Assembly (NCBI GenBank): GCA_947474995.1
Contig: CANJNJ010000019.1
Span: 1 to 49,123, forward strand
Origin: Opitutaceae bacterium
GTDB lineage: Bacteria; Verrucomicrobiota; Verrucomicrobiia; Opitutales; Opitutaceae
DNA: 49,123 nucleotides
Direction of reading: 5' to 3'
Of the stretch, positions 1 to 49,123 are shown piece after piece (the stretch's first letter is position 1; every line of letters begins with the position of its first letter). A model generated the notes under the pieces. It had not been told where the DNA came from and made no database searches. It worked only from the letters and a program-made list of their open reading frames with translations. A program made the position numbers and the translations under genes.

Positions 1-1023
1 CTTGCCGCCGACATTCGCCTCGAACAGCACCGGGACCTGGCAGGAATCCCAATCGTGGAGGTCGTGCGGTGTGAATTGGAAGTGCCACTTCAACTTCCCG
101 GTATCGGGATCGAGCGCGACCACCGAGTTAGCGTAGAGATTGTCGCCCGGACGATCGTCACCGTTGTAGGACGGCCCCGGATTACCGGTGCCCCAGTAAA
201 TCGTATTCAAAGCGGGATCGAATGTCCCGGTCACCCAGGTGGCGGCGCTGCCGGTTTTCCAACTGGCGCCTCCTCCCCAGGTTTCGTTGCCCGGTTCGCC
301 CTTGGCGGGGATGGTATAAAACCGCCAGACGCGCTCGCCAGTCTTGGCGTCGTAGGCATCGAGGAAGCCGCGAATGCCGAATTCACCGCCGGCGATGCCC
401 ACGATGATCTTGTCCTTCAGCGCCAGCGGCGCGCCCGTCGTCGAATAGCCCAGCTTGTAATCGATCACGACCTTGTCCCACCGTTCCAGTCCCGTGTTCG
501 CGTCGATGCAGACGAGGTGCGCGTCGAACGTATTAAAGTAGACGGCATCACCCAAGACGGTGACGCCGCGATTATTCGTGCCACAGCAAACCGGCGCGTC
601 CTCTGGAATCGCCGGCCGGCGGTAGTTCCACAGCGGCCGACCGGTCCGCGTGTCGAGGGCCGTGACGATATTCGGTCGCTCCGTGATATACATGATGCCG
701 TCGACCACGATCGGCGTGACTTCCCACTTGCTCGCGTCGCCCGACTGGTAAACCCACATCGTTTTCAGGTTCGCCACGTTCGCCGGCGTGATCTGCGTCA
801 GCGTGCTGTGGCGCTGCCCCGAGTAGTCGCCGCCGTAGGTGAGCCAGTTGCCCGGTTCATTGCGGGAATTGAGAATTCGTTCGTAGCTGAGCTGCGTTCG
901 ATTCTGGGCGAGGGCGACGGTCCCGAGGCCGACAGCCAGGAGGCCGAGGGAGAAGGGACGGAGGAGGCTGAGCCAACGCGGCGGCAGGACGCCGCGCCGA
1001 GAAAGGGTCGCAGGGGAAGACAT
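1..1023 (-). CDS. PQQ-type quinoprotein dehydrogenase, copy 1 (partial, 3' end outside window)
   Basis: The N-terminal 341 codons of an exported beta-propeller quinoprotein; the C-terminus lies beyond base 1. The start is the ATG at 1023-1021, chosen because it gives a signal peptide (hydrophobic run LRPFSLGLLAVGLGTVALAQ) directly before the mature start, as in the two paralogues at 2156 and 12840. Visible quinoprotein landmarks are NEPGNWLTYGGDYSGQRHS, the vicinal cysteine pair in VCCGTNNRG, GELGNETWG-like tryptophan repeats, and GDNLYANSVVALD followed by TPHDLHDWDS. Members of this family oxidise alcohols or aldehydes in the periplasm and pass electrons to cytochrome c. No heme motif is present in this part, which fits the separate cytochrome c gene just upstream at 1127-2128. 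Whether PQQ is really bound cannot be told from sequence alone. Confidence 0.9.
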   Translation of the reverse strand, partial: MSSPATLSRRGVLPPRWLSLLRPFSLGLLAVGLGTVALAQNRTQLSYERILNSRNEPGNWLTYGGDYSGQRHSTLTQITPANVANLKTMWVYQSGDASKWEVTPIVVDGIMYITERPNIVTALDTRTGRPLWNYRRPAIPEDAPVCCGTNNRGVTVLGDAVYFNTFDAHLVCIDANTGLERWDKVVIDYKLGYSTTGAPLALKDKIIVGIAGGEFGIRGFLDAYDAKTGERVWRFYTIPAKGEPGNETWGGGASWKTGSAATWVTGTFDPALNTIYWGTGNPGPSYNGDDRPGDNLYANSVVALDPDTGKLKWHFQFTPHDLHDWDSCQVPVLFEANVGGK

Positions 1024-1126
1024 GGGAGATGAAAATTAAGATTGGAGGGGGAAGATCGGAGGACCTGGACCGACGCAGCGCCGGACCAAAGCCCCGGCAC
1101 CACCGACATCGGATCGGCCGGAGTTC

Positions 1127-2128
1127 CTACTCGCTGGTCGCCAATTGCTTTTTTCCGCGGAGCGATACGAGGTAGGCAATCACGTCGTCCAACTCTGCCG
1201 GCGAGAATAAACCCGCGTACACCGGCATGGGGGACTCGTTCTTGGTCACGACGAGCTCGGCGAGCTCCGACTTGTGGAAAGACCAGATGGCGCCAGTCAT
1301 GTCGCGCAACTGGACCGAAAAAGTATTCTCGTTGATCCGGACTCCGGCGACGGACTTGCCGTCCTTCGTCTTGGCGCGAACGAAAGCGAAATTCAGCGGC
1401 ATGCTGATCTCGATGCGAGTCGGGTTATAAGACTGCGGAACGTCCGCTCCCGGCTCGACGAGGGCCCGCCGCAGGAACGCCGGGCTCCGCCGCGCGCCGA
1501 TTCCGGTCAGGTCGGGACCGATGGCGGCCAAGCCCTGGCCGTCGAGCGTGTGGCACGTCAGGCAAACACCCCTGGTCTTGAACAGTTCGGCGCCCTTGGC
1601 GGGATCACCCGGAACCTTTTCAATCGGCATCCGCCCGAGGGAACGCACGTAGGCGGCGAGATAGGGCGCCTCGCCCGGCTTCAATCGCCCGCCTGGCATC
1701 TCGGTCCCGGGCAGTCCGCGGGAAACAATCTGCATCAAGCTCACATTGTCGCCGGCGCGCGGCAGTTCTGGCTGAGCCAGCGTGGGCCCACGGTCGCCCT
1801 CGCCCTTCGGCCCGTGGCATTGCACACATTGGGTCTCGAAGATTTTCCGGCCAACGGCCAGTTCACTCGGGTTGGCGATGATTTTCTCCAGATCCGTCGC
1901 CAGTTCGGCGGCACTGGGGCCCCGACCACCTTGGGCCGCGGGTGCGGCAGCTCCGTTCGCGGCAGCGCCCCCGCCCCCTTTGCCACGACCCGGCCCTTTC
2001 TTTTGGGTCTGGTTGGGAGTGGGCCCGGCCTTTTCGGCGGCGGGGTCGGCATGGTCCTGGGCTCGCAGCGAGAGAGCTGCAAAAGCGAGCAGGGCGCAAA
2101 GGATACGGGGCGATTTGAAAGCGTACAT
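1127..2128 (-). CDS. Exported di-heme cytochrome c, copy 1
   Basis: A 333-residue periplasmic electron carrier with two c-type heme sites, CVQCH (residues 101-105) and CLTCH (189-193). Candidate axial methionine is in PGTEMP (about 142-145). A signal peptide covers residues 1-23 (ending LRAQ). A Lys/Gly-rich linker (about 43-70, PGRGKGGGG) precedes the first heme domain. The C-terminal third (about 215-325) has no heme and ends with a cytochrome-like helix (ELDDVIAYLVSLRGKK). It lies between two quinoprotein genes on the same strand with short gaps, so it is probably their electron acceptor. It is clearly paralogous to 11860-12813, including the order of domains and the linker. Confidence 0.92.
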   Translation of the reverse strand: MYAFKSPRILCALLAFAALSLRAQDHADPAAEKAGPTPNQTQKKGPGRGKGGGGAAANGAAAPAAQGGRGPSAAELATDLEKIIANPSELAVGRKIFETQCVQCHGPKGEGDRGPTLAQPELPRAGDNVSLMQIVSRGLPGTEMPGGRLKPGEAPYLAAYVRSLGRMPIEKVPGDPAKGAELFKTRGVCLTCHTLDGQGLAAIGPDLTGIGARRSPAFLRRALVEPGADVPQSYNPTRIEISMPLNFAFVRAKTKDGKSVAGVRINENTFSVQLRDMTGAIWSFHKSELAELVVTKNESPMPVYAGLFSPAELDDVIAYLVSLRGKKQLATSE

Positions 2129-2155
2129 GGGTGCGAAATATTTTTGGGGAAAGAA

Positions 2156-3820
2156 TTACAACCCGAAGACAAACAGGCCGGCGCCGATCGCCACCGCGAT
2201 GCGCTGCTTGCCTTCAACCAGGAAGGTGATGATGCCGCCGCCGATGCGACTGCCGCCGGGATAGTTCCATAGCAGTTTGCCGGTCGCGGCTTCGACCGCA
2301 TACAAGTCACCCTCCGCCGTCCCGCTGAACACGAGCCCGGTGACCGTGGTCAAAACGTTCGCGCCGGACTTGTTCCTCATCTTAAATTCCCACATGGTCT
2401 TGCCCGTGCTCCCATCCATCGCGCGAAGGATGCCGACGGGCTCTTCACCCAGCACATTCCGACCGCCGCCATTTTCGAAGTGGCCGCCGACCTCGTAGGG
2501 TCGAGGTGTCTTGACGTAGGTCTGGCCGAAATCGGTACCCGTGTTGACGTAGACCATGCCGGTCAGAGGATTAAACGCGGGGGCCGCCCAGTTGGAGTTC
2601 CCGCCCAATCCCGGGTAAACGAGGTTGCCCTCGGGCGTGGGTTCGGTGCCCGGCAAGACGACCGGCCGGCCGTGATCATCGAGTCCCTTGGCCCAAGTCT
2701 GCTTCGCATAGGCGCCGCCGGAGACGAATTCACCGTTGGCGCGATCGAGCGCGAAATAAAACCCGTTGCGATTGGTGAACGACAGCATCTTGCGCGGCTT
2801 GCCGTTGACGTTGGCTTCGAACAGCACGGGCACCTGGCAGGAGTCCCAATCGTGGACATCGTGGGGCGTGAATTGGAAGTGCCACTTCAACTTGCCGGTG
2901 TCGGCATCGAGCGCGACGACGGAGTTGGCGTAGAGGTTGTCACCCGGACGATCGTCGCCGTTGTAGTCCGGACCGGGATTGCCCGTGCCCCAGTAGATGG
3001 TATTTAAAGCGGGGTCGAACGACCCGGTCACCCACGTGGAAGCGCCGCCGGTTTTCCAGCTGTCGCCCACACCCCAGGTTTCGTTGCCGGGTTCGCCCTT
3101 GCCCGGAATGGTGTAGAATCGCCAAGCCCGCTCACCCGTCTTGGCATCATACGCATCGAGGAAGCCGCGAATGCCAAATTCGCCCCCGGCCACGCCCACG
3201 ACGATCTTGTCCTTCAAGGCCAGTGGCGCGCCGGTCATCGAATAGCCCAGATGGTAATCGATGACCACCTTGTCCCATCGTTCCAGGCCCGTGTTGGCGT
3301 CGATGCAGACGATGTGGGCATCGAAGGTGTTCAGGTAAACGGCATCGCCCAGGACGGCGAGGCCCCGGTTATTCGTGCCGCAGCAAATCGGGACATCCGC
3401 CGCGAGGGCCGGCCGGCGATAGGTCCAGAGCGGTCGGCCGGTCTTGGCGTCGAGCGCGGTGACGATATTGGGCCGCTCGGTTATGAACATGACGCCGTCG
3501 ACCACGATCGGGGTGACCTCCCATTTGACGGTCTCCGCCTGCTGATAAACCCACAGCGACTTCAAATTCGCCACATTCGCCGGCGTGATCTGCGCCAAAG
3601 TCGAGTACCGCTGGGCCGAGTAGTCGCCGCCATAGGTCAGCCAATTGCCCGGCTCATTGCTGGAGTTGCGGATTCGCTCGTAGGGAACCTGTATCCGTGT
3701 CTGGGCTTGGGCGGCAATCCCAGCACCCAAAAGCAGCAGGCCGAGTGCGGCGGGGCGGAGGAAGTTAAAGCACGCCAGACGGGAAATGGCGGGATGCAGG
3801 CGGGTCGAGGATGCAGACAT
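2156..3820 (-). CDS. PQQ-type quinoprotein dehydrogenase, copy 2
   Basis: A complete 554-residue exported quinoprotein. The frame stays open to 4006, but the ATG at 3820 is preferred because it places a signal peptide (PAALGLLLLGAGIAAQAQ) near the N-terminus, matching copies 1 and 3. Propeller landmarks are NEPGNWLTYGGDYSAQRYS, the vicinal Cys pair ICCGTNNRG, GDNLYANSVVALDADTGKLK and TPHDVHDWDSCQ. The C-terminus closes with RIAVAIGAGLFVFGL. There is no fused cytochrome domain, so electrons must leave through a separate carrier, probably the di-heme protein encoded 27 bases downstream. Likely periplasmic oxidation of an alcohol or aldehyde; the substrate is unknown. No Shine-Dalgarno-like sequence is obvious. 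Confidence 0.92.
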   Translation of the reverse strand: MSASSTRLHPAISRLACFNFLRPAALGLLLLGAGIAAQAQTRIQVPYERIRNSSNEPGNWLTYGGDYSAQRYSTLAQITPANVANLKSLWVYQQAETVKWEVTPIVVDGVMFITERPNIVTALDAKTGRPLWTYRRPALAADVPICCGTNNRGLAVLGDAVYLNTFDAHIVCIDANTGLERWDKVVIDYHLGYSMTGAPLALKDKIVVGVAGGEFGIRGFLDAYDAKTGERAWRFYTIPGKGEPGNETWGVGDSWKTGGASTWVTGSFDPALNTIYWGTGNPGPDYNGDDRPGDNLYANSVVALDADTGKLKWHFQFTPHDVHDWDSCQVPVLFEANVNGKPRKMLSFTNRNGFYFALDRANGEFVSGGAYAKQTWAKGLDDHGRPVVLPGTEPTPEGNLVYPGLGGNSNWAAPAFNPLTGMVYVNTGTDFGQTYVKTPRPYEVGGHFENGGGRNVLGEEPVGILRAMDGSTGKTMWEFKMRNKSGANVLTTVTGLVFSGTAEGDLYAVEAATGKLLWNYPGGSRIGGGIITFLVEGKQRIAVAIGAGLFVFGL

Positions 3821-4015
3821 AGGGGAAAAACTCAAAATACGAGGTTGGCGCTCGCCGTGGAAAGCCGCGAGAGCCCTAGCGGGGACAAACGAGCGAAAGT
3901 AAACTAGGATAATATCGAGAAAGAAATCGAGCCTGAGATCCAGCGCGAGAACGGAAAAACTGTCCGGCACTTTGGTTTTGCTCTCAACCCTCGGTTCCTC
4001 TGACACAGCGCCTGG

Positions 4016-4082
4016 TTTGTAGTCCCGCCTTTAGGCGGAAGTCTTGTGCTGGTCGGATTCCGCCTAAAGGCGGAACTACAAA
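4016..4082. repeat. Intergenic dyad repeat, family 1, copy A
   Basis: An imperfect inverted repeat whose outer arms are TTTGTAGT (4016-4023) and ACTACAAA (4075-4082). Each arm carries a smaller palindrome, CCGCCTTTAGGCGGA and TCCGCCTAAAGGCGGA. Related copies lie at 30989, 43409 and 45860. It sits between the TonB receptor and the quinoprotein gene downstream of it. Confidence 0.8.
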
Positions 4083-4146
4083 CGGATCGGTTTCTTCCTC
4101 TCTGAAGTAATACACGTTTTGCGATCTTGGGCGTCAGTGTTGCGGC

Positions 4147-4212
4147 AAAAAAAAAGGCCGCTCGCCTCCGGTGGACGATTGCCGTGGGCAATCGTGGCGG
4201 AGGGAGCGGCCC
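4147..4212 (-). terminator. Rho-independent terminator of the TonB receptor gene
   Basis: Read on the minus strand, this is a long GC-rich hairpin 24 bases after the receptor stop codon, followed by a run of nine U residues (A tract 4147-4155). Arms pair GGCCGCTC (4156-4163) with GAGCGGCC (4204-4211), then CCTCCG with CGGAGG, then ACGATTGCC with GGCAATCGT around a three-base loop. The strength of the hairpin suggests the receptor transcript ends here and the quinoprotein at 2156-3820 has its own promoter. Confidence 0.88.
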
Positions 4213-4235
4213 GAATTCTTATCCGACAGCGGAAA

Positions 4236-7200
4236 CTAGAAGTTAAACTTCGCCGTGAGCATGTAATTCCGCGGCACTTGGAAGTTATAGCTGCCAGGGA
4301 TACTCATGACGCCAATATTCGAGATGTCGTTGTTCCGCGGAGCGAGAACAAGACTGTTGGCGGTCGAATTGCTGGTCGTGCTGTTCTCCATGATGGGCTT
4401 GGACAGATTGAACAGATTGTCGATCGCCAGATCGAACTGGATGGTCCGAGGGGCAAAGCGGCTCTTGGCCTCCTTGATCCGATAGGTATACGAGAAATTC
4501 GCGGTGCCCTTGGTATAGCCGCCCGCCCACAGGTAGGAGGTGGCACTGGCATACGGGGCCGGAATCGTCTTGGCCGGATTGTTGGGATCGGCGACCGTGT
4601 CACCGGTCATCGAGCCAAGGATCTGCGGTCCCCGATAATTGATCGCGAGGCCGGCACGCAGACCGTTCAGGAAGCCGCTCGAGAACCGGTAGTCGGTGGC
4701 GACGTTACCACTGATCTGGGGTCCACCCTGCCCTGCACCAGCCTGGCGAGAAGGGGTGGAGGCCGTGAGCAGGATGGAGGGAACGGTGGTATTCACCCAT
4801 GAGTTCCAACCATTGATCGAAGTCTGCAGGCGGGTGACATTGACCTTCGTCGGATCGTTCAGAGCCGGATTGATGAAAGCCTGTCGGTTGGCATCAATCA
4901 GGATACCGCCGTCGGCCAGAATCTGGCGGAGCAAAGGATCTTTATCCTTAATCCAGCCCGGGACTTCGGGGGTGACATCCTTTTGCAGCGCCTTGTTCGT
5001 GCCGATGTTGACGATCAAGCGCCACTTGCTGGTCAGATTGGCCGTCATTTCCGCCTCATAGCCGCTCGTTTCGGCCGTGAGGGTGGAGAACACATTCAGG
5101 CCCGGGAACCGGCCCAAGCCGCGAACATTCCGGCCACCTTCGCTCAAATCACCGATCACGGGCGTATCGGAGATATCATTCACGTTCGTGCGCAGGCCGC
5201 CCGGCGTGTTGTAAGCCTGACCCTTCTGGAAGGCCTTGTACCAACCCAGCGAGATATTCATCCGGCCGTTGGGCAGGGTGTAGCGGATGCCCGCGTCGTA
5301 GCTTTGCGACGACGACGGAGGAATCAGCTGCTGGTTGACGTCCTGATTTCCGACGTTGAGGTCGAAAGTCGTGCTGTTGTTGGCGTAGATGCCGAACCCA
5401 TGGGCGATATTGACCACGGCACCGTAGGTCCGCGTGTTGACTCCGGACTTGAGGTCCGGCGGGCTGTAGTCGTCTTGGAACTTGTCGCCGGCATATTGGG
5501 GGGCGGGAACCGCGACACCGTTGATGATGTTACGCGGCCGCTGATTCGCGGGAATCAGCCCGGCCGTCGCCACGCCGGCGGCGTTCTTCGGCACGTACTG
5601 CAAATTCCAGTATTCGGACGGAGCCGTCGGGCGGTATGTCCGGGAAACCCCATCCCAATTCGCAGGATTGTCATACGACTGGGTGAAGAGCTGATCATGC
5701 AACAAGGTGACATCCCGGCGGAATGCGCCAATCAACACCAAGTGGTTCTTGAACATGTTAAAGTTGGCGACGGCCTGCACGAATTTGTAGTGCTTCGAAA
5801 GATTATCCGTGCTGCCCGGCCGGTTCGGCTGAATGAACCACTTCGGGGTTAGGGACGCCCGCGTGCCACGCTGGAAGTCATTAACCGTCATGGGGACGCC
5901 ATCGAGCGGATGCAGGCTGGCCAGTTTTCCACGCAACGCGGTATATTGCCGCGTGTAGACCGACTGGAGGTTCAAGTCCGGCGCTTCGAAGTAGCCCCGG
6001 ATATCCTGCCCCGGAGCCACACCCTGATAGAGGGGAAGTTCGAAGAAATACTGCCGATTCTTCAATTCCAAGTTCTGGATGCCGCCCATCAGGCCGGTCT
6101 GCAGTTTGCCCCACTTGGTGTCCTTCACATACGCAACCTGCAGGTTGGTATTCTTGTAATAAGGATCCTTTTCGAACGAGAACGGCGAATTTTCCGAGTA
6201 CGCCTGCAGGAAATAGGGATTCGGCGAACCGTCCGGCTTCGTCCGATTGATGTCCACCTGCATGTTGTACATGCCGCCCGCGGCCGGGTATTCGGTCCAA
6301 CGATCGACTTGATTAGCGTCACCCGACCATTCGATGAACATCCCCTCGAACGGACGATACGTCACGTAAAGGGAGACATCCTTGCCCCGTTCCTTACCAC
6401 TCGGATATTTGCGGTCATCATCCCAGAGCGGGGTGAAATTCTTGTAGGGCAGAATGAAGTTGGGGGCGCCACGGTAAACAGCGGCGAAGCGGTCGGGAAC
6501 GTCCCAGACCTCGGTCATGCTCATGCCGCCGATGTTGACGCCGACGCTCTTGATTTCCTTGCCATTGAGGAAACCCGGCGTGGCCGAACTCTGAACGGCT
6601 CCTCTGGTCACGAAAAAGTTCTGTGTGTTGTACGCAGCCCGGGGATTATCGGGGTCCACCGTGAAACGCTGGGTCTGACGCACGACACCCGCCGCGGCCA
6701 TCGCCGCGGCCGACATGTTCGCATCGAGGCCGGACGGCATGAACTTTCCGTCCCACCCGGACGTGTTGTCCTTCGAACGATTGGTTCCGGTGTTCTTGTC
6801 CGTCGTGCGATACTCGAAGTCGGCCCGCACAGACAATTTGGGCGAAATATTGGAGGTGGCGGCGAGGGAGATACCTTTCCGCATTTCCCACTCGTGCTGC
6901 CGCCAGGTCTTGCCGTCGGACCACAAGACGTTCGCCCGTACGGCGGCCTTGTCGGACAGCGGCTGATTGACGTCGGCGGTCAGGCGATAGCGGTCCCAGC
7001 TTCCGTACTGGGCCCGAATTTCCTGAATCGGTTTGTTGGTCAGTGCCTGTTTGGTGACCGTGTTCTGGGTGCCGGCAGCGGCGCCGGCGCCGAAGAGCGA
7101 GGCATTGGCGCCGCGCGCAAAGTCGATGCGATCGATATTGTAGGCATCTCCCGCGATTGAATACGGGAAAAAGTTGTGCGTCGGGGTGTTGGAGCTCTGC

Positions 7201-7583
7201 CCGCGGATGCGCACGACCACCGTGGTGTTACCGGAGGTGCCTTGCAGACCGTCATTCTGATACTGGTTCGTGTTGACGGAAAAATCCGCCGCCTTGCCCG
7301 CATCATTGATGTTGAACGCCTCGAGGAATTCCGACGTCAGGACGGAATAGGCGACCGGCGTATCCTTCAGCGCGGTCGTCATGCGACCACCGGCGAGGGA
7401 ATTGGCGGCGACAAAGCCGACATCGGATTCAGCACTGACCTTGAACGGGTCGAGTTTAACGGTGCTATCCGAGCCAGCACTTGCGGCGGCAGCGGGCGCG
7501 GTCTGGGCGAATAGCGATTGGACGCCGAGGCCCATAAAGGCAGCCGCGACGGCAAATCGTATTTTGGTGGATGGTTGCTTCAT
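4236..7583 (-). CDS. TonB-dependent outer-membrane receptor
   Basis: A 1115-residue outer-membrane active transporter. A signal peptide (about 1-27, ending LFAQ) is followed by a short linker with VKLDPFKVSAES (42-53), the conserved N-terminal stretch of the large Verrucomicrobia receptors. A plug domain follows (about 65-185), with ALKDTPVAYSVLTSEF, VVRIRGQSS and IDRIDFARGANASLFGAG. The rest is a long beta-barrel rich in aromatic and Asn residues. The protein ends in Phe (YMLTAKFNF), the usual outer-membrane assembly signal. The plug is canonical, but there is no N-terminal signalling domain. Placed among quinoproteins, cytochromes and NIF3-like proteins, it probably imports their substrate or a cofactor. 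A 475-base gap upstream and a strong terminator downstream suggest a single-gene transcript. Confidence 0.95.
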   Translation of the reverse strand: MKQPSTKIRFAVAAAFMGLGVQSLFAQTAPAAAASAGSDSTVKLDPFKVSAESDVGFVAANSLAGGRMTTALKDTPVAYSVLTSEFLEAFNINDAGKAADFSVNTNQYQNDGLQGTSGNTTVVVRIRGQSSNTPTHNFFPYSIAGDAYNIDRIDFARGANASLFGAGAAAGTQNTVTKQALTNKPIQEIRAQYGSWDRYRLTADVNQPLSDKAAVRANVLWSDGKTWRQHEWEMRKGISLAATSNISPKLSVRADFEYRTTDKNTGTNRSKDNTSGWDGKFMPSGLDANMSAAAMAAAGVVRQTQRFTVDPDNPRAAYNTQNFFVTRGAVQSSATPGFLNGKEIKSVGVNIGGMSMTEVWDVPDRFAAVYRGAPNFILPYKNFTPLWDDDRKYPSGKERGKDVSLYVTYRPFEGMFIEWSGDANQVDRWTEYPAAGGMYNMQVDINRTKPDGSPNPYFLQAYSENSPFSFEKDPYYKNTNLQVAYVKDTKWGKLQTGLMGGIQNLELKNRQYFFELPLYQGVAPGQDIRGYFEAPDLNLQSVYTRQYTALRGKLASLHPLDGVPMTVNDFQRGTRASLTPKWFIQPNRPGSTDNLSKHYKFVQAVANFNMFKNHLVLIGAFRRDVTLLHDQLFTQSYDNPANWDGVSRTYRPTAPSEYWNLQYVPKNAAGVATAGLIPANQRPRNIINGVAVPAPQYAGDKFQDDYSPPDLKSGVNTRTYGAVVNIAHGFGIYANNSTTFDLNVGNQDVNQQLIPPSSSQSYDAGIRYTLPNGRMNISLGWYKAFQKGQAYNTPGGLRTNVNDISDTPVIGDLSEGGRNVRGLGRFPGLNVFSTLTAETSGYEAEMTANLTSKWRLIVNIGTNKALQKDVTPEVPGWIKDKDPLLRQILADGGILIDANRQAFINPALNDPTKVNVTRLQTSINGWNSWVNTTVPSILLTASTPSRQAGAGQGGPQISGNVATDYRFSSGFLNGLRAGLAINYRGPQILGSMTGDTVADPNNPAKTIPAPYASATSYLWAGGYTKGTANFSYTYRIKEAKSRFAPRTIQFDLAIDNLFNLSKPIMENSTTSNSTANSLVLAPRNNDISNIGVMSIPGSYNFQVPRNYMLTAKFNF

Positions 7584-8058
7584 GGTGTAGGTCTTCTTAG
7601 GTGTGGGATTCAGTCTGGTGTTTAGGTTCGGAACAAAAAAAGGGGGACCGCGCCGATTTCGACACCGAGCAGGTCTTGCTCTAGGTTATCGGTTTTCCTG
7701 TGACCGAATAGCCCATTGGCGTCCAGTCGCGGTCAACCAAAGGGGCCAACCCATAACACAGCGCTTCATGCAGCCTCTTTGTAGTAGGCGTGCAGGAAGG
7801 AACGAAGAAACTGTCAGCGCTTGGGAAGGGTGCACGAGGAAGCTGGTCCTAGGGATAGGCAGGTGGGGAAAATCAACTTAGAGATCCAGAAAGCAAGAAT
7901 TAAATCCTCCCGTCGGCCTGCGCGGATTTCGTCTGAACCCCGAGTTCCGTCAGGGCAGCCAAGGCGACAAGACGTAACGTGGTGAAAGGTTGCTTCTGGG
8001 AGTCTTGGCTTTGATTCACGCGAAATTCCTAACATCGAGCGCCTCAATAAAACCGCCT
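7584..8058. other. Non-coding gap upstream of the TonB receptor
   Basis: 475 bases without a supported gene. It must hold the receptor promoter, and perhaps the 3' end of the NIF3-like transcript. I looked on the minus strand for sigma-70 boxes. TTGACC (7736-7731) is the only good -35-like hexamer, but the best partner 18 bases away matches the -10 consensus at only three of six positions, so I do not call a promoter. Small ORFs here show no family features. Confidence 0.5.
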
Positions 8059-8949
8059 TCACGCAATCCACAACTTGTCGTAGGTCTTGATGTTTATGAC
8101 TTTTATTCCCGGCGCCACCGTGGGAAGCCAATCCGTGAACTCCGTCATTCCGGCCTCCTCGCCGACTTCGTGCGCAATGAGAATCATCGCCACTTTTCGC
8201 CCGGATGTCGTCAAGTCACGGACATATTCAATGGAATCCACTTCCCGCGCCTCGCTGGTGATGATGGCCTCCACGTTCTCGGTAAACGCCGTGGCGTTGC
8301 CTTCCAGCGTGTGCGCCCCGCGCCCCAACGTCGTCACCACGATATTCGGGTCGCCGACGATGCGGATGCTTTTCGACTCGAGCTTCGTCGCCAGGTGTTT
8401 CGCGATATCGCGAACGGTCATCGGCGGCAGCTTATAGGTCCGCCCGCCGGGGCCCGTGACGTATTTTTCCCAGCCGAGCGTCTTGGTCAGTCCGGTCGCC
8501 ATGGGCTCGGGCCGATACAGATGCCAGTGATCGTGGATGCGCCAGACCACCATGTGGTTCTTTTCGACGTAGGCCTTCTTGAGCTGATAGAGCGGCTCAT
8601 CCAGCACGGCATCGGTGAGGGTATCGGGGTCGCTCCAAAAGGTCGGCTCGTGGGAGATGACAAAATTCAGCCCCGCCGCATGGGCCCGCTGAATTACGTC
8701 CAGGGTCGACATGAAGCACGAGGCGACGCCGGTGACGACCGTGTCCGGATTCCCGGCTTTGAACGTATCCCGGTAAGAGTCTTCGTTCCAGCTGCTCACG
8801 ACCTTGCCCTTGATGAGATCAACCAGCTGCCGAGCGGTGAGGCCGGAGGTCGGTGTCTGGGCGGGCAATCGGCTGCCGAGCAAAGTCGTGGTGCCAAGCA
8901 AGGCCGCGCCCTGCACAAAGCGCCGGCGCGTAAGATTCGGTGAATTCAT
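8059..8949 (-). CDS. Tat-exported NIF3-like (DUF34) metal-binding protein
   Basis: A 296-residue protein with a Tat signal (TRRRFVQGAALLGTTTLLG, about 7-25) and a NIF3/DUF34 fold. NIF3-family proteins are toroidal hexamers with a dinuclear metal centre, usually cytoplasmic. Candidate metal ligands in family order are H100-E101 (ISHEPTFW), the His/Asp cluster RIHDHWH (137-143), and H260 with E264 (IAHEVGEEAG). The early segment DTFKAGNPDTVVTGVASCF matches the NIF3 start (normally a GDPxxxVTGV pattern). It lies 18 bases after a paralogue (8968-9882) on the same strand and was probably co-transcribed with it. Hydrolase activity on a small cyclic substrate is plausible but not shown; export of this fold is the unusual part. 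Confidence 0.85.
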   Translation of the reverse strand: MNSPNLTRRRFVQGAALLGTTTLLGSRLPAQTPTSGLTARQLVDLIKGKVVSSWNEDSYRDTFKAGNPDTVVTGVASCFMSTLDVIQRAHAAGLNFVISHEPTFWSDPDTLTDAVLDEPLYQLKKAYVEKNHMVVWRIHDHWHLYRPEPMATGLTKTLGWEKYVTGPGGRTYKLPPMTVRDIAKHLATKLESKSIRIVGDPNIVVTTLGRGAHTLEGNATAFTENVEAIITSEAREVDSIEYVRDLTTSGRKVAMILIAHEVGEEAGMTEFTDWLPTVAPGIKVINIKTYDKLWIA

Positions 8950-8967
8950 GGAAAATCGTTCTGGTGG

Positions 8968-9882
8968 TTACGCTACGCCGAGCGAGAACGGTTCCTCTGA
9001 CAGTATCGCCGACACCGGCACCTCACTGACCAAGGCCTTGATCCACGCGGCCATCTCCAGGGTGCCGGGTTTTTCTGACGCGGCATGGCCCAACATGATG
9101 AAGGCCTTGCCCGACCCAGCCGTGACCCAATCTTCGTAGAAGGGAAAAACCTCCCACTCGCAGGACTCGCCGCACACGACCACGTCGGCCTTCGTGGAAC
9201 GCACCATTTGCAGGGCGTCGGGCACCGTCAAGTAACCGGGCCGCACGACGACCCGGGAGACTGTCGCGTTCGGGTCGCCGAGCACCCGCATCGCGCGCAA
9301 CCCGAGCGAACTCTTGATCTGGGCCGCCAGGCCGCTGAGTCGTCCCGCCGGCAGGGCGTAAACTCCGGCCCCCACCAGCGACACGCGCTCGCTCGCCGCC
9401 AGATCCTGCTGTTTCGCCCAACCCAAAGCGCCAGCCAAGCCGCGCAAGCGGGGTTGGGTCGGCAGCGACAGCCAGTTCTCGCTGAAGCGCCAGAGGATCA
9501 ATCCGTGGTCTTCGATATATTTCTTCTTGAACTGGTACAGGTCGGTATTCTCCGCCCTCAGCCCGGGCAACGGGCCGGCGCCACGGCCCCCGCCCTTGGC
9601 CGCGCGGCCGCCGTTCGGCCCCGCGGACGGGACGCGAGACGAAGCCCGTCCTCCACCGCCACCGCCGCCCTGCCCCGGCCAGTAAGGCGATTGCACCGTG
9701 ATGACCAAATTCTGTTTGGATTTCACGGCCTGTTGCAAAACGTCCAGGGACGGCGTCCAGGCGGTCGCGATCCCCGTAACCGGATCGGTTGGCTTTCCCG
9801 CCTGGAATCCGTCGGTCCCGGAATTCTTCCAACCGGAGCCGAAATGTTCTTCAATCCGCAGGGTTATTTCTTGGGCTGTCAT
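8968..9882 (-). CDS. Divergent NIF3-like paralogue with Gly-rich insertion and missing metal ligands
   Basis: A 304-residue relative of the protein at 8059-8949, with the same order of segments (GKPTDPVTGIAT, YQFKKKYIEDHGLILWRF, LRAMRVLGDPN, IMLGHAASEKPG). Several metal ligands of its neighbour are replaced: the SHEPTFW region reads VQSPYWPG (63-70) and the IHDHWH region reads FSENWLSL (133-140). Only the C-terminal GH/E pair remains. A low-complexity insertion rich in Gly and Arg (about 70-104) follows the first changed site. The ATG at 9882 overlaps the upstream MBL gene by 32 bases. An alternative GTG at 9948 would add TRRRSVAAVAVG, which resembles a short Tat signal, so export is uncertain. 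It may be a regulatory or structural subunit of a mixed NIF3 complex. Confidence 0.8.
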   Translation of the reverse strand: MTAQEITLRIEEHFGSGWKNSGTDGFQAGKPTDPVTGIATAWTPSLDVLQQAVKSKQNLVITVQSPYWPGQGGGGGGGRASSRVPSAGPNGGRAAKGGGRGAGPLPGLRAENTDLYQFKKKYIEDHGLILWRFSENWLSLPTQPRLRGLAGALGWAKQQDLAASERVSLVGAGVYALPAGRLSGLAAQIKSSLGLRAMRVLGDPNATVSRVVVRPGYLTVPDALQMVRSTKADVVVCGESCEWEVFPFYEDWVTAGSGKAFIMLGHAASEKPGTLEMAAWIKALVSEVPVSAILSEEPFSLGVA

Positions 9883-11782
9883 TTTTTTGAGAATTCGCTC
9901 CACCCCGTGGCCCACGGCCACCGCGGCCACCGACCGCCGGCGCGTCACCGCCGGGGATGGATTTTGTGCCGACCAACGTAATGGACGCCGCAACATCGTC
10001 GACCCGGGACGACCGCACCATCCGCATGCCCGCCGGTCGAACTGAATTGTACATGGCCGCGTCGCCTTCCTTGAGGCCGCGGTTGGCCGCGTCCTGCACC
10101 TGATCGACAAACTCCGCCGCGGTCATCCATTCGGAATTCCTGGCGGTGTAAACCAAGTCGTACTTGCCATCCGTTTTCGCGCGCCATTTCGCCAGGGCGG
10201 CGGAAAAATTCTCCAGCGTATCATTGAGCAGCAATCCGCCATCCGTGGTCTGCCGACCCAACGCGTCCCCGGAAAACAACAACCGATCGGACTCGTCCAC
10301 GAGTGTCAGGCCGAATTTCGAGTGACCCGACAAAGTCGCCACGGAGAAGACGAGCGGTCGGCCCGCGGGATCCTGCCCCAGGCTGATGGAATCACCGTCC
10401 CCAATCGCGACCACCTCGCCCTTCGCCGCCGGCGGTATCGGCATGCCCTTGGGCACGAACACACGCTTCGCCGATGTCTGATTCAACCCGCCGACTTGGT
10501 CTGCATCGTCGCTCAACACCACGACATCCAGCGGCGTCTCGCCGACCAACCGGCGGACCAGTTCCCCCAGCCCGGGCCGGCCCGCGCCGGTGCCGATCAA
10601 CAACGCCCGCGTCGAACCTTTGAAGAGGTAGATCGTCTCCTCGGCGAGGCCGCGGATGAGGTAGAAGTTCGATTTGATCTTCCCCAACTGCGGAAGGATC
10701 CGACTGGGGGAAGAACCGGGCATCTGCACGGCGAGATAAGTTTTCGCCCCTTCCGGACTGATTCGCTCCAAGGAGAAGCAGACGCGGGCCGAGTCGAACC
10801 CACCCCAGACGATTCCCCGGCCGACACCGTACGGCTCGGCGACCAGGGTGCCATCGAAGATCGCATCGGCGACCCGGGCCTGATCCGTCAGATATTGTTT
10901 GTCGACCGGCCGGCCATTCATCGGGGGTTCCTTGCGCCCGCCCGAACTGTTCTGAAAAAAATGCGCCGGCAAGACCGTGAGGTGCTGATACGGAGCCACG
11001 GTGTCCACCACGTGGTGCGCTGACGAAGCGTATTGGGAAATAAACCCGAAATGCGCCCAGACAAACGCCGAGCCCATCGCATCGCCCGTCGCGATCATTT
11101 CATTCTCGCGATCGAGGTACCCGGTGGACCCCGGCGTGTGACAATAGAGGGACACGGCCTCGATGAGGCGTTCGCCCAAATCAATCTTGCCGACCGCGAC
11201 CCCATGCGGGCCGGGACCGCCACCCTCTTTGATCGGGACGTAATTCGCGGGCGCGTTCGCCGGCCAGTCCAGTTCCGGATAGTAAAGCGTGCGATCCGAC
11301 ATCGCACTGTTCTTGCCCGTGTGGTCGCCGTGGCTGTGGGTATTGGCGACCACGAAGTCCACGGGATTGGGCTTCACCTCGCCCGTATTCGTGTGGGCCA
11401 GCAGGTGGCGGACGAGTGTCTTGAGGTCGCTCTTCCCGGCCTCGTCCTGCGTATTTTGGGCGGTGTCGATCAACAACGCCAGGCGGGAGCCCTCCAGCAG
11501 ATACATCGATGAACCCTGCGACGAGGCGGGTCCGGGGAGAAAATTCTCAATGCGCCACGTGCGGTGTCCCTTGGCGTTGGTCGACATCAAGTAGGCCGTA
11601 TCCTGTGCCCACCGGTTGGGCGTCGCGAACGCCGGGAGCGCAACTCTCCCGTCGGCCAACTTTACCTCCGGCAGAAATCCCTGGGCTAGCCGGTAGTATT
11701 CCACGGGCGCGGGGGTGGCCGCGGCCAACGTCATCGGCAGGCCGGAAAAGAAACAGAGTAGGGGAATTATTTTTCGGTACAC
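9851..11782 (-). CDS. Exported tandem metallo-beta-lactamase-fold protein, second domain degenerate
   Basis: About 643 residues from a GTG start at 11782, chosen because it begins a signal peptide (YRKIIPLLCFFSGLPMTLAAA). The frame is open to another GTG at 11857, two bases after the upstream stop, and an ATG lies at 11734. Domain 1 has an intact MBL zinc motif, NTHSHGDHTG (H149, H151, D153, H154), a later CHTPGSTGY histidine, and ATGDAMG. Domain 2 (about 350-570) repeats the fold but reads LSDDADQVGG where the zinc motif should be, while keeping SGHSKFGL and SGDALG. The C-terminus is Gly/Arg-rich (GGRGGRGPRGG). MBL-fold enzymes hydrolyse esters, lactones, thioesters or phosphoesters. It follows a quinoprotein-cytochrome pair and overlaps the NIF3-like gene. 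Confidence 0.82.
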   Translation of the reverse strand: MYRKIIPLLCFFSGLPMTLAAATPAPVEYYRLAQGFLPEVKLADGRVALPAFATPNRWAQDTAYLMSTNAKGHRTWRIENFLPGPASSQGSSMYLLEGSRLALLIDTAQNTQDEAGKSDLKTLVRHLLAHTNTGEVKPNPVDFVVANTHSHGDHTGKNSAMSDRTLYYPELDWPANAPANYVPIKEGGGPGPHGVAVGKIDLGERLIEAVSLYCHTPGSTGYLDRENEMIATGDAMGSAFVWAHFGFISQYASSAHHVVDTVAPYQHLTVLPAHFFQNSSGGRKEPPMNGRPVDKQYLTDQARVADAIFDGTLVAEPYGVGRGIVWGGFDSARVCFSLERISPEGAKTYLAVQMPGSSPSRILPQLGKIKSNFYLIRGLAEETIYLFKGSTRALLIGTGAGRPGLGELVRRLVGETPLDVVVLSDDADQVGGLNQTSAKRVFVPKGMPIPPAAKGEVVAIGDGDSISLGQDPAGRPLVFSVATLSGHSKFGLTLVDESDRLLFSGDALGRQTTDGGLLLNDTLENFSAALAKWRAKTDGKYDLVYTARNSEWMTAAEFVDQVQDAANRGLKEGDAAMYNSVRPAGMRMVRSSRVDDVAASITLVGTKSIPGGDAPAVGGRGGRGPRGGANSQKNDSPRNNPAD

Positions 11783-11859
11783 GAGAAAGCAAGGTATTGA
11801 ACCGCCGACGCCGAGGCGGACCCGATCAGCAAGACGCAACAAACCGGAAAACGACACGA

Positions 11860-12813
11860 CTACGTTTTCTTTCCCCGGAGGGAAACCAGATACGCGAGCA
11901 CATCGTCCAGCTCGGCGGGCGCGAGCAACGCGCCGTAAACCGGCATCGGGGAGGCCTGGTCCTTTTTGAGTTCGGCCAGCTCTTTCTTATAAAACGAATG
12001 GATCTCGCCGGTGACGTCACGAAACTGGATCGAGTACGTGTCTTCGTTGACGCGGATACCGGCGTATTCCTTGCCGGCTTTGGTCTTGGCCCGGATGTAG
12101 CTGAAATTCAGCGGTAGACTGACATCGGCGCGATAAGGCTCGAAGCTCTGCGGGACGTCCGCGGCGGGCTCGACGAGGCTGCGCCGCAAAAACGCCACGC
12201 TGCGCCGCTGGCCGATATTCGTCAGGTCGGGACCAAACGCGACGCCCTGGCCGTCGCGCGTATGGCACGAGAGGCACGCGCCCTTGGTGCTGAAAACCTC
12301 GGCGCCCTTGGCGGGATCACCTGGCACCTTTTCGAGGGGGATCTGCCCCAGCGTTCGCACATAGGCGGCGATGAACGGCGCCTCCCCCGGCTGCAGCATC
12401 ACCCGCGGCATCTCGGTGCCGGGGATGCCGCCCTGAACAATGCGCACCAAACTCGGATCGTCCCCGGCGCGCGGCAGGCTCGGCTGCGCGAGCGTGGGTC
12501 CGCGCGAGCCCTCGCCCTTGGGCCCGTGACACGTCGAGCAGTGGGTCTCGAACAATTTCTGGCCCTTGGACAACTCGCCGGGCGCGGCCATGATTCGATG
12601 CATTTCCGCGACGGCGGCAGCGGGGTCCCCTCCCCGTCCACCCCCGCCTCCGCCACCCTTGCCCCGGCCGGGACCTTGCTTGGCCTGGGCCGCACTCGGG
12701 GCGGGCGTGGTGGCCGCGGCGGCGGCAGCGGCCGTCGCGTCGTTGGTGTGGTCCTGGGCGAGCAGCGAAATCGGGGCGAGCGTGAACAGGAGACAGAGCA
12801 GGCGGGGTTGCAT
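11860..12813 (-). CDS. Exported di-heme cytochrome c, copy 2
   Basis: A 317-residue paralogue of the cytochrome at 1127-2128. The ATG at 12813 gives a signal peptide (LLCLLFTLAPISLLAQ, 5-20). Heme motifs are CSTCH (92-96) and CLSCH (180-184), with a candidate methionine ligand in PGTEMP. Between signal and first heme is a low-complexity linker: an Ala run (about 28-34) followed by GPGRGKGGGGGGGRGG (47-62). The heme-free C-terminal part ends ELDDVLAYLVSLRGKK, as in copy 1. It lies 26 bases downstream of the quinoprotein at 12840-14501, so it is the likely electron acceptor for that enzyme. The next gene follows almost immediately. Confidence 0.92.
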   Translation of the reverse strand: MQPRLLCLLFTLAPISLLAQDHTNDATAAAAAAATTPAPSAAQAKQGPGRGKGGGGGGGRGGDPAAAVAEMHRIMAAPGELSKGQKLFETHCSTCHGPKGEGSRGPTLAQPSLPRAGDDPSLVRIVQGGIPGTEMPRVMLQPGEAPFIAAYVRTLGQIPLEKVPGDPAKGAEVFSTKGACLSCHTRDGQGVAFGPDLTNIGQRRSVAFLRRSLVEPAADVPQSFEPYRADVSLPLNFSYIRAKTKAGKEYAGIRVNEDTYSIQFRDVTGEIHSFYKKELAELKKDQASPMPVYGALLAPAELDDVLAYLVSLRGKKT

Positions 12814-12839
12814 GAGAGGACGCGGTTGCTGCGTTGTAA

Positions 12840-14501
12840 TTACAATCCAAACACGAACAGGCCGGCGCCAATCGCCACCGCGATGCGCTGCTGGCCGTCG
12901 ACCAGGAAACTCATCGGTCCGCCTTGCACGCGGACGCCACCGGAGAAATGCCAGAGTTCCTCGCCCGTCTTGCCGTCGAGCGCGTAGAAATCCCCCTCCA
13001 TCGTGCCGCTGAAGACGAGCCCCGTGACGGTGGAGAGCACCGGGCAGAAGGCGCGCGTCTGCATCTTGTGTTCCCAGACCGTCTTGCCCGTCGTCGCCTC
13101 GAGCGCCTTGAGCACGGTATAGGGCTCCGAGCCAATCAGGTTGACGCCGCCGCCATTCTCGAAGTGCCCGCCCACCGTATACGACCGCGGCTGCTTGTAG
13201 AACGTTTGCCCGTAGTTGTCGTGCGCGTTGACGTAGACCAGCCCCGTCACGGGATTGTAGGAGGGCGACATCCAGTTGGTGCCGCCGCCCAGCCCCGGAT
13301 AGACGACTTTGCCCTCCGTGGTCGGCTCCAGCCCGGGAATAACAATCGGGCGTCCGTGATCGTCGAGCCCCTTGGCCCACGTCTGATTCGTGAAGGCCCG
13401 GCCCGTGATGAACTCCCCGTTCGTGCGATCCAGCACGTAAAAGAACGCGTTGCGGTTGACCTGCACCAGCAGCTTGCGCGGCTTGCCGTTCACCTTGGCG
13501 TCAATGAGCATCGGCACCTGGTTCGAGTCCCAGTCGTGGACGTCGTGCGGCGTGTATTGGAAGTGCCACTTCAACTTTCCGGTATCGGCATCCACCGCGA
13601 CGACCGAGTTGGCGTAAAGATTATCTCCGGGACGATCGTCCCCGTTGTAGTCCGGCCCCGGGTTGCCGGTGCCCCAGTAGACCAAGTTAAGCTCGGGATC
13701 GAAGGTGCCGGTCACCCACGTGGAGGCCCCACCCGTTTTCCAGCTGTCGCCCGGGCCCCAGGTTTCATTGCCGGGTTCGCCCTGGCCCGGGATGGTATAA
13801 AACCGCCAGGCACTCTCGCCGCTCTTGGCGTCGAACGCCTCGACGAACCCGCGAATGCCGAACTCACCACCGGAAACACCGAGGACGATCTTGTCCTTTA
13901 CGGCCAGCGGCGCGCCCGTGATCGAGTAACCGAGGTGATAGTCGATGACGACCCGATCCCACCGTTCGAGTCCGGTGCTGGCATCGAGGCAGACCAGATG
14001 CGCGTCGAAGGTGCAGAGGTAGACGGAATCCCCGAGCACAGCGAGCCCGCGGGTGGGTGTGCCGCAGCAGATGGGGACATCTTCCGGGAACGGCCGCTTG
14101 TAATTCCAGAGCGGACGACCGGTCCGGGCGTCGAGGGCGGTGACGATGTTCGGGCGTTCGCTGATGTAGATCACGCCGTTGACCACGATCGGCGTGACTT
14201 CCCATTTGCTCGTATCCGTCTGCTGGTAGACCCAGAGCGGTTTCAAGTTCGCCACGTTTGCCGGAGTGATCTGCGCCAAGGCCGTGTGGCGGTGACCCGC
14301 GTAGTTGCCACTGTAGGTCAGCCAATTGCCCGGCTCGTTGCCGGAACGCAGAATGCGCTCGTAGGTGACCGGCGCGCGAGGCTCGGCCCGCCCCGTCACG
14401 CCGAAACCCAAGAGCAGCAGGCCCAGGGTCGCCGAACGAAAAAGGCTAAGCGGCAGCAGGGGCGAAACACGGCGGTGACAAAGGATCGAAGTTGAAGACA
14501 T
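12840..14501 (-). CDS. PQQ-type quinoprotein dehydrogenase, copy 3
   Basis: A 553-residue exported quinoprotein. The ATG at 14501 is chosen over the longer open frame (to 14618) because it places the signal peptide (SATLGLLLLGFGVTGRAEP) at the N-terminus. Landmarks are NEPGNWLTYSGNYAGHRHT, the vicinal cysteines ICCGTPTRG, GDNLYANSVVAVDADTGKLK, TPHDVHDWDSNQ, and the C-terminal RIAVAIGAGLFVFGL. It differs from copies 1 and 2 in the substrate-side segments (for example VQVNRNAFFYVLDRTNGEF), so the copies may act on different substrates. It probably starts the transcript that continues through cytochrome, MBL and the NIF3-like genes. Confidence 0.92.
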   Translation of the reverse strand: MSSTSILCHRRVSPLLPLSLFRSATLGLLLLGFGVTGRAEPRAPVTYERILRSGNEPGNWLTYSGNYAGHRHTALAQITPANVANLKPLWVYQQTDTSKWEVTPIVVNGVIYISERPNIVTALDARTGRPLWNYKRPFPEDVPICCGTPTRGLAVLGDSVYLCTFDAHLVCLDASTGLERWDRVVIDYHLGYSITGAPLAVKDKIVLGVSGGEFGIRGFVEAFDAKSGESAWRFYTIPGQGEPGNETWGPGDSWKTGGASTWVTGTFDPELNLVYWGTGNPGPDYNGDDRPGDNLYANSVVAVDADTGKLKWHFQYTPHDVHDWDSNQVPMLIDAKVNGKPRKLLVQVNRNAFFYVLDRTNGEFITGRAFTNQTWAKGLDDHGRPIVIPGLEPTTEGKVVYPGLGGGTNWMSPSYNPVTGLVYVNAHDNYGQTFYKQPRSYTVGGHFENGGGVNLIGSEPYTVLKALEATTGKTVWEHKMQTRAFCPVLSTVTGLVFSGTMEGDFYALDGKTGEELWHFSGGVRVQGGPMSFLVDGQQRIAVAIGAGLFVFGL

Positions 14502-14905
14502 GAGGATAAAACCGAGAAGAGCCGCTTCGCGGGGAACGAATAATTCCGCGCCACGACGAGAAAGATCAAACGGGGGATGAGGCTCGAAGACAGATGATCT
14601 TCTCGTTGGAAATGCCAAGGCAAACCCGTCACTAGGCCAAGCCGTTCGCGCGAAGGCACAACGTGTGGAAGTTTGCCCTGGACCAAGGCAGATAACTCGC
14701 GCAGAGGCGCAAAGGCGCAGAGTTTCAATCCAACAATCCTGTCCAATACCTTCGCCTAGCTAATCCTGGCAATCATCTCACCGCTTCGGGCTCGATCTCT
14801 GCGCCTCCGCGCCTTGAGCGAAGCGAGCGGGAACCCTGGTTTGGATCAGCGCAGCAACGTGGAGAAAGGCTTGGGAACGCTGAAGCCTTTTTGCCCCGTT
14901 TGAAT
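14502..14905. other. Gap holding a dyad repeat (family 4)
   Basis: 404 bases with no supported gene. It contains two imperfect inverted arms about 75 bases apart, 14699-14722 (GCGCAGAGGCGCAAAGGCGC...) and 14797-14820 (CTCTGCGCCTCCGCGCCTTG...), pairing at roughly three quarters of positions. The remainder must include the promoter of the quinoprotein at 12840-14501 and the end of the FGE-like transcript. Confidence 0.55.
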
Positions 14906-15826
14906 CTATTTCTTCGTGCTCGCGGGCGGGGCCGGCGGCGGCGTGGGCTTCGGCGGGACCGCCAGGACCAGGCGCAGGCCGACCCAATCGTTCTGCGTGT
15001 CGCCTGTCGTGCTCCAGCGATTGGTGGAGCTTTCCTGGCCGCGCATCTCGTGATGTGGCCGGATGATGTTGCGATCATTCGCCGAGGGCGGTCCGGCATA
15101 GTCGGTGACATCGACGCCAGGATACCGCGCGTACCAGTCAAAATTCCACTCGAGCGGGTAGCCGTACAGGTCGTAGATGCCCCAGGCGTTCGGCTTTCGG
15201 CCTGCGACCGGATGCGTCGGCAGGTTTGGCTTCGGCCAGTAATAGTCCTGGATGCTCGCCGGTTCTTTATCAGAGCCGGCGCGACACGCGTGCTCCCACT
15301 GCGCTTCCGTCGGCAGCGTGTAGCTGTGACCGACCGGGAGCCGGCCGGCCGTCTGCTCTCGCTCGGTCAGCCAGCGACAGAACTGCAGCGCGTCCTGAAA
15401 ACTAATCCCAACGACGGGGTGCGTGTCGTCCTGGAAAAAACCCGGATTGCGCCAACTGAGCCCGGGACGCAACGGACCGGCCTTGTCGTTCAACACGTGA
15501 AGCCCCACCCCACCGCGCTCGGCCTCGGTGAGGTAACCGGTGGCCGCCGTGAAATAGCTCCATTGGGCGACGGTGACCTCGGTCACGCCGATCCAGAACG
15601 ATTGCGTGAGCGTTACGCGGGTAGCGGGCCCCTCATCGGACTGCGGCCGGGCATTGACCTGGCCCATCACCACGACACCGGCCGGCGCTTTGACGAGGGC
15701 GTAGTGAAGTCCGGGCACCGACATTTTTTCGGCGCCCGCTTCGGCGGCCCCGAGATTTGGGGCGACGAACCCGAGCAGAACAAATCCGATTGAACAAGCG
15801 AACCATCGAGCAGCACGTGGGGTCAT
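14906..15826 (-). CDS. Exported FGE-sulfatase-fold (SUMF1/EgtB/PvdO-like) protein
   Basis: A 306-residue protein with a signal peptide (FACSIGFVLLGFVAPNLGAAE, about 9-29) and one FGE-sulfatase domain. Typical segments appear in order: RVTLTQSFWIGVTEVTVAQW, HPVVGISFQDALQFCRWLTE, YTLPTEAQWEHACRAG, NAWGIYDLYGYPLEW, and WVGLRLVL. The C-terminus is Pro-rich. True formylglycine-generating enzymes need a cysteine pair near the C-terminus; here that region reads RGQESSTNRWS with no cysteine, so sulfatase activation is unlikely. Other members of the fold are oxidases, carbohydrate-binding or signalling proteins. It lies upstream of the quinoprotein operon on the same strand. Confidence 0.85.
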   Translation of the reverse strand: MTPRAARWFACSIGFVLLGFVAPNLGAAEAGAEKMSVPGLHYALVKAPAGVVVMGQVNARPQSDEGPATRVTLTQSFWIGVTEVTVAQWSYFTAATGYLTEAERGGVGLHVLNDKAGPLRPGLSWRNPGFFQDDTHPVVGISFQDALQFCRWLTEREQTAGRLPVGHSYTLPTEAQWEHACRAGSDKEPASIQDYYWPKPNLPTHPVAGRKPNAWGIYDLYGYPLEWNFDWYARYPGVDVTDYAGPPSANDRNIIRPHHEMRGQESSTNRWSTTGDTQNDWVGLRLVLAVPPKPTPPPAPPASTKK

Positions 15827-16184
15827 GCCAGCGTTCTAGGGTCCGAAGTGCGCCGGTCAAACCTTCGGGAAAACAGGACCACGGACTATGGACCATCGAC
15901 TTCGAGGCGAGCACGCTCGCGCTGGGGCAGTCGGACTTTGAGCAAATGCGCCGGCTGTGCGCGCCACCCGGCGGCCAAAGTTGAAGTCGACCGGCGACGG
16001 CCTGCGCGCTGGCGATCCAGGCCGGGTTTGCCGGACGCGGCGGCCTGATTTTTGCGGTCTTGGTTGAACCTGGTTGCGCAATACAGTGTTGCCGGGGCCC
16101 CATCGACCCAGAGTCTAGGTCCTCCGGCCCAATTTTCTTCTCGGTCGCAGCAGACTGCGGCTCCGAATCCTCCCCATTTCCTCG
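15827..16184. other. Divergent intergenic region
   Basis: 358 bases between the FGE-like gene (minus) and the gluconolactonase-like fragment (plus), which must hold promoters for both directions. I see no convincing -35/-10 pair, operator or RNA. Short overlapping ORFs here show no protein features. Confidence 0.5.
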
Positions 16185-16664
16185 ATGCGCTCCCCTTTCT
16201 TAAAATTCCTGCCCGTCGCCGGCTGCGCGTTCGCCATCGTCGTCACGGCTTCGAACCTGAGTTCCCAAGTACCGCCGGCGCCCCGCCCGGCGCTCGACAA
16301 CTATCAACCCGGCCCCGACTCGAAACCCCAGCGGGACGGCACGCTCGAGTGGAAGCAGCCGTTCTATTGGGTCCACGTTCCGGATTGGGCCGACGACAGC
16401 GGCGCCGGGGAAATGTGCATGGACCGTGACGGCCGGGCGTATGTGGCGACGCGACTCGGCGTGCAGGTCTTTGACCGCAACGGTCGCGCGCGCGGCATCC
16501 TGCCGACGCCAGAGGGCCAGCCGACGAGCGTCTGCTTCGGCGGCGCGGCCTTCGACACGTTGTTCGTCACGAGTGGCGGCAGGCTTTATCGACGCCGCAT
16601 GCAGTCCTTCGGCGCACCCGCATTCCTGGCGCCCATCACGCTTCCGCCGTGGGGCGCGGGATAA
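16185..16664 (+). CDS. Short SMP-30/gluconolactonase-like C-terminal domain with signal peptide
   Basis: A 159-residue protein whose sequence from about residue 50 to the end matches the last part of long SMP-30/gluconolactonase-family proteins: DGTLEWKQPFYWVHVPD, ADDSGAGEMCMDRDGRAYVAT, GVQVFDRNGRARGILPTP, CFGGAAFDTLFVTSGGRLY. Residues 1-28 form a plausible signal peptide (VAGCAFAIVVTASNLSSQ). A complete SMP-30 propeller needs about 300 residues, so this holds only one or two of six blades. It is either a remnant of a larger gene that kept its signal peptide through an internal deletion, or a small exported protein that uses only this part. No stop codon or frameshift lies inside it. Confidence 0.7.
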   Translation: MRSPFLKFLPVAGCAFAIVVTASNLSSQVPPAPRPALDNYQPGPDSKPQRDGTLEWKQPFYWVHVPDWADDSGAGEMCMDRDGRAYVATRLGVQVFDRNGRARGILPTPEGQPTSVCFGGAAFDTLFVTSGGRLYRRRMQSFGAPAFLAPITLPPWGAG

Positions 16665-16714
16665 GAAGGCCGACGAGATGTCCGCGCACGAACAGCCACC
16701 CCGCCGAAACCAAG

Positions 16715-16784
16715 CCGTAACGATGCAATGGAAGATGGAGTCCGTCGTCCCCAACGGGCTCGACCTTTTATTGCATCGTCACGG
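16715..16784. repeat. Dyad element in the leader of the CitMHS transporter
   Basis: Two 20-base arms, 16715-16734 (CCGTAACGATGCAATGGAAG) and 16765-16784 (CTTTTATTGCATCGTCACGG), are inverted repeats at about 17 of 20 positions with a 30-base loop. The element ends 30 bases before the transporter ATG. It could be an mRNA structure or a dispersed repeat; no second copy was noticed in this window. Confidence 0.6.
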
Positions 16785-16814
16785 CTCCGGGGCGAACGGC
16801 GGGAAATTTCCCGG

Positions 16815-18137
16815 ATGAGTGTTTCCTCCGGTCCCGCGTGGCTCGGGCTGCTCACGATTGCGCTGCTGCTGGCGGCGATCCTGAGCAAACGGGTGTCGCC
16901 GGTCGTGGCGCTGATTGTGATTCCCATCACGGCGGCGCTCCTCGGCGGGCACGGATTCGACACGGCGAAATTCATCGTCGCCGGCCTGCAGGGCCTCGCC
17001 CCGGTGGTGGCGATGTTCGTCTTCGCCATCCTGTTCTTCGGCATCATGGGTGACGCGGGCATGCTCGACCCGATCATCGAGCGGCTGCTGGGTCTCGTCG
17101 GTCACCGGCCGACGCGGATCGTGATGGGCACGGCGCTGCTCGCCCTGCTCGTGCACCTCGATGGCTCGGGCGCCGTGACCTTCCTGGTCACGATTCCGGC
17201 GATGCTCCCGCTGTACGATCGGACCGGCATCGACCGCCGCATTCTGGCGTGCACCGCGGCGATGGCGGCCGGCGTCAACTTCCTGCCGTGGACCGGGCCG
17301 ATGATTCGCGCGTCGGCCGCACTCAAGTTGCCGATCCCGACAATTTTCCAGCCGCTGATCGGCGTACAATTGGTCGGACTGGCGTTCGTGTTTTTCGTGG
17401 CATACCGGCTCGGGCGCCGCGAGGAAAAGCGGCTCGGTTGGTCACCCGCTTCGCCGGGAGCGCCGGCGCTTTCCCGGCGCGAGCGCAACGCCGCTGAGGT
17501 GTCGCTCCGCCGCCCCCGGAATTTCTGGCCCAACGTCATCCTGACGGCACTGGTGCTCGGTCCGCTGGTTTTTCTCGGGGAAAAAATTCCGCCGGCAATC
17601 ACGTTCATGGTCGGCACCGCGCTCGCCCTGTTGCTCAACTACCGCACGGCCGAGTTGCAACGGCAGCGGATCGACGCCCATGCCCACGCCGCGATCCTGA
17701 TGGCGAGCGTGCTCCTGGCGGCGGGAGTTTTCACCGGGATCCTGCAGGGCACGGGCATGCTGAAGGCCATGGCGCAGACCGCGGTGGGCTTCGTGCCCGC
17801 CGGCCTGGCGAGCCACCTGCCCTTCGGGCTGGGTCTCGTGTCGATGCCGCTGAGCCTCGTCTTTGACCCCGACTCGTTTTATTTTGGAGTCCTGCCGGTG
17901 CTCGCCGAAGTCGGGCAAAATCTCGGTGTGCCGCCCGTGCAGGTCGCGCAGGCCGCCCTGCTTGGGCAGATGACGACCGGGTTTCCCGTGAGTCCCTTGA
18001 CTCCGGCGACCTTCCTCGTGTGTGGCCTGGCGGGAGTGGATTTGGGCGACCACCAGAAATTCACGATCCCGTATCTTTTTGCCGCGTCCGTGATCATGAC
18101 GCTAGCCTGTGTCGTCTTCGGCGTCTTTCCCCTTTGA
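16815..18137 (+). CDS. CitMHS-type citrate/carboxylate transporter
   Basis: A 440-residue inner-membrane protein of about 11-12 hydrophobic segments. The start ATG at 16815 is preferred over 16728 because the extra upstream residues are basic and unlike the family. CitMHS transporters move metal-citrate complexes or related carboxylates with protons. Family features visible here are the N-terminal GLLTIALLLAAILSKRVSPVVALI, the central HLDGSGAVTFLVTIPAMLPLY, AAGVNFLPWTGPMIRAS, and the C-terminal PVSPLTPATFLVCGLAGVDLGDHQKF. A charged cytoplasmic loop (about 210-240) splits the two halves. It heads a probable operon: the AtuA-type gene starts 28 bases later. That context suggests its substrate is an organic acid handled by the AtuA proteins. 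Confidence 0.9.
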   Translation: MSVSSGPAWLGLLTIALLLAAILSKRVSPVVALIVIPITAALLGGHGFDTAKFIVAGLQGLAPVVAMFVFAILFFGIMGDAGMLDPIIERLLGLVGHRPTRIVMGTALLALLVHLDGSGAVTFLVTIPAMLPLYDRTGIDRRILACTAAMAAGVNFLPWTGPMIRASAALKLPIPTIFQPLIGVQLVGLAFVFFVAYRLGRREEKRLGWSPASPGAPALSRRERNAAEVSLRRPRNFWPNVILTALVLGPLVFLGEKIPPAITFMVGTALALLLNYRTAELQRQRIDAHAHAAILMASVLLAAGVFTGILQGTGMLKAMAQTAVGFVPAGLASHLPFGLGLVSMPLSLVFDPDSFYFGVLPVLAEVGQNLGVPPVQVAQAALLGQMTTGFPVSPLTPATFLVCGLAGVDLGDHQKFTIPYLFAASVIMTLACVVFGVFPL

Positions 18138-18165
18138 TGCATCGCCGCAGCCGCGAAGCCCATCC

Positions 18166-19503
18166 ATGAAAACCATTCGCATCGGCGCCGGGGCCGGCTA
18201 CGCGGGCGACCGGATCGAACCCGCGGTCGAACTCGTGGCCCGGGGCGCGCTGGACTATCTGGTCTTCGAGTGTCTCGCGGAGCGGACGATCGCCCTCGCG
18301 CAGCAGGCGCGAAAGCGGGATCCGGCGGCCGGCTTCGACCCCTTGCTCGTCGAACGCCTGCGGGCCGTGTTGCCCGAGTGCCGGGTGCGACGGACGAGAA
18401 TCATCACGAACATGGGCGCGGCCAATCCGCTCGCCGCTGCTGAAACCACCGTCCGCGTGGCGCGCGAACTGGGATTGGCCGGCTTGAAGATCGCGGTGGT
18501 CATGGGCGACGATGTCCTGGCGGCCATCCAGACGGGCGAGTTCACACTGGAAGAGACCGGTGCGCCGGTGAGCACGCTTGGCGATCGCATTATTTCCGCG
18601 AACGCGTATCTCGGGGCCCGGCCGGTCGTCGAGGCCCTCGCGGGTGGCGCAGACCTAGTCATCACCGGTCGCGTGGGTGACGCGGCCCTGTTTCTCGCTC
18701 CGCTCGTGCACGAATTTGGCTGGCGCTGGGACGATTGGGAGATGCTCGGCCGCGGCACCGCCGTCGGTCACCTGCTCGAGTGCGCCGGCCAGGTAACCGG
18801 GGGATATTTTGCCGATCCCGGTTACAAGGATATGCCGGACCTGTCCCGGCTGGGCTTTCCCCTCGCGGAGGTCGGGACCGACGGCAACGCGACCATCACG
18901 AAAGTCGCCGGTTCCGGCGGCCGGGTAACGCTCGCGACGTGCAAGGAACAATTGCTGTACGAGATCCACGACCCCGCGTGTTACTATCAACCGGATGTCG
19001 TCGCGGATTTTTCCGCCATCACCCTGACGGCGGACGGACCCGACCGCGTGCGGGTGCAGGGCGGGCGCGGCCACCCGAAGACGAGGCGGCTAAAGGTGTC
19101 GATTGGGCATTTCGATTCGTTTGTCGGGGAGGGCCAAATTTCCTATGCCGGTCCCGGCGCCGTGGCGCGCGGCCGGCTGGCGCTGGAGATTGTGCGGCAG
19201 CGGCTCGCCGACACGGCGGTCAAGCTGACCGAGTCCCGCTTCGATCTCATCGGGATGAACTCGCTGCATGGCGAGCAACGCTCCGGCGACGCCACGCCGT
19301 ATGAAGTGAGGCTGCGGGTCGCGGCGCGGACGGACACGCTCGCGGAGGCCGTGCGCGTCGGCAACGAGGTCGAGACCCTCTATACGAACGGACCGGCCGG
19401 CGGCGGCGGCGTCACCAAATCGGCGCGAGAAATCGTCGCGGTGGCCTCGACCTACCTGGCGGAGAACCTCGTGACGCCCACCCTCCATTTTCTGGAAGCC
19501 TGA
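18166..19503 (+). CDS. AtuA-family protein (DUF1446)
   Basis: A 445-residue cytoplasmic protein of the AtuA/DUF1446 family, named for acyclic terpene utilisation in Pseudomonas. The start at 18166 begins MKTIRIGAGAGYAGDRIEPA, the conserved N-terminus. Further conserved stretches are RIITNMGAANPLAA, VITGRVGDAALFLAPL, LLECAGQVTGGYFADPGYKDMP, TDGNATITKVAGSGG and NSLHG. The biochemical activity of the family is poorly defined. It is coupled to the next gene by TGATG (stop 19501-19503, start 19503). Pairing with the small AtuA-like domain protein is typical, since in many genomes the two are fused or adjacent. The carboxylate transporter upstream suggests catabolism of an imported acid. Confidence 0.9.
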   Translation: MKTIRIGAGAGYAGDRIEPAVELVARGALDYLVFECLAERTIALAQQARKRDPAAGFDPLLVERLRAVLPECRVRRTRIITNMGAANPLAAAETTVRVARELGLAGLKIAVVMGDDVLAAIQTGEFTLEETGAPVSTLGDRIISANAYLGARPVVEALAGGADLVITGRVGDAALFLAPLVHEFGWRWDDWEMLGRGTAVGHLLECAGQVTGGYFADPGYKDMPDLSRLGFPLAEVGTDGNATITKVAGSGGRVTLATCKEQLLYEIHDPACYYQPDVVADFSAITLTADGPDRVRVQGGRGHPKTRRLKVSIGHFDSFVGEGQISYAGPGAVARGRLALEIVRQRLADTAVKLTESRFDLIGMNSLHGEQRSGDATPYEVRLRVAARTDTLAEAVRVGNEVETLYTNGPAGGGGVTKSAREIVAVASTYLAENLVTPTLHFLEA

Positions 19504-19844
19504 TGAAACTGCGCGAACTGGCCCACTCCCGGACGGGCGACAAGGGGAACACGGCGAACATTTCGGTCATCGCCTACGAAGCGAAGGACTATGCGTGGCT
19601 GGAGCGACACGTCACGGCGGAGAAAGTCGCCGCGCATTTCGCGGACCTGGCCCGGGGCCCGGTGACGCGCTACGCGTTGCCGAAACTCGGCGCGCTGAAT
19701 TTTGTTCTCGCCGGCGCACTGGGTGGCGGCGTCACGCGCTCCCTCGCGCTCGACGCGCACGGCAAGAGCCTGAGCTCGGCCATCCTGGATTTGGAAATTC
19801 CCGATCGACCCGAAGTCTTGGGTGCCCGAGGAGTGGCGCCATGA
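19503..19844 (+). CDS. Small AtuA-like domain protein
   Basis: A 113-residue protein starting MKLRELAHSRTGDKGNTANI, the hallmark of the small domain that accompanies DUF1446/AtuA proteins. GALNFVLAGALGGGVTRSLALDAHGK near the centre fits the same family. It is probably a subunit working with the product of 18166-19503. Its start overlaps the AtuA stop by one base and its own stop overlaps the next ATG (ATGA at 19841-19844), so the three genes are translationally coupled. The last dozen residues (EVLGARGVAP) look unconstrained. Confidence 0.88.
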   Translation: MKLRELAHSRTGDKGNTANISVIAYEAKDYAWLERHVTAEKVAAHFADLARGPVTRYALPKLGALNFVLAGALGGGVTRSLALDAHGKSLSSAILDLEIPDRPEVLGARGVAP

Positions 19845-21910
19845 AGCGAATTTTTCTTGGGCTACTGGTTCTGTTGGTGGGCCGCTTGAGCGCGACGCCG
19901 GTGTTCGAACGCGCGTGGCAAGACGGCATGGTCGTGCAACGAGGTCAGCCGATCGCTTTGCGCGGCACGGCGGCACCGGGTGAAGCCGTGACGCTCAGCT
20001 TCGGCGGAAAGGCGGTCGCGGTGAAGGCCGGCCCGGACGGCGGCTGGAACGCGCAACTGCCGGCGTTCGCGGCGGCGGCGCAGGGCCGTGAGCTCACGGC
20101 GAGTGCGGCCAGTGGCGACGCGGTGCTCCACGACGTCCTGGTGGGCGACGTCTGGCTCTGCTCGGGCCAGAGCAACATGCTCTTCACGATTGGGCAGAGC
20201 GCCGAAGGTCCCACGGTCAGGGCGGAGGCCGCAGAAAGCGCGCAGCAACCGATTCGTTTGCTGCAGTGGAAAATGTCCTGGCCGTCCGACCCCGAGGGGT
20301 GGGACGCAGGGAATCTGCCAACCGCCGCCACCTGGTTCACCCCGGTGTGGTCGAAAGCCGACGCGGAACACCTGGATGATTTCTCCGCGATCGCGTGGCA
20401 TTTCGGCCAGGAACTCTTTCGCCGGGAACCGGGCGTGCCGCTGGGGTTAATCAACTGCTCTGTCGGCGGGAGCCCAATCCTGGCGTGGCTGCCCGAGGCC
20501 TGGCTGCAGCGGGATCCGCTCGGCGCCAGCGAACTCGCCCACTGGCTCGATCGCGAGGGCGGCGAAGACACCTGGTGCGAAACCCGCGCCCGGCAAAATC
20601 TCCGTGACGTGAAGGAGCCCGGCGTCGCCTTTCATCCCTTCAAACCGGGCGCCCTCGATGCCGCCGGTTTCTCCCGGATGGCGGGCTTCCGCTGTCGCGG
20701 GATCCTTTGGTGTCAGGGCGAGAGCGAGGCCGATCAGGTTTGGAGTGTACCGGTCTACTCCCGGCTCCTCCCACTCCTCGTGACTTCGCTGCGTCAGCGC
20801 TTTGGCGAGGACGCCGCGTTTGTTTGTATTCAGCTGCCCGGGATGGAACGCCGGCTCTGGCCCGAGTTCCGCGCCGTGCAGGCCGCGGCGCGGCAGGAGA
20901 TCCCGAAGAGCGCGCTAGTGACGACGTGGGACGGCGGTGACCGCACGGACGTGCATCCCAAGGCGAAACAAGAGACCGGGCGGCGCGCCGCGGTCGCGGC
21001 GGTCAGCGTGTTGCAGGGCGAGCGGCTGCCGGCGGCTCCGGAATTTCGCGCCGAGCGCAAGGTGGCCGGCGATCTCGTCCTCGATTTCAGTTCTCCGCTG
21101 CGCGGCCCGGTTCTTCCCCGTGGATTCGAGATTCGCGCGGCGGACGGGACGTGGAGCGCCGCCACGGCCCACTTGGAAACGGGGAGGGTGCGCCTCGAAG
21201 GCGCCGCGTCCGGCGTCGCGTGGCGCTATGCGTGGACGCCCTTTCCCGGCATCGAACCCCTGTGCGGCGCATCCGGGTTGCCCGTGGTCCCATGCCGGCG
21301 GGGCGCGGAGCCGCGCCGCGTGGCCTGCATCGGTGATTCCATCACCTACGGGACAACGATCGAAAACCGCGACCGCGACAATTATCCCGCGCAACTCCAA
21401 CGCCTCCTCGGCGACGCCTGGCTGGTCGGCAATTTCGGCAACAGCGGTCGCTGCGTGATCATGACGTCGAGGCGTGGCCAGTTGCCGCGCGCTTGGATCA
21501 AGCAGAAGGAGTTTGCCCGCGCGCTGGCGTTTCAACCCACCGACATCGTCAGTAATCTTGGCATCAATGATGTCATGGCGTTCGATGCGGAGACCTTTGC
21601 GCGGGATTACGGCCAGTTAATCGACGCGTTCGCGGGAGACCTTCAACCCGAGTGGCGAATCTGGACGCCGCTGTCGCCGCTCTTTGACGGTCATGCGTAT
21701 TTCGGCAGCCCGGTGGTCGCCGAAATTGAGGCCTCGCTGCGGAGCATCGCCGCGACGCAGCGAATGAAGACGTTGGACTTGCGGACCCCGCTGCAGGAGC
21801 ACGGCGAGCTGTTCGCCGATCATATCCACCCGAACGCCGCGGGCGCCGCGATTATCGCCCGGGAAATCGCCCGCGAACTGATACCCGGGACGGCATCGCA
21901 GCGGCGTTGA
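19841..21910 (+). CDS. Exported double esterase: sialate O-acetylesterase-like domain fused to SGNH hydrolase
   Basis: A 689-residue protein with a signal peptide (IFLGLLVLLVGRLSA, 4-18). The N-terminal half is a SASA/DUF303 carbohydrate esterase with its nucleophile block LCSGQSNMLF (about 106-115), CQGESEAD in the middle, and a catalytic-type DVHPKAKQETGRR. The C-terminal part (about 490-689) is a second hydrolase of the SGNH/GDSL class: block I IGDSITYGT, block II NFGNSGR, block III LGINDV, and DHIHPNAAGA with the Asp-His pair. Both triads look complete. The start ATG overlaps the previous stop. Such enzymes remove acetyl groups from glycans, so it could supply acetate or deacetylated sugar to the pathway of this operon. 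Confidence 0.9.
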   Translation: MKRIFLGLLVLLVGRLSATPVFERAWQDGMVVQRGQPIALRGTAAPGEAVTLSFGGKAVAVKAGPDGGWNAQLPAFAAAAQGRELTASAASGDAVLHDVLVGDVWLCSGQSNMLFTIGQSAEGPTVRAEAAESAQQPIRLLQWKMSWPSDPEGWDAGNLPTAATWFTPVWSKADAEHLDDFSAIAWHFGQELFRREPGVPLGLINCSVGGSPILAWLPEAWLQRDPLGASELAHWLDREGGEDTWCETRARQNLRDVKEPGVAFHPFKPGALDAAGFSRMAGFRCRGILWCQGESEADQVWSVPVYSRLLPLLVTSLRQRFGEDAAFVCIQLPGMERRLWPEFRAVQAAARQEIPKSALVTTWDGGDRTDVHPKAKQETGRRAAVAAVSVLQGERLPAAPEFRAERKVAGDLVLDFSSPLRGPVLPRGFEIRAADGTWSAATAHLETGRVRLEGAASGVAWRYAWTPFPGIEPLCGASGLPVVPCRRGAEPRRVACIGDSITYGTTIENRDRDNYPAQLQRLLGDAWLVGNFGNSGRCVIMTSRRGQLPRAWIKQKEFARALAFQPTDIVSNLGINDVMAFDAETFARDYGQLIDAFAGDLQPEWRIWTPLSPLFDGHAYFGSPVVAEIEASLRSIAATQRMKTLDLRTPLQEHGELFADHIHPNAAGAAIIAREIARELIPGTASQRR

Positions 21911-21935
21911 CCGTCGCCCAGCGCGGAAGGCTTTT

Positions 21936-22301
21936 TTGAATTACACCTCAAGGATCTCCTCCCTCCCTGATCGTCCCCACCTTTCGCGGCGGAACTTCCT
22001 CGCCGCCGCGACGGATTACATCTCAAAGACCCGCGGCATCGCCCAGTTTCTGGTGTACGGCATTTCCTCGGGCGCGCGGCGCTGTTCGCCCCGCGCCATC
22101 CGGAACGCGTCGCGCGGCTGGCGCTCGATGCGTTCGGGTGGACAGGCGAAGGCAGTCCGACGCTCGCGGAACGCCGACAAGCAATTCACCGTGATGGCCG
22201 GCATCTCGCACGCGAGTTTCCAGCAGAAAAACTACCGGATGGTTTACCACATCCTGCATTCGTTCTACACCCAACCCGAGCCGCTTTATCGCGGCTGATC
22301 C
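21936..22301 (+). pseudogene. Decayed Tat-exported alpha/beta-hydrolase
   Basis: The 5' part reads as a Tat signal (PHLSRRNFLAAA) after a TTG start with GGAAGG (21925-21930) five bases upstream. It runs directly into the middle of an alpha/beta-hydrolase: TDYISKTRGIAQFLVYGISSGA, with a GxSxG nucleophile elbow. The expected continuation ALFAPRHPERVARLALDAF and GWTGEGSPTLAERR is found in another frame (22079-22177). The original frame then resumes with QFTVMAGISHASFQQKNYRM to the stop at 22299-22301. So there are two compensating frameshifts, near 22077 and 22178. The domain's first strands are missing between the signal and TDYIS, and the C-terminal half is missing after YRG. I read it as a dead gene with internal and 3' deletions. 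Confidence 0.75.
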
Positions 22302-22436
22302 CATCGCACGGCTTTCATCCCGGGTGGGCCGACCGCCCCGTGGCAGCCAATCAGCCTTTCTTCCCTGGTCGGCGGTGAGCTTTACACCTGCGCGCGGCAC
22401 GGGTAGCTGATTGCCAGCTTGAACCGATTTTGCCGC

Positions 22437-23060
22437 ATGCGCCCCGGCGCAATTCTCGTGTCTTTGCTCGTGCTTTCGCTGTCCCCCAACGCGCGGGCGC
22501 AGATATTTCTGGCCGGCGCATTGATGTATGATGCCAACGGCAGCGGCGGAAATGCCAGCGGCGCGTATGAATTTGATACGTTTTCCACTCCGAATACGGC
22601 CAACTCAAAATTCAACATCAATGGGACCACCGACATCGCCTTGGCGCTTTCGCCCGGAGCCAATGCGCTGGCCCTCTCGGGCGGAAGCTTCGGCTCCTAC
22701 AGTGGACTTGGCCTGTTCTTTTCCAGCACGGCTACGGCCTTTGCCGGGCCGTTTGCGGCGGTGCCCAATCTGGTCGTGGTGGACGCAATCAGCTCCGGCA
22801 CGACGTTTTCCTTTGTGAACGCCGGCGCCATGATCGCCACGTACGGTCAGTACTCCGGCGATGTGAGTTATTCCGGGGCGACCAGTTATCAGGTCGGCGG
22901 CTATGAGGTGACGGTGACGGGTTTTGATTTCGGAGCCTCGGGCAATAACCTCCAACTGTTCGTCACGGCCGTTCCCGAACCCTCGACTATCGCCGGATGG
23001 ATTGGACTGACGGCACTGGGCGTCGCCGCGTGGCGCAAACGGCCTCGGCCGGCGAACTGA
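22437..23060 (+). CDS. PEP-CTERM sorting-domain protein
   Basis: A 207-residue secreted or surface protein. The ATG at 22437 precedes a signal peptide (GAILVSLLVLSLSPNARAQ); a TTG at 22419 is an alternative. The central part is rich in Ser, Gly, Ala and Asn with beta-strand character and no recognised catalytic motif. The end is a typical PEP-CTERM tail: VPEPSTIAG, a hydrophobic helix (WIGLTALGVAAW), then basic RKRPRP. Such tails are processed by an exosortase, not seen in this window. It follows the hydrolase remnant and precedes an ABC exporter, without clear link to either. Confidence 0.88.
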   Translation: MRPGAILVSLLVLSLSPNARAQIFLAGALMYDANGSGGNASGAYEFDTFSTPNTANSKFNINGTTDIALALSPGANALALSGGSFGSYSGLGLFFSSTATAFAGPFAAVPNLVVVDAISSGTTFSFVNAGAMIATYGQYSGDVSYSGATSYQVGGYEVTVTGFDFGASGNNLQLFVTAVPEPSTIAGWIGLTALGVAAWRKRPRPAN

Positions 23061-23160
23061 ACCAGCGGCTGGGTGGAAGGGGGTGGATCCTCAGGGCGTA
23101 TTGCCCAAATCGAGAGGCCGGTACCAGCACTTCGATCGGCGCCAGCGGGCGGGGGCGACT

Positions 23161-23217
23161 GGGAGCGCGACCGCCCTCGGTCGCTCCGAGAAAGCGGCCG
23201 GGGGCGGCCGCGCTCCC
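23161..23217. repeat. GC-rich inverted repeat
   Basis: Arms GGGAGCGCGACCGCC (23161-23175) and GGCGGCCGCGCTCCC (23203-23217) pair at 14 of 15 positions around a 27-base loop that itself contains CTCGG/CCGAG. It lies between the PEP-CTERM gene and the ABC exporter. It may end the PEP-CTERM transcript, although no U tract follows, or be a dispersed repeat. Confidence 0.6.
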
Positions 23218-23286
23218 GGGCACGGCCCAGACACGGCACAACGCCATTGACCCACGGAAGCAATGGTCACTTGGATGTGAGCCGGC

Positions 23287-24510
23287 ATGAATGAGTCACA
23301 ACCGAGGCTCGACGATCTGCGCATCGAGCGCACCGCGAGGCCGGAACCGCCGGGTCGGCCGCTCCGGTGGCTGGTGGTCGGAATCGTGGTGGCCGGCCTG
23401 TTCGCCGCGGGCTGGTGGCTCATGCGACCCAAGGCGCTCGAAGTGCGCACCGCGATCGCGCGGGAAGAGGCGAACGCGGGACGTGACCGTACCGTGCTGA
23501 ATGCCTCCGGCTATGTGACCGCCCGCCGCGACGCCACCGTCTCATCGAAGATCACCGGCAAGGTCACCGAGGTGCTGATCGAGGAAGGCCTGCACGTGAA
23601 AGCCGGGCAGACGCTGGCGCGGCTCGACGACACCAACGTGCAGGCCAGCTGGCAACTCGCCCAGGCCCAGCGGGCCGCCACCGAGTCGGGGTTGGAGGAA
23701 TCGCGGGTTCGGCTCAGGGAGGCGGAGCAAGAATTGCAGCGGCAGACCGCCCTGCTGAAAACCAAAGTCGCCGCGCCGGCGGACTTCGATCACGCCGAGG
23801 CGGCGGCGCACGCCTGGCGCGCGCGGCTCGCCCAGCAGCAGAGCGAATTGGTCGTCGCCGAGCGCACGATTGCGATCTGGCAGCAGCAGGTGGACGACAC
23901 GATCATCCGCGCGCCCTTCGCCGGGATCGTTACCTCCAAAAACGCGCAGCCGGGCGAGATGATTTCCCCCATGTCGGCCGGCGGCTTCACCCGCACCGGA
24001 ATTTGCACCATCGTCGACATGGAGTCGCTCGAGATCGAAATCGACGTCAACGAGAGCTATATCAATCGCGTCGCGTCCGACCAGCCCGTCGAGGCGACCC
24101 TCGACGCCTACCCGGAGTGGAAGATTCCCTGCAAGGTCATTGCCATCATCCCGACGGCCGATCGGCAGAAGTCCACGGTCAAGGTGCGCGTCGGTTTCGA
24201 CCAGCTCGACCCGCGCATCCTGCCGGAGATGTCGGTGAAGGTCGCGTTTCGCGAGAGCGGCACGGGGGGCGCCGTAGCGTCCGTGCGCCGCGCCGTGATC
24301 GTGCCGAAATCCGCCGTGCAAGCCGCAGACGGACACGACGTCGTCTTTGTCGTGCAGCGCGGTCGCGTCGAGCGCCGCGCCGTCACGGTGGCCAGCGCGC
24401 AGGACAACGATGCCGTGATCAGCGCCGGTGTGGCGGCCGGAGAAAAAATTGTGACCGAACCGCCGGCGGGCCTGACCGACGGCGCGACGGTCGAGGAAAG
24501 AAAACCATGA
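23287..24510 (+). CDS. MacA/HlyD-type periplasmic adaptor of an ABC exporter
   Basis: A 407-residue membrane-fusion protein. One N-terminal membrane anchor (WLVVGIVVAGLFAAGWWLM, about 29-47) is followed by the lipoyl half-motif (GYVTARRDATVSSKITGKV), a coiled-coil hairpin (about 120-200, rich in Gln, Ala and Glu), the second lipoyl half (IRAPFAGIVTSKNAQPGEMISP), a beta-barrel domain, and a membrane-proximal domain. Adaptors of this type connect an inner-membrane MacB-like transporter to an outer-membrane channel. The stop overlaps the ATG of the ATPase gene (ATGA, 24507-24510). No TolC-type channel is in the window. Confidence 0.92.
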   Translation: MNESQPRLDDLRIERTARPEPPGRPLRWLVVGIVVAGLFAAGWWLMRPKALEVRTAIAREEANAGRDRTVLNASGYVTARRDATVSSKITGKVTEVLIEEGLHVKAGQTLARLDDTNVQASWQLAQAQRAATESGLEESRVRLREAEQELQRQTALLKTKVAAPADFDHAEAAAHAWRARLAQQQSELVVAERTIAIWQQQVDDTIIRAPFAGIVTSKNAQPGEMISPMSAGGFTRTGICTIVDMESLEIEIDVNESYINRVASDQPVEATLDAYPEWKIPCKVIAIIPTADRQKSTVKVRVGFDQLDPRILPEMSVKVAFRESGTGGAVASVRRAVIVPKSAVQAADGHDVVFVVQRGRVERRAVTVASAQDNDAVISAGVAAGEKIVTEPPAGLTDGATVEERKP

Positions 24511-25214
24511 GCGACGACCCGACGAACAGCGGCACCCTTGTGCGCGTCGATGGCGTGGACAAAGTGTTCCACCGCGGCGAGGAAGCGATTCACATTCTGT
24601 CGAACCTGCACCTCGCGGTCCCCGCGGGACAGTTCCTCGCGTTGATGGGACCATCGGGTTCGGGCAAGAGCACGCTCCTGAATCTCATCGGGGGTCTCGA
24701 CCGCCCGACGAAAGGCACGGTCGCCATCGCCGGCGAGCGCGTCGACGCGCTTTCCGATCGCCAGCTCGCCGGGTGGCGGGCGCGGCACATCGGCTTCGTG
24801 TTCCAGCTCTACAACCTGATGCCCGTGCTCACGGCCGAGCGAAATGTCGAGCTGCCGCTGCTGCTCACGCACCTGTCGAAAGTAGAGCGGCAAAAACACG
24901 TGGCCACGGCGCTCGCGATGGTCGGACTCTCGCACCGGGCGAAACATTACCCGCGCACGCTTTCCGGGGGCGAACAACAGCGGGTCGGCATCGCGCGCGG
25001 CATCGTCACCGATCCGACCCTGCTGCTGTGCGATGAACCCACGGGCGATCTCGACCGCAAGGCGGGCGACGAAATCCTGAACCTGTTGCAGGCGCTGAAC
25101 CACGAGCACGGCAAGACCATCATCATGGTGACCCACGACCCGCACGCCGCCGCGCGCGCGACCCGCACGGTTTACCTCAACAAAGGGCAGCTGAGCCACG
25201 AGCCCGTCACATGA
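24507..25214 (+). CDS. ABC exporter ATPase (MacB/LolD type)
   Basis: A 235-residue ABC ATPase. Walker A is GPSGSGKST, the Q-loop region is FVFQLYNLMPVLTAERNVELP, the signature is LSGGEQQRVGIARG, Walker B is LLLCDEPTGDLD, and the switch His is in IIMVTHDPHAA. The YNLMPVLTAxxNVELP pattern is characteristic of the MacB/LolD/FtsE group, which powers FtsX-type permeases. The start at 24507 overlaps the adaptor stop; its own stop overlaps the next start (ATGA, 25211-25214). It energises the two permeases that follow. Confidence 0.95.
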   Translation: MSDDPTNSGTLVRVDGVDKVFHRGEEAIHILSNLHLAVPAGQFLALMGPSGSGKSTLLNLIGGLDRPTKGTVAIAGERVDALSDRQLAGWRARHIGFVFQLYNLMPVLTAERNVELPLLLTHLSKVERQKHVATALAMVGLSHRAKHYPRTLSGGEQQRVGIARGIVTDPTLLLCDEPTGDLDRKAGDEILNLLQALNHEHGKTIIMVTHDPHAAARATRTVYLNKGQLSHEPVT

Positions 25215-26362
25215 AGTTCGCGCACCTCATCTGGGGCAATTTGATGCGAAAGAAACTCCGCACCGCACTCACGTTGCTGACGATTCTGGTGGCGTTCGTG
25301 CTGTTCGGCATGTTGTGCGCGATCAAGCAGGCGCTCGCCGGCGGCGTGGAACTGGCCCGCGCCGACCGGATCGTCGTGCGGCACAAGGTCTCGATCATTC
25401 AACTGCTGCCGGAGAGCTACAAGGCCCGCATGGCACGCCTGCCCGGGGTCGCGCTCGCCGTGCACCAGACGTGGTTTGGCGGCGTTTATCAGGACCCGAA
25501 GAATTTCTTCATGCAGACCCCGGTCGAACCCGAGGAATTCCTGTCGATGCACCCGGAGTTCATTTTGGCGCCGGCGCAGAAGAAGGCGTGGCTCGAGACG
25601 CGCACCGGGGCCGTGGTCGGCCGCACTACGGCGGAGCGCTTTCACTGGAAAATCGGCGACAAGATCCCGATTACTTCGCCCATCTGGGGACGGAAGACGT
25701 GGGAGTTCGACCTCGTCGGCATCTTCGACGGCCGCGACAAGGGCACCGATACGACGCCGATGTTCTTCCGGTACGATTATTTTGACGAATTCCGGCAGAG
25801 CCAGAACTGGGGCAAGGGCCTCGTCGGGTGGTATACGATTCGCGTGAAGGACCCGGCGAAAGCCGCCGAAGTGGCCCGGCTCGTCGATCAAGAGTTCGAA
25901 AATTCTCCCGCGGAGACGAAGACCGAGCCGGAAGGAGCCTTCGTCCAGGCGTGGGCGAACCAAATCGGCAACATCGCGCTCATCGTCGCGGCGATCCTGG
26001 CCGCGGTGTTTTTCACCATCCTGCTCGTGACGGGCAGCACGATGTCGCAGGCGGTCCGCGAACGCATCGGCGAACTCGGCGTCCTCAAGGCGATCGGTTT
26101 CACCAACGGACAGTTGCTCCGACTCGTGCTCGCCGAGTCGTGCCTGCTGACCGTGCTCGGCGGCGGCCTCGGGCTCGGCCTGGCGTGGGTCATCATCGCG
26201 CGCGGCGATCCGACGGGCGGACTGCTACCGCGGTTTCATCTGGCGACCGGCGACCTGCTGGTTGGGGCCGGCCTCTGCCTCGCGCTCGGCCTGCTCACCG
26301 GAATATTCCCCGCCCTGCAGGCGATGCGCCTGCGCGTGGCGGATGCCCTGAGGAGGATGTAA
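25211..26362 (+). CDS. FtsX/MacB-type ABC permease 1
   Basis: A 383-residue inner-membrane permease. One N-terminal membrane segment (ALTLLTILVAFVLFGMLCAI) is followed by a periplasmic MacB-like domain (about 45-250) and the FtsX domain with three C-terminal membrane segments (about 255-375). The conserved ERIGELGVLKAIGFTNGQLL lies between the first two of these. Four-helix permeases like this act as dimers; a second permease gene follows one base after the stop, so the transporter is probably a heterodimer. The start is set by the ATGA overlap with the ATPase gene. Confidence 0.93.
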   Translation: MKFAHLIWGNLMRKKLRTALTLLTILVAFVLFGMLCAIKQALAGGVELARADRIVVRHKVSIIQLLPESYKARMARLPGVALAVHQTWFGGVYQDPKNFFMQTPVEPEEFLSMHPEFILAPAQKKAWLETRTGAVVGRTTAERFHWKIGDKIPITSPIWGRKTWEFDLVGIFDGRDKGTDTTPMFFRYDYFDEFRQSQNWGKGLVGWYTIRVKDPAKAAEVARLVDQEFENSPAETKTEPEGAFVQAWANQIGNIALIVAAILAAVFFTILLVTGSTMSQAVRERIGELGVLKAIGFTNGQLLRLVLAESCLLTVLGGGLGLGLAWVIIARGDPTGGLLPRFHLATGDLLVGAGLCLALGLLTGIFPALQAMRLRVADALRRM

Positions 26363-26363
26363 C

Positions 26364-27563
26364 ATGGCGGGCCCGCTCAACTGGTTTGCCCAGGTCCTCG
26401 CGATCACGAAGTTCGGGTTGATGAGCATGCCGCAACGCCGCGGCGCCGTGACCGCGACCGTCTTCGGGATCGCCGGCGTGGTGGGGGTGCTGGTCGGCGT
26501 GCTCTCGATCGCGGCCGGTTTCCGCCGCGCGATGGACGCCTCCGGTTCACCCGATGCCGCCATCGTGCTGCGGAGCGGCGCCGACAGCGAAATGGTCAGC
26601 GGCTTCGGCCGCGAGGAGACGCGGCTCATCGCCGACGCCCCCGGCGTCGCGCGCAACCGCCAGGGTCCGCTCGCCTCCGCGGAGCTGTTCGTCATCATCA
26701 ATCTGCCCAAGCGGTCGACCGGCACCGACGCGAACGTCCCGCTGCGGGGCGTCGAGGGCGCGGCCGTCGAGGTCCGCGATCACCTGAAGTTCGTCGAAGG
26801 CCGGATGTTCGAGTGGGGCAAAAACGAAGTGGCCGTCGGCGTCGGCGCAGCGCGCGAGTTCGCCGGGCTCGAAGTCGGCTCGACGATCAAGGTGGGCCGC
26901 GAATCGTGGCCGGTGGTCGGGATTTTTTCCTCCGGTGGCGGCGTCGCCGAGTCGGAAGTCTGGACGGACGCGAAGGTGCTGCAGGCCGCGTACAATCGGG
27001 GCGACTCGTTTCAATCCGTCTACGTGCGGCTGAACTCGCCGGGCGCGTTTCAAGGGTTCAAGGACGCCCTGACCGCGAATCCGCGGCTCACCGTGAAAGT
27101 CATCCGCCAGTCCGATTACTACGCCGAGCAATCGACCACGCTCACGCGGCTCATCACGACGCTGGGCGTGCTGATCGCCGGACTGATGGCCATCGGCGCG
27201 GTCTTCGGTGCCTTGAACACAATGTACAGCGCGGTCGCGGCCCGCACGCGGGAGATCGCGACGCTGCGGGCGCTGGGCTTTGGCGGCGGCGCGGTGGTGG
27301 TCGCGCTGATGATCGAGTCGCTGGTACTCGCCTTGCTGGGTGGCGCGCTTGGCGCGGTGGTGGCCTATGTCGCCTTCGACAATTTCCGCGCCGCAACGAT
27401 GAATTGGCAAAGTTTCAGCCAGGTGACGTTCGCCTTCGCCGTCACGCCACAGCTGCTGGGGCAAGGCGTGATTTGGGCCTCGGCCATCGGGCTGGTCGGT
27501 GGACTGCTGCCGGCGATTCGGGCCGCGCGGCTGCCCATCGCGACGGCCCTGCGGGAACTGTGA
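26364..27563 (+). CDS. FtsX/MacB-type ABC permease 2
   Basis: A 399-residue partner of the preceding permease with the same layout: an N-terminal membrane segment (TATVFGIAGVVGVLVGVLSIAAGF), a periplasmic domain, and an FtsX domain with TREIATLRALGFGGGAVVVALM before the last two membrane segments. The ending LPIATALREL mirrors the LRVADALRRM ending of permease 1. It is the last gene of the exporter operon. In such mechanotransmissive systems cargo can be lipoproteins, peptides or small toxins; nothing here identifies the cargo. Confidence 0.93.
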   Translation: MAGPLNWFAQVLAITKFGLMSMPQRRGAVTATVFGIAGVVGVLVGVLSIAAGFRRAMDASGSPDAAIVLRSGADSEMVSGFGREETRLIADAPGVARNRQGPLASAELFVIINLPKRSTGTDANVPLRGVEGAAVEVRDHLKFVEGRMFEWGKNEVAVGVGAAREFAGLEVGSTIKVGRESWPVVGIFSSGGGVAESEVWTDAKVLQAAYNRGDSFQSVYVRLNSPGAFQGFKDALTANPRLTVKVIRQSDYYAEQSTTLTRLITTLGVLIAGLMAIGAVFGALNTMYSAVAARTREIATLRALGFGGGAVVVALMIESLVLALLGGALGAVVAYVAFDNFRAATMNWQSFSQVTFAFAVTPQLLGQGVIWASAIGLVGGLLPAIRAARLPIATALREL

Positions 27564-27693
27564 TGAGGTGCAGGAGCGGCGACTGGCTGCGGCGGTCGCC
27601 AAAAGCGGCGCCGGGTCGCCGCACGCCCAAGGCGGGCTCCGTGCGCTCGCGGGGGGCGGCGGGCGCACGGCCACGGCGTAGAAGCCAAAGGCC

Positions 27694-28854
27694 TCAGGTC
27701 AGCCGGCGGGCGGCCAGCTGCGCTTTCACGCCGAGTTCGGCGGCCTTGAAGACGTGGGCCTGGGTCATGGCTTTGTCCGTGCGGTTCAGGCAGTCGAGAA
27801 TCAGTTCGCCGAAGAAGCGGTAGCCGACCCTGCCGGCGCACGGGATGTGCTGCAGCGCCTTGTCGTCGGCGAGGTAGAGGTGACTCGCGGTCTTGTCGCG
27901 CGCGAGGTCGAGGTATTTGCGCAGCTCGATGTAACCCTTCGTGCCGAGGATGAAAGTCCGGCCGTCGCCGAACGCGGTCACCGCATTGGGCGTGAACCAG
28001 TCGACGCGAATATATTGGGTCGCGCCGTTGTCGGCGAGAAGGTTGGCCTCGCCGAAGTCCTCGAACTCGGGGTGCTCCGGGTGACTGTAGTTGGCCACGG
28101 CCGCGTGCATGATGGAGCCTTCCTTCAGATTGGTGTAGGCGATGAACTGCTCGAACTGGTGGCTCCCGATGTCGCAGAGAATTCCGCCGAATTTCTCGCG
28201 CACCCAGAACCAGTCGGGGCGCGTGGGGGCGCTCAGGCGATGCGGCGCGAGGTTGACCACCTGGAGGACGCGCCCAATCGCGCCCTGCTGCACGAGATCG
28301 GTCGCGAACATCGCCGACTCGTTGGTCAGCCGCTCGCTGTAATAGACCATGAACTTGCGGCCGGTCTTTGCCACGACCGCCTTCGCCTGCGCGAGCTGCG
28401 CCAGCGTGGTCAGCGGCGCCTTGTCGGTGAAATAATCCTTGCCGGCCTCCATGACCTTGCAGCCCAGCGGACCGCGCTCGGAGGTGACGGCGGCCGCGGC
28501 CACCAGCTTCACCTCGGGATCGTCGAGGACCTGCGAGAGCGACTTCGCCACCTTGATTGCCGGGTAGCGCTTCACGTAGGCGGCCGTCTTGGTCGCGTCG
28601 GGATCGTAGACCCACTTGATCGTGCCACCGGCGTCGATGAGGGACCGGCACATGCCATCGAGGTGATTGTGATCGAGGTGCACGGCCGCGAAGACGAATT
28701 CGCCGGGCTTGACGACCGGGAGTTTGGGCATGGGACCGGGTTGGTAGCGCGAGTCGGTCGAGGTGACGACCGGCTCAGCCGCCAGCAGGCGGGGCGTGAG
28801 GGCGCCGGCGGCCAGCGTGGCCGACGTCGCGGAAAGAAAATCGCGGCGATTCAT
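27694..28854 (-). CDS. Exported Gfo/Idh/MocA oxidoreductase 1
   Basis: A 386-residue protein with a Tat signal (NRRDFLSATSATLAAGALTPRLLAAE, residues 2-27) and a Gfo/Idh/MocA-type fold. The N-terminal nucleotide-binding half has AAVHLDHNHLDGMCRSLIDAGG instead of the usual GxGxxG loop, so cofactor binding may be altered. The KAPLTTLAQLAQAKAVV segment occupies the place of the usual EKP motif, with Lys kept. The C-terminal half has GGILCDIGSHQFEQFIAYT, where the family normally has GGxxxDxGxHxxD. It is transcribed convergently to the ABC exporter and has a divergent neighbour. Likely substrate is a sugar or sugar derivative in the periplasm. Confidence 0.88.
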   Translation of the reverse strand: MNRRDFLSATSATLAAGALTPRLLAAEPVVTSTDSRYQPGPMPKLPVVKPGEFVFAAVHLDHNHLDGMCRSLIDAGGTIKWVYDPDATKTAAYVKRYPAIKVAKSLSQVLDDPEVKLVAAAAVTSERGPLGCKVMEAGKDYFTDKAPLTTLAQLAQAKAVVAKTGRKFMVYYSERLTNESAMFATDLVQQGAIGRVLQVVNLAPHRLSAPTRPDWFWVREKFGGILCDIGSHQFEQFIAYTNLKEGSIMHAAVANYSHPEHPEFEDFGEANLLADNGATQYIRVDWFTPNAVTAFGDGRTFILGTKGYIELRKYLDLARDKTASHLYLADDKALQHIPCAGRVGYRFFGELILDCLNRTDKAMTQAHVFKAAELGVKAQLAARRLT

Positions 28855-29133
28855 AAGTGGGGAATGAGGTTCAACTGAACGGGCCCGGGCCTAGCCGCTT
28901 TGGGGCGCCTTGCCAACTTTTTGCCAAGATATTTTGGCGAGGAATTCCAACGGGTCACTCATTCCGCGCGGCTCGTCGGGTCGCGCCGCACCAAAGTTCA
29001 GGGCTCCCCCTCCGCTCGGTGGAACCCGGCGATCGCCATTGCGCGCGCGTCAGTTCGGAGTTAAATCTTCCCTGAAGCCGATGAGCAGCGACGCAGGGGC
29101 AGCGCCCGGTTGGCCGCCATTCGATTCGCACCT

Positions 29134-29376
29134 ATGACCAATATCGCACTGAGAGACTATTTTGCGGCCCACGCTCCGCTCGTGCCCAACTGGTTTACGT
29201 CGACCCTCACCAAGACGAAAGTTGAAATGGTTCCCGACCCCTCGCGCGGGGCCGGCTACGTGAAGAGCAACACCGTTGTCATCGAGGAGTCGCCGTTGCA
29301 GCGCGAGGTTCGCTGGCGGTTCAGCTACGCGGACGCGATGGTGGCCGGGTCCACGCCGGCGGCACCAACGTCCTAG
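29134..29376 (+). CDS. Small hypothetical protein
   Basis: An 80-residue ORF starting MTNIALRDYFAAHAPLVPNWF and ending near REVRWRFSYADAMVAGS. The spacing of an ALRDYFAAHAP-like start and a W-R-x-x-YADAM end resembles short phage-type hypothetical proteins that I know only by pattern. No ribosome-binding site is visible and the surroundings are repeat-rich, so it may be a stray gene from a mobile element. Function unknown. Confidence 0.5.
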   Translation: MTNIALRDYFAAHAPLVPNWFTSTLTKTKVEMVPDPSRGAGYVKSNTVVIEESPLQREVRWRFSYADAMVAGSTPAAPTS

Positions 29377-29422
29377 GGCCTGTCAGGCAACTTTCTCGTC
29401 GGGCGCCGCTGCGGGGCCACCC

Positions 29423-29445
29423 GACGCCAGTCTCCGACTGGCGTC
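29423..29445. repeat. Short perfect dyad, family 2, copy 1
   Basis: Arms GACGCCAGTC and GACTGGCGTC around TCC. Related dyads are at 31355-31377 and 44946-44968. It lies between the small ORF and the PfkB kinase. Confidence 0.65.
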
Positions 29446-29643
29446 AGGCGATGCCGCGGACCGCGTTCCCGGTATTCGTCATCCAAAGTGACTGGCAGAC
29501 TCCAGGCGTTCGGGAGCGATGGCTCCCGCAGGTTTGTCGTCGGGCGCCGCTTCGCCGGCCCGCGCATTCTCACGCCCGGGCTCGCCGACCGGCGCAAAAA
29601 AGCGCTGGCTGCCGCCGAGGGATCGGCTACTGCCATGTTCCTG

Positions 29644-30726
29644 ATGAAATATGGACTAAACATTCGCCCCACGGCGGCCCTCGATTTTGTTTCCCTCGGA
29701 GCCCTCATTCACCGCCTGGATCCGGGCATCATCCCCTTCCGCAAGGCGACCAACTGCGAGATCCACGTCAGCGGCGGCGAATTCAATGTCGCGGCCAATC
29801 TCTCCGACTGCTTCCGCCTGAAGACGGGCGTCGTTTCCGCGATGGTCGATTACCCCGTCGGGGATCTGATCGCGGAGCGCGTGCGCGCGGCGGGCGTCAC
29901 GCCGTTCTACAAAAACTTCCAACACGACGGCGTGCATGGGCCGAACATGGCGACCGTTTACAGCGACCGTGGTCACGGCGTGCGCGCGCCCGTGGTCTTC
30001 TACAATCGCAGCAACGAGGCCGCCGCGCAGCTCAAGCCGGGCGATTTCAATTGGGCGGAGATTTTTGCGGGCGGCGTGCGCTGGTTTCACAGCGGCGGGA
30101 TTTTTGCCGCGCTCTCGGCGTCGACGGCCGAGGTGATTATCGAGGCGATGCAAGCCGCCAAGGCGGCCGGGGCCGTTACGTCCTTCGACCTCAATTACCG
30201 GGCGAAACTCTGGAACATCGCCGGGGGGCACGAGCGCGCCGTCGCGGTGCTCGACCGGATCATCCGCCACGTCGATGTGCTCGTCGGCAATGAGGAGGAT
30301 CTGCAACTTGGCCTCGGCATCCCGGGGCCGGAGGTGGCCGGGAAGTCCAAATTGGATCCCAGCGCGTTCCTCAGCATGATCGGCAATGTCACCAAGAAGC
30401 ATCCGCACATCAAAATCGTCGCCACCACGCTCCGCGAGGTTCACTCGACCAACCGCCACTCCTGGGGTGCGGTCGCCTGGATCGACGGCGCGACCTACGT
30501 CTCGCCGACGTGCGAGCTCGATGTCGTCGACCGCGTGGGCGGCGGCGATGGCTATGCCGCCGGATTTTTCTACGGGCTGCTCCGCGGCGAGTCGCCGCAG
30601 GACGCGGTCGCCCTCGGCTGGGCGCACGGCGCGCTGCTCACGACCTTTCCCGGTGACACCAGCATGGCGACCGCCGATCAGGTGCGCGCGTTTGCCCAGG
30701 GTGGCTCCGCCCGCATCCAGCGTTGA
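29644..30726 (+). CDS. PfkB-family sugar kinase (2-keto-3-deoxygluconate kinase-like)
   Basis: A roughly 360-residue cytoplasmic ribokinase-family kinase. The ATG at 29644 is chosen because the fold starts at LDFVSLGALIHRLDP; an ATG at 29635 is equally possible, and the frame is open from 29488 through a repeat-rich leader. Family features are the substrate loop SGGEFNVAANLSD near the N-terminus, FDLNYRAKLW, VLVGNEEDLQLGLG, and the C-terminal anion hole and catalytic Asp in DRVGGGDGYAAGFFYGLL (family consensus GAGD). KdgK-type kinases phosphorylate 2-keto-3-deoxygluconate, which would fit sugar-acid catabolism together with the dehydratase at 45973, though the genes are 15 kb apart. Confidence 0.87.
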   Translation: MKYGLNIRPTAALDFVSLGALIHRLDPGIIPFRKATNCEIHVSGGEFNVAANLSDCFRLKTGVVSAMVDYPVGDLIAERVRAAGVTPFYKNFQHDGVHGPNMATVYSDRGHGVRAPVVFYNRSNEAAAQLKPGDFNWAEIFAGGVRWFHSGGIFAALSASTAEVIIEAMQAAKAAGAVTSFDLNYRAKLWNIAGGHERAVAVLDRIIRHVDVLVGNEEDLQLGLGIPGPEVAGKSKLDPSAFLSMIGNVTKKHPHIKIVATTLREVHSTNRHSWGAVAWIDGATYVSPTCELDVVDRVGGGDGYAAGFFYGLLRGESPQDAVALGWAHGALLTTFPGDTSMATADQVRAFAQGGSARIQR

Positions 30727-30849
30727 ACGACGCCTGGACGTCCCCGTTTGGAATGGCACAAGGTTAAGACCGAGCCGCCGGTCCCAATCCTTTTGGCCAC
30801 AAAGAGGCATAGCGTGACGGAGCCGCAACCAAATCGAGGCCAACGGAAA

Positions 30850-30903
30850 AATTCCGAAGCCAGGAAGCCATGCATCGTTTTCTGGTTTCCTGGCTTCTGA
30901 ATT
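30850..30903. repeat. Dyad repeat, family 3, copy 1
   Basis: 21-base arms 30850-30870 and 30883-30903 pair at 19 of 21 positions around a 12-base loop; the core is GAAGCCAGGAAGCCA / TGGTTTCCTGGCTTC. A second copy is at 47935-47983. It follows the PfkB kinase by about 120 bases. Confidence 0.8.
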
Positions 30904-30988
30904 TTCTCCCAGCCGGCGAGGATTCTGCAGGACAGTAGGGCGGCCTTTTTTCGAGACGGCGTTCGGAAAAAGTGGCTGCGCAGCCGTC

Positions 30989-31055
30989 GTTGGTCGTTCC
31001 GCCTTCAGGCGGTGCCTGGTGCGGGTTCGTTCCGCCTAAAGGCGGGACTACGAAC
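30989..31055. repeat. Intergenic dyad repeat, family 1, copy B
   Basis: Same architecture as copy A: GTTGGTCGTTCCGCC TTCAGGCGG on the left and CCGCCTAAAGGCGGGAC TACGAAC on the right, with the small GCCTWWAGGC palindrome in each arm. Confidence 0.8.
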
Positions 31056-31354
31056 AAAAATCCGCGGTTTTCTTACGACCAACATGTTGGTGTCTTCATT
31101 CGAATAGTCAGACAAAAACCGCCCGCTCCGATGCAGATTTGCGTGGGCCGATCGGCCCGCCGAAAACTATCCGCCTCACCCCTGAATTTTTGCGCCTTTT
31201 TGTGGCAACTGGATTGGTGCCTTGGTTTGGCTCGCTCGCCTGAGGCAGATTGCGGCGTTGCCACGCTTTGGGCCGAACACCTGGGGTAACCTAGAGCCAT
31301 TGAGTTCGCGTTGCTGTTGGTGATATTTGGCCACGCGCCCAGTGTGGGATTTCG

Positions 31355-31377
31355 GACGCCGGTCGGAGTCCGGTGCT
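31355..31377. repeat. Short imperfect dyad, family 2, copy 2
   Basis: GACGCCGGTC then GGAGTCCGGTGCT, an imperfect version of the dyads at 29423 and 44946. Confidence 0.45.
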
Positions 31378-31538
31378 GCTCAAGACCCGGGCGGCGTCTC
31401 CCCGGGAATAAGCTTTGACAGCAAAGGAGCGCGGCCGGAAAAATCCGCCGGCGCCGTCGCCATTCCTCCTCCTCTTTTGCGCGTCTCCAGCTCCCCATCG
31501 TTCTCGGCGTCGCGCCGCGCAAGCGCCCGCCCCACCGC

Positions 31539-34334
31539 ATGAACATTCTCTCCGTATCGCTCTGGCTCCTCCCCGGCGGTCGACCGCACCGCGTCGCGAC
31601 CCGACGGCCCAATCCGATTGTCGTGGCGCTGGGCGCCCTGTTCGTCGGCTCCCTCCCATTGCAAGCCGCGCCGCCAGCGGAGGAAACCCTGGCGGCCTTC
31701 ACGGACCGCTATTGTTCGAACTGCCACAACGACGTGGACCGGGAAGGCGGGCTGGATCTGACGACCTTGAAATACACGCCGGGCGACGCCGCGAATTTTC
31801 TCACCTGGGTCAAAGTCCATGATCGCGTGGAATCGGGCGAGATGCCGCCGAAGGAAAAGAAGCGACCCAACGCGGCGGACGTCGCCGCTCTGATCAAGAC
31901 GCTGGGTTCGGCGCTGAACGACGCGGACCGGCAGGCGCTCGCCCACACCGGGCGCGCCAAGGAACGCCGCCTCAACCGGACTGAGTACGAGAACGCGGTG
32001 CGCGATCTCTTTCAGGCGCCGTGGCTCGAGGTGAAGGGCAAGTTACCCGAGGATGGCGAAGCCAACCGGTTCAACAAATCAAGCGACGCCCTCGGCGTGT
32101 CGTTTGTGCACATGAAGCAATACATGACCGCGGCCGAAGCCGCGATCAGCGCGCTGATGAGCGTGGAGTTTGTCCGACCGGAAACGACCACCAAGCGCTA
32201 CTACGCTCGCGAGACGCCGGGCCTCACCAATTTCAACCCGACCGAATTCATTGGCAACTCGGAGCGGCTCAAGTTTCCCGTCCTCGGCCAGAGCGCGCAG
32301 CCCGACGTCATCCGGCACAAGGCGCCGGCGACCGTCGGCGAAAGCGATCCGGCGACCCGCGAACTCGAGGCCGTCGGCTGGACGGCCAGCGATTATGAGG
32401 CGTTCCCGACGGCCTGGCCCAGTTTCCGGGCGCCGGTGGCGGGAAAGTACCGCGTCCGCTTCAGCGGCTTCACGTTGTGGGTGGAGGGCGGAGGGACGGC
32501 GCGCGGGCCCGAATGGGACGGCATGGATCCGAAGGTCATGAAACGGTCGACCGACCCCAAGTGGTACTCGGCCGACTACGACAAGGTTGCCCCGGGGCGT
32601 CGCGACGAGCCCATCCACGTGTACGCCCGCGGCGGTTCCGGTGGCCGGCTGGGGAGTTTTGATCTCACGCCGGAGCCCGCCGATTACCAACTCGACTCCG
32701 TCTGGCTGATGGGCGGGCAAACGGTGGTCACGGACTCGGCGCGTTTCTTCCGCAGCCGGCCGGTGCCAACCCGGGGTTGGACGAATGCCCTCGCGCAACG
32801 CGACGGCATGCCCGCGGTGGCCTTTCGGTGGATTGAAGTGGAAGGCCCGCTGTACGACGAGGCGTCCCGCGCCGGTTACCGGCTGCTGTTCGACCAGCTG
32901 CCCATGAAGAAAGTGGCGACCACCGAGCCCGGGGTGGCGATCGACGTCATCAACCCGGCTGCCGCCGGTCGGCGTGGCGGCGGTGGCGGTGGTCGGGGCG
33001 TTTCCCAATTGGTGCCAACGTCCGTCGAGGTCGAGTCCGCGAGTCCCGCCGCGGACAGCGAGCGCCTGCTGCGCGCCTTTCTGCCGCGGGCGTTTCGGCG
33101 GCCGGTGGAAGAAAAAGAGGTGCAGCGCTACCTCGCCCTGTTCCAGCAACGCCTGACTGCCGGGCTGGGTTTTGCCGGCGCGATGCGGGCGACCTACACC
33201 GCGATCCTCGCCTCACCGGACTTCGTCTTTGTCGATGAGCCGCAAGGCCGGCTGGACGACCACGCCCTCGCCACGCGTCTGGCTCTTTTTCTCTGGAATT
33301 CCACCCCCGACGAGGCGCTGCGGCAACGGGCGGCCCGCGGAGAGTTACACCGGCCCGACGTGCTCCGGGCGGAAACGGAGCGGATGCTGGGCGATCCGAA
33401 AGCGAAACGGTTCGTCGCGGCGTTTCTCGACTACTGGCTCGACCTGCGAAAAATGGACGACACGACGCCGTCCGAGACGCTCTACAACGATTACTATCTC
33501 GACGACGCGCTGACGGAGGCGGCGGGGGACGAAACTCGCCTCTACTTTGGCGACCTGATCCAGCGCGACCTGCCGGCCCGCCACCTGGTCGATTCCGATT
33601 TCACCTTCCTGAACGAACGGCTGGCCGTCCACTATGGCATTCCCGGCGTGGACGGCGTCGCCATGCGGCGGGTCCCCCTGCCGCCGGGCAGCCCGCGCGG
33701 CGGATTCATGACGCAGGCCAGCGTGCTCAAGGTGACGGCCAATGGCACCACGACCTCGCCGGTCCTGCGCGGCAAGTGGATCATGGAACGCATCATCGGA
33801 TTCACGATGCCGCCGCCGCCGGCCTCGGTGCCGGCGATTGAACCCGACATTCGCGGGGCCGTGACGATCCGCCAGCAACTCGACAAGCACCGGGCCGACG
33901 AAAGCTGCGCGGTGTGTCACCGCAAGATCGACCCGCCGGGTTTTGCCCTTGAGAGCTTCGACGTGATGGGCGCGTGGCGCGATCGCTACCGCAGTTCAGC
34001 GCCGACCGAGTTGTACGACACCATGGGCCGCTTCGGCAAAAATGGGGCGCCGCTGACCTTTCGCCTCGCCCTGCCCGTCGATGCCGTGGGACAATTGCCC
34101 GACGGTCGCACGTTCCAGGACGTCCGGGAGCTCAAGACGCTGTTGTTGAAGGATGAAGCCCAACTGGCCCGCAATCTCACCCGGCAACTCTTGGTTTTCG
34201 CCACCGGCGCACCCGAGCGGTTCAGCGACCGCGCGACGGTCGACCAAATCGTGCAGCGCACCAAGGCCAGCCACTACGGGGTTCGCAGCCTCGTGCACGG
34301 GCTAATCCAGAGTGATCTGTTCCTGAACAAATAA
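31539..34334 (+). CDS. Exported DUF1592-type multidomain cytochrome-like protein, copy 1
   Basis: A 931-residue protein of the Planctomycetes/Verrucomicrobia type with an N-terminal heme-binding site followed by DUF1587, DUF1592, DUF1588 and DUF1585. A signal-like segment (PIVVALGALFVGSLPLQAA, 26-44) precedes CSNCH (59-63). RRLNRTEYENAVRDLF marks DUF1587. The DUF1592/1588 part has LPRAFRRPVEEKEVQRY, FLNERLAVHYGIPGV and GGFMTQASVLKVTANGTTTSPV. A second CxxCH motif, CAVCH (790-794), starts CHRKIDPPGFALESFD. A Gly/Arg-rich stretch (about 471-488) interrupts the middle. The function of this family is not established; a redox role is likely from the heme motifs. The DUF1552 partner follows 155 bases later. 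Confidence 0.93.
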   Translation: MNILSVSLWLLPGGRPHRVATRRPNPIVVALGALFVGSLPLQAAPPAEETLAAFTDRYCSNCHNDVDREGGLDLTTLKYTPGDAANFLTWVKVHDRVESGEMPPKEKKRPNAADVAALIKTLGSALNDADRQALAHTGRAKERRLNRTEYENAVRDLFQAPWLEVKGKLPEDGEANRFNKSSDALGVSFVHMKQYMTAAEAAISALMSVEFVRPETTTKRYYARETPGLTNFNPTEFIGNSERLKFPVLGQSAQPDVIRHKAPATVGESDPATRELEAVGWTASDYEAFPTAWPSFRAPVAGKYRVRFSGFTLWVEGGGTARGPEWDGMDPKVMKRSTDPKWYSADYDKVAPGRRDEPIHVYARGGSGGRLGSFDLTPEPADYQLDSVWLMGGQTVVTDSARFFRSRPVPTRGWTNALAQRDGMPAVAFRWIEVEGPLYDEASRAGYRLLFDQLPMKKVATTEPGVAIDVINPAAAGRRGGGGGGRGVSQLVPTSVEVESASPAADSERLLRAFLPRAFRRPVEEKEVQRYLALFQQRLTAGLGFAGAMRATYTAILASPDFVFVDEPQGRLDDHALATRLALFLWNSTPDEALRQRAARGELHRPDVLRAETERMLGDPKAKRFVAAFLDYWLDLRKMDDTTPSETLYNDYYLDDALTEAAGDETRLYFGDLIQRDLPARHLVDSDFTFLNERLAVHYGIPGVDGVAMRRVPLPPGSPRGGFMTQASVLKVTANGTTTSPVLRGKWIMERIIGFTMPPPPASVPAIEPDIRGAVTIRQQLDKHRADESCAVCHRKIDPPGFALESFDVMGAWRDRYRSSAPTELYDTMGRFGKNGAPLTFRLALPVDAVGQLPDGRTFQDVRELKTLLLKDEAQLARNLTRQLLVFATGAPERFSDRATVDQIVQRTKASHYGVRSLVHGLIQSDLFLNK

Positions 34335-34489
34335 GCCGCACCCGTGATCTTGTGTCCTTCTGCGATCCGTCACGATAGCCGTCAAGGTGGGCCGGGCGCT
34401 CCGCGCGCGGCCGGGCGGCGCACGGAGTGCCCCGCCCACCCGGCACGGCTTTCTTCTCGGCCACTCAGCTAACCCAAACCTTTCGCCCC

Positions 34490-35839
34490 ATGAAAAAGAA
34501 TTCCACGGCCTACGGCCCTTTCCTCTCGACGCGCACCCCGATGTCACGCCGCTACTTCCTGCGGGGCGCCGGCGTCGCGCTGGCCTTGCCCTTTCTCGAC
34601 TCGATGCGGCCGGCGTTTGCGGCGGCCCCGAGTACCGATTCGCCGCTCGCTCCCGGGGCCAAACCCCGCCGGTTTCTGGCCATCTGCAACAATCTCGGCG
34701 TCGTCCCCCAGTACTTTTTTCCGACCGGCAGCGGGCGCGACTACGTCCCGTCCCCCTACCTCGAACTGCTGCAGGAGCACCGGAACGATTTCACGGCCTT
34801 TAGCGGCGTTTCGTACGCCGGCGTCGACAGCGGCCATCCGGGAGATGTCTGCTTCCTGACCGGATCGCCGCACCCCAGCTCGGCCTCCTTCCGCAACACG
34901 ATCTCGGTCGACCAGTTCATTGCCGAACGCATCGGGACGCTTACGCGCTTTCCGTCGATCACCCTGGCAGTCAACACCCGCATCCGGAGCCTTTCGTGTT
35001 CCAGCACCGGCGTGGCGGTGCCGCCGGAAGACAAGGCGGCCGAGGTCTTCAAGCAGCTCTTCGTCCAGGGGACTCCGGCCGAAGTGGAGGCGCAAATCCT
35101 GCGGTTGCAGACGGGCCGAAGCATCCTGGACACCATCGGGGAGCGCGCGCGGGAGATTCAGCGGAAGACGGGCGCGGCCGATCGGGATCGGCTGGACGAA
35201 TACTTCAGCAGCGTCCGCGACCTCGAGAGCCGCCTGCATGCTTCGCAAGGCTGGGAAAAGAAGCCGAAGCCGGTCGTCGAGGCCAAGGAGCCGGTCGACC
35301 CAGCCAGTCCCGCGCAATACATGGCCAAGGTGCGGATCATGTACGATTTGGCGCGACTCGCGTTTCAGACCGACTCCACCCGCGCCATCACCCTGATGCT
35401 CGACAGCGTGGCCACCCCGACCCTGGAAGGGATCCCCGACGTCAAGATCACCGATGGCTACCACAACCTTTCGCATCACGGAAAGGCCCCCGACAAGCTG
35501 AGTCAGCTGCGGGCGCTCGACACCGAGCACATGAAGCTGCTGGCCAAACTCTACGGCAGCCTCAAAGCGGTAAATGAGGGCGAAACGACGCTGCTCGATC
35601 GCACCATGGTGCTGTACGGATCGAATCTCGGCGATGCCAACACGCACGTGAATACGAACATGCCCGTCCTGTTCGCCGGCGGCGGCTTCAAGCACGGGCA
35701 GCACCTCGCCTTCGACACCACGCCCGAGCGCAATTATCCGCTGGCGAACCTGCTCGTCTCGGTCCTGCAGCGGATGGGCCTCGAACAGGACAAATTCTCG
35801 TCCTCGACCGGCACGATGCGCGGCCTGGAAATGACCTGA
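34490..35839 (+). CDS. Tat-exported DUF1552 protein, copy 1
   Basis: A 449-residue protein with a Tat signal ([21 protein letters not shown]), seen 18 residues after the chosen start; an ATG at 34541 (MSRRYF) is an alternative. The DUF1552 body starts [20 protein letters not shown] and contains [49 protein letters not shown], and [27 protein letters not shown] near the end. The fold is related to the alkaline-phosphatase-like DUF1501 group; the activity is unknown. DUF1592 and DUF1552 genes are regularly adjacent in Verrucomicrobia and Planctomycetes, so the two products probably work together in the periplasm. Confidence 0.93.
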
Positions 35840-35905
35840 GCACCGTGGAGTGCGGCGCCCGATGAACGCCCGACGTAAGCCGGTGGCTTCACGCTTCCCC
35901 TCGGA

Positions 35906-35929
35906 GCTCCAAAACGTCTTTTGGGGAGC
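35906..35929 (+). terminator. Possible hairpin after the DUF1552 gene
   Basis: GCTCCAAAA (35906-35914) pairs with TTTTGGGGAGC (35919-35929) with one bulge and a loop of about four bases. There is no U tract after it, so an intrinsic terminator is only a possibility. Confidence 0.35.
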
Positions 35930-36108
35930 GATTCAGCAGGAGTGAGGCCGTTCTCTGCGAGCACGGCGCCGGGCTTCATTTTCAGGATTTGGCGAAATTG
36001 CTTGTCACACCGTTTGGGCAAAGCGTACTAACCGCCACTCGTCTCCAATTAAGAGTGGTTCTTGGGCGGAGAGGAGTGGCAACCTAACCCGTTGCTTTTG
36101 GGTGTTTC

Positions 36109-36184
<76 letters not shown>

Positions 36185-36271
36185 CTCTAGGAATCGAGGA
36201 GTGCCACTAAAGTGCCACCGGATCAGAACAGGGTCGTGGTCGTAAGATTGCCAGTTCCGCTTCCGGTTACC

Positions 36272-36649
36272 CTCGGACTGATTTTGGGCTTCGTCGTGCA
36301 CCAAGCCGGCCTGCAAGACCGCGCCGGAGCGAAACTCCTGGAACCGTTTTTGCGCCGCTATGGCTGGCTGAAGGCCGTCTTCGTGGATGGCGGTTACGCC
36401 GGTCGTTTTCTCGACTGGGTGGCGGCGCTGCCCCGCCATCGCAAACTCACCGCCCACGTCGTAAAAAGAATCCACGCGCATCGCTTTGTGGTATTGCCCA
36501 AGCGCTGGATCGTCGAACGCACCTTCGCCTGGCTCGGCAACTTCCGCCGTCTCTCCAAGGACTATAAAGTTAAGCCCACTCATTCCGAGGCCATGATCTA
36601 TCTCGCCGCCTCCGCCCTCATGCTCCGCAGGCTCTCCAAATCTTCTTGA
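36272..36649 (+). pseudogene. IS5-family transposase, 5'-truncated
   Basis: From TLGLILGFVVHQAGLQDRAGAKLLEP to the stop, this frame matches the C-terminal half of IS5-type DDE transposases. VFVDGGYAGRFLDW holds the second catalytic Asp and LPKRWIVERTFAWLGNFRRLSKDY the catalytic Glu region. The break is immediately before TLG, so the first Asp of the triad (usually in VDTLG) is lost. The frame runs upstream to 36212 into unrelated sequence. The 3' flank (36645-36675, GAGAGTTTTTTCACAGC) may be one terminal end of the element; the other end is absent. It cannot encode an active enzyme. Confidence 0.85.
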
Positions 36650-36994
36650 GGAGAGTTTTTTCACAGCTTCTAAGAGCATTCGGTCGAGGCTGCTAAGAAA
36701 TTGAAGATTTGATTATCAAACGTAGTTTCGCAACCGCTGCGAAAGTAACACTGGACTGATCGCCCTACGCCCACAGCGGCGGACTTGTGCCCGCTGCGCT
36801 GGGCCGGTTGCAGGATACGAAAGTGAAGGCGCCAACCGCGGAGCCGGCGCGACCTTTGGCGCATCGACGGCGATCGCTTCTTGCGCGATCTGCGTGGCTG
36901 GCGACTCGCGGCTGGATTGGCGTCGCGCTTGCGCGGTGAAGCACGCGTGAACGTGCAGCAGATAACGCCAGCCTCGGGCCAGGACGCTACGACG

Positions 36995-37017
36995 GGGTCA
37001 TATCGAGAATCGAGAAG
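36995..37017 (+). repeat. 23-base direct repeat, left copy
   Basis: Starts GGGTCATATCGAGAA and ends TCGAGAAG. It differs at one base from the copy at 41326-41348. The two copies bracket the second DUF1592/DUF1552 pair. Confidence 0.75.
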
Positions 37018-37170
37018 TCCGCGACGTCCTCGCAGATCTACGCTGCCGGATTCTCAGCCTGCCCAACGGGCCGACGGCACCACATGTTAATTTTCTACCG
37101 ATGGAACTGCAAATCGAGCGTTAGACTCCGGTGTTGGGGGCCGACCGGCGTGAATTTAACTTGTAGCGCC

Positions 37171-37219
37171 CTGACCCCGTAGGAATTCTGACCCCGTAGG
37201 AATTCCCTCCGTAGGAATT
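37171..37219 (+). repeat. Tandem 17-base repeat
   Basis: The unit CTGACCCCGTAGGAATT occurs twice head to tail (37171-37187 and 37188-37204), followed by a shortened third unit CCCTCCGTAGGAATT (37205-37219). It lies about 160 bases before the DUF1592 lipoprotein gene. Confidence 0.85.
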
Positions 37220-37381
37220 GCCGGCTCAGCTCGCCGCCAAGACGCAGCCGGCCCGTCGGCTCAGTGCGGCGAGCCGGCGTGAAAGGCCGGTCAGGATCGC
37301 CTCGGGACTTTCCGCTTGCGCGGCCACTCCAACAGTTTCAAAGATCGGTCTATTTTCGGGATTCGCCATGTCATGGTAACT

Positions 37382-39829
37382 ATGCCCCGGCACCATGCCA
37401 GACCCACGCTTTTCTCAAATATGACTTGGGGACCGTTGTCGTTGTCGCTCTTCGCCCTGAGTGGGTGCTCCTCCGGGCCCCAGCTTCCCTCTGAGCCGCT
37501 GGCGTCTTCGGTTTCTCCCTCGCACGGCGTGCCAGCGGCAACGCTGCCCGCGACGAAATTTGAGACGGCACTCAAGCCTTTACTCAAAACCAACTGCATC
37601 GGTTGCCACAATCCCACGGACCTCGAAGGCGCTCTGGATTTGGAGAGGTTCCTAACGATGACCGCGACCGATGCCCTGAAGCAGCGCAAAATTTGGGAGA
37701 CGGTCGCGGATAAGATGCGCACCATGGAGATGCCGCCAGAAGGGGAGCCCCAACCAACTCCAGAGCAAGCCGCCGCGGCGATCGCATCGATCGAGCAATA
37801 CTATGCGGCGGTGGACATGAATGCCCCGCTGAATCCCGGTCGCGTCGTCGCGCGCCGTCTGAATCGGATCGAATACAATAACACCATCCGGGATCTACTC
37901 GGCGTAAACCTGCGGATTGCGGACGACTTTCCGCCGGACCCCTCAGGCTACGGTTTCGATAACATCGGAGATGTCCTGTCCCTCTCCCCGGTCCTCACTG
38001 AAAAATACCTGAAGGCGGCGGAGGATGTGACCCAACTCGCCATCTCGTTGACCAAGGTCGGCGCCGTCGCCGCGCGCTACAACACCGAGACGATGGGCCA
38101 GCAATTTCGTCTCCAGGTCCAGACGAAGCACGACATTCCGGTGGACGGAGTTTACACCATCCGCGTCGGCTGGGAGCAGGGTAACCCGGTGGGAACCCGC
38201 CATCTTGGCTCCGTTTACCTCGACGGAAAGGAAATCGTAAATCAAACGGTCGTCTTCGAGAGCTATGAAGGTCAGGACCGTTCGATTTACGCCCGCAATG
38301 TCCGGATCCCGCGCGGCACGCATATGTTCGAAGCCAGGATCGAAGCCCTTCCGCCGGAGCCGAAACCTTCTTCGGAAAAATCAAAGAAGGGCCCACCCAA
38401 GATACTCCCGCCGTATCCCACGGTGGTGGAAATCGTCGGCCCCGCTGAACAGGTGGCAAAGGAGGACACGGAAAGCTATCGCCAAATTTTCTTCCAAGGT
38501 CCGCCCGCGGCCGATGCCGGTCTCGGATATGCCCGAGAGATTTTTGCCCGGTTGCTGCCGCGCGCGTATCGCCGGCCGGTCTCGGCCAGCGAGATTACGC
38601 AATTCACCCAGCTGACCGAGCTGGTCCGCGAACGTGGCGGTTCCTTCGAAGAAGGTATTCAGGTCGGCCTTACCGCCATGCTCGTGTCGCCTCACTTCCT
38701 CTTTCGCATCGAGCGCGACCCCCGCGAAACGCGCGAGCGTGACCAGTATCGGATTAGTGATCTCGAGCTGGCCTCGCGGCTGTCCTATTTCCTGTGGAGC
38801 AGCATGCCCGATGACACGCTTCTGGTCTTGGCCGCCGAGGGGCGCCTGAATGAAACCGAGGTGCGGCACACGCAAGTTCGCCGGATGCTCGCGGATCCCA
38901 AGTCGCTGTCACTGGCGCGTAACTTTGCCAGCCAGTGGCTGCAGACGCGCAATCTGGACGTCAACGCGCCCGACCGCGGGACCTTTCCGGATTTCGATTT
39001 CGAATTGCGCGACGCCATCCAGCAGGAGACCGAGTTGTTCTTCCACGCCGTCGTCGCCGAGGACCGGGACGTCCTCGATTTCCTCGACGGCAAATTCACC
39101 TTCGTGAACGAACGCCTCGCCCGCCACTATGGGATTCCGGGCGTCGCGGGACGGGAACTCCGCCGCATCGAACTGGATGGCAACGAGCGCAGCGGCATCC
39201 TGACCCACGCGAGCGTCCTCACGGTCTCCTCCTATCCCACGCGGACGTCACCGGTGATCCGCGGAAAATGGTTGCTGGAGAATATCCTCAACGCTCCGCC
39301 GCCCCCGCCGCCACCGAACGTGCCGGCCCTGGACGAAGCTCCGGTGGGGAAGACCGTCTCGTTTCGCGCGCAGCTCGAACAACACCGGAGCAACGCGGCC
39401 TGCGCGTCCTGCCACGCCCGCATGGATCCGCTCGGATTCGGACTCGAGAATTACGATGCGATCGGGCGCTGGAGAAACCGGGACGGCGGTTTTGCTATCG
39501 ACGCTTCCGGACGACTACCCGGCAACCGGACGTTCGTCAGTCCAAAGGAGCTGAAGGCGATTCTGCGGGCGGATTCTCCGCGGTTCATCCGGGCGTTCTC
39601 CGCGAAGCTGATGATCTTTGCACTCGGGCGCGGCCTCGAGAGTTACGATCGCCCTGCCGTCGAGAAAGTGGCCCGACACGCCGAACAGAACGAGCGACGC
39701 TTCTCCGAGGTCGTCACCGCGATTGTCGACAGCGCTCCTTTTCTGATGCGAAACCGCGGTCCCGCGCCGACCCTTGCCGCCAGCGTCGACGCGCCCGCCC
39801 ACGATCTCCATCCCCCTCGAGCCCCATGA
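37382..39829 (+). CDS. DUF1592-type multidomain cytochrome-like lipoprotein, copy 2
   Basis: About 815 residues. The chosen ATG at 37382 gives a basic n-region and a lipobox ALSGC (Cys29), so unlike copy 1 the protein is probably lipid-anchored; starts at 37373 and 37421 are also possible. The N-terminal heme motif is CIGCH (72-76) in LKTNCIGCHNPTDLEGALDL. RRLNRIEYNNTIRDLLGV marks DUF1587; LPRAYRRPVSASE and FLFRIERDP mark DUF1592; FVNERLARHYGIPGV and GILTHASVLTVSSYPTRTSPV mark DUF1588. CASCHARMDPLGFGLENYDAIG is the second CxxCH site. Its mid-section (TIRVGWEQGNPVG, VYLDGKEIV) resembles a carbohydrate-binding beta-sandwich. The stop overlaps the DUF1552 start (ATGA, 39826-39829). Confidence 0.92.
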   Translation: MPRHHARPTLFSNMTWGPLSLSLFALSGCSSGPQLPSEPLASSVSPSHGVPAATLPATKFETALKPLLKTNCIGCHNPTDLEGALDLERFLTMTATDALKQRKIWETVADKMRTMEMPPEGEPQPTPEQAAAAIASIEQYYAAVDMNAPLNPGRVVARRLNRIEYNNTIRDLLGVNLRIADDFPPDPSGYGFDNIGDVLSLSPVLTEKYLKAAEDVTQLAISLTKVGAVAARYNTETMGQQFRLQVQTKHDIPVDGVYTIRVGWEQGNPVGTRHLGSVYLDGKEIVNQTVVFESYEGQDRSIYARNVRIPRGTHMFEARIEALPPEPKPSSEKSKKGPPKILPPYPTVVEIVGPAEQVAKEDTESYRQIFFQGPPAADAGLGYAREIFARLLPRAYRRPVSASEITQFTQLTELVRERGGSFEEGIQVGLTAMLVSPHFLFRIERDPRETRERDQYRISDLELASRLSYFLWSSMPDDTLLVLAAEGRLNETEVRHTQVRRMLADPKSLSLARNFASQWLQTRNLDVNAPDRGTFPDFDFELRDAIQQETELFFHAVVAEDRDVLDFLDGKFTFVNERLARHYGIPGVAGRELRRIELDGNERSGILTHASVLTVSSYPTRTSPVIRGKWLLENILNAPPPPPPPNVPALDEAPVGKTVSFRAQLEQHRSNAACASCHARMDPLGFGLENYDAIGRWRNRDGGFAIDASGRLPGNRTFVSPKELKAILRADSPRFIRAFSAKLMIFALGRGLESYDRPAVEKVARHAEQNERRFSEVVTAIVDSAPFLMRNRGPAPTLAASVDAPAHDLHPPRAP

Positions 39830-41166
39830 AACACCTCTCACGCCGAACCTTTCTCCGGGGCACGGGCGCCGTCATCGCCTTGCCCTGGCTCGACGCCATG
39901 ACACCGGCTTTCGCCAAGGCCGCCGACGTGCCGAAGAATCCGGTCCGCATGATGCACGTCTATGCGCCGTCTGGCATGATCACCCAATACTGGGATCCGA
40001 CGACCACCGGTCGTGATTTCGAGTTCCAGCGGATTATGAAACCGCTCGAACGATTCCGGGAGGATATCCTAGTGATGAGCGGCCTCAGCGCCCACGAAAC
40101 CGGTGCGATCCTGGGCGAGGCCGGCGGCGATCATTGCCGCGCCGTTGGCACTTACCTCTCGGGCGTTCGCCTCAAGCCCACACTGGGCGCTGATTATCGC
40201 GCTGGGATCACGGCGGATCAAATTGCCGCCCGCACGTTGGGCCGGGAGACGAAGTTCGCGTCGCTCGAACTGGCGTGCGAGGACAGCCGGACCGTCGGGG
40301 ACTGCGACGGCGCCACCTGCGCTTATCAAGCGCTGGCCTGGAAGTCCCCCACGGAACCGCTGCCTCCGGAGATCAATCCGCGCCTGCTGTTCGAGCGGAT
40401 GTTCGGCGGCATGAATGTGAAGGCCGACCCGAAGGAGCGGGAGAATCAACTGCTGTACCGACAGAGCATTCTCGATCTTACCTTGCAGAGCACCCACAGC
40501 TTGCAGCGTGAACTCGGGGCCGATGACCGCCGGAAGCTCGATGAATACCTGACCTCGGTTCGGGAGCTGGAAGTGAGAATCGGACGTCAGGAAACGGACG
40601 CGCGACAGATGATTCCTGCGGGGACCAGCAAACCCGAGGGTATTCCCGCGACCTACGCCGAGCACGCACGGCTCATGTTCGATCTGATGGTGCTCGCGCT
40701 GCAGACCGACATGACCCGCGTGGGGACATTCATGATGGCGCGCGAGGGCGGTGTGCGGCCGTATCCTGAAATTGGAGTGCCCGAGGCGCATCATGCCGTC
40801 TCCCACCATCGCAACAGCCCTGAGTTGATCGAGAAGGTGACGAAGATCGAATGTTACCACCTCGAGCAGTTCGCTTATTTCATCGAACGACTGAAGTCCG
40901 TGCGCGAGGGCGACGGATCATTGCTCGATCATTGTGCGATCGCCTACGGGGCCTCGATGGGCGATCCCAACCGTCACGATCACAGCCGGTGCCCCACGCT
41001 CCTCGCCGGGCGGGCGGGCGGGCGCATCAAGCCTGGCCGGCATGTCGCCTATCAGGCGGGTACTCCGATTAGTAACCTTCATCTCACGATGCTGGACGTT
41101 GCGGGAGTTCCAACCGACCGATTGGGGAACTCGAATGGACATTTGGATTTTCTGTCGGACGTGTGA
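39826..41166 (+). CDS. Tat-exported DUF1552 protein, copy 2
   Basis: A 446-residue protein with a Tat signal directly at the N-terminus (SRRTFLRGTGAVIALPWLDAM). The DUF1552 body begins PVRMMHVYAPSGMITQYWDP and contains SGLSAHETGAILGEAGGDHC, RRKLDEYLTSVRELEVRI, EAHHAVSHHRNSPE and IAYGASMGDPNRHDHSRCPTLLAGRAGG. It has more cysteines than copy 1 (for example LACEDSRTVGDCDGATCAYQ), a pattern that could bind metal or form disulfides. Translation is coupled to the lipoprotein gene by ATGA overlap, which supports a two-protein complex. Confidence 0.93.
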   Translation: MKHLSRRTFLRGTGAVIALPWLDAMTPAFAKAADVPKNPVRMMHVYAPSGMITQYWDPTTTGRDFEFQRIMKPLERFREDILVMSGLSAHETGAILGEAGGDHCRAVGTYLSGVRLKPTLGADYRAGITADQIAARTLGRETKFASLELACEDSRTVGDCDGATCAYQALAWKSPTEPLPPEINPRLLFERMFGGMNVKADPKERENQLLYRQSILDLTLQSTHSLQRELGADDRRKLDEYLTSVRELEVRIGRQETDARQMIPAGTSKPEGIPATYAEHARLMFDLMVLALQTDMTRVGTFMMAREGGVRPYPEIGVPEAHHAVSHHRNSPELIEKVTKIECYHLEQFAYFIERLKSVREGDGSLLDHCAIAYGASMGDPNRHDHSRCPTLLAGRAGGRIKPGRHVAYQAGTPISNLHLTMLDVAGVPTDRLGNSNGHLDFLSDV

Positions 41167-41550
41167 CGTGTCACGACGCTGTCGGCTGGCCGGAACCACG
41201 CGGGAGGCGTGACCACGCGGCAGACGGGGCGGTGGGAAGACCGAAGCGGTTCCATCGGATCTCACAGAAGGCAAACCAAGTGCCGCGCACGCGGAGTCGC
41301 GGAGCCGCGGCGGGCACTCGGTAAAGGGTCATATCGAGATTCGAGAAGAACATCCTTCCCTTCGCGCATGATTTATTCGGGTTAGTCCACCTTGGAGCCG
41401 TCGAAGGAAGACAGGCTCAATCCCAAGATGAGCCCGACCCCGCCCCGCCATACCCCAGCCTAATGATTATCGACAACGGGTTTGGGGGCTCGACCTAAAG
41501 GGCCTTTCGGCTAATACCTTGGCGTCGAAGTCGGTCAACGCCTCCTCCCC
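41167..41550. other. Gap with the right direct repeat
   Basis: 384 bases with no supported gene. It contains the right copy of the 23-base repeat (41326-41348), and the sequence before the next ATG must hold that gene's promoter. No clear terminator hairpin was found. Confidence 0.5.
41326..41348 (+). repeat. 23-base direct repeat, right copy
   Basis: Matches 36995-37017 in the same orientation at 22 of 23 bases (single A/T difference in the centre). Confidence 0.75.
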
Positions 41551-42876
41551 ATGTTTACTCGCCGCCAATTTCTAAAATCTGCGACCGCGGCCTCGGTCGG
41601 ATCGCTCGCCTTCCCTTATATCATGCGCAGCCAGGGCGGCCAGTCGCCGAACAACAAGCTGAACATCGCGTGCGTCGGCGTGGGCGGCCGCGGGCGAGCC
41701 GCCGTCGAAGGGCTCAAGGACCAGAACTTCATCGCGTTTGCCGACGTCGACGACGACCGCGCCGCGAAAACGTACACGGAATATCCGAACGTCCCCCACT
41801 ACCGCGATTTCCGAAAAATGCTCGAGAAGCATGGCAACGAAATCGACGCCGTCACCGTTTCGACGCCCGACCACATGCATTTTCCGATCGCGATGGCGGC
41901 GATCTCCCTCGGCAAGCACGTGTTCGTCGAAAAGCCGATGACGCACACGATTGAGGAAGCCCGCAAACTCGCCGCGGCCGCCCGCGCGAAGAAAGTCGCG
42001 ACCCAGATGGGCAATCAGGGTCACGCCAACGAGGGCATGCGGTTGCTCAAGGAATGGTTCGAAGCGGGGATCATCGGCGAAGTGCGGGAAGTCCATAGCT
42101 GGACCAACCGGCCAATTTGGCCGCAGGGCGTGAAGCATCTCGATCACAGCAAGATGATGCCGGTAGCGCCCTCCACGCTCGATTGGGATCTGTGGCTCGG
42201 CGTCGCGTCGGCCCGCGAGTATGATCCGGCCTACATGCCCTTTAACTGGCGCGGCTATTGGGATTTTGGCACCGGGGCGCTGGGCGACATGGGCTGTCAC
42301 ATCATGGACGGCGCGTATTGGGCGCTCGGGCTCACGGCGCCCGTCGTCATCGAGGCGACCAGTGCGCATCAGACCGAACTCAGCCCACCCACCGCTTCGG
42401 TCGTCTCCTATCAATTTCCGGCGCAGGGCGTGAAACCCGCGGTGAAGTGGAACTGGTACGATGGCGGCATGACTCCGCCGCGGTTGCCGCAACTCGAGGA
42501 AGGGCGCAATTTGCCGGACAACGGCACGCTCGTCGTCGGCTCGAAAGCGACCGTTTTCGCCGACACCTATTACGCCAGCGTGCGCCTCGTGCCCGAAACC
42601 GCGATGCAGGAACTCGCCCCGTCACTCCCGGCGAAAACCCTCCCGCGCATCGTCGGCGGCCACTTCAACGAGTGGGTCGGCGCCTGCAAGGGAGGCACAC
42701 CCGCCGGTTCGAACTTTGACCACGCGTCGCGGATTACGGAGACCGTGCTCCTGAGCAACGTGGCCGTGCGCGCCCGCCGTCGCATCGAATGGGACTCGGC
42801 GGCGATGAAGGTCACCAATTACCCGACCGCGAACGAGTTCATCACGAAACAATACCGCACCGGCTTCGGCGTATGA
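41551..42876 (+). CDS. Exported Gfo/Idh/MocA oxidoreductase 2
   Basis: A 441-residue protein with a Tat signal (TRRQFLKSATAASVGSLAFP, 3-22). The nucleotide-binding loop is ACVGVGGRGRAAVEGL, the substrate-side motif is VEKPMTH (Lys of EKP is the usual catalytic residue), and the C-terminal half has GALGDMGCHIMDGAYWALG with the conserved Asp and His. Length and order match typical exported family members that oxidise sugars or inositols with a tightly held NAD(P). The stop overlaps the start of a DoxX-like membrane protein gene (ATGA, 42873-42876), which suggests a functional link at the inner membrane. Confidence 0.93.
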   Translation: MFTRRQFLKSATAASVGSLAFPYIMRSQGGQSPNNKLNIACVGVGGRGRAAVEGLKDQNFIAFADVDDDRAAKTYTEYPNVPHYRDFRKMLEKHGNEIDAVTVSTPDHMHFPIAMAAISLGKHVFVEKPMTHTIEEARKLAAAARAKKVATQMGNQGHANEGMRLLKEWFEAGIIGEVREVHSWTNRPIWPQGVKHLDHSKMMPVAPSTLDWDLWLGVASAREYDPAYMPFNWRGYWDFGTGALGDMGCHIMDGAYWALGLTAPVVIEATSAHQTELSPPTASVVSYQFPAQGVKPAVKWNWYDGGMTPPRLPQLEEGRNLPDNGTLVVGSKATVFADTYYASVRLVPETAMQELAPSLPAKTLPRIVGGHFNEWVGACKGGTPAGSNFDHASRITETVLLSNVAVRARRRIEWDSAAMKVTNYPTANEFITKQYRTGFGV

Positions 42877-43358
42877 GTGCGCCCGAATCCGCCTCCACGC
42901 CTGACGCGTCCCGGGCCCGGGCAACGACCGGCCCGGGCGGGTCCGTCGAATTCCCGGCCGCGTTTCTGCTCCTGCGACTTTTCCTCGGGCTCCGGACCCT
43001 GCTCGCGGGCCTGGAAAAATTTGAGAGCAAGGGCACCTACTCGTTCGCGAATTATTACGCGAACATGAGCCGGATGGCGCAGGGGATCACCGGAGCGTCG
43101 TTCATGCCGCTTTGGATGACGCGAAACTTTGCGCACACGCTCGGATACGCCCTCGTGATTTTGGGCGCCGCCCTGCTGCTGGGTCTGAAAACCCGCGCGA
43201 CCCTCATCCTCACCGGACTGCTTTACGTCGGTCTCTCCTTTGGCCTGATGGCGGTGCAAGAAAGCGAAGGCGTGGCCTGGCTCGCCATTCACGTCGGGCT
43301 CATCGCCGGCGCCCTCTTACTGGTTCGGCATAATCGCTTCGCGCTGTGGAAGGATTGA
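42873..43358 (+). CDS. DoxX-like inner-membrane protein
   Basis: A 161-residue protein with a polar N-terminal tail (1-27) and about four membrane segments: AAFLLLRLFLGLRTLLAGLEKF, the segment after MPLWMTRNFAHTLGYALVILGAALLLGL, ATLILTGLLYVGLSFGLMAV, and AWLAIHVGLIAGALLLVRH. The layout fits DoxX/DoxD-type quinone-interacting proteins, but the similarity is at the pattern level only. Its ATG overlaps the stop of the exported oxidoreductase gene, so the products are made together. A role in passing electrons from that enzyme to quinone is a hypothesis. Confidence 0.75.
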   Translation: MSAPESASTPDASRARATTGPGGSVEFPAAFLLLRLFLGLRTLLAGLEKFESKGTYSFANYYANMSRMAQGITGASFMPLWMTRNFAHTLGYALVILGAALLLGLKTRATLILTGLLYVGLSFGLMAVQESEGVAWLAIHVGLIAGALLLVRHNRFALWKD

Positions 43359-43408
43359 TTCGGAGTTTTTTACGCCACCTCAGCGTGCCTTCCCCCCGAA
43401 ACAGTTCT

Positions 43409-43493
43409 TGGTTGGTCGTCCCGCCTTCAGGCGGAATCCATCCGTCTCATGGCAGGCAAACAAACTTCCGCCTGAAGGCGGAACGACCAACCA
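43409..43493. repeat. Intergenic dyad repeat, family 1, copy C
   Basis: The longest copy: arms TGGTTGGTCGTCCCGCC... and ...GGCGGAACGACCAACCA. It ends 12 bases before the ATG of the next gene, so it forms part of that gene's leader. Confidence 0.82.
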
Positions 43494-43505
43494 TGGGCTC
43501 GCACC

Positions 43506-44912
43506 ATGCACCCTGATTCGGGCCACCCTGCCGCCCCGCCGACGGGGTCCTTTCCGCTCACGCGGCGCGACTTTCTCAGCACGAGCGCGAAACTCGGGGC
43601 GTTTCTCGTGGCGGCGCCCTACGTCAGTCGCGCCGCCTCCAAGGGCGACGCGCTCAACGTCGCCCTCATCGGATGCGGCGAGCAGGGCCGCGTGCTGCTC
43701 AACGCGGCGCTGAAGATTCCGAATCTGCGCTTCCAGGCGGTCTGCGACATCTGGCCCTACAATCGCACCTACGCGGAGCGGTTGTTGAAGAAATTCAGCC
43801 ACGACGCCAAGCCGTTCGAAGACTACCGGCAGATGCTGGCGGACTCCCCGCACCTCGACGCGGTGCTCGTCGCGACGCCGGACTTCATGCATGCGGAGCA
43901 CGCGAATGCGGCGCTCCGGGCCGGCCAACACGTTTACTGCGAGAAGCTGATGTCCAACACCGTCGAGGGCGCCCGCTCGATGGTGCGCACCGCGCGGGAA
44001 GCGAAGAAACTCCTGCAAATCGGCCACCAGCGCCGCAGCAACCCGCGTTACCTCCACGCCCGGGAAAAGCTCGTCCGCGAAGCGCGCCTGCTCGGACGCA
44101 TCACCAATGCGAGCGGCCAATGGAATCGCGCCGTGACCGATGACCTCGGGTTTCCCGCCAACCAGGCGCTGTCCGAGGAGAAGCTGCACGCGTACGGCTA
44201 CGCGAACATGCACGAGTTTCGAAACTGGCGCTGGTTCAAGAAATACGCCGGCGGGCCGATTTCCGACCTCGGGGCGCATCAAATTGACGTGTTCAACTGG
44301 ATGCTCGGCAGCAACCCCCGCTCGATCATCGCGGGCGGCGGCGCGGATTACTACAAGACGCACGAGTGGTACGACAACGTGATCGTCATCTACGAATTCC
44401 CGACGAAGGAAGGAATTGTCCGCACCACGTATCAGGTGCTGACCACCACGAGCGCCGGCGGCGGCTACCATGAGTATTTCATGGGCGACGAGGGTGCGCT
44501 CAAGATTTCCGAAAATCCGAAATACACGAAATTGTACCGCGAGGCACGGGCTCCCGAGTGGGACGAATGGGTGGCCAAGAACTATGTTTCGCGACCGGGC
44601 TCGGGCGAAGGGGCACCCCCGCCCGTCAAGCCGTGGGAAAAACCGCGCCCCAAGCTCCCCGGCCCCTCCAAAGCGGCAACGGTCGATGTCCGGGAGACGG
44701 CGGAACTTTCGGCCTGGGATATTCCGGTGACCCTCGACAAGGCGATCCATCAGCCGCATCTCGAGAATTTCTTCGACGCGATCCGAAACGGTTCGCCGCT
44801 CAACTGTCCCGCGGAGTCAGCGTTCGCCACGGCCGTGACGGTGCTCAAGGCCAACGAGGCGGTCGCCGCGCAAAAGATGCTCACGTTTGCGCCGGAGGAT
44901 TTTGTCGCATAG
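43506..44912 (+). CDS. Exported Gfo/Idh/MocA oxidoreductase 3
   Basis: A 468-residue protein with a Tat signal at residues 19-43 (TRRDFLSTSAKLGAFLVAAP). The nucleotide loop is ALIGCGEQGRVLL, the catalytic-type motif is CEKLMSN (EKL instead of EKP), and the C-terminal half has GGPISDLGAHQIDVFNWMLG with Asp and His conserved. A Pro-rich loop (about 360-385, PPPVKPWEKPRPKLPGP) is an insertion relative to the second family member upstream. A 147-base gap with a family 1 repeat separates it from the DoxX-like gene. Probably a periplasmic sugar oxidoreductase. Confidence 0.92.
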   Translation: MHPDSGHPAAPPTGSFPLTRRDFLSTSAKLGAFLVAAPYVSRAASKGDALNVALIGCGEQGRVLLNAALKIPNLRFQAVCDIWPYNRTYAERLLKKFSHDAKPFEDYRQMLADSPHLDAVLVATPDFMHAEHANAALRAGQHVYCEKLMSNTVEGARSMVRTAREAKKLLQIGHQRRSNPRYLHAREKLVREARLLGRITNASGQWNRAVTDDLGFPANQALSEEKLHAYGYANMHEFRNWRWFKKYAGGPISDLGAHQIDVFNWMLGSNPRSIIAGGGADYYKTHEWYDNVIVIYEFPTKEGIVRTTYQVLTTTSAGGGYHEYFMGDEGALKISENPKYTKLYREARAPEWDEWVAKNYVSRPGSGEGAPPPVKPWEKPRPKLPGPSKAATVDVRETAELSAWDIPVTLDKAIHQPHLENFFDAIRNGSPLNCPAESAFATAVTVLKANEAVAAQKMLTFAPEDFVA

Positions 44913-44945
44913 CTAATTTCTGCGTTTTCCGCCTGTTCTCAATTC

Positions 44946-44968
44946 GACGCCGGTCAGAGACCGGCGCT
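44946..44968. repeat. Short dyad, family 2, copy 3
   Basis: GACGCCGGTC and GACCGGCGCT around AGA, closely related to the dyad at 29423. It lies 23 bases before the next gene. Confidence 0.6.
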
Positions 44969-44991
44969 ACTTCCCAGCCCCGCTTCTTCCC

Positions 44992-45669
44992 ATGTTTCGA
45001 CGCCCTCATTTCTTCACCGTTGTTTTTTCCGCCGTCATCGCGACCACGGCATTGGTCCGGGCCGCGGACGGCGACAAAGTCCCGCTGAAGCTCGAGCTGC
45101 CGCGCCCGCTCTTCGCCGGTACGCCGCGGCCGATCCAACTGCCGAACCTTGAGGCGCCGCTGGTGGGACGGCGCCCGGATTTCATGGTCCCGGCCGGGAC
45201 CGTGCTCCTGTCCAAGGGCAAGCCGGTGACGAGTAGTGATGCGCTGCCCGTGATCGGCGAACTTTCGTTCATCACCGACGGCGACAAATCCGGCGGCGAA
45301 GGCGCCTACGTGGAACTCGGCCCGATGCTGCAGTGGGTCCAAATCGATCTCGGCGCGTCCGCCAGGCTCGCGGCCATCGTTCTCTGGCACTTCCACTCCC
45401 AGGCGCGGGTTTATCACGACGTGATTGTCCAGGTAAGTGACGATCCCACGTTCCAGGCGAACGTCCGCACGCTCTACAACAACGATGAGAACAATTCGGC
45501 GAAGCTCGGCAAGGGTTCCGATCCCGCCTACATCGAAACGTTCCAGGGCCGCGTCATTGACGCCAAGGGCGCCACGGCGCGCTATGTCCGCCTTTACAGC
45601 AACGGCAACACCTCGGACGAACTGAACCACTACTGCGAAGTGGAAGTCTTCGGCCAGCCGTCGAAATAA
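44992..45669 (+). CDS. Exported discoidin/F5-8 type C-like protein
   Basis: A 225-residue protein with a signal peptide (FFTVVFSAVIATTALVRA, 7-24). The body from about residue 70 resembles a galactose-binding-like (F5/8 type C) domain: TSSDALPVIGELSFITDGDKSGGEGAYVEL, WVQIDLGASARLAAIVLWHF, VQVSDDPTFQ, ARYVRLYSNGNTSDELNHYCEVEVFG. Such domains bind carbohydrates but have no catalytic function alone. It is a plausible partner of the neighbouring exported oxidoreductases. No enzyme domain is attached. Confidence 0.85.
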   Translation: MFRRPHFFTVVFSAVIATTALVRAADGDKVPLKLELPRPLFAGTPRPIQLPNLEAPLVGRRPDFMVPAGTVLLSKGKPVTSSDALPVIGELSFITDGDKSGGEGAYVELGPMLQWVQIDLGASARLAAIVLWHFHSQARVYHDVIVQVSDDPTFQANVRTLYNNDENNSAKLGKGSDPAYIETFQGRVIDAKGATARYVRLYSNGNTSDELNHYCEVEVFGQPSK

Positions 45670-45972
45670 AACGTCGGGGTGCGTTTAGCGGCCGTGGGCA
45701 TAGACGTTCGGGTCCCTGGAACGTGAAACTGATGGTAAAATTTGATCGCGCGCGGAGCGCCCGACCGGTCGATCGCTTTCACGCGATCCTTACCCGGCAT
45801 GACCTCCTGGAGCGCTGGCAGGAATTCCTGAAGAACCCGCGGTGAGAAGGCAGCGCCGCGAGTTCGTAGTTCCGCCTTCAGGCGCAGCCTTTCCTGATTC
45901 CGCCTAAAGGCGGAACGACAAACTCCAACCGCTCATTGACGAACGCTCGCGGCATCGCCTGAGTCGGAAGAC
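45670..45972. other. Gap of about 300 bases
   Basis: Contains a family 1 dyad repeat at 45860-45925 and the presumed promoter of the dehydratase gene. A short frame around 45715-45845 reads LMVKFDRARSARPVDRFHAI..LLERWQEFLKNPR and could be a gene remnant, but it has no start or family match I can defend. Confidence 0.45.
45860..45925. repeat. Intergenic dyad repeat, family 1, copy D
   Basis: GAGTTCGTAGTTCCGCC TTCAGGCG on the left and CCGCCTAAAGGCGG AACGACAAACTC on the right. Shares the core and flanks of copies A to C. Confidence 0.8.
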
Positions 45973-47892
45973 GTGAGCGACGACATCTTTCGGCTTTCCA
46001 CCCGCGCCGCCGGTCCGGCTGGCGCGCTACCATTAACCGAGGACCTGCTCCTCAACCGCCCGAGCGGCGATCTCTTTGGCCTGACGCAGAACGCCGGCAT
46101 GGGCTGGAAAGCCGAGGAACTTTGGCGCAAGCAGTTCCTCATCCTCTCCACGCAGGGCGGGCTCCGCGCGCCCGACGGTTCGCCGATCGCGCTCGGCTAT
46201 CACACGGGCCACTGGGAGATCGGCGACCTGGTCCGAGCCGCCGCCGAGGAAATCCGCACCCGCGGCGCGATTCCCTTCGCCGGTTACTGTTCCGACCCGT
46301 GCGATGGTCGTTCGCAGGGAACGCCGGGGATGTTCGACTCCCTGCCCTTTCGCAACGATGCCGCCACGATCTTCCGCCGCCTCGCCCGCTCGCTGCCCAC
46401 CCGCCGCGGCGTGCTCGGGATTGCCACCTGCGACAAGGGCCTGCCCGCGATGATGATGGCGCTCGCCGGTCTGCGCGACCTCCCGTGCGTGCTGGTCCCC
46501 GGCGGCGTCACACTGCCCCCCGAAACCGGCGAGGACGCGGGCGCCGTCCAAACGCTCGGCGCCCGCTACGCCCACAAGATGGTGACGATGCAGCAAGCCG
46601 CTGAACTCGGATGCCGCGCCTGCGCTTCGCCCGGCGGCGGTTGCCAGTTTCTGGGCACGGCCGCGACGGCGCAGGTCGTCGCCGAGGCCCTCGGCCTCGC
46701 CTTACCGCACACGGCGCTCGCGCCTTCCGGTCAGCCCGTGTGGCTCGATATGGCGCGCCGCTCGGCCGCCGCGTTGCTCTCCCTGGAAAAGCGCGGCCTC
46801 GCCTGCCGCGATCTCATCACCGACGATGCCATCGCCAACGCGATGGTGGTTCACGCCGCGTTTGGCGGTTCGACCAACCTGCTCCTGCACATTCCGGCGA
46901 TTGCCCATGCCGCCGGCCTGCGCCGCCCGACGGTCGATGACTGGATCGCCACCAATCAAAAAGTTTCGCGGCTGGTCGACGCGCTCCCCAACGGACCGCG
47001 CCATCATCCGACCATTCAAGTCTTCCTCGCCGGCGGTGTGCCCGAAGTCATGCTCCACTTGCGCGCGCTGGGCGTGTTGAAGCTGAACGCCCTCACGGCC
47101 ACCGGCCGCACCTGGGGCGAGGAACTCGAACTCTGGGAAAAGTCGGAACGCCGCACCCGCTTCCGCGAACTGCTGCGCACCCAGGACAAAGTCGATCCCG
47201 ACGATGTCATCATGGCCCCCGCGGCCGCCCGCGCGCGCGGGCTCACGAGCACGGTGATTTTCCCCCGTGGCAATCTGGCGCCCGAAGGGTCGGTCATCAA
47301 AGCCACGTCGATCGCGGCCGACGTGGTGGGAGCCGATGGCGTCTACCGTCACGAAGGCCCCGTGAAGTTATTCTTCCGCGAACCGGACGCCATCGCGGCG
47401 ATCAAGAATGGCGGGATCGCGGCCGGCGACGTCCTCGTTCTCGCCGGCCGCGGCCCGATGGGCAGCGGCATGGAAGAGACCTACCAACTCACCTCCGCCC
47501 TGAAATTCCTGCCGTTCGGCAAACACGTCGCCTTGCTCACCGATGCGCGCTTCTCCGGCGTCTCAACCGGGGCCTGCGTTGGGCACATCGGACCGGAAGC
47601 CCTCGCCGGCGGTCCGCTCGGCAAACTTCGCGCCGGGGACCGCGTGCGGGTCGTGGTCGATCGCGTGGGGCTCACCGGCTCGATCGATTTTGTCGGGGAA
47701 GACGGCGAGGCGCTCACGCCCGAGGAAGGCGCCCGCCGCTTGGCGACCCGCACCCCCCATCCCGACCTCGCCCCGGATCCGAATCTGCCCGACGACACGC
47801 GCCTCTGGGCGGCCCTCCAGCAAGCCAGCGGCGGCACCTGGGGTGGCTGCGTCTACGACGCAGCCATGGTGGGGGAACGGCTGAAGCGTTAG
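45973..47892 (+). CDS. yagF: YjhG/YagF-type sugar-acid (D-xylonate) dehydratase
   Basis: A 639-residue cytoplasmic member of the IlvD/Edd family, closest by recall to YjhG/YagF of E. coli, which dehydrates D-xylonate to 2-keto-3-deoxy-xylonate. Shared stretches are [113 protein letters not shown] and [15 protein letters not shown]-like [22 protein letters not shown]. The cysteines in SDPCDG, ATCDKG and [10 protein letters not shown] match the iron-sulfur ligand positions of the family. The start is GTG with GGAAG just upstream; the length matches relatives. A zinc dehydrogenase gene follows. Confidence 0.93.
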
Positions 47893-47934
47893 GGGAGGGT
47901 GTTCAGGAAACTTCCAACCAAGGTCGGTGATTAA

Positions 47935-47983
47935 TGCAGAAGCCGGAAAGCCAGGAATTGATTCATGGCTTGCTGGCTTCTGA
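47935..47983. repeat. Dyad repeat, family 3, copy 2
   Basis: Arms 47935-47953 (GCAGAAGCCGGAAAGCCA region) and 47966-47983 (TGGCTTGCTGGCTTCTGA) are inverted and match the dyad at 30850-30903. It lies 43 bases after the dehydratase stop. Confidence 0.75.
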
Positions 47984-48092
47984 AGTGTTCGAAGTCTTTT
48001 GAAAGACTCACTCCGCCTCGCATGATCCGCGGGCAATCGCTTGCGTGGTCCTCATTCTAGATCCTTAACTTCCCTGCTCCCCGTCTTACCGC

Positions 48093-49123
48093 ATGAAAGC
48101 TCTTCTCCTCTCCGCCCCTTCCCAACTCGACGTCGTCGACTTTCCCGATCCCCGGCCGGCCGATGACGAAGTGCTGCTGCGCATTCGCGCCTGCGGCATC
48201 TGTGGGAGCGATTTCCACGGCTGGGATGGATCGAGCGGCCGGCGCCACCCCCCCCTCATCATGGGCCACGAGGCCGCGGGTGAAATTATTGCGACCGGAC
48301 CGAAGGTGACGAACTGGCGCAAAGGGGATCGGGTGACCTTCGACTCGACGATCTACTGCGGGCAGTGTCGCTTTTGCCGGACCGGCCAAATCAACCTCTG
48401 CGAAAATCGCCGGGTCGTCGGCGTCTCGCCCGTGGAGTACAAACAGCATGGCGCTTTTGCCGAGCATCTGGCCGTGCCCGCGCGAATCCTGTACCGACTG
48501 CCGGACAACCTGCCCTTTGAGCAAGCCGCCATGGTCGAGCCCGTGTCGATTGCCGTCCACGCCGTGCAACGGACCAAGGTCGCACCGACGGACACCGCCG
48601 TGGTGATTGGCAGCGGGCTGATCGGCCTGCTCGTCATTCAAACCCTCCGCTGGGCCGGCGCCCGCCAGATTATCGCGGTCGATCTCGCGGACAATCGCCT
48701 GGCGCTCGCCAAACAGCTGGGCGCGACCCACACGTTTAATTCCGGCCGGACCGATGTCGCGGCCGAAGTGGCCAAGCTGACCGACGGGCTCGGCGCCGAA
48801 CTGACCTTCGAAGTCATCGGCATCGCCCCGACCGTGAATCTCGCGATCGGGCTGCTCAAGCGCGGCGGCACGTGTGTCCTCGTCGGCAATCTCTCGCCGA
48901 CCACGCAGGATTTCCCCCTGCAACAGGTCGTCACGCGGGAACTCTCGGTCCTCGGGACCTGCGGCAGCGCCGGCGAATATCCGCTTTGCCTGGACCTGAT
49001 CGCCAAGGGCATCATCAACGTGAAACCGATGATCGAAGCGGTGGCTCCGCTCACCGACGGCGCGTCGTGGTTCTCCAAGTTGAGTGCCAAGGATGGCGGG
49101 AAATACATGAAGGTGATTCTCGC
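48093..49123 (+). CDS. Zinc-dependent medium-chain alcohol/polyol dehydrogenase (partial, 3' end outside window)
   Basis: 343 codons of a zinc MDR enzyme cut by the window end close to its C-terminus. The ATG at 48093 starts MKALLLSAPSQLDVVDFPDP. Catalytic zinc ligands are in ACGICGSDFHG and MGHEAAGE; the structural zinc loop is CGQCRFCRTGQINLC; the Rossmann motif is VVIGSGLIGLLVIQ. The GICGSDFHG and long structural loop point to the threonine/sorbitol/L-idonate dehydrogenase group. Next to a sugar-acid dehydratase, it probably oxidises a sugar, polyol or sugar acid with NAD(P). The gene begins 200 bases after the dehydratase. Confidence 0.92.
   Translation, partial: MKALLLSAPSQLDVVDFPDPRPADDEVLLRIRACGICGSDFHGWDGSSGRRHPPLIMGHEAAGEIIATGPKVTNWRKGDRVTFDSTIYCGQCRFCRTGQINLCENRRVVGVSPVEYKQHGAFAEHLAVPARILYRLPDNLPFEQAAMVEPVSIAVHAVQRTKVAPTDTAVVIGSGLIGLLVIQTLRWAGARQIIAVDLADNRLALAKQLGATHTFNSGRTDVAAEVAKLTDGLGAELTFEVIGIAPTVNLAIGLLKRGGTCVLVGNLSPTTQDFPLQQVVTRELSVLGTCGSAGEYPLCLDLIAKGIINVKPMIEAVAPLTDGASWFSKLSAKDGGKYMKVIL

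Follow-up and report, generated by a model that had tools for sequence, protein, structure and literature searches.

Positions 1-15826 of the window (49,123 nucleotides, the entire contig C19 of an uncultured Opitutaceae bacterium) are best explained, with about an even chance that the explanation is correct, as a modular periplasmic unit for the oxidation of an alcohol or sugar, supplemented at this locus by XynX-type and lactonase-like accessory proteins; on this reading the region is a mosaic and not one operon. The pairs of a pyrroloquinoline quinone (PQQ) enzyme and a cytochrome are of a known kind, and the new twist is a pair of NIF3/DUF34 proteins encoded beside one of them.

A first-pass annotation placed ten genes on one strand in this region, and all ten reading frames are indeed open, on the minus strand. 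Families were assigned with Pfam and NCBIfam profiles, and export signals were called by eye. The order is a protein with an FGE-sulfatase domain; a quinoprotein (Q1), a cytochrome (C1), a metallo-beta-lactamase-fold (MBL) protein, NIF3b and NIF3a; a TonB-dependent receptor; and Q2, C2 and Q3. The five genes from Q1 to NIF3a are close-packed, with an overlap of 32 bp between MBL and NIF3b and a gap of 18 bp between NIF3b and NIF3a. The whole set is a single run only in sharing a strand, however, because it is broken by gaps of 404 bp before Q1, 475 bp between NIF3a and the receptor gene, and 415 bp between the receptor gene and Q2, all other gaps being -32 to 107 bp. The FGE-sulfatase-domain gene (14906-15826; PF03781, E 1.9e-38), whose product has a leader by eye, is set off from Q1 by the 404-bp gap and is probably a separate unit. 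Export signals, attributed to nearly all of the products, can be seen on most, but none is visible on NIF3b and the start of the MBL protein is uncertain.

Q1 (12840-14501) and Q2 (2156-3820) belong to the PQQ alcohol dehydrogenase family, scoring 530 and 514 bits against the methanol/ethanol dehydrogenase model TIGR03075 (cut-off 480). The third predicted quinoprotein, Q3 (1-1023), is a PQQ dehydrogenase by profile but an incomplete one, cut off by the contig end and scoring 352 bits against the same cut-off. Residues that matter in PQQ alcohol dehydrogenases are a vicinal Cys-Cys, a stacking Trp and the metal ligands Glu, Asn and Asp; all of these, with both Asp, are present in Q1, Q2 and Q3. 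The best solved relative of Q1 is a quinoprotein ethanol dehydrogenase (6zcv/6zcw), presumably the lanthanide-using PedH, in whose alignment row W-D-F-D-G is visible. The window quinoproteins carry an additional Asp in the motif H-D-W-D-S (D-W-D in Q1), and the second Asp occurs in 45 of 46 rows of the site table; in XoxF, an additional Asp is described as essential for lanthanide binding (PMC10875860). By sequence, Q1 and Q2 are probably lanthanide-type. They share with PedH/ExaF and XoxF the match to TIGR03075, the Cys-Cys, Trp, Glu, Asn and Asp-x-Asp residues and an adjoining cytochrome c, and differ in having a diheme partner with a TIGR02603 domain, many paralogs and no pqqC match in the genome. 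Two paralogs elsewhere in the genome pass the model of acido-empty-quinoprotein group A (TIGR04528; 730 and 717 bits, cut-off 650), whereas Q1 and Q2 score below it (536 and 519 bits) and retain the Cys-Cys pair.

The quinoprotein-cytochrome unit does occur twice, as annotated: C1 (11860-12813; with a Gly/Arg-rich linker) and C2 (1127-2128) each have two CxxCH motifs, match PF00034 and TIGR02603, and begin 26-27 bp downstream of Q1 and Q2. Another contig of the same genome, C254 (3461 bp), overlaps the first 420 bp of C19 at 94.5% identity and encodes a diheme cytochrome past the overlap; C254 is thus a possible continuation of Q3, and a Q3-C3 pair is possible though unproven. Across three genomes, a cytochrome, either fused or encoded next door on the same strand, accompanies 40 of the 44 full-length quinoproteins. 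By hand count of rows, matches of at least 300 bits number 17 in this genome, 17 in the sister species G004 and 11 in the related genome G005. No pqqC match was found in any of 27 genomes of the genus, nor in this genome in a second search; the model passes its own cut-off in 5 of 240 genomes of the phylum. PqqE was likewise above cut-off in none of the 27, in a search in which no positive control passed the cut-off. With some 17 quinoproteins and no pqqC match, this genome (a draft, 96% complete) probably scavenges PQQ from the environment.

The MBL protein (9851-11782; PF00753) and the two NIF3/DUF34 proteins of the first-pass annotation are confirmed by Pfam and NCBIfam. The MBL protein has two MBL-like halves; by eye, the first HxHxDH site is intact and the second is lost. 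A GTG near 11782, one candidate for the uncertain start codon, would yield a signal-like leader such as is present in the 79% identical ortholog of G004, which also keeps the Gly/Arg-rich tail. No relative among solved structures was found at E 0.01, and a structure model (mean pLDDT 32.5) was discarded. Like the quinoprotein relay MBL proteins (TIGR04558/TIGR04559), it adjoins a quinoprotein, but its scores against these two models (17.8 and 15.7 bits) lie far below their cut-offs (300 and 280). Most likely it is exported and acts on the oxidation product as a hydrolase or lactonase.

NIF3a (8059-8949) and NIF3b (8968-9882) pass the PF01784 cut-off of 23.4 bits, at 45.6 and 48.2 bits, and fall below that of the hexameric Nif3-like model TIGR00486 (22.9 and 22.4 bits against 130.55). 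NIF3a has, by eye, a Tat-type signal (TRRRFVQ) and a complete though variant version of the seven-residue dinuclear metal site, H,E,H,D,H,H,E (H-E, H-D-H, H-E); the corresponding row of the housekeeping copy in this genome is H,H,H,L,D,H,E. NIF3b, which contains a Gly/Arg-rich insert, keeps two of the seven ligands (V,Q,S,E,L,H,E), and its G004 counterpart keeps one (M,H,N,E,Q,Y,E); it begins MTAQEIT, with an export signal absent both here and in G004. A five-member NIF3a profile run against solved NIF3 proteins identifies XynX of Geobacillus (9g9u; E 6.3e-77, next sequence 1.9e-12), and a fold search with the NIF3b model (mean pLDDT 75) also ranks 9g9u first. The resemblance extends to the carbohydrate-degradation genes beside several NIF3 relatives (pectate lyase-like, GH94, apiosidase, ThuA, sulfatase), a list picked by eye, with no random control, that takes in non-carbohydrate genes as well. 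Unlike the solved XynX chain, which has no leader, NIF3a combines a Tat-type signal with a ligand-poor partner. According to a review, DUF34/NIF3 proteins are found across superkingdoms, are of disputed function and are predominantly cytoplasmic in bacteria, and secreted stand-alone YqfO-domain proteins are reported in Pseudomonas (PMC8469502). In the open-access literature searched, no report of exported NIF3 proteins with quinoproteins was found (NIF3 plus quinoprotein gave Treponema hypothetical proteins only), nothing on NIF3 with twin-arginine and periplasm, and no extracytoplasmic role of hetero-oligomeric NIF3-domain proteins. A Tat-exported DUF34 heteromer, in which a metal-binding XynX-type subunit carries a ligand-poor, signal-less hitchhiker and acts in the periplasm on the products of lanthanide-type quinoproteins, is a speculative proposal that we consider unlikely in this full form; having no signal, NIF3b may simply remain cytoplasmic.

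The predicted TonB receptor (4236-7583) holds up through matches to siderophore-receptor models, though its plug domain scores 22.9 bits against a Pfam cut-off of 23.9. Three genomes have 15-17 TonB family matches each, some of them fragments, which makes a single cofactor importer such as the PQQ importer PqqU less likely. The order TonB-quinoprotein-cytochrome occurs at three sites, this one included. Quinoprotein sites lie within 6 kb of a TonB gene in 3 of 18 cases in this genome (P 0.0185; two of the three are the window's own, and the list of 18 contains one 173-bit fragment) and in 3 of 17 in a second genome list (P 0.025), under a random-placement null that ignores contig ends. Linkage of quinoproteins to DUF1592 (PF07631) within 6 kb was rejected as not significant under random placement (3 of 18, P 0.13; 4 of 17, P 0.07). 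TonB-DUF1592 linkage is found for 8 of 14 in G004 (0 of 2000 simulations) and for 1 of 14 in this genome (P 0.6). Two DUF1592-HXXSHH gene pairs lie at 31539-41166 of the window. They recall the PSCyt/DUF1592 genes paired with a neighbour gene in freshwater Verrucomicrobia, as described in PMC5615132, and some other quinoprotein loci adjoin such pairs; unlike these, the region 1-15826 contains none, and the quinoprotein linkage is the non-significant one given above.

The first-pass annotation proposed a common pathway of all ten genes, in which the receptor imports a substrate, the quinoproteins oxidize it, and the MBL and NIF3 proteins hydrolyse the product. The single strand, the leaders on most products and the recurrent TonB-quinoprotein-cytochrome order agree with it, but three promoter-sized gaps interrupt it, and comparison with G004 and G005 rules out the ten genes as one conserved system. 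In G004 the NIF3 pair accompanies two quinoprotein-cytochrome pairs with neither MBL nor TonB between them, and the MBL ortholog lies on a different contig, close to a DUF1592 gene; G005 (580 contigs, 94% complete) has no match to NIF3a or MBL, yet holds the closest relative of Q1. Loss of the neighbourhood in relatives, named in the annotation itself as contrary evidence, is thus largely what was found, and the pathway is improbable. The same rearrangements and absences, with the three gaps of more than 400 bp, would suit a chance neighbourhood of unrelated genes in a module-rich genome, an explanation somewhat less improbable but still doubtful, since the Q1-NIF3a block is tight and since G004 retains NIF3b-NIF3a (58-59% identity to the window proteins), with the same 18-bp gap, followed after 82 bp by a quinoprotein-cytochrome pair. 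The NIF3-quinoprotein link rests on these two related genomes, and the quinoproteins concerned are not one-to-one orthologs. None of 32 other NIF3 neighbourhoods, fetched from 22 of 38 other genomes with a match plus the stronger matches of two further searches, has a quinoprotein nearby. A contig scan following the annotation's cross-phylum suggestion returned two loci, one in Opitutae and one in Erysipelotrichaceae.

These neighbourhoods also bear on the role of the NIF3 pair. PMC8469502 presents DUF34 proteins as proposed metal insertases and lists XynX as a negative regulator of xynA, not an enzyme. A chaperone or insertase loading calcium or lanthanide into periplasmic quinoproteins would fit the former, and the lanthanide-type Asp pair of all window quinoproteins, but G005 has its 11 strong quinoprotein matches with no match to this NIF3 type, which disfavours a general maturation factor, and the quinoprotein-free neighbourhoods of NIF3 relatives weigh further against this highly unlikely role. 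XynX-like control of the locus, to which the listing of XynX, the nearest solved structure, and the signal-less NIF3b would lend themselves, is if anything slightly less probable still, because the Tat-type signal implies that at least NIF3a should exit the cytoplasm.

In the preferred explanation, a mosaic of separately movable modules, the core would be a periplasmic PQQ dehydrogenase that oxidizes an alcohol or sugar with PQQ acquired from the surroundings and passes electrons to a diheme cytochrome c. The Q1 copy would have gained two accessories: the exported MBL protein, acting on the oxidation product, and the NIF3 pair, a carbohydrate-linked metal protein of XynX type comprising intact NIF3a and dead NIF3b, the latter perhaps exported through Tat while bound to NIF3a. 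A Tat-signalled NIF3 protein with a natural ligand-poor paralog, beside enzymes of understood chemistry, is a small testable system, and about 17 quinoproteins with no pqqC match would mean that this lineage relies on PQQ made by its neighbours for much of its oxidation in the periplasm.

All ten minus-strand genes that the first-pass annotation had claimed on contig C19, which at 49,123 bp is identical with the window and comes from a 5.24 Mb draft genome that is 96% complete, were found where it had placed them. Pfam and NCBIfam assign an FGE-sulfatase-domain protein (FGE, 14906-15826), three PQQ dehydrogenases (quinoproteins Q1, Q2 and Q3), two cytochromes, C1 and C2, each bearing two CxxCH motifs, an MBL protein (9851-11782) and two DUF34/NIF3 proteins (NIF3a, 8059-8949; NIF3b, 8968-9882); the plug of the TonB receptor (4236-7583) scores slightly under the Pfam cut-off. 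Signal peptides and leaders were assigned by eye only. Gap sizes partition the region: 404 bp between FGE and Q1; 26 bp between Q1 and C1; 107 bp between C1 and MBL; -32 bp between MBL and NIF3b; 18 bp between NIF3b and NIF3a; 475 bp between NIF3a and TonB; 415 bp between TonB and Q2; 27 bp between Q2 and C2; and 103 bp between C2 and Q3. An alternative GTG start near 11782 would narrow the C1-MBL gap and supply a leader for MBL, and a leader is present at the start of a 79% MBL ortholog. Q3 runs into the contig end; a third quinoprotein-cytochrome pair is possible because window bases 1-420 align at 94.5% with C254, another contig of this genome, which then runs on into the gene of a diheme cytochrome.

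Among solved structures Q1 is closest to 6zcv (E 4e-108), named quinoprotein ethanol dehydrogenase, which we take to be PedH. Q1, Q2 and Q3 all possess the Cys-Cys pair, the Trp and the metal positions Glu, Asn and Asp, and keep the second Asp as in lanthanide-type enzymes. Of 46 quinoprotein rows (fragments included) from the own genome, the sister species (G004) and a further relative (G005), all carry the first metal-site Asp and the Trp, 45 the second Asp, 45 the Asn and 34 the Glu (Asp instead in nine). The paralogs form two groups, 25 of the 45 rows covering the position having Cys-Cys and 20 lacking it, with near-universal metal-site Asp residues. TIGR04528 matches at E <= 1e-60 in 19 of 115 relatives, own genome counted, with at least 12 matches in each of three congeners. 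Q1 as query finds 24, 22 and 17 matches in the own genome, G004 and G005, with 17, 17 and 11 of them at 300 bits or more, C254 and Q3 possibly being one gene.

Within the fetched stretches, a same-strand cytochrome gene adjoins 31 of 44 full-length quinoprotein genes; another nine encode a fusion with a CxxCH domain, and four have neither, three of these lying less than 500 bp from a stretch end. PqqC was not matched in any of 27 genus genomes, a set with no positive control; across the phylum its model matched in seven of 240 genomes, five above cut-off, and with that model the own genome again gave no match. PqqE passed the cut-off in none of the 27 (sub-cut-off matches in 26), a result that has no positive control because none of 14 control genomes passes. 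A published study (PMC12124388) describes bacteria that lack PQQ synthesis and scavenge PQQ.

NIF3a bears a Tat-type signal by eye (TRRRFVQ in the window, SRRQFLR in G004) and keeps seven of seven variant ligand positions; among solved structures it is nearest to 9g9u, whose title is XynX of Geobacillus proteiniphilus T-6. Of these seven positions NIF3b keeps two in the window and a single one in G004, and no signal peptide is visible by eye in either; its model has the DUF34 fold (mean pLDDT 75; top match 9g9u). Single NIF3 relatives in three genomes (G101, G099, G688) have Sec-like leaders by eye, and most other fetched relatives have no leader. Because NIF3a is Tat-type, NIF3b signal-less and yet DUF34-folded, and single relatives Sec-like or leaderless, we infer from sequence and model that the pair may need Tat, folded NIF3b being carried along with NIF3a. 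A survey of 441 called proteins (41 sequences) found Gly/Arg-rich segments in 18: ten quinoproteins or cytochromes, six DUF1592-family proteins, NIF3b and one protein that is sulfatase-like by eye. This shared composition is a further hint, but suggestive only, because the families are mutually related, sampling was quinoprotein-centred and the pattern was devised after such segments had been noticed. Such low-complexity segments of redox proteins, MBL and NIF3b lie within window 1127-2128, 8968-9882, 9851-11752, 11860-12813 and 31539-34334.

The DUF34 type of NIF3a is patchily distributed: as query it detects the type in six of 115 relatives, and the A2 profile in 39 of 387 phylum and 21 of 372 order genomes (own genome and weak matches included). 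Besides the window and G004, 32 NIF3 neighbourhoods were compared (L015-L018, L020, L055-L078, L205-L207; some share a genome, some are cut by contig ends, and the L076 NIF3 is unmatched by blastp), and none contains a match to the window quinoproteins or cytochromes. Among ten neighbours of NIF3 relatives, chosen by eye from 40 listed without a random control, are two pectate lyase-like proteins and members of the GH94, apiosidase, ThuA, sulfatase, DHDPS and GFO/IDH/MocA families, but an arginine decarboxylase and a peptidase of papain type are among them too.

The first-pass observation holds once corrected, and its reading of the ten genes as one common pathway is only partly supported: the genes are present and the TonB-quinoprotein-cytochrome arrangement recurs, but the MBL ortholog of G004 lies elsewhere and neither NIF3a nor MBL finds a match in G005 (580 contigs). 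In G004 a DUF1592-type gene and then an HXXSHH-type gene precede NIF3b, NIF3a and two successive quinoprotein-cytochrome pairs, with the same 18 bp between the NIF3 genes and 82 bp onward to the next quinoprotein; MBL is on contig C36, next to genes for a DUF7133/cytochrome c protein and an amidase, and a DUF1592 match lies farther along. In a quinoprotein tree of 47 rows (46 distinct, one gene twice), Q1 groups with its closest relative, a G005 protein (78%); Q2 and Q3 belong to other subclades, and the NIF3-linked quinoproteins of G004 are not orthologs of Q1. TonB, quinoprotein and cytochrome follow one another in a single orientation in the window, on C92 of the own genome and on C99 of G004. 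Quinoproteins lie within 6 kb of TonB at three of 17 sites in G004 (P 0.025, random placement) and three of 18 in the own genome (P 0.0185), the latter test being partly circular because two of its three sites are Q2 and Q3.

This TonB family also adjoins DUF1592 in G004, with eight of 14 within 6 kb, far above random placement (contigs C1, C6, C8, C21, C28, C45 and C107); in the own genome one of 14 does, no excess over random placement. The window has two DUF1592-type and HXXSHH-type gene pairs (31539-35839 and 37316-41166), the second HXXSHH assigned by clustering only. PSD4 matches number 34, 42 and 36 in the own genome, G004 and G005, versus 0, 16 and 14 in three congeners. Adjoining the locus on the opposite strand are CitMHS transporter, AtuA and AtuA ferredoxin-like genes (16728-19844). 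A short ORF (16185-16664) has a leader by eye and is possibly a decayed lactonase, its match being confined to the end of the SMP-30/gluconolactonase family.

Most likely, Q1 would oxidise an alcohol or sugar in the periplasm with scavenged PQQ, electrons would pass through C1 to a terminal oxidase, and MBL would open the lactone or ester product. A sugar substrate is helped, and not proved, by the link to XynX, the ORF at 16185-16664 and an IlvD/EDD dehydratase gene (45973-47892). Quinoprotein-cytochrome pairs of this kind are known, and their number in the genome is unusual; what is new here is a Tat-signalled NIF3 protein with a ligand-poor partner.
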